A stretch of 64,000 bases of DNA from Cristatella mucedo (taxonomy: Eukaryota > Bryozoa > Phylactolaemata > Cristatellidae), in the NCBI GenBank assembly GCA_009760855.2, contig WPIO01000036.1, positions 1,941,001-2,005,000 of the forward strand, read 5' to 3'. This document shows positions 1 to 64,000 of the stretch, piece after piece. The notes beneath the pieces were generated by a model. It ran no database searches, was not told the DNA's origin, and worked only from the letters and a program-made list of their open reading frames with translations. The position numbers and the translations under genes are program-made. Position 1 is the first letter of the stretch; every line of letters starts with the position of its first letter.

Positions 1-330
1 CGCTGTATCAGCTTGGCTTGAAGTTTCATTTTGGCTAGGCTAACTCAAACAAAAACAGCAGGCCACTGCCATAATACGGAATATGGCTGCTATGCTAATT
101 GACTAATCCCGGTGGTTTAACCGTGTACATCCTTTGCTGAAGGAGCTTCGTTGGCTTCTGGTTGATTTACAGATACAGAGTAAAGTTCTTACAACGATGC
201 ACAAGGCCCACTTCAGCTTTGCTTCTTTGTACCTATTGAACTGCTGCACCTGTTTCAGTCTCGTCGTATCCTCGCATCCACTGTGTACGATAAATTAGCA
301 GTTCTATTCGTCAGCTTATACATCGATGGC
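1..330 (+). mobile_element. LINE family 1 fragment (RT C-terminal part)
   Basis: Decayed plus-strand piece of the family 1 LINE, cut by the window edge. It matches the stretch just after the reverse transcriptase core in the copy at 49505-52910: the words for a 'gctgaaggagcttcgttggct' type segment and 'acagagtaaagttcttac' follow in the same order. The reading frame is broken. It joins directly to another family 1 piece, so this is either an insertion scar or two overlapping truncated copies. Confidence 0.6.
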
Positions 331-1795
331 AACTTTGGCTTTTTCTCTGCAGTTCAATCGGGGTTCAAGAGGTACCACTCAACCAACTGAAACTGCTCTC
401 ATCCGTGTTAACAATGACATCCTATATGGCAACGATGACGCTAATGTCACTGCCCTAGCTCTGCTTGATCTATCAGCTGCCTTCGACGCCATTGATCAGG
501 ATGTCCTAGTTGAACGATTGAGAACTACGATCGGTCTGGCAGACGATCTGGCAGACGAGACATTAGAGCGGTTTAAATTGTACTTGTCTGGTCGTGTTTA
601 ATCCGCGTCGTTAGGGGGTCAGGTCTCACACACGAGACAGGTCACCTGTGGAGTCCCTCAAAGGTCACTACTCGGTCCCTTGCTGTTCTCTATTTATACT
701 CAACCTCTGGGGAAAGTGAGTAAGGCGCACGGATTAGGATGTCACTTTTATCCTGACGATACTCAGCTGTATTTTTCATTCAAACCGTCGGAATCTGCTG
801 CAGCACCTGAGAAACTGAAGGCTTGCCTTGCCGACATTCTCCTGGGTGTCGCAAAGTTCTTAAAACAAAACGACGATAAAACTGAACTGCTGCTCATATG
901 ACACCCTTAGCGTTTGCCTGTATTAGAAGGCTCTGCTATTCTAATAGGTGATGTTGTGCGATCAGCATCACGCGCTTTAGTTTTAGGTGTCGTTTTTGAC
1001 AGCTGGTCAAATTTTTGAAGCTTCATTCGGAAGACTGCTTTTACAGCTAGTGATCTCGTGCACACCCTATCTAAGATGAATAGTTGTCTTCCGCTGTGGC
1101 TTGCAAACGAATTAACAAGCTCCTTAGTTCTGTATTGGCTAGATTATTATAATTTCATTTTGACTGGGCTACCAATGAAAGCAACTAGGCCTCTGCAGAT
1201 GGCAATGAATATGGCTGCAAGGCTAGTTTGAAAGTCCCAGCTGCTTAACCATGTGTCTCTTTTGCTAAAAGAGCCAGGATGGCTGCCGTTTGATCAACGG
1301 ATACAGAGCCAAGTCCTTACGCTGGCTAACAAGGCTCTCCACGGCTTGGCTCCTCCGTGCCTAGCTGAACTGCTGCACCAGTTTCGGCCTAATCGTGCCC
1401 TCGGGTGCTGTATGGACAATAAATGATGTGTTCCATTCCTCCGGTTAAAGACCGTTGGCAACAGAAGCTTTGGCTCTGCAGGTCCTGGACTGTGAAACCC
1501 GTTTCCACAATTCTTAAGCAACGACAGCTACCTCTTCTGCTGTCAACTATGGCACATTCATTCTAGCAGTCGTGATCTGCTACTACCATGCTACTCCCTA
1601 CCTCAATCACTTTCCTGACTCTGCTATGCTTCCCACTGTCTCTTTTCTGTGTGAGACGAAGTCACTTGGCTACCGAATGCGTACCTGAAAATATCTTAGG
1701 CTGTGATTTTGCTATATGAAACTCTCCTGCGTTACACCCACATATTCTTTGTGGCATAGTGGAGTCACAGACGGAGATTCATTACATTACATTAG
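331..1795 (+). mobile_element. LINE family 1, 5'-truncated copy with RT
   Basis: Non-LTR retrotransposon of CR1/L2 type. The translated pieces show the RT motifs in order: a 'TETALIRVNNDIL' block, 'LLDLSAAFDAIDQDVL' (RT motif with the catalytic-region F-D), a GVPQ-like block, and 'CHFYPDDTQLY', where the usual Y/F-A-D-D has become Y-P-D-D. Then comes the C-terminal 'GLPMKATRPLQ' region. Several stops and frameshifts break it, so it is dead. The 3' end near 1740-1795 carries the family 1 terminus (GTTACACCCAC ... GGAGTCACAGACGGAGAT) followed by ATTACATTACATT. Confidence 0.8.
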
Positions 1796-2085
1796 GTACT
1801 AGATTGTAGAACTCTGTTCGACCATTTCCGATTAACGGCATGTATACAGCTGCTTCCGAATATGGCTCATCCTTTCCAGCGATCCTGAGCTGCTACTTCT
1901 ATGCTACTCGCTACTTTAACTGCCCTTCTGACTCAGCTATGCTTCACATTTTCTCTTTATTGCGTGAGATGAAATAAGTTGACTTCCGAAACGAGTAACG
2001 AAAGCCGGGTAGGCGTAGGGTGAGCTATAGCAAACTCTCCTGCTCAACACCCGTGTAGCTTTCTGAGGCTTTTTTGGCGCTGAAG
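1796..2085 (+). mobile_element. LINE family 1, 3'-end fragment
   Basis: Repeats the last ~290 bases of family 1 (from the 'tatggctcatcctttcc' block to the 'aacacccgtgtagc' block) directly after a complete 3' end. This is a separate, very short, 5'-truncated insertion in the same orientation. Confidence 0.6.
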
Positions 2086-2341
2086 ATGAAGACGTGTTGC
2101 ATTAACTTACTCCGTAACAATAATTTCATGACATCGGTGGCGATGCCAAGCAGAGGCATTGTTATAAGACCCGTACTTATCATGGCAGCCATAAGGATTG
2201 CCCCTTATTCCTACGCCCAGAACAACGTTACCAATGAGTAATTTCCTATTTCCTACATGCACTCGACGAGCAACCACTTAGTTCGTGTATACAAAACACT
2301 GTTATTTTAAGCTATACTGTTTCTCCACTCGCGGATCTTGC
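2086..2341. other. No recognisable feature
   Basis: Unique-looking sequence between the LINE pieces and the candidate tail exon. I see no repeat and no convincing exon. Confidence 0.4.
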
Positions 2342-2547
2342 CTAATATCTATGAAAATCATGTGGATCTTGAACTCTTCTTGATTGATTGTAGCGTTTGC
2401 TTCCATACCCTAATGAAAAATCATGGCTCCGCCTGACATCTTCCATAGACAAAAGTGCTATCCTCGATGCCTGCATATGGCCGCTCACCAATCTTACTCC
2501 GCCGTTCACAGAAAAGGGGATTTCTTCAGCACGGAGCTTATTTATTT
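2342..2547 (-). CDS. Candidate 3' (tail) exon of receptor paralog 3
   Basis: Minus-strand open frame of about 68 codons ending in TAG at 2344-2342. It opens behind an AG at 2549-2548 in phase 1, the phase needed to follow the C exon at 3305. The product is polar and rich in R, S and Y (for example 'DVRRSHDFSLGYGSKRYNQ'), as expected for a cytoplasmic tail, and shows no hydrophobic segment. If it joins the C exon directly, the protein would lack a membrane anchor; a transmembrane exon could instead lie between 2548 and 3304, but I found no clear one. The polypyrimidine tract before the AG is poor, and the opposite strand is also open here. Weak call, based on phase, position and composition only. 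Confidence 0.25.
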
Positions 2548-3304
2548 CTAGTCAGCTAAGCAGTTTAGCTTTCGTAATGGGGGCGATGAGTATTGGTCTA
2601 TACGAATCAATAAATCAATCAAATTGATTGCACTGCCAAAATGCAACACTATGGTTATCCTTCGCCCGATGCATTTACCTTCTCAAGAACCATTGCGGCG
2701 ACAAGATAAACCGGGGAAATAAAGTGCAAAACCGAACGCAGCTTTATAAAGCAATTCACGTGGTCAATACATTTTTTTAGTTAACAAGAATAATATTTAC
2801 GATAAATTGCTATAGTTTCTATAATTCCAATCTGTATTTGTACTCGTAAATAGGCCAAGTTACGCTACAGAATAACAAGTTAAAACTAGATGCCGTTTTT
2901 ACATTCCTAATTAGGAAAGTTTGATTCAACTGTTTTCAAAATAATGATTAATTCATAGTGCACATCTGTAAAAGCAATGGCGAAAAAACTAAGTGAACTG
3001 TGTCAATGAAAGGTGAGACAAGCTTCCATTTTCCAAGGCGTATCCATTGCGCATCATTCTTCCTCTTTGAAAGCTTACTAACCTGTGGGACAGTCTCAAG
3101 AAATTGTTGCTTTGATGTTCTTTGAATTTTCGATGCAAATGTTAGTCCGCCAGTGTGTTATATTACTTAGAAAGAGTAGACATAGTCATGTCAGTAGCTC
3201 GATTTGTTATTGCTATTTATTAGCTTTCATCTCAGAGATAGAATGCGAAATTTACTAGTAATAGCTATGATGACTTAGGCTCTTATGTTTTAGAAAATGC
3301 TTAC
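2548..3304. other. Putative intron, AT-rich
   Basis: Lies between the C exon of paralog 3 and its candidate tail. I looked for a membrane-spanning exon with phase 1 ends and found only short hydrophobic stretches that run into stops. Confidence 0.4.
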
Positions 3305-3703
3305 CAATTTTAAAATATGTGACAGTATTATAAGTTTGGTTAGTAATCCTCTTTGAATAAGGTTGGTTTGGTTGCATAGCCTCTGCCTCGGGCGCTGATA
3401 TGGTGATAATGGACGATCGAGCAGTAGGCACGCTTGCTAGTTGCATTGCTCTCTCACAGTACACTTCATATTCTTGTGTCCCGACGTAAAGGTCCATGTA
3501 ATATATGAGCTTAGAGCTTTCCTGACCGTCTACCACCGCTGACACAATCGACGGTTTCCTATCCGTTATTAGGATATCTCCATTGACGTACCAAGCGATG
3601 GTGACATAGGCCAGGAACGGTGTGTTGTCCATCTTGCAGGATATCCTCATCGTCGAGTTGTTATTAAACCATTCATCTCGCATTATTACAATCAGGGGGA
3701 CAT
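3305..3703 (-). CDS. Receptor paralog 3, exon C (Ig-like domain)
   Basis: A 399-nt exon, phase 1 at both ends: acceptor TTTGATTTCAG before 3703, donor G|GTAAGC after 3305. It encodes about 133 residues with an Ig-like layout: B-strand cysteine in 'MRISCKMDNTPF', core tryptophan in 'VTIAWYVNG' 14 residues later, and F-strand cysteine in 'YEVYCERA' about 45 residues after the Trp. The end is a stalk-like stretch with N-glycosylation sequons (NQT; NNS near the start). It is paralogous to exon C at 34927-35310 and to the partial exon at 63872-64000: the shared frame is CER-x(5)-V-P/x-x-x-R/K-S-x-x-I-I. The open frame upstream of 3703 is intron read-through and is not part of the exon. Likely extracellular, membrane-proximal domain of a surface protein; ligand unknown. 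Confidence 0.8.
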
Positions 3704-3899
3704 CTGAAATCAAATCGATTTCCAGCTTTAGAAAACTACTAAAAACGTAACAGGCGACGGGACGGCAGCCCTGGGGGACACCACTGAGACACCCTGCTCT
3801 ACAGGGGGGAGGGGCTCCGGCGCCGCCCTCCCCATCCCTGGGGTCCCACCGGGATCGCACCGGGGTCGCACCGGTGCTCCAAACCTGGCTTCGCCTCTG

Positions 3900-4085
3900 C
3901 TACGCCAAAATATCTTTGCATTGGTAAGCGGGAGTAAGAGAATGCATGAGCTTTAAAGCGAGTAACAAAACCCTGAACTCAATACGGGACTTTATAGAGA
4001 GCAGGTGAAGTTCTTGAAAGGATGTGGTATTATGGCAATTATGATTTTGACGAAAGACTAGCCTAGCTTCAGAGATTTGCACCAC
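3900..4085 (-). mobile_element. LINE RT C-terminal fragment
   Basis: The minus frame reads 'SRIEFRVLLLALKLMHSLTP' then 'AYQCKDIL', the region after the RT core in CR1/L2 elements (compare 'RIDFKVLSLTFRSLHSLAPA' in family 2). It is a short, degenerate insertion in the B-C intron of paralog 3. The flanking plus-strand sequence to about 4300 may be part of the same element. Confidence 0.5.
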
Positions 4086-4299
4086 CCATATGTACCCTAT
4101 TGCTCAATAGACTGCAGGATATCTTTCCCCGGTCTTATTCTCGAATACTCGATACTCGAAATTCACTACTCGTGTCAGGTTTTTTAGTCAGGCAGCAGAA
4201 ATTGTTCCGTTTTCTACTGCAATCGGAATTGATAGTCACTACAGCTCTTTGGCCAGCTAATGCACGAGGCCGTTCCATCAGCTAATCTCTTTACTTTAC

Positions 4300-5175
4300 T
4301 CTCTCTCTATCGTATGATTCAGACATCGAGCTTCATCGATCAGGATAGTTATTATCACGTTATAATTGTCCCTAAGCGCAGCTAGGAGTTTCTTGGCTGT
4401 ATATCCTGACATTAGAATCTTTGGCTTACCGTTTTCTCAGTACTGTTAAATATTTTGCAACTTCACCACAATTTGAGATATTTTAGCAGACGATTTAACT
4501 AAGAACACTCGATTTGACAGAACAAGCAGCTAGTTCCGCGGTCAAGCTATTCAAACGTCGGTGAGCCATGTCAAACGGATTAGGACTGCCGAGATACGGT
4601 TTGTTAGGTACAGCTATCTGGAGCGGTGTCATATGCTATCTCAGAACTTAGTGTGACCCGGCGTAATGGCCAAAGTCTTATCATAGTTAAGAGTTGTGCC
4701 CTAGGCTTGAATCCATGGCAGTTGCACTCTAGATTTCAAGCTATCCAGCTGGGTTTCGCTACGGGCGTCGTGTTGAATTTTGTGCATGCTATCACTGATG
4801 ATGTACATTTTTAATTTTCCGAGACTTTTTGAATACTTTTTTCGGTTTTTCTGGACTTAAACCCATTATACTAACGTATGCCACTAACGTTGACATACTG
4901 GCTAGCATCGTTGCTTTATCTAAGCAGTTGATAGCCGCGATTTAAATCTGTGAGTCGCGAATGTATTTGTCACACTGCATCATGGACTTCATTGCCATTA
5001 TAAGTGCTGCATTTGTGCCCGAAGAATTTCGCGATATTCCACTCTAGCACCAATGCAATGCAATGCAACGTATATGCGATGTATGTGTGATGTATATGCA
5101 ACGTAAACATGATGTGCGTGTAATGCATGTTTTATGTAAATTTAGTATATATATAATTTAGATTTAATGTATGTT
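4300..5175. other. Intronic DNA, no gene seen
   Basis: Within the B-C intron of paralog 3. Around 5055-5150 there is a loose tandem of ATGCAATGCAA / GTATATGCGATGT words, possibly a decayed microsatellite. Nothing else is recognisable. Confidence 0.4.
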
Positions 5176-5280
5176 TAATAATAATAATAATAACAACAAT
5201 AACAATGCACTTGAAAAAGCGCCCCCAGAGAACTCAATCTCTTCTTAGGCGCTTTACATTTGCTGCAAAGGGAGGTATGT
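5176..5280 (-). mobile_element. LINE family 2, 3' tail
   Basis: Solo 3' end: (TAA)n, then TGCACTTGAAAAAGCGCCC, CAGAGAACTCAATCTC and AGGCGCTTTACATTTGCTGC. This is the reverse complement of the hairpin terminus of family 2. Confidence 0.75.
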
Positions 5281-5289
5281 GTCATGCAT

Positions 5290-5960
5290 ACGTAATATCT
5301 ATGTAATATAAGCGTAATTGGATGCAATGTATTGCTGTTTGGAGCTCCAAATAGGTATTAAGACTGAGTGGGTGGTAGCAGAAGCGATTTCTATAGCACG
5401 CTCCAAGCCTCAGCAAAGCTTTCGATAGCTCAGTCAACTTCTGCATCGGTGTACGCCAGATACAGTTCAGTGTCAAAAGCTGCCACAACATTCAGGCTGT
5501 TGTACTCACATTTTCGTCAAAACAAATAAACTCTACATTCGATGAATCAGGTACAAAATAAGTGTCTTGAAGGACCAAGAAACTATTCGCCGGTTCTCAG
5601 TACTCAGCTCTCACCTCAGCCTTCGGAGCTCTTAACGCTGTTTTGCGTCTTTAAAGCACGAATAGTTAGTAAAGAGCCTTATTGCCAGTAATTAATACCG
5701 GTAGAACTGTGGTAGAACCGGTGGAAAGACTCAAATTTTGAGTCGAAGCAGCATCTTTGCTATCGCGTGTCTATTAAATATAGATTATTATAGATTAAAT
5801 ATAGATTAAAGTGGAGCGCTAAAGCAATCGAGATCAATTCGATTGTAACGCAGAGATGTCTTTTTCTTAGATTCTACTTCCATATTCCACAGAATGAGCA
5901 CCGTGTGTCAATAGGTTGGTGGCTGGAAGATAACCAATCGAGTATCCAAATCACTTTTCT
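5290..5960. other. Intronic DNA, no gene seen
   Basis: B-C intron of paralog 3. Includes short ATATAGATTA repeats near 5775-5805. No convincing exon. Confidence 0.4.
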
Positions 5961-5964
5961 CGTT

Positions 5965-6090
5965 GTTGGCAATCCAGTTCGGAGGTTTGAGTCCTGCTTT
6001 GAGCAATACTTTATTGCCCACTGAAAGCAGTGGTGACAGCAGCTAAATCCCTTCTGCCGCTATAAAAATGAATCTCTCAAATCAATGAAT
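5965..6090 (+). mobile_element. SINE type II, decayed
   Basis: Contains a B-box-like 'GGAGGTTTGAGTCCTGC' and a 3' half ('CTGCCGCTATAAAAATGAATC', 'CTCAAATC') matching the better copy at 30210-30400. The A-box half is not recognisable. Confidence 0.5.
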
Positions 6091-6099
6091 CTCCTATAC

Positions 6100-6810
6100 T
6101 TAAGCTAGCACATAGCTCAAAGAATGCGATACTCATTATTACTTATGAACTAAATATTCTAGCAGCCGCAGTCGAGGAAACGTGGTAACCCGTATGCATT
6201 TCTCTTAGTACGTATAAGAAAATTTGCCTGATTCAAGCAATATACCAGTCAATTTATAGAAGCACAAAAGATGTGAGTGGATTAGTTATATTTGAATTGT
6301 ACTCTTTATCTTTGCAAACCATTTTTGGCTCTCTTAGAAGCTCCAACTAACCAGAAAATATATCTCTACTAGCTGTGCTGCTAAACTTGAAACATTTTGC
6401 TGCGATACGCCATCAACCTTCTGAAAAACTACCTCTAGCAGAAAAAGCATACTCAGCAGATTGCACACTGCTGTTCCTTGCTTGCATTGCCGATGGAAAA
6501 ATAAAAGGATAGTCCACTTTGTTGATGTTTTTAGTTTACTGCATATATTTATAATAATTTACCTAGTCAGTAAAATATTTCATAAGTATTTTTAGCGCCG
6601 GAGTTATATTCCAGATTTTCTCGTTAAATCCTTGCTGGATACATTCGTGTTTTAATCCAGTTGAAATTTTTCGTCTTTAGCTTATTTAGGGCGCCTAGAA
6701 TTATATTTAATCTCTTAACGGCTACACAATTTTGATTTATAATTAATATTAGTACTAATGTAGCTGTTTGGTGCGGAAAGTACTGCTTATGACTTATGAA
6801 GTCTTGACAG
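6100..6810. other. Intronic DNA, no gene seen
   Basis: AT-rich intron sequence immediately downstream (in minus-strand terms) of the B exon of paralog 3. Confidence 0.4.
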
Positions 6811-6901
6811 CGTTATTCACACACCGAAGCGCGAATATGCTCAAAGAGTAAGGTCGTTATGATTCTCTCACCTATTTTATTCGCGAAAAGCTGGCACTTA
6901 C

Positions 6902-7252
6902 CTCTAATTTGATAAGCAGCTTCTTCTGAACGTATCAAATAATCGTGGCTGTAATACTGCTGGTAGACTCCAACGGAACAAGAAAATCTAGCAAAACTAA
7001 CAGAACTGTTGAGCTTGGTAACGGCGATAACGGTTTGTCGAGCGCATAAAACTACACTGCTCTCTATTTCTTCAGACGCCATGCCATCGTGAAATTCGTG
7101 GCCAGTGACCGATTCGGCGTTGTAATGCAGCTTCGCTTCCGTTATGCGAAGTCCAGTCAAAGAATTGCACTCGCACGTGACCACGAAGGCCTCACCCGCT
7201 GGCATCTGCGATAGAGAAGTCACGGCAGGCGTAATGGCCACAGTTGGACGAG
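6902..7252 (-). CDS. Receptor paralog 3, exon B (Ig-like, four-cysteine domain)
   Basis: A 351-nt exon with phase 1 at both ends: acceptor CTTTGGTTTCAG before 7252, donor AGAG|GTAAGTG after 6902. It encodes 117 residues. Conserved with exon B of paralog 2 (38756-39109): a P-A/E-G-E-A start, a C-x-C pair ('FVVTCECNSLTG'), a cysteine followed by 'TVIAVTKLNSSVS', and 'FSCSVGVYQQ' near the end, finishing in Y-Q-I-R. The first and last cysteines are spaced like the B- and F-strand cysteines of an Ig fold, but the core Trp is absent here (paralog 2 has a Trp near that place). It carries an N-glycosylation sequon (NSS). Extracellular; follows domain A and precedes domain C. Confidence 0.8.
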
Positions 7253-7375
7253 CTGAAACCAAAGCAGGACATCGGTCCAAGGTGGGCACGGAAATTGCGC
7301 CTGCTTCTCAACGCACTCAAACCCTGTGCAACCGTACTGCCGGATTTTAGTTTCCTAGCTTCTCTATTCGAGTCG

Positions 7376-7436
7376 TAATGCCATCATGCATGATCAATGC
7401 ATCACGCATGCCATCATGCATTCGTAATGCCATCGG
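7376..7436. repeat. Cluster of ATGCCATCATGCAT palindromic words
   Basis: Within 60 bases, ATGCCATCATGCAT occurs twice, with intervening GATCAATGCATCACGC and CGTAATGCCATC. Several words are self-complementary (ATGCAT, TGATCA). It is a small foldback cluster 125 bp upstream of exon B. Confidence 0.6.
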
Positions 7437-7796
7437 ACTGTTGTTGCAATCGCATTCAACACTCGAAAAGCCTCTGAATGCATTTAACGCATCTGCACTA
7501 CGCAAACAGCTGAGATCTGAGCATGAAGCGCAAGTAACTGCCCAAATAACTGCTATGGCGCTGAGGACCTCACAGGCCTGTAATAATTCACCAGTTTTCA
7601 GACTTGATCCGCAAATTATATTTTTAGAGGAGGCAAAGCTTAATAAAGCTGGACAGAAACGGATCGCCGTTGGGGCCGAACGGACATTAGAAAGCTTATA
7701 TAACTGCAGCACTTCGAAGTGTTTTCTTCCTACCGCGGCACACTTGAGCAGCGACTGAAATCATTTGATTCAAATAGCAACATCCAGGTTGTCCTT

Positions 7797-7905
7797 TGCG
7801 TTCGCCATAATAATAGTAGTAGTAAAATTAATAGTGATAGCTCTAGTATAGCTACCTCGAAGAACTCGCTTTCTTTCAAGGCACTTTACATTTGCTGCAA
7901 AGATA
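7797..7905 (-). mobile_element. LINE family 2, 3' tail (decayed)
   Basis: Interrupted (TAA/TAG)n then CAAGGCACTTTACATTTGCTGCAAAG, the reverse complement of the family 2 terminus. The hairpin arm near the tail has diverged. Confidence 0.6.
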
Positions 7906-8274
7906 GCACTCTGGGCATCGCGGTCAGTCAGCAGGCAGGGGCCATCTCTCTTTCCGCGAGCGTTCAATCTGAACTGACGAGACAGGAATGACAGTCAGCA
8001 GGCGCCGAACTAGGAGCCGAAAAGAAAGGAAGCACCAGGAGCGTTCTGTGTGGATGAAAGCGGCACAGCGAGCCCTAATCCCCGTTGTGATGGTTTTGTC
8101 CGCGTCCGCCCAAAGCCGCTTTAAGTGGAGTTTCGAAGCGACTCAAAAGCGTCAGTTGCATAGCAACAGTGTATCCGTGGTAGCTATCAGTCCCTCGTTC
8201 ATTGGTCAGTACAGTAATGCCAGCGGCAGAAGGATTTGAGCTTCCGAGGAGATCGGCGTGCGGTACGGGCACCT

Positions 8275-8425
8275 TGCGAGTAGGTTACAACTCACGCTGC
8301 TTATCAAGCGTGATACCACTCACCACTCAGTTGCTTTTCCTTTGCAGAAAATGTAAAGCGCGTAGACAGAGATTGAGTTGTCTAGGAGAGCTACGCTAAA
8401 TTTATTATTATTATTACTATTACGG
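8275..8425 (+). mobile_element. LINE family 2, 3' tail
   Basis: Plus-strand terminus: TTATCAAGCGTGATACCACT, then CTTTGCAGAAAATGTAAAGCGCG, AGATTGAGTTG and a closing (ATT)n. Confidence 0.7.
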
Positions 8426-8596
8426 CAAACACTACGGACAACTGCTATGCTGCTACTTAAATAAAATGTTTTTAGTCGCTACACGCAAAATAGAAAAATG
8501 CAAGCACTCTATATTTTAATACTATTTTTGTAATTAACAAATGCCAGTACATTAATTTACCTTACGCGGCTTAAACGAAGTAGCATGAGCTTAAGC

Positions 8597-8640
8597 AGCA
8601 GAAGCAGCAGCAGTTTGCAGCAGCAGCAGCAACAGTCTGC
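8597..8640. repeat. (CAG)n-type trinucleotide repeat
   Basis: Imperfect AGCAGCAGAAGCAGCAGCAG run ending in CAGCAGCAGCAGCAACAG. Confidence 0.8.
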
Positions 8641-8759
8641 CTATTCTCGCTCGCTGGATTACTAACAACGAGTGAAAGGTCTAGAAAGATTTTAGCTATA
8701 CGTGTGGCGTATTCATGGACGCCGCTGTCAGTTGTATTAAGGCTGACGACGAGTCCGCA

Positions 8760-11700
8760 GGCTAGTTCCAGCTTGTAATAGAATGTAGTGTATCTCCGTC
8801 TGTAACTTCACAAAGCCATAAACACTATATGGGTATTACGCTTGACAGGTTTTTTTTATAACAAACTGACAGCCGAAGCGGCTTTCAGTACGCCTTCGGT
8901 AGCCAACAGACTTCGTCTGACGCAGCAAAGAGAAAGTGGAAAGCATAGCAGAGTCAGGAGGGCAGTTCAGGTAGTGAGTAGCATGAAAGTAGCAGCTCAG
9001 CACTGCTGAGAAGGATGAGCCATAGTCAGCAGTAGGAGAGTAGTTGTCGTTGCGAAAGAATTGTGGAAGCGAGTTATACATTCTAGGACCTGCAGAGTTA
9101 AAGCTTCCGTCGCCAACGGTCTTTAAGCGGAGGAATGAAACAGCTAATTTATTGTCCACACAGGACCTGAAGGCGCGAAGAGGCTGAAACTGGTGCAGCA
9201 GTTCAGCTAGGTACGAAGGAGCCAAGCCGTGGCGGGCCTTGGGGGTCAGCCTAAGAACTTTGCTCTGTATCCATTGCTCAACCGGCATCCATCCTAGTTC
9301 TTTTAGCAAAGAAGACACGTGCTCAAACCTCTGGGACTTGAAAACTAGCCTTGCAACCATATTCATAGTCAGCTGCAGTGGCCAAGTTGCTTTCTTTGGT
9401 CGCCCAGCCAAAAGTCAATTACAATAATCAAGCCGAGACAGAACTAAGGAGCTAGTCAAATTGTTTGCAAGCCACTGTGGAAGACAGCTCCTAATCATGG
9501 ATGGGGATCAGACGTGATGGCTAGCTGTAGAAGCAGTCTTCTGAATGATGCTTCTGAAATTTAGGCAGCTGTCGAAAACGACGCCTAACTTTCGAGCACG
9601 TGGTGGTGAGTGCACAACAGCATCAACTATTAGAAGAGCAAAGCCTGTTAATCCAGCAATACGCTAATGGTGTCCTTAGAGCAGCCGTTTGGTTTTATCG
9701 TCATTTATTTTTAAGAAGTTTTCCGACATACAGGATCGAATGTCGGCAAGGCAAGCATTCGGTTCTCAGTTGCTGCAGCATATTCCGGCGGTTTGAATGA
9801 CAAATACAGCTGAGTATCGTCAGCGTAGAAGTGATATCCTATTACATGGTTCTTAATCACTTTTCCCAGAGCTGTAGTACAAATGGAGAACAGCAAGAAA
9901 ACGAGTGCTGACCCTTGAGGGACTCAACAGGTGACTGTTCTCGTGCGTTAGAAATGACCCACACACAATACGGATTGAAAACGATCAGACAGGTGCGATT
10001 TAAACCACGCCAGTTCCTCTTCTGGCAGACCGATCGTTGTTCTCAATCGTTCAAGCAGAACATCGTGATCAATGGTGTCGAAGGCAGCAGACAGACCTAG
10101 CGGAGCTAGGGCAGTGACATTCCCGTCATCATTGCCACGTAGAATGTCATTGTTAACACGGAGGAGAGCAGTTTCGGTAGAGTGCTGCATCTTGAACCCT
10201 GATTGAAATGTTTCTGACATTCCGTTATTTTCAATATGTTCAACTAGCTGCTTAGTAACAATTTTTTCAAGAATCTTTGATAAGAACGGAAGGAGAGAAA
10301 CTGGACGATAGTTTGCTAGGACTTCTGTGTCTAATCCAGGCTTTTTAAGAATAGGTCTAACGATTGCCGATTTGAAGGACTTGGGACGACCCTTTCTCCC
10401 AAAGAAGCTTTAAAAATCTCAGTTAGGGCAGGGCTAAGTTGGTCTGCAAGTGAAGACCACGGACAAGGTGGTATAGGGTCTTCAGGAAACGAGCTCTTTT
10501 TACTTGACCTTATTAAGATAGCCACATCGCATGCAGAAACCTCGGAAAACTTTTTAAGGAAGGTCACGGGTTGTGATTCAGCAATTGCTTTAGTCGGATG
10601 GGGCTTTATGGAGGAACGAACGTGCACAATTGTTTCAGTAAAGAAAGCTGAAAACCTCTCGGCTGAGCCCTTAATATCTGGGGAGTCAGACCTCTCAGCA
10701 TTGGCCAGTAAATGGTTCACTGTCTTATAAATCTGTTTAGGGTCCGACTAGCAGGAATTTAGCTTTCGAGTGAAAAACGAAGCGCTGACTTTTTAGCTTC
10801 CGGGTGTAAACTCGAAGGAAGTCTTTGAAATTGACGGGATGTGGATCAGACCTCGATTTCTCGAAACGACGTTCAAGTCGGCGCTAAAACCGGCGCATTT
10901 TTAGCAGTTTTTTTGTAAATTGAAAGGAATCTACGCGACTCTGTACACGGACGGAACGAACGGGAGCACTTGTTCTTGGTTGTCAAGAGCACTCCTGCGT
11001 GTCACGTTTACTGCATCAGTATCAGTGAGGGTACCGAGGCTGCCGATCGAGTCTGAATGCAGATCAAGAAGAACTGCACCACAAACAGATTTGCGTTTGA
11101 TGAGCACCTGATTGCAACCGATTCCAACGATGGCCCGTGCGAAAAACGATTCGAGAACAACAATTGCAACCCAGCCAACCACCTTGTCAGAACGTGTTGG
11201 CTGATAAAATGAGAACCCGGATGGAGTGGTCTCAGATATACAGCTACTGAAACAAGGCGTCATCCAAGTTTCGATAAGCAGAAATGCATCTAGTTTCTCC
11301 TGGACCACCTGATCGCGGATAAGTAACCCGTGTTTTTAGCGAGCGGGCATTTTAGTAGGCGGAATATAAGAGGTTGTCCAACAACTGGGCGACGGCAATG
11401 AAGTGGCTTGCATTCACGTCGACGTGTATCCGGCCCGGCAGACGCGGGCCCTTCGAATTTGAATTGGACCTTAGTAACGGCCGCCGGTCGCCGTTCCACT
11501 GCACGCTGGGCCACGGCATGTGAGTACTACCGAAACGAGTACTATTCAGCGCTTAAAACCTACGGGTCGTAGGTTTGAGAGCCGAGCTGTTGATAGGGCG
11601 AACGCACAATACAGGAAGGTTCTCTCTGACCTGCCGAAGAAAGCCTGCTAGTAGGTAGCGACTAACGGCGACATCGCACCGTGTGCTAAGCAGGTCCTGT

Positions 11701-11770
11701 CTTGTGTAGCAAATCCGAGGACAGCTCATAAATAGTCACAGCGAAGATAATAGCGGAATACTAGCTTACC
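8760..11770 (-). mobile_element. LINE family 1, near full-length but broken copy
   Basis: About 3 kb in minus orientation, in the A-B intron of paralog 3. From its 5' end it has a CR1-type untranslated/leader region (around 11500-11760), the AP-endonuclease start ('KLDAFLLIETWMTPCFSS' around 11250), a linker, the RT ('[16 protein letters not shown]', '[20 protein letters not shown]' and '[14 protein letters not shown]' with an intact A-D-D), the post-RT region (8836-9411) and the 3' end with the inverse of GGAGATAC near 8790. Frameshifts and stops separate every block. It is collinear with the copy at 49505-52910. Confidence 0.85.
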
Positions 11771-12420
11771 AAAATACAGTCCAGCGAATGTCTTCAAACG
11801 ATTTTGGCAAGTAAAGGCTTCTTGCCAGTTACGAATCTCGTCTCTTCTGCCACGGTATGGCATGCTGCCTGCGTTCGTTCGCAGTCAGTTTTTGAGCATA
11901 CGAGGCTGTTGTAGTGATCGACAGACATAGTTACTGAGCAGCTGCATTGCAGTCATCTGCTTTTTTCCTGACGGGCATGCTAATTTACAATTGACAAGCC
12001 TTACTATGCATGGATAGCTGGATCGGATCGAAAGCAGTTTGTCGCTCAATGTCGCTCAGGGTCCGCTGTAGCGAACTTAAATCGCCGGAAATGCTTTTGA
12101 CGCGCTATAGTGGGTGTGGCTAAACCTGCGGCAATTTACTCTTTGGTAGTTGATCTAAAATTGCTAGTCGTGTGCATAGGTTCGATGCAACTCTGATAAA
12201 TCCAGGTTCGACGCCAGTACGGTTTTTGCAAAGTTGCGACTCCATTGCATTTCTCAAAGTCGCTGATTCTGCAATGCTTTGTGAATTTCTTGCGTGGTTT
12301 AGAAAACCAAGACTATTTAATAGCAGGGAAGGAAAAGACGCATCTGCGTAAATTTGTTGATGGCTCCGGGACTCCCAAAATGAAGATACGTAGCCATTAC
12401 AGTTATCATTTGAATGTACT
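11771..12420. other. Intronic DNA, no gene seen
   Basis: A-B intron of paralog 3. A minus-strand frame of 134 codons overlaps its end but runs through a LINE 3' end and is not credible as a gene. Confidence 0.4.
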
Positions 12421-12423
12421 CTT

Positions 12424-12475
12424 GTAACGTATCTCCGTCTGTAACTCCACAGATTCATAAAGACCAAGGTCAGCT
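12424..12475 (-). mobile_element. LINE family 1, minimal 3' end
   Basis: Only the last ~50 bases: GTATCTCCGTCTGTAACTCC then ACAGATTCATAAAGACC, the inverse of the family 1 terminus. It shows how short some insertions are. Confidence 0.6.
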
Positions 12476-12479
12476 GTAA

Positions 12480-13160
12480 TCCCTCGACCCATTCTTCCAA
12501 ATTAAATTCCCGTTCCATATGCAATATACCATAATAATATCTGACATTATTCTTGAATTTACCACTGAATTACGTCCACAGCGCCGAAATTTTGGACATC
12601 GGCTTATTGGTTCTTTTATGATAAAAGTTGCCTTTATACTCTTCCGTCGTGAGCTTACAAAATGTACCACTGGACCACTTCCAGCAAATCTTCAGTGACT
12701 CATCATCAAGCAGCATATCAACTTATTATCAACTTATATCACCTTATCAACTTGTCAACAATTTCTGTCATTCTCGTCTGGTTCCAGCCATTATTTAGCT
12801 CCACTAAGCTTGCCTATCTGAAGTTTTTCCCGAACTAACTTCTAGGCGCAACACACTTTATGTATGACCCTGACCCACACGATTACGCCACTGCCGAGCT
12901 TCGAATGCCTAACACTGATCGTGCCTGGAGCTCTTACTAAGGTCTGTAGCTTATGGCAGACTGCATTTCCCGATTCTTTTCATTGGACGACGTTCAAATG
13001 GAGCTGAAAAAACTTAATCAGCTGGCACAGCCTTAGCTGTGCTGGTGTCATCCCTTTGTTTTAGTATGGATCTGGGTGATTTTGATCTCTATGTTTAGAA
13101 AGCTAGTAGGGTGCTTTTGAATCACGTTCGATGTGCTTAAATATAAAATGTTATTTATAC
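12480..13160. other. Intronic DNA, no gene seen
   Basis: A-B intron of paralog 3. TTATCAACTT repeats about four times at 12710-12755. Otherwise nothing recognisable. Confidence 0.4.
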
Positions 13161-13164
13161 ATAT

Positions 13165-13290
13165 AGTACCCTGCGAGAACTTAATCTCTATTCAGGCATT
13201 TCACATATGCAGCGAGGCTCGAGCCTTTGACCTTGGCCAGACCTTCGTCAGGACAAGTACCTTTGCCACTTCGGTGAGTCGATTTAGGCA
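13165..13290 (-). mobile_element. SINE type I
   Basis: Minus-oriented: tail 'GAGAACTTAATCTCTATTC' then 'AGGCATTTCACATATGCA', followed by the inverse of a B box ('GAGGCTCGAGCC') and of the A-box region. Same layout as the copies at 46105 and 53013. The A-box end is degraded. Confidence 0.6.
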
Positions 13291-13299
13291 CTGAATAAA

Positions 13300-14385
13300 T
13301 ACATTTTTATTGTTTTAACCTGGTTTCTCTCAAGACCAGCGCCTATGATGCAGATATATCCAGTAAACTTCCTAATAGAGCCTGGCTGGAGCGAATAATT
13401 TTTCTTTCATCAGTCGAACAAGCATGGATGTATGGATTGGAGCGTAGCCTGAAGGGTTACTTCTGACACGCTGGATGAGCAAATGCCAGTTTAGATCACA
13501 GGCTGGCAGTGTTCAATGAAGTGCGATGCCATATGAAGTACGGATGCTATATGAAGTATGAATGTTTTTTTCCAATCCATTCGTGATTCTGTTGCATCCA
13601 GGTGCATTTCAAGTCGGACTCAGAGGACATGTCATGAAATCGGCTCTTTATCAAGTCGCTGAAGCAAGTCAAATCTGTAGTTTAGGCTGAGCAGACAAAT
13701 GGTCGACCAGCTATTTGACAACAGTGCTTCGACATGCTTTTGCTAAAGGCTCGTTCAGCAGAGGTATATAGTGACATTCAGCATTCACTCCTAGACCGAA
13801 CACACAGTGATGGAAATCTAGGTGTAATTAGATCTCCATGATTTCTTTCTAGGTCTGTCTGCGGAAGTGTTACACGGGATTCTGGGTTCGATATGCCTGG
13901 ATTTGTATTGTATATTATATTTCATATTTAATTAAATTGTATTATATTATTATGCTGTATTTACATATTATGCTATTTTATTCTTTATTTTATGTATTAT
14001 ATTTTAAAGCATATTACACTATATTATATTATACTATATTACATATATTAAACTACATTATATTGCATAGGATTTTATTATTGGAAGCTTACATCTCCGG
14101 GCTTGATAGGAAGTATTCACAAGCTGCCTAAAATGCTTTGCAGATGTCAAACCTCCAGAACCGCCAGGCTTAAGCCACGAGACATTAAACTCATTCAAAT
14201 TCTTAGGCAATCTCGTAACGTATAAACATGAGACCTGAGGCCTCATGCATTGGCAATGAAACCCAAAAAATACTCTCGCTGGGATCGGTGAATGACTGCG
14301 TAACCTTTGCAGTACAGTGGAAGTGGCTGTAAAAAGCTGCTCCGCAACCTCTGGGCTACCACTGTAGCTCTGTAACCGATTGAGC
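13300..14385. other. Intronic DNA with an AT-rich block
   Basis: No gene seen. 13905-14065 is almost only A and T (TATTATATTATTATG, TTATATT words), a likely decayed microsatellite. Confidence 0.5.
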
Positions 14386-14387
14386 TA

Positions 14388-14878
14388 CCGAGATTGCTCC
14401 CCCGAGACTGCTCCTCCGAGACTGCTCCCCCGACACTGTTCCTCCGAGACTGCTCCTCCGAGACTTCTCCCCCGGTACTGCTCCTCCGAGACTGCTCCTC
14501 CGAGCCTGCTCCTCCAAAACGGCTCCCCGACACTGCTCCTCCAAAACTGCTCCTCCAAGACTGCTCCTCCGAGACTGCTCCCCCGAGACTGCTCCCCCGA
14601 GACCGCTCATCCGAGACTGCTCCTCCGAGACTGCTCCTCCGAGACTGCTCCTCCGAGACTGCTCCTCCGAGACTGCTCCCCCAAACTGCTCCTCCGAGAC
14701 TGCTCCCCCGAGACTGCTCCTCCGACACTTTTCCTCCGAGACCGCTCCGCCGAGACTGCTCACCTAAGACTGCTCCCCGAGACTGCTCCCCTGAGACTGC
14801 TTCCCGAGACTGCTACCCCTAGACTGCTCCCCAGAGACTGCTCCCCGAGACTGCTCCTCCAAGACTGCTCCTCCGAAG
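14388..14878. repeat. Minisatellite, 14-bp unit, ~35 copies
   Basis: Tandem array of the unit GAGACTGCTCCTCC and variants (CCCCC, CAAAA, CACTG). Because 14 is not a multiple of three, all three frames are visited, giving a 14-residue period in translation. This makes long open frames of 135-173 codons on both strands; these are repeat artefacts, not genes. It directly abuts a family 2 LINE. Confidence 0.9.
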
Positions 14879-14879
14879 G

Positions 14880-15960
14880 CCTCAGTTGCCACATCGCATA
14901 ACTTTTCGCCGACCTGCACTGGCTACCAGTCAAGCAACGGATCGACTTCAAGGCTTTGTCGCTCACGTTTAGGGCCTTTTTATTCTTTAACTCTAGTCTA
15001 TCTATCAGATCTATTTTCCCACCTGGCCAAGCATTGTACAAGCATTGCCGAGCATTGTACCACTCGCTTTTCGGAATCCAACTGTTTACCTATACCTCGT
15101 ACAAACCTCATATTCTTCGGAGACCGGCATTTAGTTGGTATGCTCCCAAAGCCTGGAACTCCCTCCCGACTTGCGAAACGACATCCCCTGACTTGACCAC
15201 ATTTAAAATGAACTTGAAAACGCACCTATTTATGACAGCATTTAGTCGGTGCCTTGATTCTTTCTCCGTGTGCTTATGTGCTGACACTGTGCATGCTGCC
15301 ACTAGCCACACTTGCGTGCTGACACTGTGCATGCTGCCACTAGCCACACTTGCATGCTGACACTGTGCATGCTGCCAACTAGCCACACTTGCATGCTGAC
15401 ACTGTTCATGCTGCCACTAGCCACACTTGCATGCTGACCCTGTGCATGCTGCCACTAGCCACACTTGCATGCTGACACTGTGCATGCTGCCACTAGCCAC
15501 ACTTGCATGCTGACACTGTGCATGCTGCCAACTAGCCACACTTGCATGCTGACACTGTTCATGCTGCCACTAGCCACACTTGCATGCTGACCCTGTGCAT
15601 GCTGCCACTAGCCACACTTGCATGCTGACCCTGTGCATGCTGCCACTAGCCACACTTGCATGCTGACACTGTGCATGCTGCCACTAGCCACACTTGCATG
15701 CTGACACTGTGCATGCTGCCACTAGCCACACTTGCATGCTGACACTGTGCATGCTGCCACTAGCCACACTTGCGTGCTGACACTGTGCATGCTGCCACTA
15801 GCCATGTTATTCATGTCGTTTATCAAGCATGATACCACTCTCTATTTGATCGTGTTTCCTTTTCAGCAAATTTTAAGCATCTATAAAGAGATTGAGTGCT
15901 TTGGGGGCACTTTGTCGACTTAATTTTTATTGTAAATATTATTATTATTATTAATGTAAG
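14880..15960 (+). mobile_element. LINE family 2, 5'-truncated, 3' UTR expanded
   Basis: Begins inside the post-RT region ('DLHWLPVKQRIDFKALSLTF' in broken frames), continues through the 'AWNSLPTCETTSPDLTTFK' block and ends with the AAATTTTAAGCATC...(ATT)n terminus. Its 3' UTR contains a tandem expansion (separate entry). Copies without the expansion, such as 42880-43820, show the ancestral state. Confidence 0.8.
15281..15805. repeat. Minisatellite, 38-bp unit, ~14 copies, inside a LINE 3' UTR
   Basis: The unit consists of ACACTGTGCATGCTGCCACT and AGCCACACTTGCATGCTG. Variants (CCAACTAGCC, ACTGTTCATG, ACCCTG) recur in the same order twice, so a block of four units was duplicated as a whole. 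The family 2 consensus has this unit once, flanked by a partial second copy starting GCTGACCCTGTGCATG. Confidence 0.95.
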
Positions 15961-16089
15961 TCTAAGTGGTATTTCGTATGCATTCAGTAGCCAACAGCCT
16001 TCATCTCAGGTAACAAAAAGAAATTGAGAAGCTCCGCTGAGGCAAGAGAACAGTTAAGGTAGCAGGTAGCATTGTACCATATCTACATT

Positions 16090-16165
16090 GTATACCCAGT
16101 GAGAGAGTTTCAACTCTTTCTAGGCACTTTACCTATGTTAGTAAAAGAAGCATTGTAAAATTATT
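16090..16165 (-). mobile_element. LINE family 2, 3' tail (decayed)
   Basis: GAGAGAGTTTCAACTCTTTC then TAGGCACTTTACCTATG, a diverged inverse of the terminus. Confidence 0.45.
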
Positions 16166-16254
16166 AGTGGCAGAATGCACACTAAGCAAATATTAGCTAA
16201 TTTTACGATCTCATTTGTTTAGCAACAGAAGATCCTAGATGGCTATAACGACAG

Positions 16255-16350
16255 CTTACAGTTAGCAGTAAAGGATTGCCCTCTGCATGATTAGACCCCT
16301 CGTCGACCTCGGTCGTGAAGAGTGAACACCTTACCTCCTGTGCTATTACA
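16255..16350 (-). mobile_element. SINE type II fragment
   Basis: 'GACCTCGGTCGTGAAGAGTG' and 'AACACCTTACCTCCTGTGC' match the minus-oriented tRNA-like fragment at 60415-60490 almost word for word. Confidence 0.5.
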
Positions 16351-16564
16351 GCCCATACAATGTCAAAGGGCATAGCATGGTTAGATGTGACATGTTAAGT
16401 GTCAAAATTTTAAATTACAGTGTCAGTGCGTATAATTCTTCATAGCCAGTGCTGCAACAGTAACGAGGGCCCTTGCATAAACTTGGGCCAGTCAACCTGA
16501 TTCAAATAGTAGCCGAGATTAAAAAACTGCAGCCACGACTAAGACATAGTATATTGTAATTCAT

Positions 16565-16650
16565 ATGTATAGCGCGCTAAGAGAACTCAATTTCTATTCA
16601 GGTGCTTCACATGTGCCAGTACGAATCATGAGTATTGCACAAAATGACCC
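16565..16650 (-). mobile_element. SINE type I, 3' part
   Basis: 'AGCGCGCTAAGAGAACTCAA' then 'TTTCTATTCAGGTGCTTCAC': the tail shared by SINE type I and LINE family 2. The tRNA-like head is too diverged to see. Confidence 0.55.
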
Positions 16651-16936
16651 TAGTTGTCGTTAGCCGGATGTTTCTCAAGATGGATTTCCGTATTCGCGAC
16701 TCTTTAGATAAATACACTTTCGAAGCCTTTCGGTGCTCACTTACTAACCAATCGTATGCAATTACCTAGTGAGTAGCCTCAGACCTAAAACAAATTGCTT
16801 TTATTTATCAAGGTTTGAAACTGCTACTCCAGTCATTCACTGTATTTACCTGGTGCACTTGATGTGGAATCAATAAAAGGCTGTCCATACTTGCTAAATT
16901 AAATATTTTAATACATATCAAGTAAACATGAGCTCA

Positions 16937-16939
<3 letters not shown>

Positions 16940-17006
<67 letters not shown>

Positions 17007-17018
17007 ATAGCTATATAT
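16940..17018. repeat. (TA)n microsatellite
   Basis: Nearly pure TA dinucleotide run with one break near 16995. Confidence 0.95.
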
Positions 17019-17538
17019 AGCCAAGAAGCATCTCACATTTTTCTAATCCATTGAGCGAATAATTTCTCGGCCAAGGCATAAATTGGCGGAACATGCTCAG
17101 TTTTGAGTTTTGTAATTATTTTAAGCTATCTCAGGCTAGGTCGCCCACTAGTGACTGAACAACCTCAACGATACCATAGCGGCTCACGCTGATTCACTTT
17201 TTCCTGGCATGGGCCTGCTTATGCGGGCGACGGAAATGCTCTGTGTTGCACAACCGCTGATATTGTCAAGGTTTGACACTCAAAAAAACAAGGACTTGTT
17301 GGAAATCATCATTATTAATCCTCATAAAAATATTATCGTCGTTGTTTCCAGCTGCGATTTTTCAGATTCCTTATCGAGGCTAACTTTCAAAAGATATTAA
17401 CACCACGGTGAGCTTTGTTAGTTTGTTACTTTTAAGCTTCTAGTTAGTTTTAGCTAAATCAACACAAAAATCAACCAAAAAGTGGTCACGTCAATGCACA
17501 AACGGTAAGCATTATCAATGAAAATCATTGAAGCCTAC

Positions 17539-17979
17539 CGCAGAAGGTGACGTTGCCTAGCTCAGAATTTGAATCGTGAAATTCTGTATCATAGGACACG
17601 TCAGTGTAGCTAACGCCGCACCTCAGATTGTTAACCAGAACTAAATACATAGGGTTCCTGAGGTTCCATGGAAATGTGAAAGTCACGCTCACGTCGGTTG
17701 GGTTGTGTGCATAGTCGTCCTTGATCTTGCATCTAGTACTCTCAAAGTTGAACGGCTCTCTGTTGTAGCGTGAACCATGAGGAAGATCACCAAGGCCAAG
17801 ACCAGATGGCATGCTGCACCAAACGTAAACTAGCTTGTTGCGAGACCTCTCAGTGCTGGAATGCATTTGCATTGATAGTGACCTCAGCCTTTTGCTTGGC
17901 AATGAGAGCACCTGGCACGTGATGCTGTACATAGCCGACATGTTCACACATGACTGGCGAGTGGTTGTGATAGTCAAAC
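17539..17979 (-). CDS. Receptor paralog 3, exon A (six-cysteine domain)
   Basis: A 441-nt exon, phase 1 at both ends: acceptor CCGTCTCTAAG before 17979, donor TGCG|GTAGGC after 17539. It encodes 147 residues. Against exon A of paralog 2 all six cysteines align: 'QSCVNMSAMYSITC', 'VYVWCSMPSGLG', 'STRCKIKDD', 'NLRCGVSYTDV' and the closing 'GNVTFCG'. Also shared are the 'TFTFPWNLRNP' motif and the glycosylation sequons NMS and NVT. Most other positions differ. I do not recognise the family; the ends and cysteine pairs suggest a beta-rich extracellular domain. It would follow the leader exon at 19931-19997 and precede exon B at 7252, across a 10-kb intron full of retrotransposons. Confidence 0.8.
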
Positions 17980-17999
17980 CTTAGAGACGGTAGTTCCAG

Positions 18000-18530
18000 C
18001 AACAATTAAGTTTATGGTATTTACGAGCGCATTTAACCGTTTAGCAATACAGATTCATGCTCGGGTATTACAAAATCTAATATCTTTGTGCACTTCATGG
18101 ATGTTCAAAGTATTTTCAGGTACTTTTGCAACTTGTCTGATGCGAGCATCACACAGACGAAGAATGCAACTATCTAGCCTCTAAACATGGAGGCAAGATT
18201 GACCATTGAGCATTGTATGCGAGTTATATGGCTGCTGCTTGATTATCTAAGACGTTAGGCCAAGATGCTCCTATCCTTGGTTGTGCTAGCTCATTGTACT
18301 AATTGCATTCATCTATGGTTTGATGACCATAGTTAATTTTCATAATTCTTTGAAATCATTACAATTTCAAAAGCTTGAACAAAAGTAACTTAAGTGAGGC
18401 ATCTGTTAAATTAGTTTAACTAAAGCTATCTTAGAAGTGCCGGTAGAAACTGGCTTCAGATTTAAATTTACCGGAAGTATATGCATATATCAACAGCATA
18501 ATATTTACTGAAAAGGCTAGCTTCACCAAT
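18000..18530. other. Intron between leader and exon A of paralog 3
   Basis: No exon or repeat recognised. Confidence 0.4.
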
Positions 18531-18618
18531 ACTTTATTAAACCTAAAAATTCAGTTGGGCCTTGGCCAACTTGTACTTTATTAAACCTAAAAATTCAGTT
18601 GGGCCTTGGCCAACTTGT
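18531..18618. repeat. Perfect 44-bp tandem duplication
   Basis: ACTTTATTAAACCTAAAAAT through CCAACTTGT occurs twice head to tail without a mismatch (18531-18574, 18575-18618), so the duplication is recent. Confidence 0.95.
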
Positions 18619-18654
18619 GTGCTAAAGCTTTTAGGAAGCTATCTCGTCATCCTG

Positions 18655-19075
18655 TTCCAAAGTTAATCGATCACATGAATTCAACCTCAAATCCTTTGGA
18701 GACCGTGCCTTTAGTTCGTATGCTCCCAAAATCTGGAACTCACTCCCGACCTGTAAACAGACATCTCCTGACATGCTCACATTTAAAAAGAAGCTAAAAA
18801 AACTTACCTATTTATGACAGCATTTAGTAGGTTCCTGTGATTATTCCTTCAAGTGCTTATGTGTGCTGACACTGTTGCATGCAGCCGTTAACCATGCTTG
18901 CATGCTAACCCTGTGCGTGTCACCCCTAACCATGTTATTCTTGTTGTTTATCGAGCTTGTTACCACTAACCATTCGATCTGGCTTCCTTTGCGGCAATTA
19001 TAAAGCGCCTAGAAAGAGATTGAGTTCTGTGAGGCGCTTTATTAAATGTATTATTATTATTATTATTATTATTAT
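18655..19075 (+). mobile_element. LINE family 2, 3' part
   Basis: Starts in the 'LKSFGDRAFSSYAPK' block (here 'TCAAATCCTTTGGAGACCGT'), runs through 3' UTR words such as GCTGACACTGTTGCATGC and ends in AAAGCGCCTAGAAAGAGATT...GCGCTTTATTAA and (ATT)n. Confidence 0.8.
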
Positions 19076-19079
19076 CAAG

Positions 19080-19425
19080 TGCACCGTCAATTCTGCAAAC
19101 TTTCCTTTATGTATAATATTTTAAGAATTGAGCCTTCTTAGGCAAGCATGCCATAACCAGGCGGTAAAATAAGACGTTCGCAGTTTCTAAAAACAACGCC
19201 GAATCATCCTTGCAAGTCGCGAACATTGCAATATTCCACATTTCTTCAATTTCACTGAACATAACTCGCTTCTAACAAGCACATAATATTTACTTAAAGA
19301 TAATTCCACCGTGCATAAAAGTACCTTCGTTCTTTCGTAACGGCCCGCTAATCAGCTATTTGAATTGTTAACAGATTCAGGTATAAATTGTACAGTCTTC
19401 TCTTCATCTCGAATCTCTTAGCAGT
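19080..19425. other. Intronic DNA, no gene seen
   Basis: Between two LINE fragments in the leader-A intron of paralog 3. Confidence 0.4.
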
Positions 19426-19429
19426 ACCT

Positions 19430-19565
19430 CTAACTAACCTCAACTCCTTGGATACCGTTAGTTTAGTTCGTATGCTCCCAAAGACATGAACTTACTGTCG
19501 ACTGAGGTCTTGAAAAACCCTAACTTGACGAAAATTAAGTGAATGCTAGAAAACCCACTTGCTTT
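19430..19565 (+). mobile_element. LINE family 2 fragment
   Basis: 'CTAACCTCAACTCCTTGGAT' then 'TTAGTTCGTATGCTCCCAAA' matches the end of the family 2 ORF; strongly decayed and lacking a 3' tail. Confidence 0.5.
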
Positions 19566-19930
19566 TCATTTAAGTTGCCAGGTTTGCATCAATAAACCGG
19601 TCTTTATTGTTTCTGCAGATAGTCAAAATGAACATTTTAAGAAAAATAGAAGCTTTCGATTTCACCTGCACTGTTATTGGACCAGTGTTCACAACTATAA
19701 TGTTAAGTTACCTTTACAATAACGACTATGTAATTGTTTTATAATTTACGTCTGTCTCTGAGGTCTTCTATTTCACCGAACACGGATGGATTTTTAGTTC
19801 AGAAATGCCTTTATACTAAGCCATTAAAAATCCTCACCTTGAAAGTCGGACTTAGCGGCAGGATTTTAACACATTGATTCTAGGTCGCTGAGTAGAAAAA
19901 TCTCATAGGAATATTTGCTTGTCAGCTTAC

Positions 19931-19997
19931 CTTCAGCCAGTAATTGCTCGATAATGGCAAGGACGAATAATGCAAAAGTAGACGCCACTGAAAGCAT
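19931..19997 (-). CDS. Receptor paralog 3, exon 1 (signal peptide)
   Basis: Coding part of the first exon: ATG at 19997-19995, 22 codons plus one base, donor GAAG|GTAAGC. The product 'MLSVASTFALFVLAIIEQLL' plus 'AE' has a hydrophobic core typical of a signal peptide. The phase 1 end fits exon A at 17979, giving a Gly codon at the junction. Its coding length (67 nt) equals that of the orphan leader at 36303-36369. Too short for ordinary ORF finding; supported by start codon, hydrophobicity, splice donor and phase. I did not recognise a promoter upstream. Confidence 0.65.
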
Positions 19998-19999
19998 TT

Positions 20000-20690
20000 T
20001 ATAGGATTCTCACTGCAAAAGCTCTGTTGAGCGTTGTGAGCTTCTGACTTTGCGTTCAAATAAATTCGAAAGTCGCATTAATTGGAAATCATTGTAGCTT
20101 TCACATTAACATGATATATTTTAAGAACCTTTATTAGCTTCAGTTAGTCAGAATGTCACCTATCCGATTGATTCGCCAAAGAAGTGAATAAGTAGCCATT
20201 CCATTTTCAAATTCGTGGCGATAGCTGTAAAAGATCCGGATTTTCAGTTTTTAAATAAAGGCCGTGGACTTGTGCCTGCAGTTTCTGTGAGGATCGGAGC
20301 AAAGTTGCCAAAAACCAGTAACTAATGCCCATATTTACATTGAAATGACGTCACTGACTTTTTGGAAAGATGGCTTGAGGTGGACGAAATTACTATGCAG
20401 ATATCATACACTGCCCTCAGAGGCCGCGCTAGCTTTCAAGGATCTCGTCTACATTTGGAACTTATTTCTCCTGAAGCTCGGGCTAGAAATAATATTTACT
20501 ACCCAGGCGAAGCAGCTGGGAAGCCTTACTTTAATGCTACTCAATCTACCCCTGTAATGAGCTAGTTTTTTCGCAGCCCGTAAACTAACTAACGCAAACT
20601 AACTAACTAAACTAACGAGTACGTCATGTTGTACTTATAGTACTAATACGACTGTACAGTCGTGAATAGTGTTCAAAAAAGAGAGAGAGA
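20000..20690. other. Upstream of paralog 3, no gene seen
   Basis: Should hold the 5' flank of paralog 3. No TATA box, repeat or exon could be supported. Overlapping plus frames at 20345-20565 are short and lack splice support. Confidence 0.35.
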
Positions 20691-20788
20691 GCACTGCACA
20701 CTCGTAGTTTAAATTGAATTTTTCAGATGCTAGAAATTCGCAAGAACACGGAGTTGGAAATATTGCTTTCAAACGGTGGCCTCCATCA

Positions 20789-20918
<130 letters not shown>

Positions 20919-20919
20919 A

Positions 20920-21390
20920 CCATCTTGCGTTCTCTGCGTTGCATCTCTTTGCTGTCGCTTTAAGAGATGACGATTCTCCAGCTTTTGCTTTGGCAAGCAT
21001 TGCTTGTGTACAGCAAAGCAACCAGAGTGAGCGACACCGAATCGGAAGTCGTGCTGACGCTAAACCTTTAGTAAAAAAAATAATCTGCAGGCACATAATC
21101 TGCCTGATATTCTTAACGGGGAATAACGTGTAGGCAATATACGATTCAAAATGGCCAGTAAGTAAATGCATTCCAAAAATAAAACCTCAAGTTAATGGGC
21201 TACCCGGTCCTGACCAAAATGTTTCACAAAATTTGACTTACATTTGCATGTCAATATTTTTTGTAAAAATAAAACTAATATAGGTTACTTTTAAATACGT
21301 TTTCTTTTTTTCTCCTACACAGATTTCGCTCCATTAAGTAAGAACCCTAATCTTGCCAGTCGGTGGGGCTGTCTCACCAGCTAGGTCGGC
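20920..21390. other. Intergenic, no gene seen
   Basis: No recognisable exon or repeat. Confidence 0.4.
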
Positions 21391-21394
21391 GAAA

Positions 21395-22735
21395 TGTAAT
21401 GTATCTCCGTCTGCAACTCCACAAAGTCATAAAGACTATGTAAGTGTTACGCAGGAGAGAATTGTAAAGCACACTCGCAGCCTAAGCAGCTTTTGGTACG
21501 CATTCGGTAGCCAATCGACTACATCTCACACAACAAAGAGAAAGTGGGAAACATTGCAGAGTCATTACAGCAGTTGAGATAGTGAGTAGCATAGAAGTAG
21601 CAGCTCAGGAATGCTGAAAAGGATGAGCCATATTTGGCAGGTGGAAAGTAGTGGCCATTGCGTAGGCAAAAGAACTTTTCTCTGTATCCGTGGCTTAGTC
21701 GGCAGCCATCCTAGTTCTTTTAGCAAAGGAGACACGTGCTCAAGCCTCTGGGACTTAAAAAGCTAGCCTTGCAGCTATATTCATAGCCAGCTGCATTGGT
21801 CTAGTCGAATTTTTGGTAGTCCAACCAAACGAGAATTACAATAATCAATCTGAGACGGAACTATTTAGCTAGTTAAAATTTTTGATGGCCACTGTAGAAG
21901 ACAGCTCCTAATCTCAGGTAGGGATCGGACGTGACGGCTAGCTGTAGAAGCAGCCTACTGAATGAAATCTTTGGAATTTAGGCCGCTTTTTAAAATGACC
22001 TCAAAAGCATGAGCTCTTTGTGATAGTTGCGAAACAGAATCACCTATGAGAAGAGCGAATCCTTTTTATCCAGCCACTCGCTTAGGGTGTCCTATGAGCA
22101 GCAGTTCGGTTTCATCGTAATTTAGTTTCAAGAAGTTTTTCCACCTTCAGGATCACATTCGGCAAGGCAACCATTCAGTTTACCAGTTGCTCCAGAAGAT
22201 TCCGACGGTTTTAATGACAAATACAGCAGAGTATTGTCAGCATAAAAGTGATATCCTATTCCATGGACTTTAATTATCCTAGAGATTGGGTATAAATGGA
22301 GAACAGCAAGGGACCGAAGATGGACCCTTGAGGGACTCTATAGGTGACCCGTCTCGTGTGTGAGACCTGACCCCACGACACGGATTGAATACAATTGAAC
22401 GATTTAAACCACGCCGCCAGTGCCTCGTCTGCCAGACCAATCGTTGTTCTCGATCGTTTAAGTAGATCATCGTGATCAATTGTGTCTAAGGCAGCTGATA
22501 CATCTAGCAGTGGTAGGGCAGTGACACTCCCGTCTTCGTTCCCACATAGAATGTCATTATTGACACGTAGGAGAGCAGTTTCACTGGAGTGCTGTCTCGT
22601 AAACCCCGATTGAAATGCTTCTGACATTTCATTCTTTTCAATATGTGCAACCAGCTGCTTACCGACGATTTTTCAAGAATATTTGACAAGAAAAGAAAAA
22701 AAAACTAGGCGATAGCTAGCGACGACATCTGCTTT
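21395..22735 (-). mobile_element. LINE family 1, 3' half (interrupted copy)
   Basis: From the 3' end (GTATCTCCGTCTGCAACTCC) through the post-RT region to RT motifs '[20 protein letters not shown]' and 'LLDVSAALDTIDHDDLLKRS'. The frame is broken many times. The 5' half continues at 23130 after an interrupting segment. Confidence 0.8.
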
Positions 22736-23129
22736 GACATCTATTTTGACATATGTGTCTTCTTTTCTTAGTTAAAATTGTTTATTTAAGTTTGAATGGA
22801 ATGTCTATTCGCATGCTTGATGGGCATATCTGCTGTCAGTTTTGCGATAAAGATTTCTAAATCACCATGTCTTGGTAAAACGTATTACCGCATTGTGTCA
22901 TTACGTATATTTGTAAGTGTGCTTAGCGTAGATTAGTGCATCACATAATCTTGTTTTTTATACAGCGGTGGCTACTGAACAACTAAAGATCATTAAAGCT
23001 TATCGTGTTAATCCCCGATAACTGTTTACTGCTAAAGAAGATTTCCATTTACCATGCAGCAAATGTAAAGTTCGTTGAAAAAGATTGAGTTATCTGATGG
23101 CACTTTATCAAGTGTTTGACATCAAGCTT
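22736..23129. mobile_element. Insertion inside LINE family 1, with a family 2 tail
   Basis: Sequence foreign to family 1 that splits the copy. At 23040-23115 it holds a plus-strand family 2 terminus (ATGCAGCAAATGTAAAG, AAAGATTGAGTTATCTGATG, CACTTTATCAAGTG), so at least part is a nested, 5'-truncated family 2 insertion. Confidence 0.65.
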
Positions 23130-24072
23130 TATTTGTAGTTTGCCAGAAATTCTGCATCTAATCTACGTTTTTTAAGTATGGGTTTAACGATTGCCGATTG
23201 GAAAGATTTTGGTGTGACCCCTCTTTCCAAAGAAGCCAAAATCTCGGTTATGGCCAGGAAAACTTGATCTGCCAGTTAAGACCACAAAGATGATGGTATA
23301 TGGTCTTCAGGAGACGAGTTCTTTTTACTAGACCTTATTAAAGTAGCAACATTGCATGCACAAATCTCGGAAAACCTTTTGAGGGAGTACACAGGTTGTG
23401 ATTCCACAATTGCTTTAGTCAGACGGGGCTGAATGCACGAATGTGCACAATTGCTTCAGTAAAGAAGGCTCAAAACGTTTCGGCTGAGCCGTTAAAACCT
23501 GGGGAGTCATACCTCTCAGCATTTGCCAGTAGATGTTTGAGTCTTGCAAATATTTTTAGGATCCGACTCACAGGAATTCAGCTTTCAAGTGAAAAATGAA
23601 GCCCTGGGGTTTGAAGCTTCCGGTTGCAAACTCGAAGGAAGTCTCTGAAATTGACTAGATCTGTATCAGACCTTGATTTCGTAAAGCAACATTGAGGCCT
23701 GCGCTTAACACGGTGCATCATTTGAAGTTTTTGTACATTGAAATGAATCTCCACGACTCTGTACACGTGTAGAATGAATGGGGGCATGCTTTTCAATAAC
23801 ACTCGTAAGTGTCGTGTTCACTTAATAAGTAACGGTATCGAGACTGTCGGTCGAGTCTGGTTGCAGTTCCAGAAGAAATACATCACAAAAAGTATTCAAA
23901 AGTGCGCCTATGTCGATGCTTTTTAGGTTACGTTGCTTGACAAGTTCGACGTTGTCCTATACGTACAATTGAGTAGAAACAGCAAACGAGACTGATCAAT
24001 GATCTGAGAGGGCCGGGTGGCTCATCACAAGGTCAGTGGGTAAAGACATCCTTAGTGATCACGAAATCTAGA
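23130..24072 (-). mobile_element. LINE family 1, 5' half (interrupted copy)
   Basis: Continues the same element: the region between endonuclease and RT, collinear with 51050-51965 of the best copy. It ends near 24072 at the word GTGATCACGAAATC, where a plus-strand family 2 copy begins. Confidence 0.75.
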
Positions 24073-24237
24073 AGGTTCAGTTCGTATCTCAGTGGGAGAC
24101 TCCAGAGTATTGACGTGAATGGACAACGGTCATCCTAGGTAATTCTGAAAAGTGGGGTACCTCAGGGCTTCGTGCTAGGCCCGGTTTTTTTCATGGCTTA
24201 TAATCTCCCTCTAGCTTATGTGATTGCCAAGCACAAT
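24073..24237 (+). mobile_element. LINE family 2, 5' segment of a split copy
   Basis: Encodes the RT stretch with 'VPQGFVLGP' and 'LPLAYVIAKHNL', stopping exactly before the F-H-F-Y-x-D-D catalytic motif. That motif resumes at about 24770 after a nested insertion. Confidence 0.75.
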
Positions 24238-24735
24238 CTAATAATAATAGTAGTAATAACAATAATAATGCACTTGATAAAGCGCCCTCAGAGAACTTAA
24301 TCTCTTTCTAGGCGCTTTACATTTGCTGCAAAGTGAAATGCAATTAAATGGTAAGTAAAAATCATGCGTGAAAAACAAACAAAATGATTAACATAGTTAG
24401 GGGTGACATGCACAGGGTCAGCATGCAAATGTGGTTAGTGGCAGCATGCACAGTGTCAGCACGCATAAGCACGTGAAGGACAAATCATAGGGACCCACTA
24501 AATGCTGTCCTAAATAGGTGTGTTTTTAAGTTCCTTTTAAATGTGGTCAGGTCAGGGGAAGTTCTGACGCAGGTCGGGAGGGAGTTCCAGGCTTTGGGAG
24601 CATACGAACTAAATGCACGGTCTCCAAAGGATTTGAGGTTTGTACGAGGTATTTCTAGACTGTTGGATTCCGAAAAGCGGGTGGTACGATGCTTGGCCTG
24701 GTGGGGGAGTATGTCGGAGAGATATTATTCCAATT
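24238..24735 (-). mobile_element. LINE family 2, 3' part nested in another family 2 copy
   Basis: Minus-oriented: (TAA)n, hairpin terminus, 3' UTR and the end of the ORF ('ALGAYELNARSPKDLRFVRG' appears when read on the plus strand, the antisense signature of this family). It sits between RT blocks of a plus-strand element, interrupting its catalytic motif. Confidence 0.8.
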
Positions 24736-25885
24736 TCTGAATCACACTGGGTTTTCCAGTGTGAATCCTAGCCTGCACTTCTATGTGGATGACTCTCAGT
24801 TTTAACTTTGCTTTGATCCCTCCCAGCCTTCAAGCACCTCGGATTCTCTCAACTCACTTGCTGCATGTATTCATGACATCACACATGGAGGGCAGAAAAT
24901 TTTCTAAAGCTTAGCGATGATAAAACTAATTACTAGCTATGGGAAAACCCAGTGTGATTCATAAATTGGAAAGGCTGACGCTCAAAATTGGATCTGCCAG
25001 CATATCTCCAGTTGAATCAGCTCGAAATCTAGGTATCATGTTCCGAAGTGACCTCTTGTTAGACGACCACGTCAGCTCCACCGTCAAATCCGCCTATTTT
25101 CATCTACATTACGTTGCTAAAATTCGGGCTTGTTTAGATAACGATACCACGTCCAAATTAGTCCATGCATTCGTGACATCCCGTCTCGACTTCTGCAACT
25201 CACTACTTACTGGCCTACCAGCATGTGCAATCAGGCGATTGCAGCTGGTGAAAAACTCTGCAGCTAGGCTTGTCTGTCGTGAGCTTCGCAATTACCACAT
25301 TACACCACTTCTCGCCGACCTGCACTGGCTACCAGTCAAGCAACGGATTGACTTCAAGGTTTTGTCGCTCACTTTTAGGTCCCTTTATTCTTTGGTTCCA
25401 GCCTATCTCTCAAATATACTCCCCCACTAGGCCAAGCATCGTACCACCCGCTTTTCGGAATCCACCAGTCTACCAATACCTTGTACAAACCTCAAATCCT
25501 TTTGGAGACCGTGCATTTAGTTCGTTTGCTCCCAAAGCCTGGAACTCTCTCCTGGCCTGCGTCAGAACATCCCCTCACCTGACCACATTGTAAAAGAACA
25601 TAAAAACACACCATTTTAGGAGAGCATTTAGTGGGTTCCTGTGATTCGTCCTCGATGTGCTTATGCGTACTGACACTGTGCATGCTGCCACTGACCACAT
25701 TTGCATGCTGACCCTGTGCATGTCACCCCTAACTATGTTGTTCATTTTGTTCATTTATCAAGCATGATATTACTCACCAATCAATTGCATTTCCCTTTGC
25801 AGCAAATGTAAAGCGCCCATAGAGAGATTAAGTTCTCTGAGGGTGCTTTATCAAGTGCAATAATAATATTATTATTATTATTACT
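24736..25885 (+). mobile_element. LINE family 2, 3' segment of the split copy
   Basis: Resumes with 'LHFYVDDSQF' (RT catalytic motif, here V-D-D), then 'GKPSVIHKLERLTLKIGSAS', 'SARNLGIMFRSDLLLDDHVS', 'DLHWLPVKQRIDFKVLSLTF' and 'AWNSLLACVRTSPHLTT'. It closes with the AAAGCGCCCATAGAGAGATT hairpin terminus and (ATT)n. A 163-codon frame survives at 24939-25430. Confidence 0.85.
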
Positions 25886-26084
25886 ATATCCCCTGACTCG
25901 ACATTTGAAAAAGGCTAAGAATCCATCTTTTCCCGATAGAATGCATGTGCTAGAATATTGAGACTGTTCTGTGTTTGCCTAGGTTTGCTAACGCTGTACG
26001 TATATCTACTAACCTTATTTTGCCAGTTGACACTGTGAAGGCTGGATCAAATGCATTATGGTTATTATTATTACCACTAACGAT

Positions 26085-26165
26085 ACGATCTTAATTTTTT
26101 TAAAGATTATGTAAAGTGCCTACACATAGAATAAGTTATCTGATGGTGCTAGTCTAGTCGAATGT
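26085..26165 (+). mobile_element. LINE family 2, 3' tail (decayed)
   Basis: ACCACTAACGATACGATCTT, then AAGATTATGTAAAGTGCC and AAGTTATCTGATGGTGCT: a diverged terminus. Confidence 0.5.
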
Positions 26166-26404
26166 ATTATAATTATTATCATCATTAATATTACTACTCT
26201 TGAAAAGTGCCAACTAGGTGCTTTATCGCTCGTCACTACCATCCTGCGACTAGATGAAACAAATGCAGACTAGTCATAAATCGTTCTTCTAAAAGTGAGC
26301 AAGAAAATTCTTTTCAGGAAGCAAATAGATTTAACAGCAATTTGGTAATCTGTATCGCACGTGAATACGCGACAACAAATTCTCCTCTCCGTCGATTAAA
26401 TCTC

Positions 26405-26426
26405 TTTTCTCTGCAGCCGTCTTTCT

Positions 26427-26479
<53 letters not shown>

Positions 26480-26760
26480 CTGTGTATCTTTTCATCTCTG
26501 CTTCTCTTGTGCATTTCGTTATCTCACTTTCTCTTTTTACGATTTCTCTTCTCCCCTTTCTCACTTTTCCTTCCTTTGTTCGACCCTCTTTTCCCATCTG
26601 ACTCTCGTTCTTCGTTCGTCAATTCATCTTCACTTCTTATATCTCTTTTACCAACAGATCCTTTTCTTTGTTGCTCATCCATCAGTTCATCGTCATCTCT
26701 TGCTTCCCGTCTCACTAGCTCTTGCTCACTTTTGCATCACCCTGTTTCCCAGTATTCTGA
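26405..26760. repeat. Polypyrimidine tract with (CT)n core
   Basis: A pure (CT)n run at about 26427-26473 inside 350 bases of C/T-rich plus strand. It generates a 178-codon serine/leucine frame on the plus strand and a Glu/Arg-rich frame on the minus strand; I regard both as compositional artefacts. Confidence 0.85.
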
Positions 26761-26929
26761 CAGAAACATGTATGCACACACTATCTGTTTTTCCTTTATC
26801 ATTCCCTTACTCTTTCTCTGCCTACTACCATTTATTAAGGAAGTTGCTGCTGGTTTCGAAAAACCTTTTAGCATATGAACCGAAGGCTTAATCCCGTGGT
26901 AGTAGTGCATCCCGTGATAACTGTATAGC

Positions 26930-27075
26930 GGCGCTGGTTTAGCCTCACCGGCTAAGGTGCTCACCTCGACCAAGGTGAAGGTGAATGGATGACCGAGGTT
27001 GATGGATCCAGCCCTGTGGTATATGCAAAGAGTCTGAGCATTAGTTAAGTTCTCTTGGGATGCAGTGAAAATGAA
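26930..27075 (+). mobile_element. SINE type I
   Basis: 'GGTTTAGCCTCACCGGCTAA' then 'GGTGCTCACCTCGACCAAGG' matches the tRNA-like head (A-box side) of the copies at 63370 and 46105 (inverse). The B box is degenerate, and the tail 'TTAGTTAAGTTCTCTTGGGA' follows. Confidence 0.6.
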
Positions 27076-27079
27076 ATCC

Positions 27080-27700
27080 ATTTTTTTCAAAGGGAGTGCG
27101 TCACTGTACGCGTTAGATTGGGGGCTCCCTACAGCTTTCAGATATTTGCCATCGTATCTGGGCTTTCAGTTTAGTTCTTATTATGACCTTGGCTCTAAAG
27201 ACAGGTCGGACTTCTTGAAAACCCTACATGTAGATGAGATAAAAATGACGAATTTCCATTTAGACTGACGGAATGCGTGGCTGGCTGGATAATGGGGAAA
27301 GTGTCAATTTGAGGTATGAGAAAACCGACACAATTGGAAGCATTTTTGGCCATCCCTTCTAACTCATTAAAGTTCAAAATCTGTTCTTTCGTCGTGGGCT
27401 AGATGGCAACAAATACTTGCGGGAGTGACGTGTAATAGACTTGTAAATTTATGCAGAGCATTGTGTTTCTACCGCGAGTCATTGAAGCGAGTCCACTGAC
27501 AGCGACCTCTAGTATTTGATACTCGCGAAGCCCTACAGGTCCTGCTCAAGCTGTACGGGAAGAGAAAGCTACTAAAGGTCCACAGAATTCTAACACTCTG
27601 CGATCTCGTTATACAAATACTTGTAGATGACTAAAGCCATTCTGCTCGCCAAGACCAAAAGTCGAGTTTTTGCGAAGCTTATGCTTTCGCCAAACAGCAA
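27080..27700. other. No recognisable feature
   Basis: Downstream of paralog 2 and upstream of a GC-rich island. No exon supported. Confidence 0.4.
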
Positions 27701-27759
27701 ACTGCAGCAACAGTGAAACCTTAAGAGGCTGGAGATGCAAGTTACAGCCTCTTACGCCT

Positions 27760-28260
27760 CTTGCATCTGGAGAGAGAGAGAGAGAGAGCGAGAGCGAGAG
27801 CGACCGGGCCGTCGCGCAGCGAGCCTCGCCCTCGTCCTTCATCCGCTTCTTCTTCTTCTTCTTCTTCGCGCCGACGCCCGCACTTCCGCTTCCGTCCGCG
27901 ACTGCACGGTTAAAGTTGGAGCCTCTAAACTACTTCCACTAACAGATCTTCATGCAGCGCTTCACCGGCTACACTCTGGCGCTGCTACTGGCAAAATCAG
28001 TGACCCAGAATACGACTTAGGCTTCACCATAACCGCTGGTCAGCCAGAGTTAGAGCCTGGCCGGCTGTCCTTCGACGGCTTGTCCGAGCGCTGACTGCCT
28101 GCGCAGACCTTCACCCTGCTCTGACTCGCTTCGGATAGCATCCTGACTGAACCCGTGCAGTTCCAGCGCTCCAGCCTCTGCCGCGAGTCACAAATGTACA
28201 GGACCTGCTGCCTGCTGCTGCTCCTCCCCCTCCATCTGCTCACGCAGCCTCTTCTTCTTT
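27760..28260. other. GC- and CpG-rich island with (GA)n start
   Basis: Opens with a (GA)n run (27770-27803) and then shows many CG dinucleotides, unlike the AT-rich surroundings. Frames on both strands are open but low-complexity. It could be an unmethylated promoter region; no adjoining coding exon was recognised. Confidence 0.45.
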
Positions 28261-28689
28261 ACTCTGCGTGCGTGAGTTGGCTTTTTTGATCAGGTGCTAC
28301 ACTAACGAGCTAAGATGACGCCTTTAGCATATTTAAAGGGTCTATGAAAAATTGGATCTCTTTGGAAGTATGTAAGCGCATATTATTAATCTTTATAGTA
28401 ATAGCAGCAGTTGTAGTAGTATTATTGTGCCTGTGCTGCAGCCATAAGTAATGGTAGCACGAAACGTGGACACACGCCGAGCGGTCCATGTTTTCGAGAC
28501 AAATTCATTGTCTGACTGGGTTCGTAACCTTAATTGTGATTTCCAATAAGCTGCAGCGGAAGAACTCCGATTCGCTCACGAGCCGATGGACCAGTCCCGA
28601 ACGCTCACAGAGCGAACGCCGTTTCAGTTGATCGAAAGGAATCGCCAGCCTTGGTGACTATCGCTAGCCAGCTGTCATACCTCAGAAAG

Positions 28690-28780
28690 ACATTTGCCGA
28701 CACATCCTGGCTGGTATTCCTTCGCTGACGCATCCTGGCTGGTATTCCTTCGCTGACGCATCCTGGCTGGTATAATTTAG
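28690..28780. repeat. 28-bp tandem repeat, 3 copies
   Basis: CATCCTGGCTGGTATTCCTT plus CGCTGACG occurs three times, the last truncated, each copy near-identical. Confidence 0.9.
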
Positions 28781-28784
28781 CCAA

Positions 28785-29220
28785 GGCATCTTGTCTGCTC
28801 GCGTTATTGGGAAAGCATGAGTTTGGATTTTCTAAGCCCGCTGCTGCGCAGGCTTAACCGCACCCTCATCCGACCTGTGGCGATGCAGTGGCGATGCTCG
28901 CTACATTCGATGCTCGGTTTAGCGCTCAATAAATTGGTATGAGCTCCTTTTACTTTCCCGCGCTTTTGTTGAAAGCCTGCGAAACCATCATTCGGATAAT
29001 AGTACGTGTTATAGTTTAGAGGGTCTTGCAAGTCAATTGATTTTGGTTTGTAACCTTTCAACTGGGTTCATTTCTTCACTAGTCCGAGTATTCGTAATCC
29101 GGATTGTTCGTCAGCCCATGCACGTTCGTACCCAACACCCTACGATGCATAATTTCAATTATTAGTAGTATTAATGCATAACCCTACGGCACATGCACGT
29201 TTTGCAGTGAACTGCTAAAC
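28785..29220. other. No recognisable feature
   Basis: A minus frame at 28804-29061 has no splice or start support. Confidence 0.4.
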
Positions 29221-29224
29221 GATA

Positions 29225-30180
29225 ATAAAATGAACTTACTAGTAATGAGCAAACCCAGTGTGATTCACAAATTGGAAAGGCTGACGCTCACAATTGGCTC
29301 TGCCAGCATATCTCCAGTTAAATCAGCTCGAAATCTATGTGTCCTATTCCGAAGCGACCTCTCATTGGACGATGATATCAGCTCCACAGTCAAATCTGCC
29401 TACTTTCAGCTTCATAACATTGCTAAAATTCGGGCTTGTTTAGATAAGGATATCACGTCCAAGTTGGTCCATGCATTCATGACATCCCGGCTCAACTTCT
29501 GCAACTCACTGCTTCCTGGCCTACCAGCATTTGCAATCAGGCGATTGCAGCTGGTGAAAAACTCAGCAGCTAGGCTTCTCTGTCGTGAGCGTCGCATCTG
29601 CCACATTACACCACTTCTCTCCGACCTGCACTGGCTACCAGTCAAGCAAAGGATCGACTTCAAGGTTCTGTTGCTCACTTTTAGGTCACTTCATTCTTTG
29701 GCTCCAGCCTATCTCTTAGATATACTCCCCCACTAGGCCAAGCATCGTACCACCCGCTTTTCGGAATTCACCAGTCTACCAATACCTTGTACAAACCTCA
29801 AATCCTTTGGAGACCGTGCATTTAGTTCGTTTGCTCCCAAAGCCTGGAACTCTCTCCTGGCCTGCGTCAGAACACACCCTGACCTGACCACATTCAAAAA
29901 GAACTTATTAACACACCAATTTAGGACAGCATTTAGTGGGTCCCCGTGATTCGTCCTTCACGTGCTTATTCGTGCTGGTACTGTGCATGCTGCCACTAAC
30001 CACATTTGCATGCTGACCCTGTACATGTCACCCCTAACCATGTTATTCATTTTGCTCATTTATCAAGCATGATATTACTCACCATTCAATCGCATTTACC
30101 TTTGCAGCAAATGTAAAGCGCCTAGAGAGAGATTAAGTTCTCTGAGGGCGCTTTATCAAGTGAATTATTATTATTATTAT
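29225..30180 (+). mobile_element. LINE family 2, 5'-truncated copy
   Basis: Starts after the RT catalytic motif with 'NLLVMSKPSVIHKLERLTLT', a 168-codon open stretch, then the 'HQFRTAFSG' region and hairpin terminus AAAGCGCCTAGAGAGAGATT...GGGCGCTTTATCAAG and (ATT)n at 30165-30180. One of the better-preserved 3' ends. Confidence 0.9.
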
Positions 30181-30209
30181 CATTTTTATTACCTGCGTGA
30201 TTTCAAAGA

Positions 30210-30400
30210 TAGATTTGGTGAGCCGTAATGGCTCACTAGGTAAGGCGGTTGCTTTTCCCGGCCTCGGCCCGAGGTCGTGGGTTCGAATCCTGCGGTGGAT
30301 GATCCTTATTCGCAGCTGCAAGCGGTGGCAATATCCGTAAAGGCTCTTCTGTCGCTATAAAAAATTGAGGCTGTTAAATCAGCTTGTATTTATTTATTTA
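30210..30400 (+). mobile_element. SINE type II, well preserved
   Basis: tRNA-derived head with A box 'TGGCTCACTAGG' (about 30229) and a perfect B box 'GGTTCGAATCC' (about 30280). Then a body with 'GCTGCAAGCGGTGGCAATAT', 'GTAAAGGCTCTTCTGTCGCT' and 'ATAAAAAATTGAGGC', ending in (TATT)n. It lies about 30 bp after a family 2 tail. RNA polymerase III would be the expected polymerase. Confidence 0.85.
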
Positions 30401-30404
30401 TTTT

Positions 30405-31290
30405 GTATAAGATGATTATGGTATTAGACGACAGATTTGCACGCTTCAATATTTACTTGACCTTTTCATTCTCCACCAGAGACTAGAAGTAAAACAAATC
30501 ACTTCGGCTGCGGCAGTCAATAGAGGCTTGGTAATTTTTTGAAAGCTTAATCGCCGGAGCATTGGAGAGGATGCGAAAAGGTGCCTAAAGTTAGAGGCAA
30601 CATCTTGGAGCTAATGGGCTTGTTGACGAGCCATTGCTTGAAAAGGCTAGCCAGCGTGAGTCCCATTAATGTCGTATGTTATCGATGCACGTACGTATGA
30701 CGTCAGCAGCAGTTTTAAATCGATGGAATAGCCAGGAATGAAGCTAGAGTTCAAGCAACCATCTCAGCGAGCTTTTCATCAATGAAATTCCGTGTCCGGT
30801 GATATTGCTAAAGACGTAATAAAATTGCTCTTACTTTACAGGGCAATTTCAGCATATTCCTAAATTCCGCCCAAAAAATTGACCTTTTTGAACGGACTGC
30901 TATTTTATAAACTGAGCTCTATCTCAGCTTGAATAAAACGGTATCTGTTGTTCTTTGAGTAATTAGGTTTAACTCAAATTCTAATATTGTTATTATGACG
31001 TATTATTCGCATTATGCATATACTTTATGCATATTATGACCAAATATCTTTGCAAATCTTTCTTATTTACTGAACTGCCGTTTAATTGTTGGCTGAAAAG
31101 TAGTCGACGAGATCCCGGACGTGGTGCTAAGGGTTTGACTCAGTCCTGACTGCCAATCCATCGGGTTTGAATCGCTGTTGTGAGCTCGCGACAGAACGGT
31201 CTTGAATCAACCGAAAGAATGACGAGACTTCGAATCAAGCTGCGTCTCAGTGGTGCCATAGGCAAGAGCTGGCGTGCCGGAAGTAAGAGA
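30405..31290. other. 3' flank of paralog 2, no gene seen
   Basis: Should contain the 3' UTR end of paralog 2. Possible inverse AATAAA words exist (for example around 30390), but none can be singled out. A weak tRNA-like stretch ends in 'GGGTTTGAATCGC' at about 31161. Confidence 0.35.
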
Positions 31291-31295
31291 TCGCA

Positions 31296-31774
31296 TCATG
31301 CCCCGCTACTGCAAAGGCTCGTCGCCTTTTCTCGCACGCTGTTTTGCATCCGCTTCGCCTTCGAAGTTGACCTTGGCGTCTTTGCCTTCCGCCAGAACGG
31401 ACTGTGTTCCAGAGAGGCCAGCTGTAAATGGCGGTAAAGATTTGTCTCCTCCAGCCCACTAGCGCTTTGCCTGCGAATCGAGCCGGTGATCAATGCAAAC
31501 GCGAAAAATTCGGACTCGCTTGCAATCGCGTCCTCACTGGAGAACGAGATGCTTGATGCTGCAACTTATGACTTACTTCCTTCAAAGTTTTCTTTACGCG
31601 AAAATATCCTTCCGAACATGCCGTTAAAGCAAAATATATTTTTCTTTTTAAAAACAGTCACCGTAAGAACTCCGATGACTAATAGTACGGCACTGAGAGC
31701 TATTGAAATTATCGGACTCGGTCCCAACGTGGTTCTAGTCATTTGGCTTGTAGTTTGTGCAGTCGGTATCGAAT
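31296..31774 (-). CDS. Receptor paralog 2, last exon (transmembrane and tail)
   Basis: Opens behind the acceptor CGTTTCTGCTTCAG in phase 1, matching the donor of exon C (34927). It encodes a short Ser/Thr stalk, a transmembrane helix ('IISIALSAVLLVIGVLTVTV', residues ~25-44) and a basic stop-transfer 'FKKKN'. After about 70 codons there is an in-frame TAA (31568-31566). Beyond it the same frame stays open for 89 more codons with a tail-like Ser- and acidic-rich composition ('SSISFSSEDAIASESEFF', 'GLEETNLYRHLQL', a basic C-terminus) up to a stop at 31296. Either the protein ends early (489 residues) or the TAA is bypassed (up to 579). In paralog 1 the transmembrane segment and tail also share one exon. 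Confidence 0.7.
31559..31576 (-). other. In-frame TAA inside an 18-nt GT...AG segment
   Basis: On the minus strand the segment reads gtaagtcataagttgcag: a consensus splice donor at its start, a good acceptor at its end, and 18 bases (six codons) long. Removing it would delete the TAA and keep the frame, in phase 1 like all other junctions of the gene. Eighteen bases is below any spliceosomal intron length normally reported for animals, so chance, stop readthrough or a disabling mutation are equally possible. Confidence 0.5.
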
Positions 31775-31829
31775 CTGAAGCAGAAACGCGTCAATTTGCA
31801 TATTTAGTCACAGCACACAGAAGGTAACA

Positions 31830-32430
31830 CGTCACAGCATTGCCAAGAAGCAGTATGTCGGGTCAAGTGGGTGAATGGTTTGAAGATATTGTGTACTTTT
31901 TTAAGTAGCATTTAGTAAGCATGTGTCAAAGAATATCGCAATATACGTACACGTTGTGATTGTGTGCTACAAATGATACATGAATACAATTCCTGCCCAC
32001 AATTTAAGCTTTTTAGCGACCAAGCGTCCCCTAGTATTGGTCATTTTGCACATCCCTAAATCAAGCCAAAGAGAGCCAACTATCCATTTTTCATTTACTT
32101 CTTCTTTATTTTTAGAGTTTTCTTTAGAATAAATAATATTATTATCAATCATAGTGATTTCAAGCAACCCATCAATACATTGCAGCTTGTTAAGTAGGCT
32201 GAAGTATACTAGCGTTATGCAATACTCAAGCATACTTTAAATCTTATATACAAGCACGCTCACAATATAGAAAACCGTGCACCTATCAGGAACAGGTGAC
32301 TGAGCTACTAAGGGAAATTTAAATCAATTTATTTCAGTAAGAATAATAATAATCAGGCATTTATATAGCTAAATTATTTATATAGCTAATTTATACAGGA
32401 CTAAATCTATTTTTGGGGAGTTTCGATGTA
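31830..32430. other. Intron of paralog 2 (C to TM), AT-rich
   Basis: A minus frame at 31967-32233 has no phase 1 splice sites that I could find. Nothing else recognised. Confidence 0.4.
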
Positions 32431-32435
32431 CTGTA

Positions 32436-32985
32436 ATAATAATAGTAATAATAATGCACTTGATAAAGCGCCCTCAGAGAACTTAATCTCTCTCTAGGCG
32501 CTTTAAATTTGCTGTAAAGGGAAATGCAATTGAATGGTAAGCAAAAAATCATGCTTGAAAAACAAACGAAATGAATAATATGGTTAGGGGTGACATGCAC
32601 AGGGTCAGCATGCAAGTGTGGTTATTGACAGCATGCACAGTGTCAGTGCGAATAAGCACATGAACGACGAATCACAGGGACACACTAAATGCTGTCCTAA
32701 CTAGGTGTGTTTTAAGTTCTTTTTAAATGTGGTCAAGTCAGGGGATGTTCTGACGCAGGTCGGGAGTGAGTTCCAGGCTTTGGGAGCATACGAACTAAAT
32801 GCACGGTCTCCAAAGGATTTGAGGTTTGTACGAGGTATTTCTGGACTGTTGGATTCCGAAAAGCGGGCGGTACGATGCTTGGCCTGATGGGGTAGTATAT
32901 CTGACAGATAGGCTTGAGCCATAGAATGAAGGGACCTAAAAGTGAGCGACAAAACCTTGAAGTCAATCCGTTGCTTGACTGGTAG
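32436..32985 (-). mobile_element. LINE family 2, 3' part
   Basis: (TAATAG)n, TGCACTTGATAAAGCGCCC terminus, 3' UTR and the C-terminal ORF end, stopping at 'CTTGACTGGTAGCCA'. It joins head to tail to the next family 2 copy. Confidence 0.85.
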
Positions 32986-32987
32986 CC

Positions 32988-34410
32988 ATAATAGTAATAA
33001 TAATAATAATAATAATAATGCACTTTATTAAGAGACCTCAGAAGACTCAATCTCTTTCTAGGTGCTTTACATTTGCTGCAAAGGGAAACACGATCGAATG
33101 GTGTTTAATATCATGCTTGATAAACAACATGAATTACATGGTTAGGGGTGACATGGACAGGGTCAGCATGCAAATGTGGTCAGTGGCAGCATGCTCAGTG
33201 TCAGCACGCATAAGCACATCAAGAACGAATCAATGGGACCCACTAAATGCTGTCCTAAATAGGTGTGTCTTTAAGTTCTTTTGAAACGTGATCAGGTCAA
33301 GGGATGTTCTGACGCAAGTCGGGAGGGAGTTCCAGGCTTTGGGAGCATATGAACTAAATGCACGATCTCCAAAGAATTTGAGGTTTGTACGAGATATTGG
33401 TAAACTGTTGGATTCCGAAAAGCGGGTGGTACGATGCTTGGCCTGGTGGGGGAGTAGATCTGAGAGATAGGTTGGAGCCAAAGAATAAAGTGACTTAAAA
33501 ATGAGCGACAAAACCTTGAAGTCAATCCGTTACTTGACCGGAAGCCAGTGGTGTGATGTGGCAACTGTGACACTAACGACAGACATCCCTTGCCGAGGAG
33601 TTTTTTACAAGCTGTAAGCACATTGATTGCACATTCCGGTAGGACAGCAAGCAGTGAGTTACAGAAGTCAAAACGGGTTTTCACAAATGCATAGACCGAC
33701 TTACACGTGGTATCCATATCTAAACAAGCCCGAATTTCAGCAATGTAATGTAGCTGAAAGTAGGCGCACTTGATTGTGGAGCGCTAATGTGGTCGTCTAA
33801 CGAGAGAGGTCACTTTGGAACATGACATCTAGATTTCGAGCTGATTCAACAGGAAATATGCTGACAGAGCCAATTTCGAGCGTCAGCCTTTCCAATTTGT
33901 GAATCACACTGGGTTATGCCAAAACTATTACATTAGTTTTATCATTGTTTAATTTAAGAAAATTTGCTGCCATCCATGTGCGGATGTCATGAATACATGC
34001 AGCAAGTGAGTTGAGAGAATCCGAGGTGCTCGAAGACTGGGAGGGATCAAAGCAAAGGTAAAACTGAGTGTCATCCTCTTAGAATTGAAAGCCTAGATTG
34101 TGCTTGGAATATACATCATCAAGAGGGATAGCATCAACCGTGAAAAGAATCGGACCTGGCACTGAGCGCTGAGGTACCCCATATTTTAGAGGCACCTCAG
34201 AGGATGTTTGTCCATTCACGTCAAAACTCTGGAGTCTCCCACTGAGATAGGACCTGAACTATTGCAGAGCAGTTCCAGTGATGCCCAGGCGAGATAAAAG
34301 GGGCTCTAGAAGAACTTGGCGATTGATAGTATCAAAAGCTGCCAAAAGATCGAGCAAATCAAGCAAATATATTCTACCCATGTCTGCATTCCTAAGTAGT
34401 CCCCGAAACC
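32988..34410 (-). mobile_element. LINE family 2, longer copy
   Basis: Begins at its own (TAA)n tail (32988-33018), directly against the 5' break of the previous copy. It runs through terminus, 3' UTR, C-terminal ORF, the post-RT region and RT. The catalytic region and an upstream 'LLDLLAAFDTINRQVLLEPL' block near 34340 are recognisable but frameshifted. Lies in the C-TM intron of paralog 2. Confidence 0.85.
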
Positions 34411-34414
34411 ATAA

Positions 34415-34925
34415 AAAATTAGAGCATACAATTAAGATTTTGTGGCTGATTAATGCCACGGAACTCAAGGATTCACTAGCTACTTTTTATAATGCACTCA
34501 TGGAATTTTCAGTACCTACAGTGGTGTCAGCCAGATGCTAATTCATTGTAATTGATCTCGCCTAACTCTTAGCTTATATTTATTCGAAGCATCCATTGGC
34601 AAACGTCGGAAGCCCTGATCTGAGCAATTGCTTGTGAATGTCTTTGACTTAACATGCTTCGTTACTGCATGAGGGTAAAATGAACTTTAATGTCAACATC
34701 GAGTCATTAAATATATATAACAACTACTTTGCCACACTGCTATTCGCATTCACAAATGTTTAATTTGCTAGAACGCTAATCATTTTATGGCTGCTACATT
34801 CTTGTGGTAGGGTCAATTGAACCTTCCCAGTCAGGTTTTTTCGTCCCTGTAAATTTCGAAGGTCTCATATTAAAATCCGAATTGTATTAAATGAATTATT
34901 ATTGACACTGTTGTATTGCACCTCA
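34415..34925. other. Intronic DNA, no gene seen
   Basis: Short unique stretch between LINE copies and exon C of paralog 2. Confidence 0.4.
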
Positions 34926-34926
34926 C

Positions 34927-35310
34927 CTGAATTCACTCCAGAGCCTGTTGCCTTAGCATAGACTTCTGTGATTAATTCCTTGGCTTTATCTAAAGGCGAC
35001 GAAATCACAATAGAAGGTGATCTCGCAGGAGGAACATCTCCGAAAGCCAGAGTTCGCTCGCACTCAACATTTTTGCTGATTGAGTCTACTGGAATATCGG
35101 ACTCGTACACTGACCATAATCCATTTTGGTTCGGCATTGACTGAGCAGTTTCGATTGGTTGTGCGTTTCTCTCGGAAATCTTCACCCCATTAACGTACCA
35201 GGCAATCTTTATCCTGGTAAGGAATGGAGTGGGCTGGATTTTACAGAGCATTCTGAATGACCTTGTTGCGTTTGACCATGGACCTTGAACAATGCCGACA
35301 GTGGGACTAC
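34927..35310 (-). CDS. Receptor paralog 2, exon C (Ig-like domain)
   Basis: A 384-nt exon with phase 1 ends: acceptor CTCTATCTTTTAG before 35310, donor TCAG|GTGAGG after 34927. It encodes 128 residues with the Ig-like pattern of a B-strand Cys in 'FRMLCKIQPTPFL', Trp in 'IKIAWYVNG' and F-strand Cys in 'KNVECERTLAFG'. These align without gaps near the cysteines to exon C of paralog 3, including the W-Y-V-N-G and C-E-R words. The end is a membrane-proximal stalk, and a glycosylation sequon (NAT) lies near the start. Joins exon B (38756) upstream and the membrane exon (31774) downstream. Confidence 0.85.
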
Positions 35311-35319
35311 CTAAAAGAT

Positions 35320-36300
35320 AGAGATCACCGGGGGCGGGGAAACACGTTGCTTCGGTTGAATGCTATCTGTTTTTTACATGATAAGTCGACATGACTTTTG
35401 AAATATACGGCATGGAGAAATCACATCGCATTCCGTAATAAAACATGTATCCTTAATCGTAAGCAAAATCTTATCAACGCCATGTTCCCAGAATTTTGAA
35501 ATTCCGATCGACCCTCGTATTGATGATATACATTTTATCACGAAACCATCAAAGTTTGACATTATTTTGTGTCCTTGTCTTTAGCTATATGCGTGCTTAA
35601 ATTTTTTTCTTTGAACGAATTCTGGTGGATTTTTTATCATCCAGTAAGAGCGCAGAGCTTCTTTGGAGATTGATTATAATATTATCGTAATATACTGTAA
35701 AGAGTGGCGTAAAAGTTTACCTTCTACCGTGCCTTAATAAAATGGCCATTCTAAGCTTAAATATTGTATTTACGTAACTCTTAAATTCACCGTAAACTAC
35801 TTTAGCTTATTTTTCAAATGAGTCCCTTGGCAGCCCACAAATCTTTATTTATCAAGACTTTTTATTCTTCAATCAACTAAAATTATTACATCAGCAAAAT
35901 ACTAGTACTAACTGTTCTTTCATAAATAAATGGGAAGTTAATGGACGTTACGATAACTCTTTCTCGATGCATTTGAAATGCTGAAGCAAAATCAGAATTG
36001 GAGGACGGAAACGGAAATGTTTAGAACAAAATTTCTAATTTCTTGTGTTGAGTAGTGAACGGCCAGAACTTGTCCAGCAACATAATCGGTAAACAAAAGA
36101 AGCATCGGTTGCCTGAGCATGCTTCTCCCAAAGAGCAATTCATTGTTAGCCTTTAGTTCAACAGCCGGCTGTATCCGCTGGCTCATTAACAACAATAATA
36201 TGTACTAATAATAATAATAAAAAATGGCATAATAATAGCTTTTCTTTTTACATTCGTTATCACTCTTTGTATTATTTGGAATACCGACAAAAAATAGCAT
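35320..36300. other. Intronic DNA, no gene seen
   Basis: Between exon C of paralog 2 and the orphan leader. Minus frames at 35374-35562 and 35992-36195 lack splice support. Confidence 0.4.
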
Positions 36301-36302
36301 AC

Positions 36303-36369
36303 CTCTACAGCAAGCGATGACCGCGGCTCCGAGACTAATAACTTGAAGAAATATAGTCGTTTGTGTCAT
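36303..36369 (-). CDS. Orphan leader (signal peptide) exon
   Basis: ATG at 36369, 22 codons plus one base, donor AGAG|GTATGC in phase 1. The peptide 'MTQTTIFLQVISLGAAVIAC' then 'CR' is hydrophobic and cleavable-looking. Coding length and phase equal the leader of paralog 3 (67 nt). It lies between exons B and C of paralog 2, 1 kb upstream of exon C. It could therefore be an alternative first exon giving a short form (leader-C-TM-tail), the start of a separate short gene, or a relic. The open frame beyond the donor is intron read-through. Confidence 0.5.
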
Positions 36370-36429
36370 CACCCAGAGGCACACTGAAGGCTGGCGCGTA
36401 ATCAAAAGACACTTAGCAAAGTGTTTCAC

Positions 36430-36845
36430 CTTGACCCACGAGGAATGCTATAGACCTGTTCCGTAATACCTAGCTGTTTGTTGCACTCGTATCATTCTCC
36501 TCCTGCATTCCCGCCTCCAAGAATCTCAAACAGGCAAAAAATGAGCTCCGCTATTCTTTCACTTACAGATTTTCGGCGACAAAAGCTTTCGCTGCACCAC
36601 ACCTCTGACTGTCCGTCTGACCCAGCAACGCTTTTCACTTTCTCTTTGCGAGCGATCCAACGTCAGCTGACTACGGTAGCTGTGTGCGATTGGCTTTTAC
36701 TTAGCTGTAGTAAACTTCCTAGCAGAAAACCAACTTCGCTGCCCTGCTTTATTGAGCTACTCGCGGAGTTACATAAATGCGTAGGCACAAACCGCCAAGT
36801 TAATCGGTGTATTTTACCTTTTTCCCGGCAGTCTTTTATGCCTTT
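36430..36845. other. Intronic DNA, no gene seen
   Basis: B-C intron of paralog 2. A 133-codon plus frame overlaps (36478-36879) but shows no start context, domain or splice support and runs into a LINE tail. Confidence 0.4.
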
Positions 36846-36849
36846 AAGC

Positions 36850-36950
36850 TTAATAACAATAATAATAAGTTTTATATAGCGCCGTCGGGGTACTAAATCT
36901 CTTTCTAGGCACTTTACTTTTACAGCAAGGGGAACACGATTGAATATCTA
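36850..36950 (-). mobile_element. LINE family 2 or SINE tail
   Basis: (AAT)n, 'TTTTATATAGCGCCGTCGGG', 'CTAAATCTCTTTCTAGGCAC' and 'TTTACTTTTACAGCAAGGGG'. It mixes the SINE-like ATATAGCGCC end with the family 2 interior, so it is intermediate between the two. Confidence 0.6.
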
Positions 36951-36989
36951 GTGGGCAGGAGCAGACAGGCCGTGTCTTTGTGCGATGAA

Positions 36990-37080
36990 AGTCACAGCTG
37001 CCACATCTCAACCCGCTTCAAGACCTTCACTGGCTGCCTATCAAGCTGTGCTTATTTTACCTGAAAAATATAGTTCATTT
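36990..37080 (+). mobile_element. LINE family 2 fragment
   Basis: 'CACAGCTGCCACATCTCAAC' and 'CTTCACTGGCTGCCTATCAA' correspond to the 'LPHHTTSRRPALATSQ' region of family 2. Very short. Confidence 0.4.
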
Positions 37081-37573
37081 TATACCACCCGCGGAGAACT
37101 GGATCTGAAATCCAGGTGCTGCATATATGCAGCAGGGCGTGAGCCGAAGACCACGTTCGTCAAAGGGTACCTTAGTCACCTTAAACCTTAAGCCTTAGTC
37201 ATTGGGTCGAACCAGGGTGCTTGCGATATCAATGTCATGTCACTCGCTTTAGAGCTGTCTCATTGTTTTGTATTTCTAAACCCTCAGACCGAACCTCGGT
37301 GCACTAAATTTCCGATTGGCTCTTGTCAATTAATGCGTCTCTAGCCTTAAGCTTACTACAGATCACTTGGAGGCACCACACTGGGAGATATATGCACTGT
37401 TATCACTCGGAGGCATCGTGCCTCCAATCCTGAGGCTCTCGTAGAACGGAACTTGTTGCCGATTGACTGGATGCCATCCTCTGACTTTATTCAAAGAAAG
37501 CTGCTCTTAGTAACGTTGACTCTCTGCTTATGTTGCCTAGCAATATTCCTTTCACTCCGTCAGTATTAATGGG

Positions 37574-37574
<1 letters not shown>

Positions 37575-37620
<46 letters not shown>

Positions 37621-37667
37621 ATGTGTATATATATATATATTTATATGTATATATATATATATATATA
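37575..37667. repeat. (TA)n microsatellite with TGTA breaks
   Basis: TA runs separated by TGTGTATGTG and TTTATATG. Confidence 0.95.
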
Positions 37668-37669
37668 AT

Positions 37670-38185
37670 TGAGCCGTGGTTGTGCATTTCCTGGATACTA
37701 AGTAGCTGTTCGTGCTGCCTTTACAAAATGCTGCATGCATAGTGCTTAGGCAGAGGAGATTTTGTTCTCCTCGGGAGTGGCTAATTTTAATTTAAATACA
37801 AATGCATTTATGTTTATTATCCATTACATCAGTCTGACAAGCACATACTACCCGTTGAGCAGGGCATAGACTCCATGGTCCAGTTGCTCGCTTTCAGGCT
37901 CTCTAGTGCTTTCTGTGTGTACCTATGCTATGTTCTTGGCTCTCAGAAATTTGCTGGAACCAGATGCTCATCGTTTAATCTAGTCCTTTAGCTTGGCCCT
38001 AACCGTTTTTGGGCTGTCTTCATTTCCAGTAAATTTTCGGCTTGGCATTCTCGATTGATTGACATCTGATATGCCTGAATGAGATATCTTTAATGGTAGA
38101 TTTGTATTGCACACCAGATTGAATCCTGGTGCATTTACGCGAATGAATCATCTCCTGTGTCCTAGTGTGAGCTGCCATAGTGCTT
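37670..38185. other. Intronic DNA, no gene seen
   Basis: B-C intron of paralog 2. No repeat or exon recognised. Confidence 0.4.
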
Positions 38186-38189
38186 GCTA

Positions 38190-38650
38190 TATCTCAAGGC
38201 AGCTTTCCGGAATCCAACAGTTTACCAACATCTCGTACAAACCCAAAGTCCTTTGGAGACCGTGCATTTAGTTCATATGCTCCCAAAGCCTGGAACTCTC
38301 TCCCGACTTGCGTCCGAACATCCCTGACCTGACCACGTTTAAAAAGAACTTAGAAACACACCTATTTAGGACAGCATTTAGTGGGTCCCTGTGATTCGTC
38401 ATTGATGTGCTTATGCGTGCTGACACTGTGCATGCTGCCACTAACCACACTTAGATGCTGACCCTGTGCATGTCACCCCTAACCATATTATTCATTTTGT
38501 TTGTCTATCAAGCATGATTTTACTCACCATTCAGTTGCATTTCCCTTTGCAGCAAATGTAAAGCGCCTAGAGAGAGATTAAGTTCTCTGAGGACGCTTTA
38601 TCAAGTGCATTATCGCTTTATCGAGTTCATTATTATTAGTATTATTATTA
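38190..38650 (+). mobile_element. LINE family 2, 3' part
   Basis: From 'GGAATCCAACAGTTTACCAA' through the ORF end and 3' UTR to the hairpin terminus and (ATT)n. The last 25 bases of the tail are duplicated (TTTATCAAGTGCATTA / TTTATCGAGTTCATTA). Confidence 0.85.
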
Positions 38651-38755
38651 AGGCAGCAGAAGTGCTTAGTTGCCTGAAAGGATCAAGCTAAAGCCGACGA
38701 CTATCTCAATTATCGTAGTGGCGGATCTGCTGGCTCTGCAATTGCACTCAATTAC

Positions 38756-39109
38756 CTTGAATTTGGTAAGTTCGCTCTTTAGACGCCAAAAAGTATGGTG
38801 CGTCGGAGTCCTCCTGATAAATGCCAGCAGAGCACTGTAAGCTGACAGAGCTCATTGAGCTACCCAAGCGCGTGACAATCACTACCGAGCCGCTAGGGCA
38901 AACACTAACGGCTGACCTCCGGTTGTCGACGTCGCTAGGCTTTGAGTTACCAGGATCTTTCACCAGAACAATGGGTCCGCTATTATTCCACGTCGTGGTT
39001 AGCACCTTGTAGCCTGCGGCTGGCCGGCAGTCGCAGCTAGCTAGGTAGGCCTCACCTTCCGCTAGGGTTGACGACGTAGGTGACGGATCGGTCACAACCA
39101 CTGGCTCTC
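38756..39109 (-). CDS. Receptor paralog 2, exon B (Ig-like, four-cysteine domain)
   Basis: A 354-nt exon with phase 1 ends: acceptor TTTGTTCATTTAG before 39109, donor TCAAG|GTAATT after 38756. It encodes 118 residues: 'EPVVVTDPSP', then 'AEGEAYLASCDCRPAAGY', a Trp in 'TTTWNNSG', a third cysteine in 'VSVCPSGSVVIVTRLGSSMS', the fourth in 'VSLQCSAGIYQ', and the end Y-Q-I-Q. The four cysteines and the V-I-V/A-V-T-K/R-L-x-S-S word match exon B of paralog 3; the rest is well diverged. Extracellular domain between A and C. Confidence 0.85.
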
Positions 39110-39344
39110 CTAAATGAACAAACATCGTCAGAAGCCCAGTCGGAATGCGGACCAATCATCAGCCAGATGACCAATCCGAGGATTGGCCAATCTGAAAGAT
39201 ACCGACGACGCATTGCTCAGGAAGGCGAGCCAGCTTCACGAGAGCCATCGCTGCTCTATATTAGCCGCTTATTGGGCTCTGCTACGTTAGCAATGCCTTT
39301 GACAGCGTTTAGCCCATACTAAAGCGTTTCGTTAGCACATGCTG

Positions 39345-39612
39345 CTTATCACTACTCACACATTGCTTGCCGTTGCTCACACGTTGCTTGCCTTTGCTCA
39401 CACATTGCTTGCCGCCGCTCACACATTGCTTGCCGTTGCTCACACATTGCTTGCCGCTGCTCACACATTGCTTGCCGTTGCTCATACGTTGCTTGCCGTT
39501 GCTCACACATTGCTTGCCGCTGCTCACACTTTGCTTGTCGCTGCTCACACGTTGCTTGCCGCTGCTCACACTTTGCTTGCCGCTGCTCACACGTTGCTTT
39601 TTATTGCTCAGG
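39345..39612. repeat. Minisatellite, 21-bp unit, ~12 copies
   Basis: Unit CTCACACATTGCTTGCCGTTG with variants. Because 21 is divisible by three, both strands stay open (HTLLAVA / KQCVSNG repeats). It sits about 235 bp upstream of exon B of paralog 2 and is not spliced to it in any way I could support. Confidence 0.93.
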
Positions 39613-39614
39613 CG

Positions 39615-40050
39615 TTGTCTCGGCTACCTTGACACATGCACATCGCGGAACGTGAAAATCTTATCAGTCGAGTTTCATTAGCCGAACTCTCGCTCTGAAT
39701 TGAAAGAATAGTCACTTTTGAATTCATAGATCACTCGAGCGATCTGCTGCATACTAAATCAATGCTATACCCGACAGCAGCCGATTACCCAATCAGGTAG
39801 CATTTTTACTTATCCATCTCTCACACAGACCTGGTTAGGGTTAATGCAGGAGTTCTAGAAATTAAATCGTGACAGTCAGTTTCACTTACATCAGAGAAAC
39901 TAAGACTGTAGCCACGATTACTATCAATGCCTCAGAGGATTGCCGTCACCCCGACTGCGACACGATGTAATGCGTTTTCTTTCTGTTATTGCACGACAAA
40001 TGTTTTTGTGCTAACGTTTTGTGTGCGTTTTTGTGAGCTTGTGTATGTGT
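39615..40050. other. Intronic DNA, no firm gene
   Basis: A-B intron of paralog 2. A short hydrophobic minus-strand frame followed by ATGTAAGT at about 39890-39930 looks leader-like, but has no upstream start in frame. Confidence 0.35.
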
Positions 40051-40052
40051 CC

Positions 40053-40054
<2 letters not shown>

Positions 40055-40089
<35 letters not shown>

Positions 40090-40112
40090 TGTGTGAATGT
40101 GTGTGTGCGTGT
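40055..40112. repeat. (GT)n microsatellite
   Basis: Near-pure GT run with flanking GTGTTT / GTGTGAATG variants to about 40130. Confidence 0.95.
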
Positions 40113-40199
40113 GTATGTTTGTGTGAATTGGCACTTATGCAATAAGCAGGGTCGCTTCAGTGAGCAGATCGCACCGACTGGGTATAACCTTACGATTGC

Positions 40200-42640
40200 G
40201 CTGGAGATGACGATGCACCGTTGAGAAGATTGACTACCTGGCTAAGGGTGCATCAACATCAAACTGGATGTCCTAGCTCATACCCTACGGACGAGAATCT
40301 GCTAGGTTACCTAGCAGGCTTTTTGCCAAATCCGCTCGGACATTTTTACGAATCCTGTTACAATACTCTATTAAACTATAATGACTCTATTTAAATATGT
40401 ACATGATTTCCTTATGGTTCTCAAAAGCTGTGCATTTCTAACTAAAGTCAATAAAAATTTCTGCTTATTTCTTGTTTAATTAGCATCAGTTATAGAGAAC
40501 TCACTGACCGAAGCCAGTAATATGCTGCACTGCTAAAATGCTTAAAAATAATTTGGGCAATGGCTTATATTAATTACCTTGCCAGCTTCCAAAGGAAACT
40601 TCCTTCACTGACTTTTTTCAAGTAATAATTCTACATCAATAGCTTAACCAGAAAATGAAAATACGGAAATAGCAGCCGCCTAATTTCTTTTAATTCGCAA
40701 GATAACAGTAAGAACAAAGATGTTTTTACTCTCTATCCAGTAGCCGTTCGCGTTCCCTTGCTCAAGAAAGTACCGTGCGATAGAGTAAAGATTAAACGCT
40801 AATAATTAGCAGTAATAATTAACTAAAATATGTATTATTACTTAATACGTTGAGTAAGTATGCATGTATCTGAGGAGAGTTTCATTTTCCTTTTACCTAT
40901 TCCGTAAAAGCATATAAAATAAACAATATTTCCCGCCGATTGAACTTTTGCTTGCAGGGTAGGAATGAATATGAACTTGACTTAGTTTTGAAAATGTATT
41001 GCATAAACTAGTATAGAAAAATTATCGCGTTAAATCAAAAGATTCATATTTGTTTTTAACACTATTTTTATTATGTAATTACGCACGTAAATCATATTTA
41101 AGTTACACTCAGATTATCGTTTAAACGTCGACCTGTTCACTGTTTGATGTTCTTAGTTTTAGTGCTGACCACTAATTTACATGCCGATTTTTCACCAGAC
41201 GTCAAGTGCCCAAAATTAAATTTAGTTCTCAAAAGGTACTAGGCGCACGTGATTATCACGGTAACCCGACATATAAGCTCGCCAGAAAAAAGTGCACGGA
41301 CAGATGTGCGCAAAAATAGTTTCTAGGAATGCTGGTTTAAAAATCTATTCAACTTTTGGATTATTTCGTTCGAGAATATTCAACATGCAGCAAAACTCGC
41401 GTAAAAAAGCGGGCTAGAGGAGCCGCTTAAGTGGCGTTAGCTTGGAGTCTGGAGCCACAACTAGAGCGGCGGTGGCCAGGAGCAGCGGCGGCTAAAGCGG
41501 CAGCTCAAGCGGCTGTCGCAGGGCGAACAAATCTTGATAGAGCTGGCTGAGACTGCGATAAGTAGCAACGTCGTAACGGGTTGAAGGGTTAACTGGAATG
41601 AGTCTATGTGCATTATGCGCATCCTAATAAATTCAATGAAAATCTGGGTCTCGTTCAGAGTAGCGATGTGAGCGCTTTCGCACTTTCCCTAATTCCCTAG
41701 ATTAGACGCGTCGATATTGAGGAAAGTATAAACAGATCATAATCCAAGAATGCATTGAGGTTTATTTATGCAATTGATTTACAGTATAAGCGTAAAACTC
41801 GACAGGCGATGATTTAAATCCTATATGGTCATTTTCATTACACCAGTACAAATTCGTTTTAATTGAAACTAATTGTAATTGAAATTCGTATATATTTTTC
41901 ATCTTTTTCTTAATTAGTACGAACCGGGAGACGCGGATCCTTATGTTTTCACATTGAAAATTTGTAAATTTCAATATTATATTAGTCCAGGTCACACAGT
42001 CAAATAATCCGATGAGAAATGGCGGCCATTTTGGATACTTTTGAGGCGTAAGCAATTAGAAAATCTCCCTTGCCACCCAAGGAAATCTTTAGGTTTCATT
42101 TTCCTGATCCGGGAGCCAAGCAAAAATGTATGACGATCAACAGATTAACGATCATAATCTGATTCAACAGCGTCGTAGTCATACTAGCGAAGACCTTTGA
42201 TTGACTCCATTCCCCTTGCAGCAACCAGCAGCAGTGGTTTCTCAGCTGCGTCTACCTCGCACCTTATGCCTAAGCGACGTCTATTCGCTAGCGGCAGCCC
42301 ACGAAAAACTCAACTGCTCGCAGTGGTTGCCATGAGGCACTGCGTAATCACGAAATGCCTGCACGAGTCATCACTTGCATGCAGCCCAGGTCTGCTGCTA
42401 TCTGAGGAAGACTTGGGAGCGGAAGCTTCCGGAAACATGAAATCATATCTGCATTCTGTGAGAGGCGACATCTTAGGGTCGCGGGGATTCAAACGCAGTC
42501 TCAATTAGAGATACTCGGGCGATACAAGCTCACTGATCTTGCTCGTTGTATTGACTCAATTTATAGATGATTTAAATAGTTACATTATCGCACAAGACAA
42601 CTTACTTGCACAATTACCGCATTTTTACGATATTTACATA
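40200..42640. other. Long intronic stretch, no gene recognised
   Basis: A-B intron of paralog 2. 41410-41530 is a GGCGGC/AGCGGC-rich patch. The minus frame 41762-42055 (97 codons) has low-complexity Lys/Ile/Asn content and no splice support. The plus and minus frames at 42197-42508 are mutually antisense, with no start or domain evidence. Confidence 0.4.
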
Positions 42641-42715
42641 TATTATATTGTTATATATTATATTATATTATATATATTATATTATATATTATATATTTAG
42701 ATATTTTTTACATTT
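42640..42715. repeat. TATAT/ATTAT-rich satellite-like block
   Basis: Repeated ATATTATATTAT words over about 75 bases. Confidence 0.8.
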
Positions 42716-42879
42716 TTAATTTATTTTTTATTTGCTTTAGTGTAAGTAGCAACAAGTATAAGTCGCAATCTAGGCTAATGGACATGATTTTTTGAAAATA
42801 AATTTTTTGAAAATAATATTACTGAATACATAGTCCATGTTTGTATTAATATAAGTTTACTTGAATCATCACAGTTAAT

Positions 42880-43820
42880 AAACCCAGTGTGATTCCGAAA
42901 TTGGAAAGGCTGACGCTCAAAATTGGCTCTGCTAGCATATCTCCAGTTGAATCAGCTCGAAATCTAGGTGTCATATTCCAAAGCGACCTCTCGTTAGACG
43001 ACCATATCGGCTCCACAGTCAAATCTGCCTATTTTCAGCTTCATAACATTGCTAAAATTCGGGCTTGTTTAGATAAGGATACCACGTCCAAGTTGGTCCA
43101 TGCATTCGTGACATCCCGTCTCGACTTCAGCAACTCACTGCTCGCACTGGCCTACCGGCATGTGCGATCAGGCGATTGCAGCTGGTGCAAAACTCAGCAG
43201 CTAGGCTTCTCAGTCGTGAGCGTCGATGTTGCCACATTACACCACTTCTCGCCGACCTGCACTGGCTACCAGTCAAGCAACGGATTGGCTTCAAGGTTTT
43301 GTCGCTCATTTTTAGGTCACTTCATTCTTTGGCTCCAGCCTATCTCTCCGATCTACTCCCCCATCATGCCAAGCATCGTACCACCCGCATTTCGGAATCC
43401 AACAGCCTACAAATACCCCGTACAAACCTCAAATTCTTTGGAGACCGTGCATATAGTTCGTATGCTCCCAAAGCCTGGAACTCCCTCCCGACCTGCGTCA
43501 GAACATCCCCTGACCTGACCACATTTAAAAAGAATTTAAAAAAACACCTATTTAGGACAGCATTTAGTGCGTCCCTGTAATTCGTCCTTGATGTGCTTAT
43601 GCGTGCTGACACTGTGCATGCTGCCACTAACCACATTTGCATGCTGACCCTGTGCATGTCACCCCTAACCATGCTATTCATTTTGTTTGTTTATCAAGCA
43701 TGATATTACTCACCGTTCAATTGCATTTTCCTTTGCAGCAAATGTAAAGCGCCTAGAGAGAGATTGAGTTCTCTGAGGGCACTTTATCAAGTGCATTATT
43801 ATTATCATTATTATTATTAA
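42880..43820 (+). mobile_element. LINE family 2, 5'-truncated copy
   Basis: Starts at 'AACCCAGTGTGATTCCGAAA' (the K-P-S-V-I region), carries 'SARNLGVIFQSDLSLDDHIG' and 'DLHWLPVKQRIGFKVLSLIF', a 209-codon frame joined by a frameshift, then 3' UTR, hairpin and (ATT)n. It lies in the A-B intron of paralog 2 and its 5' break is at the same place as in the 29225 copy. Confidence 0.9.
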
Positions 43821-44022
43821 GAAACTCGTCATACGCACTACTGCTAATATCCTCATAGTTTTTGTTACATTCTCAATGTCTCAATCGTCACTTTCACTGT
43901 ATTCAGTGATTGGCACTGACTTGCGGTGTATTAGTCACAGGTTTATTTTTTCAAAAACATTAGAAAAATTTAGACTTTACTCTTAAAAATACGGTAGGCA
44001 ACTGTACCTCGTTAAATATACA

Positions 44023-44122
44023 GGTTTCACTAGTCTTAAAAATGTGATGGCAACTGAGCTTAATGCACAGGTATTTACTGGTAAAACCTAAAACGATAGG
44101 TCCGAAGCCTAAATATACGATT
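44023..44122 (+). repeat. Inverted repeat, left arm (100 bp)
   Basis: From GGTTTCACTAGTCTTAAAAA to CTAAATATACGATT. Its reverse complement matches 46419-46518 over 100 bases with three internal mismatches. Homology stops sharply at both ends. The pair brackets exon A of paralog 2. Confidence 0.93.
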
Positions 44123-44204
44123 CAACGTTGAGCGTCTCGCGTGGCAGCAGTTGCTTCTGCTAATTCAAACAGTTCACGAACCCGCAAAGAGAGCGTCGCA
44201 TATT

Positions 44205-44840
44205 GGTCAAAATCTCTTTTGGCTGGGCTACCAAAGAAAGCAGCTAGGCCACTTCAGCTGAGTATGAATATGGCTGCAAGGCTAGTCATCAAGTCCCAGA
44301 GGTTTGAGCACGTGTCTCCTTTGCTAAAAAAGCAAGGACGGACGCCGGTTGATCAACGGATGCAGAGCAAAGTTCTTACGCTGACCTACAAGGCCCGCCG
44401 AGGCTTAGCTCCTCAATACCTATCTGAACTGGTGCAGTAGTTTCAGCCTCTTTGTGCCCTCGGGTCCTGTATGAACAATAAATTAGCCGTTCTATTCCTC
44501 CGCTTAAAGATCGTTAGCGACAGAATATTTAGCTCTGCGGGTTCTAGACTGTGGAACTCGCTTTCACAATTCTTATGCAACGACAGCTACTCTCTACTGC
44601 CGACTATGGCTTATCCTTTTCAACGTTCCTGAGCTGCTACTCCCATGCTATTTACTATCTCAACTGCTCTTCTGACTTCGCTATGCTTCCCACTTTCTCT
44701 TTGTTGCGTGAAATGAAGTCTTTTGGCTACCAAATGCCTACCGAAAGCCGCTTAGGCTGTGGGTGCGCTATGCAAAACTCTCCTGTGTAACACCCACATA
44801 GTCTTTACGGCTTTGTGAAGTTATAGAAGGAGATACTTGG
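44205..44840 (+). mobile_element. LINE family 1, 3' part
   Basis: Post-RT region 'LLAGLPKKAARPLQLSMNMA' and 'ARLVIKSQRFEHVSPLLKKQ', then the terminus GTGTAACACCCACATAGTC ... GAAGGAGATAC. It ends 150 bp before the 3' side of exon A of paralog 2 and lies inside the inverted-repeat pair. Confidence 0.85.
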
Positions 44841-44993
44841 AGACGAACAATCATCTTGGACCGAATACGAAGACACGGCCAAGCTTTACTTGCATTACCC
44901 TCAAAAATGAAATTTCGATACTGTTAATGATGTTTTACCCTCGATTGCTTTTGAAATCCGTGGATTCAAGCTCGGAGCAAACTCGAAACTCAC

Positions 44994-45443
44994 CGCAAAA
45001 AGTGACGTGTCCAGGCTCGCGGTCCGAGTCCACCGCGTTCTCGCCGTGCAGTACGTCCGTGTAGACCAGACCGCATCGCAGACTGTTAATGAGAGGCAAC
45101 AACTTGGCAGTCCGATTTTCCCACGGAAACGTGAACGTGAGATTAAGTGGACTGGGTGGCTTCATGTGCCTCAGATCTGGAAGGACGCACTTTGTCCCGT
45201 CGAAGCGCAACGATTGATTCGGACTAGTAGGTCTATCGGCTACGCGCAGGCCGTACGGTGGCGTACACCAGGCGTACGCTCTAACGCCGGCGTAATGATG
45301 GCTCCTGCTGTATATGCTCCTTTGCAGTTGCAACGTGTAAGATAGTATGGCGGGCATCGAAAAGGCCGAGCACGTGATGTTGTACGTGCCCGTGACGTTC
45401 ACGCAGTGCTGGCGTATTGTTTTGACTCGCGTCGGTGCCACCG
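44994..45443 (-). CDS. Receptor paralog 2, exon A (six-cysteine domain)
   Basis: A 450-nt exon, phase 1 ends: acceptor GTATTGCATTACAG before 45443, donor TGCG|GTGAGT after 44994. It encodes 150 residues with six cysteines in the same order as paralog 3: 'RQHCVNVTGTYNITC', 'AYAWCTPPYGLR', 'GTKCVLPDLR', 'SLRCGLVYTDV' and the closing 'HVTFCG'. The 'LTFTFPWENRT' motif is also shared. Sequons NVT, NIT, NQS, NLT and NRT suggest heavy glycosylation. Follows the leader exon at 48329 and precedes exon B at 39109. Domain family not recognised. Confidence 0.85.
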
Positions 45444-45449
45444 CTGTAA

Positions 45450-46080
45450 TGCAATACTTAGGACTTGCAATGGTTTTCCAAAATTAGCGAAGCGCTTTCT
45501 CCGCTTTCTCACGCAAGGTGAAGGCCGAGAATCTGCTCGAAACCCACAGCACTGGTCAGTGCCAGTATGGCGGCGACGCTGCACGAGGCGTTGCAGCTCG
45601 AAAAGGCGACCTAGCACGTGACATTCTAAATATTGTTTCATCTCTAAACAAGAGAATTGCTTTTGAAAAGCCCGCTTTTTTGAACGCACGACGATTGACC
45701 ACTTTTCTGTATCAGCATTTCAAAATGACGCCGCCGAACGTCATCATCATCGCAGTGACGCGTGCTGAGCTCCTTTCTCAGCTCACTGGCCAGTCGCCGG
45801 AGACAGCTCGACCGACCGTAAGTTTAGTTGACTCGCCGTTACAAAAAGCAGAACGACCAGTGGGAGACAGATAGACCGTGAGCAACCAAGAGCGGAAAGT
45901 GCTCGCCTGCAGAAGCGCCGGGAATTATCCGGCAATTTCTGCTGTTTCTCCACGATACGCACGTACCTGCTGAGCTATTGTGGCTCGTTTTTGCCGCTGT
46001 CAGCTCGGTGCCTAGAGCATCGTCTTTTGACGATCACTTGTGCGTGCGTGCCCCAGGCATTAGGCCAGCAAATGTCTTGG
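45450..46080. other. Intron between leader and exon A of paralog 2
   Basis: Overlapping frames on both strands at 45399-45874 are antisense pairs with no splice or domain support. No repeat recognised. Confidence 0.4.
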
Positions 46081-46104
46081 CCTTCAGCCGGCCTATATAT
46101 ATAT

Positions 46105-46260
46105 AATATATATAATTCATTTATATAGCGCCCCAAGAGAGCTTAATCTCTATTCAGAAGCGCTTCACATATGCCTCGGCGCTCGAGCCCATGACCTCAG
46201 TCAGACCTTGGTCGGGGCGAGCACCTTAACCGCTAGACCAAACCAGCTCGGCCTCGAGTT
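46105..46260 (-). mobile_element. SINE type I, well preserved
   Basis: Read on the minus strand: 'GGTTTGGTCTAGCGGTTAAG' (A-box region), 'GGGCTCGAGCGCCG' (B box, G-C-T-C-G-A-G core), then GAAGCGC, AGAGATTAAGCTCTC and GGGGCGCTATATAAATGAAT. The last part is the LINE family 2 tail in variant form. Preceded by a short TA run. Confidence 0.85.
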
Positions 46261-46350
46261 GGCTATATTCGGTTTGATGTTCTCAAGAGCGTTTCGCGCC
46301 TCCAGAAGTTTGAGTTCTGAGGAGCTCCAAGGGTGAGCAAAGGCCGTGCG

Positions 46351-46418
46351 ATAGGTCAGAAATTTCCATCGTCTACCCAAAAATTAGATAGGTCAGAAAT
46401 TTCCATCGTCTACCCAGA
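46351..46418. repeat. 29-bp direct repeat
   Basis: ATAGGTCAGAAATTTCCATC plus GTCTACCCA occurs twice, 37 bp apart start to start, and its first half recurs near 46548. Confidence 0.85.
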
Positions 46419-46518
46419 AATCGTATATTTAGGCTTCGGAGCTATCGTTTTAGGTTTTACCAGTAAATATCTGTGCATTAAGCTCAGTTGCCATCGCATT
46501 TTTAAGACTAGTGAAACT
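46419..46518 (-). repeat. Inverted repeat, right arm (100 bp)
   Basis: Partner of 44023-44122; 97 of 100 bases match in inverse orientation. Directly followed by a divergent family 2 LINE. Confidence 0.93.
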
Positions 46519-46554
46519 GGAATATAATATAATCAAATTTATCAAAAATAGGTC

Positions 46555-47370
46555 AGAAATTGGAAAGCTTGACGCTCAAAATTGGCTCTTCCGGCATTCC
46601 ATCTTCTCTTGCATTTGTGCCGAATCTAGGTCCCATGTTCCGAATTTACCTTGCACTAGACGACCACAATGGTACCACAGTAGAGTCTGCCTACTCTCGG
46701 CTACATAGCATTGCCAAAATTGGGCTTCTACCGGCATGTGCAATCAGGTTCTTACAGCTGGTGCAAACTCTGCATCTAGGCTTGTCTGTTGCGAGCGTCG
46801 CAGTTGCCACATCACAACCCTTCTCTCATCGACCTGCACTGGCTCCTAGTCAAGCGGCGTATCGACTGTAAAGAAATTCTGTCATTCTCTTTTATGTCCG
46901 TTCATTCTTTGGCTCCAGCCTACTTATCGTGTCTACTCCCCCCCCCCCCCAGGCTAAACATCCTACGACCCACTTTTCCGAATCTAATTGTGTACCTACA
47001 CCTCCTACGAACCTCATATTTTTGGCCACCGTGCATGTAGTTGGCATGCTCTGAAAGCCTGGAACTCACTCCCAACTGACATCACAACATCCCCTGACTT
47101 GACGCCGCTTAAAAAACTAAAAATGCTTCTATTTTTGACCGCATTGGTTGGGTTCTTGTGATTTTTGCGTTATGTGCTCCTGCGTGCTGACACTGTGCAC
47201 GTTGCCATGGACCACATTTACACGTTGAACTTAAGTATGCCACCTCTAACCTTGTTATGTTTTTTGACATTGAGCATGGCTGCCACTAACCGTTTCTCAT
47301 GCTTTTTGTACAGCACATGTTAATATGCCTCGAAAGATGTTTTCGTTCTACGTGGGCGCTCTACTAACGT
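46555..47370 (+). mobile_element. LINE family 2, divergent old copy
   Basis: 'ESLTLKIGSSGIPSSLAFVP' and 'LYLALDDHNGTTVESAYSRL' are diverged forms of the family 2 ORF, with a deletion of about 70 codons. It continues through 'SLAPAYLSCLLP' and a diverged 3' UTR. A poly-C run lies at 46937-46950. Confidence 0.7.
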
Positions 47371-47564
47371 ATCACTGTCATTAGGATCGTGAAACGTCCC
47401 GTTACCATGGGGTTTTATCAGGCCCAGTCAACTATCTCTAGGGCTGTCAATCTGGATGAGGTAGTGTGCCAAAATTTCAATACGCAGCCTCTGACTAGGC
47501 TCAGAGGCTGAGTAAAAAGATTTTCATATAGAGTGAATCACATTGCATGACTTTATGCGCGATA

Positions 47565-47740
47565 CAACTCATTTGCATAGCGCCCCAAGAGAGCTTAATA
47601 TCCCTATTCTGGCACTTCACACACACGCCTCAGAGATAGAGCCCACGAACGCTGGTAGTCAAAGGCTGCTCACCTCAATCCCTGGGCAAAGCTGCGGTGG
47701 GGCTACCGCGACGTATGATTACCCCCCCCCCCCCCCCGGT
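47565..47740 (-). mobile_element. SINE type I, degraded
   Basis: 'CATAGCGCCCCAAGAGAGCT' and 'TAATATCCCTATTCTGGCAC', then the inverse of a broken B box. Followed by a poly-C run (about 47721-47738). Confidence 0.6.
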
Positions 47741-47744
47741 GCAC

Positions 47745-48325
47745 GCTTACTTCCGTCCTTTCTTCAAATGATTTACCGCCATCACCTCTCGACGCTCCTA
47801 AGGTCTCTCTAGCGCGATCGACATCGTGTCTACCCTGGCCTGGCCTGGCTTTAAAGGGTCCTTCCGCTGGCAAGATCGTCTGCTGCCAGCGCGGCCAGCA
47901 GGATGATGCAGCCTCGATGTGGTGCTTCTGTCGATACGCCAGCGAGGCTGGTTTATCAGCAGCTCGAGCGGCCACTCGCTCGCGCACGCGGCGTCTGCTT
48001 CGACTCGGTGCGACTCGAGCTCGCTACAGGCTCCCGGTTTGCTCCGACTCCCCATTAGGTTCAGCTCCTAGCATTCTCCATCTCTCTGACGAGACTCGGC
48101 GGCCACAGTCACAAGCAGAGCCCTGGCGGCATGCCCGGCATCGAAGACTAAGTCGTAGCTGCTGCTCTGGCTGTCAAGCTTCGGCAATCGAGCATCGCTA
48201 GAATTTCCGGTTAATTGTGTTACTCTGTACTCTGGCCCGAGTGTAAGTGATGTCGGTGCCACTTGCACACATCTGCTGAGTGGCGTGAGTGCTCATGTCG
48301 CAAGAGTTTAAGCTGAGTGCATCCT
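47745..48325. other. GC-rich part of intron 1, paralog 2
   Basis: CpG-rich, with overlapping open frames on both strands that look compositional. It lies just inside the first intron of paralog 2, where a promoter-associated CpG-rich region would be expected. Confidence 0.4.
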
Positions 48326-48328
48326 TAC

Positions 48329-48401
48329 CTTGACCGTCGACAGCAAAAGTAGAAAGATAGACAGCTGTAAGGGACGCCGAGAAGAGCATCTCAAAGCTCA
48401 T
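48329..48401 (-). CDS. Receptor paralog 2, exon 1 (signal peptide)
   Basis: ATG at 48401-48399, 24 codons plus one base, donor CAAG|GTAAGG (phase 1). The peptide 'MSFEMLFSASLTAVYLSTFA' then 'VDGQ' has a hydrophobic core and a plausible cleavage site. A second in-frame Met four codons in could also start it. Joined to exon A (45443) it gives an Ala codon at the junction. The long open frame seen past the donor is intron. Confidence 0.65.
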
Positions 48402-48579
48402 GCCGCCGACCAGCTCTGATTGTTATGCGCAAAGCATTTCCTTCACTAGTAGTTTGCAAACCGACAAAAGCTAAAAAATTTGGGTATTATATAGTTAGTC
48501 TACAAAAGTCTGTTTCTGCATGAGCTGAAGGAAATGGCAGAAGAACATTATTTGGGCATCGATTTATAGGTTTAAGTGA

Positions 48580-48658
48580 TTCACTTTGCAGCGAATGTAA
48601 AGCACCTAGAAAGAGATTGAGTTCACTGAGTGTGCTTTATCAAGTGCATTATTATTCA
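48580..48658 (+). mobile_element. LINE family 2, 3' tail
   Basis: CTTTGCAGCGAATGTAAAGC, ACCTAGAAAGAGATTGAGTT and GTGCTTTATCAAGTGCATTA, then TTATT. Lies within 260 bp upstream of the leader exon of paralog 2. Confidence 0.75.
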
Positions 48659-48929
48659 GTCCGTTTCGACTTCTTATAATAAAAGGATCGAACTTGGAAT
48701 AGTTCTGCTGAACTAATCGGATTTCCTGCAATTTTGAATCGCGTGTCTAATCAAAGATATTCAATCAGCTTCTGTCTTCGGTATTCGCTACTATAAAAAA
48801 GATTTTGAAAAAGCTCATTACAATGCTTTATTAAAATCATCATTAATCAATTAAAAACGCTTATCTCTTGTACTGCAGCTCCTGAGTGAGTGAAGACTTC
48901 CCTAAAGCGGCCTACAGGCTCGTGGGAGA

Positions 48930-49480
48930 GCATTCACTTGACGACCACGTCACGTCCTCCATTGTCAAGCCTGCCTACTTTCAGCTGAGAAACGTTGCAA
49001 AAAAATGCGTGCCTGCTTAGACAGGGTTTCCAAACCCGTTTTCCATTATTTTGAACCATGCCCTTTCGACTTCTGCAGCTTACTACTGGAAGGTACTCCG
49101 CTCAGTGCAATCACTTGGTGCAAAACTCTGCAGCCAGGCGTTTCTGTCGCGAATGTTGCAGTTGCCAAACTATACCACCTGTCACCGACTATCGATCAGG
49201 TGCTATAGTAACTCCAAGTTTTTCCCACTCATTTTTCTGTTCATTAATTCTTTTTTCGATCCAACCAACTACTTTTTTTTGATCAACCCAAACTACTTCC
49301 CAATCAGATCAAGCATCGCATCACCTCTTCATCTGACTCAAGTCTTATGACTGTGCCTCTAACCAATCTCAAAGTCAGAGGAGACGCTTTGGTTATTATT
49401 TTCGCAAAGCCTGAAGAACACTGCCGAATAATTTCTCGACATTCCCCGACCTATTGACAATTAAAAGTACGTTACAAATA
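48930..49480 (+). mobile_element. LINE family 2, degenerate
   Basis: 'TTGACGACCACGTCACGTCC' and 'CTGCCTACTTTCAGCTGAGA' correspond to the 'LDDHVSSTVKSAYFQL' region. The rest is collinear but strongly decayed, without a tail. Confidence 0.55.
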
Positions 49481-49504
49481 CGTATGTACGCATGTATGCA
49501 TGGA

Positions 49505-52500
49505 TGGATCTCCGTCTGTAACTCCACAAAGTCATAAAGACCATGTAGGTGTTACGCCACAGAGTTTTGTATAGCTCACTCCCAGCCTAGGCGGCTTTAG
49601 GTAGCCTTCGGTAGCCAACAGACTTCGTCTCACGCAACACAGAGAAAGTGGAAAGCATAGCAGAGTCAGGAGAGCAGTTGAGGTAGTGAGTAGCATGAAA
49701 GTAGCAGCTCAGGACCACTGAACAGGATGAGCCATAGTCGGCAGTAGGAGAGTAGTTGTCGTTGCATAAGAATTGTGGAAGCGAGTTCCACAGTCTAAGA
49801 CCTGCAGAGCTAAAGCTAATGTCGCCAACGGTCTTTAAGCGGAGGAATGGAACAGCTAATTTATTGTCCACACAGGACCTGAGGGCGCGAACAGGCTGAA
49901 ACTGATGCAACAGTTCAGCTAGGTACGATGGAGCCAAGCCGTGGATGGCCTTGTGGGTCAGCGTAAGAACCTTGTTCTGAATCCGTTGGTCAACCAGCAT
50001 CCATTCTAGCTCTTTTAGCAAAGGAGACACGTGCTCAAACTTCTGAGACTTGAAGACTAGCCTTTCAGCCATATTCATAGTCAGCTGCAGTGGCCTAATC
50101 GCATTTTTTGGTAGCCCAGCCAATAGGGAATTGCAATAATCAAGCCGAGAGAGAACTGAGGAGCTAGTTAAATTGTTTGCAAGCCACTGTGGAAGACAGC
50201 TCCTAATCTTGGATAGGGATCGGACGAAATGGCTAGTTGCAGAAGCAGTCTTCTGAATGAAGCTTTTAAAATTGAGGCAGCTGTCGAAAACGACACCTAA
50301 ATTCCGAGCACGTGGTGACGGTCGCACAATAGCATCACTTATTAGAAGAGCAAAGCCCTCTAATCTAGTTATACGCTTAGGGTGTCCTATGAGCAGTAGT
50401 TCGGTGTTATCGTCATTTAATTTCAGGGAGTTTTCCGACATCCAGCATCGAATATCGTAAGCATTCAATTTTTCAGTTGCTGCAGCATATTCCGACGGTT
50501 TGAATGACAAATACTGCTGAGTATCGTCAGCATAAAAGTGATATCCTATTCCATGTGCTTAATCACTTTTCCTAGAGGTTGTGTATAAATAGAGAACAGC
50601 AAGGGGCCAAGTACAGACCCTTGAAGAATTCCACAGGTATCCTTTCTCGTGTTTGAGACCTGACCCCCACACGACACCGATTGGACACGATCGGACAAGT
50701 CAATTTCAGCCAGGCCAGTGCTTCGTCTGCCTGATCGATTGTTGTTCTCAATCGTCCAAGCAGAACATCGTGATCAATGATGCCAAAGACAGCAGACAGA
50801 TCTAGCAGAGCGAGGGCAGTGTCATTCTCGTCGTAGTTGCCACGTAGAATGTCATTGCTAGCACAAAGGAGAGCAGTGTCAGTGGAGTGCTGCCTCTTGA
50901 ACCCTGATTGAAATGTTTCTGACATGTCATTCTTTTCAATTTGTTTAACTAGCTGCTTAGCAACAATTTTTTCAAGAATACTTGACAAGAAAGGAAGAAG
51001 GGAAACCGGGCGATAGTTTGCAAGGATCTCTGTATCTAACCCAGGCTTTTTAAGTATGGATGTAACGATTGCCGATTTGAAGGACTTAGGGACGACCCCT
51101 TTTCCCAGAGGCTTTAAAAATTTCGGTTATGGCAGGGCTAAGTTGGTCTGCTAGTGAAGACCACAGAGATGAGGGTTTAGGGTCTTTAGGAGACGAGCTC
51201 TTTTTGCTTGACCTTATTAAGGTAGCCACGTATCATGCAGAAACCTCGGAGAACCTTGTAAGGAAGGTCGCAGGTTGTGGACCCCCATTTGCTTTAGTCG
51301 GAGGGTGCTAAATAGAGCCACGAATGTGTACAATTTTTTCAGTAAAGAAGGCTGCTAACTTTTCGGCCGAGTCCTTAATATCTGGGGAGTCAGACCTCTC
51401 AGTATTGGCCAGTAAAGGGTTTACTGTCTTACAAATCTGTTTAAGGTCCGACTGGCAGGAATTCAGCATTTGGATGAAAAAATAAGCCCTGGCCTTTTTA
51501 AGCTTTCGGGTGTAAACTCGAAGGAAGTCTTTGAAATTTACCAGATTTGCATCAGACCCCGATTTCTTGAAACGACGTTCCAGCCTGTGCTTAACCCGGC
51601 GCATCTTGAGGAGTTTTTCTGCAAACTGAAAGGAATCTCCACGACTTTGAACACGGATAGAATGAACGGGAGCATGCTTGTCAAGAGCACTCCTGAGTGT
51701 CATGTTCATTGCATCAGTGAGGGTATCGAGGCTGCCGGTCGAGTCTAAATGCACATCAAGAACACCTGCTTCACAAACAGATTTCAAAAAATTGTTTACG
51801 TCAATGCTTTGTAAGTTACGTCGTTTGACAAATTCGACGTTACCGTGTACGTACAAGGGAGCAGGAACAGTAAAGGAGACCGAACAATGATCCGAGACGG
51901 TCGGTGGGCACACCATAAGGTCAGTGAGGAGGACATCCTTTGTGATCACAAGATCCAGAGTATGGCCACCGACGTGGGTGGTATGATATACGTGTTGGAC
52001 CAAACCAAAATTCTCCAGACAGTCGAGAAATGAGCGGACCTTGCTGTTGCTAGGGTTGTCAACGGGACTATTGAAGTCTCATGCAATCAGTAACGGCCTG
52101 TCACACGCAAATATTTTAGTAAGGAACTCTGAAAACTCCTCTATAAACAAGTTTAGACAGTCAGAAGTAGGCCGGTATATCACAACAGTGAGAGGCATTG
52201 TCTTCGATGAAGACCTAACTGCAACCGATTCAAGCGATGGCCCATGCGAGAAACTGCATCTGAGAAACTGTACATCTTTGATTCGCGAACAACAATTGCA
52301 ACCCGCCAACAACCTTGTCAGAACCCATGGACTTTTTGAATGAGAACCCGGGTGGGGTTGTCTGAGAAATACAGCTACTGGAACAGGGCGTTATCCAGGT
52401 TTCGGTAAGCAGAAATACATCTAGCTTCTCCTGGTTCACCTGATCGCGGATAAGTAACCCCTTGGTTTTTAGCGAGCAGACATTTAGTAGACGGAATTTA

Positions 52501-52910
52501 AGAGGCTGTCCAACAACTGGGTGACGGCGATGAAGTGGCTTGTATTCACGTCGGCGTGTGTCCGGCCCGGCGGACGCGGGCCCTTTGAATTTGAATAGGA
52601 CCTTAGTAACGGCTGCCGGTCGACGTCTCACAACATGCTGGGCCACGGTGGGTGGGCTACTACCGCAACAAGTACTATTCAGCGCTTTAAACTTAAGAGT
52701 CGTAGGTTTGATAGCCAAGCTGATGATAGGGCGAACGCAGGATGCAGGAAGGTTCTCATTGACCCCCTGAAGAAGGCCAGCCGGTAGGTATCAACTGATG
52801 GCGACATCGCACCTTATGCTAAGCAAGTCCTGATTTGTGTAGCATGTGTATCCGAGGACTGCTCATAAATAGTCACAGCGAAGATAGCAGCGGAATACCC
52901 GAAGGTATCA
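49505..52910 (-). mobile_element. LINE family 1, most complete copy
   Basis: About 3.4 kb. In order: leader; 'KFRLLNVCSLKTKGLLIRDQ' and 'KLDVFLLTETWITP' (AP-endonuclease N-terminus); 'MPLTVVIYRPTSDCLNLFIE' and 'GGHTLDLVITKDVLL...VSDHCSV' (endonuclease C-terminal motifs S-D-H); a linker with 'LVNFKDFLRVYTRKLKKARA'; RT motifs from 'SSILEKIVAKQLVKQIEKND' and 'LLDLSAVFGIIDHDVLLGRL' to a disrupted A-D-D region near 50530; the post-RT region (307-codon frame at 49587-50510); and the 3' end GGAGTTACAGACGGAGATCC. At least four frameshifts, so it is inactive. No first ORF upstream of the endonuclease was recognised. Confidence 0.9.
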
Positions 52911-53010
52911 CGAGAAATTAGGTAAAGGTCCACACCGCGCTAGGAGTCGCCCGAGGCCGCTCTCTAGCGCGGGGAGGGAAAAGGTGAAGCACCTGAATTG
53001 ATATTAAAAT
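52911..53010. other. No recognisable feature
   Basis: Short GC-rich spacer between LINE family 1 and a SINE. Confidence 0.4.
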
Positions 53011-53012
53011 AT

Positions 53013-53197
53013 AAATATAATTCATTTATATAGCGCCCCAAGAGAACTTAATCTGTATTCAGGCGCTTCACATATGCCTCGGGGCTCGAGCCCATGACCT
53101 CAGTCAGACCTTGGTCGGGGCGAGCACCATAACCGCTAGACCAAACCATCTCGGCAATTAAGCTCTCTTGGGGCGCTATACAAATGAATTATATTTA
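53013..53197. mobile_element. SINE type I flanked by inverted tails (palindromic)
   Basis: Left arm 53013-53052 ('AAATATAATTCATTTATATA', 'GCGCCCCAAGAGAACTTAAT') is the normal tail of a minus-oriented SINE, whose tRNA-like head is at about 53090-53153. Right arm 53156-53197 ('AATTAAGCTCTCTTGGGGCG', 'CTATACAAATGAATTATATT') is a second tail in opposite orientation. The arms could pair into a long hairpin with the head in the loop. Confidence 0.85.
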
Positions 53198-53199
53198 TG

Positions 53200-54220
53200 T
53201 TATTATTGTTATTGGATATGTGCATTTAGATTCGTATACTGAATGCGGAAGCTCGTAGGTTCGTGCATGCGTGCGTGCATACCTGCATGCACAGGTGTGT
53301 ACATGCATGCATGCATACAAGACACTCGCCCATGTATATGCAGATGTGTACTAAAGGAATTACAACGAAAGTGGTTCTCGCGTTTCATCAAGAGACTAGT
53401 GCCGTTGCTGGGCCTCATAAATCGTCTGGAGTAGTTGCCGGACACGGGAAGCCTGAGTGATCTCCTGACATAAGCTGTAGCAGGATATTTACTTTGCGAA
53501 TTAGTTATCAATCACATACTGGTATAGCCATTACGAAGTTTCAGTCGATGCCAGCTCACAAAATTCTAAGCGTTACGCCGGATGGGCGCGAGGACAGCTC
53601 TAACTGGCCACCCTTCGCTCCGCCCCATTACCCCCCCCCCCCACTACCGCTGTCGGTTACTCTGCACTTAGAGTGAACTACTGCGCTTAGAGTGAACGCC
53701 GCCGTTTCGCCGGCTGCGTTCTGTCGTGCTAGGGTGCACTTGCTTCGTCCGTGAGTCAAAATAGATTTAAAAAGCCCAGCTTAAGTTAGGTATTTCCGAC
53801 AATAGGATTTCCGTATTGCTATTCCATCACCCACGTGATTGATTTTCTTCTGCTTCTGCTACTGCTTCCGGTTCAAGCTCACACTTATGGGCATTTGGAG
53901 AATACACTGATTCGCTGTGCCTGTGCAATGCAAAGAAGACAGTGTCGATATAGGAGTAACTTTATATTTTCATGTATTGCTTATCTCCGTCTGAAACTTC
54001 AGAAAATCCCAACAAGACCTTGCGGTCGCAAGGCATTCATTGTCTTTCCCTTAAGTAGTGCAATCTATGTTGCTCCACTTAAATAAAAGCCTCTTAGATT
54101 AAAACGAGCCTGGAAGTAGCAGCAGAGAAACTAGGTTTTAATAGACTGTCCGGCATCCGGCGGTGTCTGGAAAACCTATGATCTTTCTGTTCTTGGAACT
54201 AACGTGACCTTAGGTTATAA
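53200..54220. other. Intergenic, simple repeats only
   Basis: 53262-53320 is a GCATGCATGC-type alternating block. A poly-C run lies at 53631-53642. A minimal LINE family 1 3' end (TTATCTCCGTCTGAAACTTC) is at about 53983. No gene recognised. Confidence 0.45.
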
Positions 54221-54224
54221 TAAT

Positions 54225-55350
54225 AATAATAAAATTATGCACTTGATAAAGCGCCCTCAGAGAACACAATCTCTCTCTCTCTAGGTGCTTGACATTTTCT
54301 GCAAAGGGAAACGCGATTGAATGCTGAGTAATATCATGGTTGATAAACAACATGAATAACACGGTTAGGGGTGACATGCACAGGGTCAGCATGCAAATGT
54401 GGTTTGTGGCAGCATGCACAGTGTCAGCACGCATAAGCACATCAAGGACGAATCACAGGGACCCACTAAATGCTGTCCTAAATTGGTGTGTTTGTAAGTT
54501 CTTTTTAAATGCAGTCAAGTCAGGGGATGTTCTGACGCAAGTCGGGAGGGAGTTCCAGGCTTTGGGGGCCTACGAACTAAATGCACAGTCACCAAAGGAT
54601 TTGAGGTTTGTACGAGGTATTGGTAAACTGTCGAATTCCGAAAAGCGGGTGGTGTGATGCTTGGCCTGGTGGGAAAGTAGATCTGAGAGATAGGCTGGAG
54701 CCAAAGAATAAAGTGACCTAAAACTGAGCGACAAAACCTTGAAATCGATCCGTTGCTTGACCAGAGCAGGTCGGTGAGAAGTGGTGTGGTGTGGCAAAGC
54801 CCGAATTTTAACAATGTCATGTAGCTGAAAGTAGGCAGACTTGACTGTGGAGCTGATGTGGTCGTCTAACGAGAGGTAACTTTTGAACATGATACCTAGA
54901 TTTTGAGCTGATTCAACAGGAGATATGCTGGAAGAGCCAATTTTGAGCGTCAGCCATTCCAATTTCTGAATCACACTGGGTTTACCCATTACTAGTAAGT
55001 TAGTTTTATTATCGTTTAGTTTTAGAAAATTTGCTGCCATCCATGTGCGGATGTCATCAATACATGCTGCAAGTGAGTTGAGAGAATTCGAGGTACTCGA
55101 AGGCTGGGAGTGAACCAAAGCAAAGGTACAACTGAGTGTCATCCGCATAGAAGTGAAAGCCTAGATTGTGCTTGGCAATCACATCAGCAAGAGGGAGAGT
55201 ATAAACCGTGAAAAGAACCGGACCTAGCACAGAGCCCTGAGGAACCCGATATTTTAGAGGTACCTCGGATGATCTTTGTCCATTCACGTTAATACTCTGG
55301 ATTCTCCGACTGAGATAGAACCTGAACCATTGCAGAGCAGTGCCAGGCTA
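54225..55350 (-). mobile_element. LINE family 2, copy with RT catalytic motif
   Basis: From the (TAA)n tail and hairpin through the ORF end and 'GKPSVIQKLEWLTLKIGSSS' up to '[20 protein letters not shown]' (intact A-D-D) and 'YRVPQGSVLGPVLFTVYTLP'. A deletion of about 60 codons after 'VKIRA' and frameshifts make it defective. It gives the clearest view of the family 2 RT in this window. Confidence 0.9.
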
Positions 55351-55354
55351 TTAT

Positions 55355-56020
55355 ACTCACCATACTGCTATGATATAAATAATAATAACAGTAATGGAGC
55401 ATTTATATCGCGCGAAACTGCAGCTAAATCTCTGTCTAAGAACTTAACATATTTTGGAATGGAGCATAGTACATATGACGTCGCAGGGAAGCCTATATAA
55501 ATCGCATTTTGGAAAAGCATTAGCCTAGGCGAAACGACTGAAAGCTAGAACCTTACGCCAGTGTAGCGGTGAACGATAAGTTCACATAGATTCGACAGCA
55601 CACTGCGATAGATATAAGTTCCCAGCTCATTAAGTTTCATTGTATCTGAAGAAAGCAGTGCAGTTGCATGACGCTGGTGATGCGGTAGCTGCCTTAAGGT
55701 ACACCGTACTACATTCGTGAGTACATGCTGATTTAAGCGTGTGTATACATTGTGCACCACATCTGCAGGGTTTGCAGAGGATTGCTTTCGACAAAGTTGT
55801 TAACAGTAGGATGAGGTAACACGCACCCGCTAGGTACGTATCTGCCAGAGTTGATCATTGGTCCCAATGAAATAGTTGAAGAGGTTGAACGAGCTAGGGC
55901 ATCCAGGGTCATTGGTCACGTGTTCACTCGATACGTCCATGGTCACATAGAGAGATTTCCCAGAAACTTTTCTGGAGTAAAGTAAAAACTTTTCAGCGTA
56001 GCTATCACTTATGCACATCA
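55355..56020. other. Upstream of the small secreted-protein gene
   Basis: No repeat recognised. A minus frame (55830-56018) and an unstarted plus frame over the same bases are both open; neither has convincing splice sites. Confidence 0.35.
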
Positions 56021-56023
56021 GTT

Positions 56024-56216
56024 ATGCACAGTGCCTACTTGCGGTTCGTTGCTGTGCTCACGCTTTGTGTGAAGGTGCTGAATACGGTACCCGGACGGTC
56101 CGAGAAACCTTCTCTCTATCTATTGCCGTGTGAAAGGCAGCTTGAACGCTTGCACACTCATCAAGCCAGCGTATCTGTGTACCCAGAAGTGCTATGCACT
56201 GAAAAATGTTTTCAGG
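56024..56216 (+). CDS. Small secreted cysteine protein, exon 1
   Basis: ATG at 56024, 64 codons plus one base. It starts with a signal peptide ('MHSAYLRFVAVLTLCVKVLN', cleavage likely after 'TVPG') and continues 'SLYLLPCERQLERLHTHQAS' and 'YPEVLCTEKCFQ'. The donor G|GTGCGA is weak but is the only one that keeps phase 1 with the next exon; the 84-bp intron ends in TTTTTCTAG. The three exons (56024-56216, 56301-56428, 56524-56604) give about 133 residues. The Cys spacing and the Y-P-x-V-L...V-L-R-K-P order loosely recall the IL-17 cystine-knot fold, but the closing C-x-C of that family is missing, so I leave it unnamed. Confidence 0.55.
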
Positions 56217-56300
56217 GTGCGATCAGTATCTTCGTTCGACCTTCTTATCAGCATCTGCTCTGCTTATGCCTCTGAATTAATTTGCATCGCATTTTTCTAG

Positions 56301-56428
56301 ATACGTCGATGATTTACGGCATCCCCTACGGTGTACTAAGAAAACCGGAAATAACACAAAAAAATAACATCTGTGCAGCTGAGCCGGTGGTGATCTTGAA
56401 GTGTGAACAGCTGGTTGAAAGGGGCAGA
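56301..56428 (+). CDS. Small secreted cysteine protein, exon 2
   Basis: 128 nt, phase 1 in and phase 0 out. Acceptor CATTTTTCTAG, consensus donor AGA|GTAAGT. It encodes 'TSMIYGIPYGVLRKPEITQ' and then 'NICAAEPVVILKCEQLVERG'. Both alternative frames contain stops, which supports this reading. It adds two cysteines, giving five after the signal peptide (C, C-x3-C, C-x7-C). Confidence 0.6.
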
Positions 56429-56523
56429 GTAAGTTCAATAATGCAAAATAGAAAACGAACGATAACCTAGCCATGTATAACACTCTTTAAAATTAGAACC
56501 CTTTTTGTAGTTTTTCATTGCAG

Positions 56524-56604
56524 GAGAGGATCCAACTATTCCCTTTACAGCACCAACCACTTGAATTCCATATTGAAGTAGAAGCAACGGCTCCACTCAA
56601 GTGA
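56524..56604 (+). CDS. Small secreted cysteine protein, exon 3
   Basis: Begins after GTTTTTCATTGCAG, an excellent acceptor, in phase 0 as required by exon 2 (95-bp intron). It encodes 'ERIQLFPLQHQPLEFHIEVE' and 'ATAPLK', then TGA at 56602-56604. Consistent splice sites and frame over three exons are the main support for the gene. No expression evidence is visible in the sequence. Confidence 0.6.
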   Translation, partial: ERIQLFPLQHQPLEFHIEVEATAPLK

Positions 56605-56690
56605 GGGTTTTTTAATGAAGATATCCAGCAAAATCTCAGAGACCTATATATTTCATGTCAATTTTCTTCAGCCATACATGCTTTGCTGCT

Positions 56691-56696
56691 ATTAAA
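56691..56696 (+). promoter_or_regulatory. Possible poly(A) signal (ATTAAA)
   Basis: ATTAAA lies 87 bp after the stop codon of the small secreted-protein gene. It is the common variant of AATAAA and well placed, but a six-base word in AT-rich DNA is weak evidence. Confidence 0.3.
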
Positions 56697-56699
56697 AAA

Positions 56700-57280
56700 A
56701 CTTCCAAGAAAATGTTGACTGTTTCATTTTTCACAGAGAGCCCCTTTTCAGCTGACTCATATGTGGACGGTACCTTGATTATATGCTGAAATTTCACTTA
56801 GAAAGTTAGCACGTGCAAAATCCTTGCCCTTTAACTAGTCTTTAAGGTTTATTTTACGCTGCATTTGGCAGAAAGACATGCTCCGGCATGTCTTTTTCGG
56901 GATTTTATGCAGCTAGATAATACTCTGACTTTAGAAAGTCGTGGACGCGATTAAAAAATGACGCCTGATTTTCTTGATAGTTATTTTATTCAGCCATGCC
57001 GAGCCCGACATGACTTTCAGGGGTTCTACTTTGTCTACTTCGACGATGATTTTTCCTTCACCGTCACTTGCCGATTTTCCGACGTTCAATCGTCGGGTCG
57101 GCTGAAGCTCGCCGTGCGTTGGGCATGGCCCAAACTCGCTTTCTTCCGCTGCCGTTCGCCGTCGCTCGCTCTTCCTGCTCAGCCTCGTCGTCGCGCACGC
57201 AGACACACACGCAAAAGCTTCCCACTCGATTTTCCAGGGCTTAGAGTCCCCGAAGGCACAGGAAGGTAAATTGCTTGCTC
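56700..57280. other. No firm gene
   Basis: 56931-57269 has overlapping open frames on both strands with rising GC content; no start, splice or domain evidence separates them from chance. Confidence 0.35.
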
Positions 57281-57284
57281 TTCA

Positions 57285-57400
57285 AAACCGAGGTCGTGGG
57301 TTCGAATCCTGAAGTATGCGATCCTCTGTTGCTAACTGCAAGCTGTAGCAATAGCCGTTAAGGCTCTTCTGTCGCTATACAAATGAGGCTGCTAAATCGG
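57285..57400 (+). mobile_element. SINE type II, head truncated
   Basis: Perfect B box GGTTCGAATCC (about 57299), then 'GCTAACTGCAAGCTGTAGCA', 'GTTAAGGCTCTTCTGTCGCT' and 'ATACAAATGAGGCTGCTAAA', matching 30265-30385. The A-box half is missing; a (CA)n run follows. Confidence 0.8.
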
Positions 57401-57429
57401 CAAAATACAGGCACACACACACACACATA

Positions 57430-58198
57430 TATTAGCGCACCGGCTCGAAGAGACTGGCGGCTGATGCTTCCGGAAACGTATCGCTGCCACTGAATCGGGC
57501 CGAGACTACTCACGCTCGCAGCCTTGGTCTCAAGCCACTGGCCAGACGCCAGACAGAGCGGTGACCTGCCACTGCTTTTGGAGAGACGTGAGAACGCGGC
57601 GCACCTCTTCTGTTTTGTTCTTTAACAAATTCCTCGAGAAAATCACGCGCCTACCACCAACACCAACACTCGTTGGCGGTCTGCGCCGGCCGAGCGGCCT
57701 TCTCCTCCGAGGACAAGTGAGACGAGAGAGCTCTCGAGAGCTACGAGCTGACGAGAGAGCGACGCTGCCGTGGCTGAAGTGCGTTCGCTCGCGTGCGCTC
57801 GTGTGCGCGTCTCTCTCGTCTCTTTCGCGCGTCACTTGCTGGATTTGGGCCCGCTTGCCCGACTTCCTATTCCCAAAAACGGTCAAGCTTAAGGCAGCCG
57901 GTTTCTCGGGGTTGCCATGGCCGTGCAATGCGCTGCCGCTGCCGCAACCTGGAGCGGCGCGAGCGAGCGAACGAGAGAGCGAGGAAGAGAGAGAGAGTGC
58001 GAGCTGACCGCTCCCTCTTCTCTCTTCCTTTTGGAGCTGGCGAGCGAGCGCGAGATCGCTCAGTTAAGGCTGGCGCTGGTTTGGAGCGCGTTCGGCCGCA
58101 GGGTGCAGCGTCCTTCGAGGGCGACTCCTTTCACAGCTGTCACCGCTCACGTTCGAGCTGGACGGCTCCAGTCCGTCACCTTCGAGCAAGGCTTTCTT
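57430..58198. other. GC-rich 3' flank of paralog 1
   Basis: Downstream of the paralog 1 stop in minus-strand terms, so probably 3' UTR and beyond. Very CpG-rich, with GA/GC runs that open long frames on both strands (up to 159 codons), which I read as compositional. Confidence 0.45.
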
Positions 58199-59253
58199 TC
58201 ACCGCCACGCCTTCGAGCCACCGCGGCGGCCGCTTCGGGTGGAGCCCCGCGAGCCCGACGCTGGCGTTGTAGCGACTCTGCTTTGAGCGGCCGAGCTCGG
58301 CGAGCCATCTGAGCGCCGAGAAGAGAGCGGGTTCGAACCGGCAGCCGACATCTTGGATCTGTCGCTGCGGCCTGCCATCGGCGAGTGGGTCGCTCGTGGC
58401 GACTCTGCTGCCTTTGACCTGACGTGGTCGCTGCGACCGGCCGCCGGCGACCGGATTGCCGCTGAGGATGAGATTGATGACACATGCGGCCGGCCGCTGC
58501 TGCCGCGGCTGTGGGCATCGCGATTCGCCATCAGCGATCTGGCCGCCAGCGGCGGTCTGGCTGCCTTCTGCATTGCGTTCCTGTCGTCGTCAGAGGCCGT
58601 CATCGGCAAGAGCGTCGCCATGAGCTTGCTTGGCGCCACCGCCTTGCCGACGTCGTGGCGAGTTGGCACCGATTGCTGGCGCGAGGCCGATGTCATCTGT
58701 CGACCCGAGCGAGCGGCCTGAACCCAGCCGTCGACGACCGCCTTTGGCGACAGAGCCACCGTCGGTGAGTGAGATCGCGGGGATGGCCAGCGCGACGACC
58801 GGCCACCGCCGCCGTCAGCGCCACCGCCGCGGCCGACGTATCGAAACGCCGTCCTCGCTTCTTCCGGCCGCCGGCTCTCTCGCGACGTCACTAGACCACC
58901 TGGCGCAGCGACGCCACCTAGCGCAGCGACGCCAGGTGGCGCGCTTCTCGACGCCTCGCTCTGCTGAGCCATGGAAGAGAGCGAGACGCTGTAGGTTGTC
59001 GTTGCCAAGGTCTCGTCGAAGGTTTCGGCGATTTCGAGCGGCTCCAGCACTTCAGCCGACGTCACCGACGAGGCCGCCGCCACCGCCGCAGGCAGCGCTG
59101 GCAGTGCTTGACGTCTCCGTCTCCTCTTCCTGATGAGCACGACTCCAACCCAAGCAAAGGCGCAGAGCGCACCGAGGCCTACCACCGATCCGATGGTCGC
59201 TGCGAACAGCTTTTTTGGCGTCACCATTGTCTTCAGGATTCTTATTTCGATTT
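58199..59253 (-). CDS. Receptor paralog 1, last exon (transmembrane and long tail)
   Basis: Opens behind a strong acceptor (TTTTTCTTTTCCTCAG) in phase 1, matching the donor of the partial C exon at 63872. It encodes 'IEIRILKTMVTPKKL', a transmembrane helix ('FAATIGSVVGLGALCAFAWV', then 'GVVLI') and an RKRRRRR stop-transfer. A cytoplasmic tail of about 305 residues, very rich in Ser, Ala, Arg and Gly, runs to TGA at 58201-58199. Near its C-terminus the words 'HSPMAGRSDRSK' and 'RSPAAGRSDHVRSK' are internal repeats. No canonical ITIM or ITAM is seen. The exon is far more GC-rich than those of paralogs 2 and 3, and its tail is not similar to theirs. The Met at 59227 is internal, not a start. Confidence 0.75.
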
Positions 59254-59259
59254 CTGAGG

Positions 59260-60410
59260 AAAAGAAAAACAGCTCGCTCGCCAGCTAGATTCGCCGTTTT
59301 TCTAGATTCGCCTTTTTTTTCGCCATTCGTTTTTTTAGATTCGAGTGCGCACGCGCCTCGCGTCCCTCTCAGTTAGCGACAGACGCCTCTGTGATGCAGA
59401 CACCAGTGTTGCCTGCGAGAGCCAAACGATTCTCGGACTCATTTCGTCTCGTGGAGATTTATTTCCTTATTTGCCGAGTGACGGCGACGCCCAAACGTCA
59501 GGCAGCTTGGCGAAACCCTGACGTTAATGCATTTAGTAGCACTCATTACCTGACACTGTCAGCGCGATTTGATCTATCCTGAGTGGATGTAGCTTATACT
59601 ATTATTAATTTATTAGCCTGTATACGTTAAAAGTCACAACTTTAAATTTTCCTTGGAAAATTAGCCTGGGTGTCTGCTGTTCGAGATGGCTAGACCACGC
59701 TAGTGACGAGTAGTATACTTAAATTGAAATTTATTGAATTGAAAAATGTTGAATTACAGATAAATGTAAAATTAAATTAAATTTCAATTATTTTCAAATT
59801 ACAGTTATGGTAAGTGCATTTAGTCATTCGCAAACTGTTTCACGGGCTTTCCTGCCATTGGTTAGTGCCGGCTACCAGAATAATTAGTGACTTCCGATCA
59901 CCAGGCGAACACACGTTACTCATGTATATTTCCGCAAAGCTATGTGAATGTAATAAATTTAACTAATTATGTTTTGTTAGTAGCAAAAATGGATCACTTT
60001 ACAGCGCCCTAAGAGCTCTCAATCTCAACATAAGCACTCTAAAATACGCAGAAAGATAATTATTAAACTAAGGAATTGGCGACATATAAGGCTTCCACAA
60101 ACGAGTATCGTGCTTAGGCTACACTGTTAATGCAAGTGTATGACATTAAGTGAGTAGGAACCAAGTAAAGATCACCGAAATATTTCAGTTAGTGCGAATA
60201 ACTTACAGATAACTGGATACTGGGAAGCTGGCTGTGCGACAAGGCACTGGAGAAACAACGAAGTCGGACAGGTAGGCTTTTGCGAGTGAGAGCAGCGACC
60301 TGCAGCGACAGACAGAGGATCATTAAAAAACTATTAGCTGATTTTCCAGCCTCATTTCTGTTGAGGCAAAAGAGCGTTAACGGCCATCACCACTGCTTTC
60401 ACTTGTTAAT
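59260..60410. other. Intron of paralog 1 (C to TM)
   Basis: 59700-59820 is AT-rich with repeated AAATTGAAAT / AATTAAAT words. 60000-60060 holds a degraded family 2/SINE tail ('ACAGCGCCCTAAGAGCTCTC'). No exon recognised. Confidence 0.45.
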
Positions 60411-60414
60411 ACAG

Positions 60415-60490
60415 GATTGACCACTGCATGACTAGAACCCAAAACCTCGGTCGTGAAGAGCGAGCACCTTACCTCCTGGGCCCTATCAAG
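60415..60490 (-). mobile_element. SINE type II fragment
   Basis: 'CCAAAACCTCGGTCGTGAAG' and 'AGCGAGCACCTTACCTCCTG' match 16270-16340 closely. Confidence 0.5.
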
Positions 60491-60609
60491 GCCCCACAAA
60501 ATCATAACATGAAATCACTCTCACTGAGGCTGAAGTGATTTAAAGGCTGATGAAGCATAGAGAAAACAAGGCACGATGTGACAGCTATACCGTTGGCTGC
60601 ACATCAGAG

Positions 60610-61475
60610 GACGATAATAATAATAATACACTTGATAAAGCGCCCTCAGAGATCTCAATCTCTTTCTAGGCGCTTTACACTTGCTGTAAATGAAACGCGA
60701 TCGAAGGGTGAGTGGTATCACGCTCGATAAACAACATGAATAATATGGTTAGGGGTGACATGCACAGGGTCACCATGCAAGTGTTGTTAGTGGCAAAATG
60801 CAACAGTGTCAGCACGCATAAGTGCATAAAGGACCAATCCCAAGGACCCACTAAATTCTGTCCTAAATAGCTGCATTTTTCAGTTCTTTTTGAATGTGGT
60901 CAAATCAGGGGATGTCATGACAGAAGTCGGGAGGGATTTCCAGGCTTGGAAGCATACGAACTAAATGCACGGTCTCCAAAGGATTTTTTGTTTGAATGAG
61001 ATTGGTAAACAATTAGATTCCGAAAAGCGGGTAGTATTATGCTTGGCCTGGTGGGGGAGTAGATCTGATAGATAGGCTGTGGCCAAAAATTGAGCGACCA
61101 AACCTTGAAGCCGATCTGTTGCTTGATTGGTAGCCACTGCAGGTCGGCGAGAAGTGGCGTGATGTGGCAACTGCGACGTTCACGGCAGACAAGCCAAGCT
61201 ACAGAGTTTTGGACCAGTTGTAAGCGCCAGATTGCACATGCCCGTAGGCTAGAAAGTAGTGAGTTACAGAAGTCAAGACGGTATATCACAAATGCACGGA
61301 CCAACTTAGATGTGGTGGCCATATCTAAACAGGCACGAATTTTAGCAATGTTCTGAAACTGAAAGTAGGCAGACTTGACTGTGGAGCTGATGAGGTTGTC
61401 TAACGAAAGGTCACTTTAATACATGACACTTAGATTTTGTGCGAATTAAACAGGAGATATGCTGGCAGAGTCGAT
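60610..61475 (-). mobile_element. LINE family 2, decayed copy
   Basis: (TAA)n, 'CACTTGATAAAGCGCCCTCA' terminus, 3' UTR, ORF end and post-RT blocks ('DLQWLPIKQQIGFKVWSLNF') up to about 61475. Several deletions. In the C-TM intron of paralog 1. Confidence 0.85.
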
Positions 61476-61479
61476 CAAC

Positions 61480-62380
61480 CGAGTTGGGAACCAGTTACAG
61501 ACGATTAAGGGAGTTGGCAGGGAGTCACTAATAAGGGGAACTGCATTAATCTATTCAGGACATCACAACGGCATCAAATAATTTTGCTACGGCACCCTTA
61601 AATAAGGATGCCTTTAGTTTTTAAATTTTTCCTATTTGCATGTAGCCAGAGCCAGATATGATATGAAGTTCGTTTTTATCTATCGACAAGTCATTTTAGG
61701 ATATCGAGCCTAGACTAAGGGTGGAAGTCGCATTGATCGATGCGTCGATCGATGCGACTTCCATCTCTCTGATTCATCAAACTAGTCTCATGTTTCTGAA
61801 CACACAGAAGTAAACTTGCTTCGTTGCAAATGAAATATGTGAAATTTGCATCTCCCTCTTCCTCTCCAAATTTCTTTCCGTCTTTCGTTCAGGTTATAAT
61901 CTCAAGCTTAACACATCTTTAGTGATGATGTTACTGGAGCCGTCCGCTAAAACGTTTCTTAAATGGCATCGTGAGAAAATAATGCGATTTATTTCATCGC
62001 CGTGACTTAATGTATTACGCCACGCCTAATGAAAAGAAAACGTGGTCTTGTCTTTAATGAGATTCTTGACATATGCGACCGTAAGAAGTTTTGGACGTCA
62101 ATTACCATCATTGTGAACTATCCTTCTTTCCGAGCTAGTACGATGCGTGCAGAATCCCCGGTCAACGGGCGTTGGCGGCGTCGGCAATCTGTAGAGCATG
62201 GCCTTCGAAACGTACGTACGCTAATTTCGAGTTAAAAGAAAATCTATCGCTCGGATCACCAACTCAAACCGGCCTTCAAATTGATTCTACAGTTGGTATA
62301 GCTTGGTAATTTGGTCTAATCGGTCTAAATTTTGGTGTGGATGACAACTTGTGGACAATTTCCCAGCCTCCCTTCGGCTT
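61480..62380. other. Intronic DNA with one foldback
   Basis: No exon recognised. The plus frame at 62029-62235 lacks supporting sites. A hairpin is listed separately. Confidence 0.4.
61723..61762. repeat. Short inverted repeat (hairpin)
   Basis: GGAAGTCGCATTGATCGA and TCGATCGATGCGACTTCC are inverse copies with one mismatch, separated by TGCG. The right arm contains overlapping ATCGAT palindromes. Confidence 0.85.
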
Positions 62381-62384
62381 TCTA

Positions 62385-62685
62385 ATGCAATGTAGCGTAT
62401 CTCCGTCTGTAACTCCACAAACCCACTAGGACTGTGTGGAGGCTACGGGGGAGAGTTTTCTTGAAGGAGAGTTTTCTTGAGCGCACTCAAAGTCTAATAG
62501 GCTTTCAGTACGCATTCGGTAGAAAACAGTCTTCGTCTCACGCAATAAAGAGAAAATGAGAAGCATAGCAGGGTCGGGAGAGCAGTTGAGGTAGTGAGTA
62601 GCATGGAAGAAATAGCAGCTCAGGACCACTGAAAAGGATGAGCCATAGTCGGCAGCAGGAGAGTAGTTGTCGTTCCTGACCAGAG
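62385..62685 (-). mobile_element. LINE family 1, 3' end
   Basis: GTAGCGTATCTCCGTCTGTA at its 3' end, then post-RT sequence to about 62685 ('AGTAGTTGTCGTTCCTGACC'). A ~15-bp duplication (GGAGAGTTTTCTTGA) is visible at 62450-62480. Confidence 0.8.
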
Positions 62686-62689
62686 GCAC

Positions 62690-63365
62690 CGACGGACGTT
62701 TCACCACTCCTAGTCTGCATTGAGATTGCATTTGATTGCATTTTCTAACACGTTATCTGCGATGACCTTTCAGAGGGTGGATAATAAACACAGCCCGCTA
62801 GTGAGGATTTCGACTGGACGAGACGATCGACGCCGGGGACCGTTCGTCTGTCACGTGGCTTTGTCGCGCTTCGCTGCGCCATCTTCGCATGCCTTGAGGA
62901 TGGCGAAGCGTTTGCACTGCGTATTGTTTGCTAAGTTTCTGCGTCCAATCGCGATCTTACAGCGATGGGGCGGATTGGATGAAGCGGCCAATTCGAGTTC
63001 TCCCTCAAAGACGCCCAGCTGTCGCTCAGCGACGCGTCGGCACGTCCGCATGCGCTCGACGTCCTCCTATGCGAGAGGTTCCCACGTCTTTCTCGCCGCC
63101 AATTATCCGCTCCCGCGTGAACAGCGAGTGAGCTCTTTCGAGTGAATCTCGATGACCTCCGACCTACACTGCCGCCCACAGCTGCCTTCACTGCCAGCTA
63201 AGCCGCAACGATGACGTCAGCTACCACGTGTCGTCGGGACCTGTCGGAACAGCCAATCAGCTGCCACTCTCTGTCGCCTAAGGGTCATTGCCGAAGAACG
63301 CTCGTGCTCCCCCACTTGAGGTCTTCAGCAGCGAAAGCAGGTGCTCCAGTCGCATGGTGCACTAC
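62690..63365. other. GC-rich intronic stretch, no firm exon
   Basis: Open frames on both strands (62720-63191). One minus frame ends in a GTAAGA donor in phase 1 near 62965, but its upstream acceptor would be in phase 0, which does not fit the gene, so I do not call it. Confidence 0.35.
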
Positions 63366-63369
63366 GCAC

Positions 63370-63530
63370 TGCTTTGGCCCAGCGGTCAAGGTGCTCGCCT
63401 CGACCAAGGTCTGATCGAGGTCATGGGCTCGAGCCCCGAGGCTAAGTGAAGCCCGTAAAGAGAGATTAACCTCTTTGGTTCTTAAGTTCTTTCTAAGTTC
63501 TCTTAGGGAGCTATAAAAATGAACCACGTA
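63370..63530 (+). mobile_element. SINE type I
   Basis: 'TTTGGCCCAGCGGTCAAGGT' (A-box side), 'GGGCTCGAGCCCCGAGGC' (B box), then 'GTAAAGAGAGATTAACCTCT', 'AAGTTCTCTTAGGGAGC' and 'TATAAAAATGAAC'. Full-length layout in plus orientation. Confidence 0.8.
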
Positions 63531-63871
63531 TATTTTTGCATGTACTCTTCGCTTCGCTAACTCTGATCTTTAGAGCGCGACTCCGATCTGACCTTCGAAT
63601 AAACCGCAGCTCCAGTCCTTTATGCGAATTAACAACCGCTCCACTCGTGCTAGCGTAGAAACAGCAGCTCTGGTCTTCCGTGGTAATAAACAGCGACTCC
63701 AGCATTGAACGATAATGAAAAACACTACTCTATTCTTAACAATGAATAAAAATAGCTAAACTTTTTCTTTTAAGTCGATGAGCATTATGCCTCGAACAGC
63801 TGCAACGACCAAGTAGGTTCAACTGCGAGTAAATAAGCTTTAACGGCACACCCCAAAGAATGCACTCTTAC
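63531..63871. other. Intron start of paralog 1
   Basis: Imperfect GCGACTCCGATCTGACC / CGCAGCTCCAGTCC words repeat at 63575-63705, a loose minisatellite-like pattern. No exon. Confidence 0.4.
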
Positions 63872-64000
63872 CCGGTTTGACGAGGATGCTGATTACGTTG
63901 GACTTTACCGGCGGGATATTTTCGACGGGCACGTGACGTTCGCACTGGAATCTGTTCGCACCCACTTCGAGACTTGCGTCGAACTCTACCAAAGGTAGCA
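63872..64000 (-). CDS. Receptor paralog 1, exon C (partial, Ig-like)
   Basis: The last 43 codons of an exon C, cut by the window edge. The frame reads 'LPLVEFDASLEVGANRFQC', then 'ERHVPVENIPPVKSNVISIL' and 'VKP', ending at the donor G|GTAAGA in phase 1. It aligns with both other C exons around the F-strand cysteine (C-E-R, I/V-P-P-V/A-K/R-S). This proves a third paralog further right; its leader, A and B exons lie outside the window. It joins the membrane exon at 59253. Confidence 0.75.

Follow-up and report, generated by a model that had tools for sequence, protein, structure and literature searches.

A tandem array of candidate modular cell-surface receptor genes in the bryozoan Cristatella mucedo

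The DNA analyzed here (the window) is a 64,000-nucleotide stretch of contig WPIO01000036.1 (hereafter C299) of Cristatella mucedo, and it carries parts of three genes – c on the left, d in the middle and e on the right – all on the minus strand (Table 1). When the flanking DNA is included, C299 carries six minus-strand genes in tandem, spread over some 174 kb. Five of these have the layout (leader)-A-B-C-TM-tail, where A, B and C are module exons and TM a transmembrane exon; in the sixth, gene x, the A and TM exons are present and no B or C exon was found. The initial annotation had counted at least three paralogs and suggested looking beyond the window; this number is correct but low, as further copies are found on both sides, bringing the C299 total to six, with others elsewhere in the genome. 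Fragments of non-LTR retroelements are abundant in the region.

Table 1. Exons of genes c, d and e, in window coordinates unless C299 is given.
Feature	Gene	Position	Strand	Description
Candidate leader exon	c	19931..19997	-	MLSVASTFALFVLAIIEQLLAEG, phase 1 donor; high background of such sites
Exon A	c	17539..17979	-	441 nt, six Cys, fits phase 1-1
Exon B	c	6902..7252	-	351 nt, four Cys, phase 1-1
Exon C (Ig domain)	c	3305..3703	-	399 nt, fits phase 1-1
TM exon	c	C299:1932198-1931687, left of window	-	phase 1 acceptor
Candidate leader exon	d	48329..48401	-	MSFEMLFSASLTAVYLSTFAVDGQG; second ATG at 48389; high background
Exon A	d	44994..45443	-	450 nt, six Cys, phase 1-1
Exon B	d	38756..39109	-	354 nt, four Cys, phase 1-1
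Exon C (Ig domain)	d	34927..35310	-	384 nt, fits phase 1-1
TM and short basic tail exon	d	31566..31774	-	phase 1 acceptor, ends with stop
Exon C, 3' part	e	63872..64000	-	exon runs on to C299:2005183
TM and long Ser/Arg-rich tail exon	e	58199..59253	-	phase 1 acceptor

The A, B and C exons of gene c were compared with the window using tblastn. The copies in gene d are matched with E-values of 8e-30 (A), 6e-15 (B) and 5e-17 (C), and the next matches in the window are at 0.19 or worse, which bears out the paralogous minus-strand sets of exons in constant order described initially, together with their coordinates. The TM exons ascribed to two of the paralogs are also present (genes d and e), and that of gene c lies outside the window. 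Identity between C299 paralogs is low, at 18–41% for A exons relative to the gene d copy; the A modules are 138–149 aa long and the B modules 116–124 aa. The cysteine pattern noted earlier recurs, with six cysteines in all six A exons, four in four of the five B exons (five in that of gene b, B_b), and two in all five C exons, which have an invariant tryptophan between them. N-glycosylation sequons occur in 15 of the 16 core exons. The idea that A, B and C are parts of unrelated genes was rejected, because five C299 genes repeat them in one order on one strand and the B-C order is seen again on other contigs.

With splice sites picked by hand, all 16 core exons of C299 fit phase 1 at both ends and have lengths divisible by three, as had been proposed for the array. 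As a phase-blind control, splice sites of the same exons were picked by a simple splice score that ignores phase; this returns phase 1 at 26 of the 32 ends (15/16 donors and 11/16 acceptors), and agrees with the choice made by hand at 15 of the donors and no more than nine of the acceptors, of 16 each. Among the exons of Table 1, a different acceptor outscores the chosen one for exon A of gene c (phase 0, with a phase 1 donor), exon C of gene c (phase 2) and exon C of gene d (phase 2, 4 nt off). For exons sampled on other contigs the best-scoring phase pair is 1-1 in 11 of 12, the remaining one being 2-1 with 1-1 a close second. The module exons appear to have a phase 1 intron at either end, and modules so bounded can be lost or repeated without a frame break. 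Such events seem to have occurred: gene x appears to have A and TM only, and units of a second array, on contig C288, have multiple B and C modules, with up to five B and four C strung together.

A strict scan for exons with phase 1 at both ends, run from A to TM of gene d, gave eight rows, each of which is the B exon, the C exon or a shortened form of one of them. The 8.7 kb between the A and TM exons of gene x yielded no B or C exon in the strict scan and no match in a B/C profile search, and the four rows from a loosened scan are one reverse-transcriptase piece, one repeat-like sequence and two versions of the TM exon. The repeat-like row resembles a repeat found elsewhere in the region. 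The profiles and both scans thus rule out hidden recognisable B or C exons in gene x, leaving room for a very divergent module.

Each leader is a candidate by position alone, since leader-like donors are about equally frequent on both strands (nine minus, seven plus, over 255 kb); for gene b no convincing leader exon was found. All six C299 genes could be given a TM exon with a phase 1 acceptor; for most of them it was selected by eye from several TM-like rows in the interval (13 rows in gene a, a single one in gene d). On C288, a candidate TM exon with a phase 1 acceptor follows the last C of one unit, and was drawn from 10 TM-like rows in that stretch, eight of them low-complexity. The presence of a TM-like exon in each C299 gene supports the original proposal of a tandem array of putative single-pass surface receptors. 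The six C299 tails are gene-specific and divergent between genes, and no signalling motif is common to the tails examined (six from C299 and one from C288). Neither ITIM nor ITAM motifs were found in the six C299 tails, and the C288 tail has one ITIM-like site, which is reached by 21% of shuffles. In comparisons with Pfam, the C299 tails gave no TIR or other domain above threshold, only sub-threshold rows.

The description of the modules as Ig-like holds for C, extends to B through a low-confidence structural model, and finds no support for A; this is the outcome of the structure predictions and profile searches that the initial annotation recommended. Module C is an Ig domain as judged by profile similarity and its Cys-Trp-Cys core, which is invariant in all 10 rows of the alignment. 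The 10-row C profile matches 377 PDB sequences at E≤10, with a best whole-chain E-value of 2.5e-6; among the 60 matches listed, 59 are named as antibody or T-cell receptor chains or fusions thereof, and the 60th has an 'uncharacterized' name also borne by an IgG1 fragment. Single stretches do less well, at 0.047 and 0.038 for the two chains listed, and single C sequences reach no Ig family in Pfam. Indeed, no A, B or C exon gave a Pfam match above the cut-off, with sub-threshold rows only and no Sushi match. Module B may be beta-rich, and is Ig-like solely in a model of low confidence (pLDDT 57), which neither Foldseek at E≤0.001 nor an enlarged B profile search backs; the C profile reaches exon B of gene b with an E-value of 0.17. 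The model of A has a pLDDT of 42.5 and a best Foldseek E-value of 0.21, and a PDB search with a seven-row A profile gives no match at E≤10; module A is without a match in Pfam or PDB, and a family missing from the Foldseek matches of the A model is not thereby excluded. A single recognisable domain type shared by A, B and C was rejected on profile-profile scores set against 40 column-shuffled controls each: B-C and A-C fall inside the range of their controls, and A-B scores 19.2 versus a best shuffle of 16.05 (n = 40), but over 23 columns only.

A search of the 572 Mb genome gave a list of 41 B and 40 C sites, some of them weak. A same-strand B lies upstream within 15 kb of 33 of the 40 C sites, and an opposite-strand B lies that near to none; B-C pairs occur on six contigs besides C299 and C288. 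Six A exons are on C299 and one is on C254, together with B and C. Weak A-like matches are seen on C71 (E 0.46), C244 (0.17) and C66 (0.1), with further ones on C453, C653, C676, C155 and C11. The C288 array consists of roughly seven units, with module orders like B-C-B-B-C-B-C-B-C. In the unit examined, the stretch from C to the following B has no A-like exon but does have a hydrophobic candidate exon with phases 1-1, a possible leader or TM; A queries against C288 find solely a fragment with stops at C288:2138421. The B exons of three C288 units are 96–97% identical, indicating recent block duplications, and the sites on this contig include copies with stop codons, which are likely pseudogenes. 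Among four C288 C exons dN/dS is 0.13–0.45, a sign of purifying selection and no pointer to an arms race in module C.

We propose that the window is probably part of a six-gene tandem array of type I receptors that forms one cluster of a genome-wide family with a role in recognition. This role is suggested by architecture and copy number, and the genes most likely encode lineage-specific recognition receptors. Each receptor would have a candidate signal peptide followed by A, in most cases B, the Ig domain C, a TM segment and a gene-specific tail. The exons of each gene would be spliced into one transcript, and each C288 unit would be one gene. The proteins would be located on the cell surface, where their ectodomains may bind ligands on cells or microbes and their unrelated tails may give different outputs. 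Innate immune and allorecognition functions are both special cases of recognition by such receptors.

An innate immune role, with receptors for microbial or host ligands, is possible by analogy with LILR/KIR-type clusters and snail FREPs. The two tandem arrays, the recent block duplications on C288, the copies with stops and the divergent tails all fit such a role, and the purifying selection in the compared C288 C exons speaks against it. Vertebrate LILR/KIR genes are likewise tandem genes for single-pass receptors with a varying number of Ig modules, whereas here only C is Ig by profile and no A, B or C exon reaches the Pfam cut-off. The Biomphalaria FREPs (PMC7588048) are also a lineage-specific Ig-containing invertebrate family, but one with a fibrinogen domain, whereas the exons and tails tested here contain no above-threshold Pfam family.

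It is unlikely that these are cell-adhesion or neuronal wiring molecules duplicated in tandem by chance, although the C288 ectodomains of several domains with a candidate TM exon behind them, and the sequons in nearly all C299 core exons, would suit such molecules. Conserved adhesion molecules do not usually show paralog identity as low as that of the A exons, nor the loss of modules. Also unlikely is a new bilaterian recognition system, in which polymorphic multi-cluster receptors with a new six-Cys fold, A, are used for self/non-self discrimination; A, a divergent Ig-like B and the Ig module C would be shuffled by phase-1 introns, giving receptor forms that range from A alone to nine-module ectodomains.

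An allorecognition locus like Hydractinia Alr1/Alr2, where tolerance or rejection depends on whether polymorphic receptors match, is quite improbable. Compared by description, the C299 array and C288, with its one candidate TM exon, resemble the Alr complex in that single-pass Ig-superfamily genes of low identity lie in clusters, and the many likely pseudogenes reported from Alr (PMC11067881) have a counterpart in the stop-codon copies at C288 sites. The ectodomain here differs in opening with the six-Cys module A, and none of the ITIM/ITAM motifs reported for Alr candidates (PMC12065747) was found in the C299 tails. The Botryllus fester genes are similar in forming families of single-pass receptors at a recognition locus and in varying at the level of exons, but have Ig/Sushi regions in their ectodomains (PMC12065747), and no Sushi match was found here. 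Dispersal of B-C pairs to six contigs beyond the two arrays, and dN/dS below 1 in the compared C288 C exons, also argue against an Alr-like locus. The genome differs further from that of the Alr system in using an invertebrate bilaterian-type mitochondrial code: on the mitochondrial contig AGR is Ser and ATA is Met, as read against mammalian COX1. The mitochondrial block nad1-nad6-cob-nad4L-nad4-nad5, with gene names read from frames, is presumably lophotrochozoan-like.

Genes of cytokine-receptor type are very unlikely. A series of three extracellular domains, the first with many cysteines, the second with four and the third with two, would resemble the IL-1 receptor ectodomain, and the cysteine content of A (six), B (mostly four) and C (two, and Ig) would agree with this; the six C299 tails, however, have no TIR or other above-threshold Pfam domain, and no IL-1 receptor is among the 60 PDB matches listed for C or the 50 listed for the B model. 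Chance open frames or retroelement pieces can be dismissed, in spite of the many non-LTR fragments in the region, by E-values of 8e-30 to 6e-15 between copies with common cysteines and phase, by dN/dS of 0.13–0.45 and by the preservation of the B-C order at 33 of the 40 C sites.

The lineage-specific recognition receptors proposed here would constitute a large family of animal cell-surface receptors, assembled from exon modules that can be interchanged, and one that seems not to have been described before; no printed account of such a family was found among the titles and abstract openings of the part of the literature covered. Time and again, families of this type have proved to supply the recognition layer in animals that have no antibodies. 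Within a single genome one can see the raw material of exon shuffling here, with phase-1 modules single, repeated or missing, and the same two or three of them sit in receptors with unrelated tails. One of these, module A, has no relative in the libraries searched. The arrays offer a concrete set of genes for work on polymorphism and immune expression.

Searched by tblastn with its own exons, the window pairs A exons with A exons (36% identity, E-value 8e-30), B with B (30%, 6e-15) and C with C (30%, 5e-17); beyond these partners no convincing match was found in the window (best other E-value 0.19). The right end of the window holds part of a third C exon. When the window was joined to 191 kb of flanking DNA, profile and tblastn searches located six A, five B and five C exons, all on the minus strand and in the order A-B-C. 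The initial annotation had proposed a tandem array of at least three paralogs, to be counted by extending rightward; with flanks on both sides, its three become genes c, d and e of six (left to right a, b, x, c, d and e), spanning ~174 kb of contig C299, on which the window occupies positions 1941001-2005000. Relative to the copies in gene d, identities are 18–41% for A exons, 26–32% for B and 24–32% for C, and the six cysteines of A are invariant in all seven copies (six from C299, one from C254). The A exon of gene a is closely preceded by a fragment that resembles the end of an A exon (49% over 45 aa, with four TAA) and is likely a relic of exon duplication.

Each complete exon of the window fits phase 1 at both ends, as read from splice sites on the sequence, and the phase 1 symmetry first noted there extends to 32 of 32 hand-picked junctions of the C299 module exons. 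A phase-blind control, in which a simple splice score picks sites regardless of phase, returns phase 1 at 15 of 16 donors (all but B of gene b) and 11 of 16 acceptors (all but A of b, c and e and C of c and d); its choice coincides with the hand-picked one for 15 of the donors and only 9 of the acceptors, for which the score is weak. With all phases allowed, 11 of 12 exons from other contigs are 1-1, the exception scoring best as 2-1 with 1-1 close behind.

A transmembrane exon with a phase 1 acceptor and a tail open to a stop was placed for all six C299 genes, picked by eye among the transmembrane-like candidates of each interval (13 for a, 2 for b, 3 for x, 3 for c, 1 for d and 2 for e), skipping low-complexity and repeat stretches. 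Five of the six genes have a putative leader exon upstream of A; these are candidates only, the background of leader-like sites being high (in 255 kb, 9 on the minus strand and 7 on the plus strand). For gene b, the single site lies beyond gene x's transmembrane exon and reads as repeat, and a looser scan gave weak candidates only. Between A and the transmembrane exon of gene x, neither profile, strict nor loose scans found a B or C exon; the eight candidates given by the strict scan of the same interval in gene d all correspond to that gene's B or C exon, in full or shortened form. Gene x looks like a short A-transmembrane receptor, a form that phase 1 symmetry permits.

Across the genome (572,011,866 bases in 688 contigs), single-exon protein searches, with the best candidates scored and split matches merged by hand, identify at least 41 B and at least 40 C sites, both lower bounds; the B sites include weak ones on C398 (E-value 0.64) and C49 (2.4). 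A weak B site on C11 (0.23) contains stops. A same-strand B lies upstream within 15 kb of 33 of the 40 C sites listed, and an opposite-strand B within 15 kb of none. Contig C254 has a full A-B-C set, and B-C pairs occur on C22 (its B with one usual cysteine position unfilled), C376, C111, C398 and C49. The C-like matches on C44 and C677, with no B nearby, could be further distant family members or ordinary Ig domains.

A second array, on the plus strand of C288, covers ~0.6 Mb. Split at gaps over 22 kb, its order is BCBBCBC, BCBBCBCBC (three times), BCBC, BCBBCBC and BCBCB, plus stray sites, and we infer that each such unit may be one gene. Stop codons in some copies mark parts of the array as pseudogenes. 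A queries match only a fragment with stops on this contig, and no leader was seen in the stretches examined (parts of two units). Within one unit, the 4-kb interval that separates a C from the following B contains no A-like exon. The scan gave two 1-1 candidates there; one begins with a hydrophobic stretch and could represent a leader, a transmembrane exon or part of a repeat. In another, the 3 kb that follow the last C include a candidate transmembrane exon (phase 1 acceptor, Ser-rich tail); it is one of 10 transmembrane-like candidates, eight of which fall in one low-complexity stretch.

Coordinates of array limits, unpaired sites and other features (w, window positions)
Feature	Contig	Position	Strand	Remark
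Array start	C299	about 2023365	-	candidate leader, gene e
Array end	C299	1849792	-	stop, gene a
A-like fragment	C299	1861690-1861824	-	
A-like fragment	C288	2138421		with stops
Unpaired C	C376	550172		
Unpaired C	C44	697464, 734055, 809175	-	
Unpaired C	C677	1209509	+	
Unpaired C	C288	1588093, 2114188		with stops
Reverse transcriptase	w	49587-52390, 9948-10747	-	among others
Reverse transcriptase	w	29182-29736, 42865-43580	+	among others
Short-repeat arrays	w	14243-14901, 39309-39655		
Repeated stretch	C688	3078-3365, 11632-11919, 13747-14034, 20667-20942		last partial
COX1-like	C166	4375626		
COX1-like	C83	3121		
COX1-like	C549	2641741		
COX1-like	C299	634220		

Rfam (gathering threshold) and tRNA scans gave no match in the window. 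Fragments of non-LTR retroelement reverse transcriptase, which we take to be CR1/L2-like, are numerous between and inside its receptor introns, and two short-repeat arrays, in which several frames of either strand stay open, are probably minisatellites. In the mitochondrial contig (C688, 21 kb), AGR codes for Ser and ATA for Met, which fits a bilaterian invertebrate code, not a cnidarian one. The contig carries a repeated stretch in direct and inverted copies; COX1-like stretches elsewhere are probably nuclear copies of mitochondrial DNA.

The tails of the six C299 genes are mutually unrelated and contain neither a Pfam domain above threshold nor an ITIM, ITSM or ITAM; a single ITIM-like site occurs in the C288 tail, as it does in 21% of shuffled tails. 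Four C exons of C288 were compared: closely related pairs, which differ at 8–24 nucleotides, have dN/dS of 0.40 to 0.45, and distant pairs, whose dS is near 2 and saturated, have 0.13 to 0.14; this shows protein-coding constraint, with no sign of diversifying selection in these four.

Hydractinia Alr genes are described as clusters of low-identity, single-pass Ig-superfamily genes, many of them likely pseudogenes (PMC11067881), and it is established that 1-1 exons prevail in extracellular modules (PMC7259759). The kind of family is therefore known; a literature search at the level of titles and abstract openings found no published description of this module combination. Given the architecture, the clustering, the recent block duplication and the unrelated tails, our best guess for the family is recognition receptors, and we infer that immunity is a likelier role than allorecognition or adhesion.
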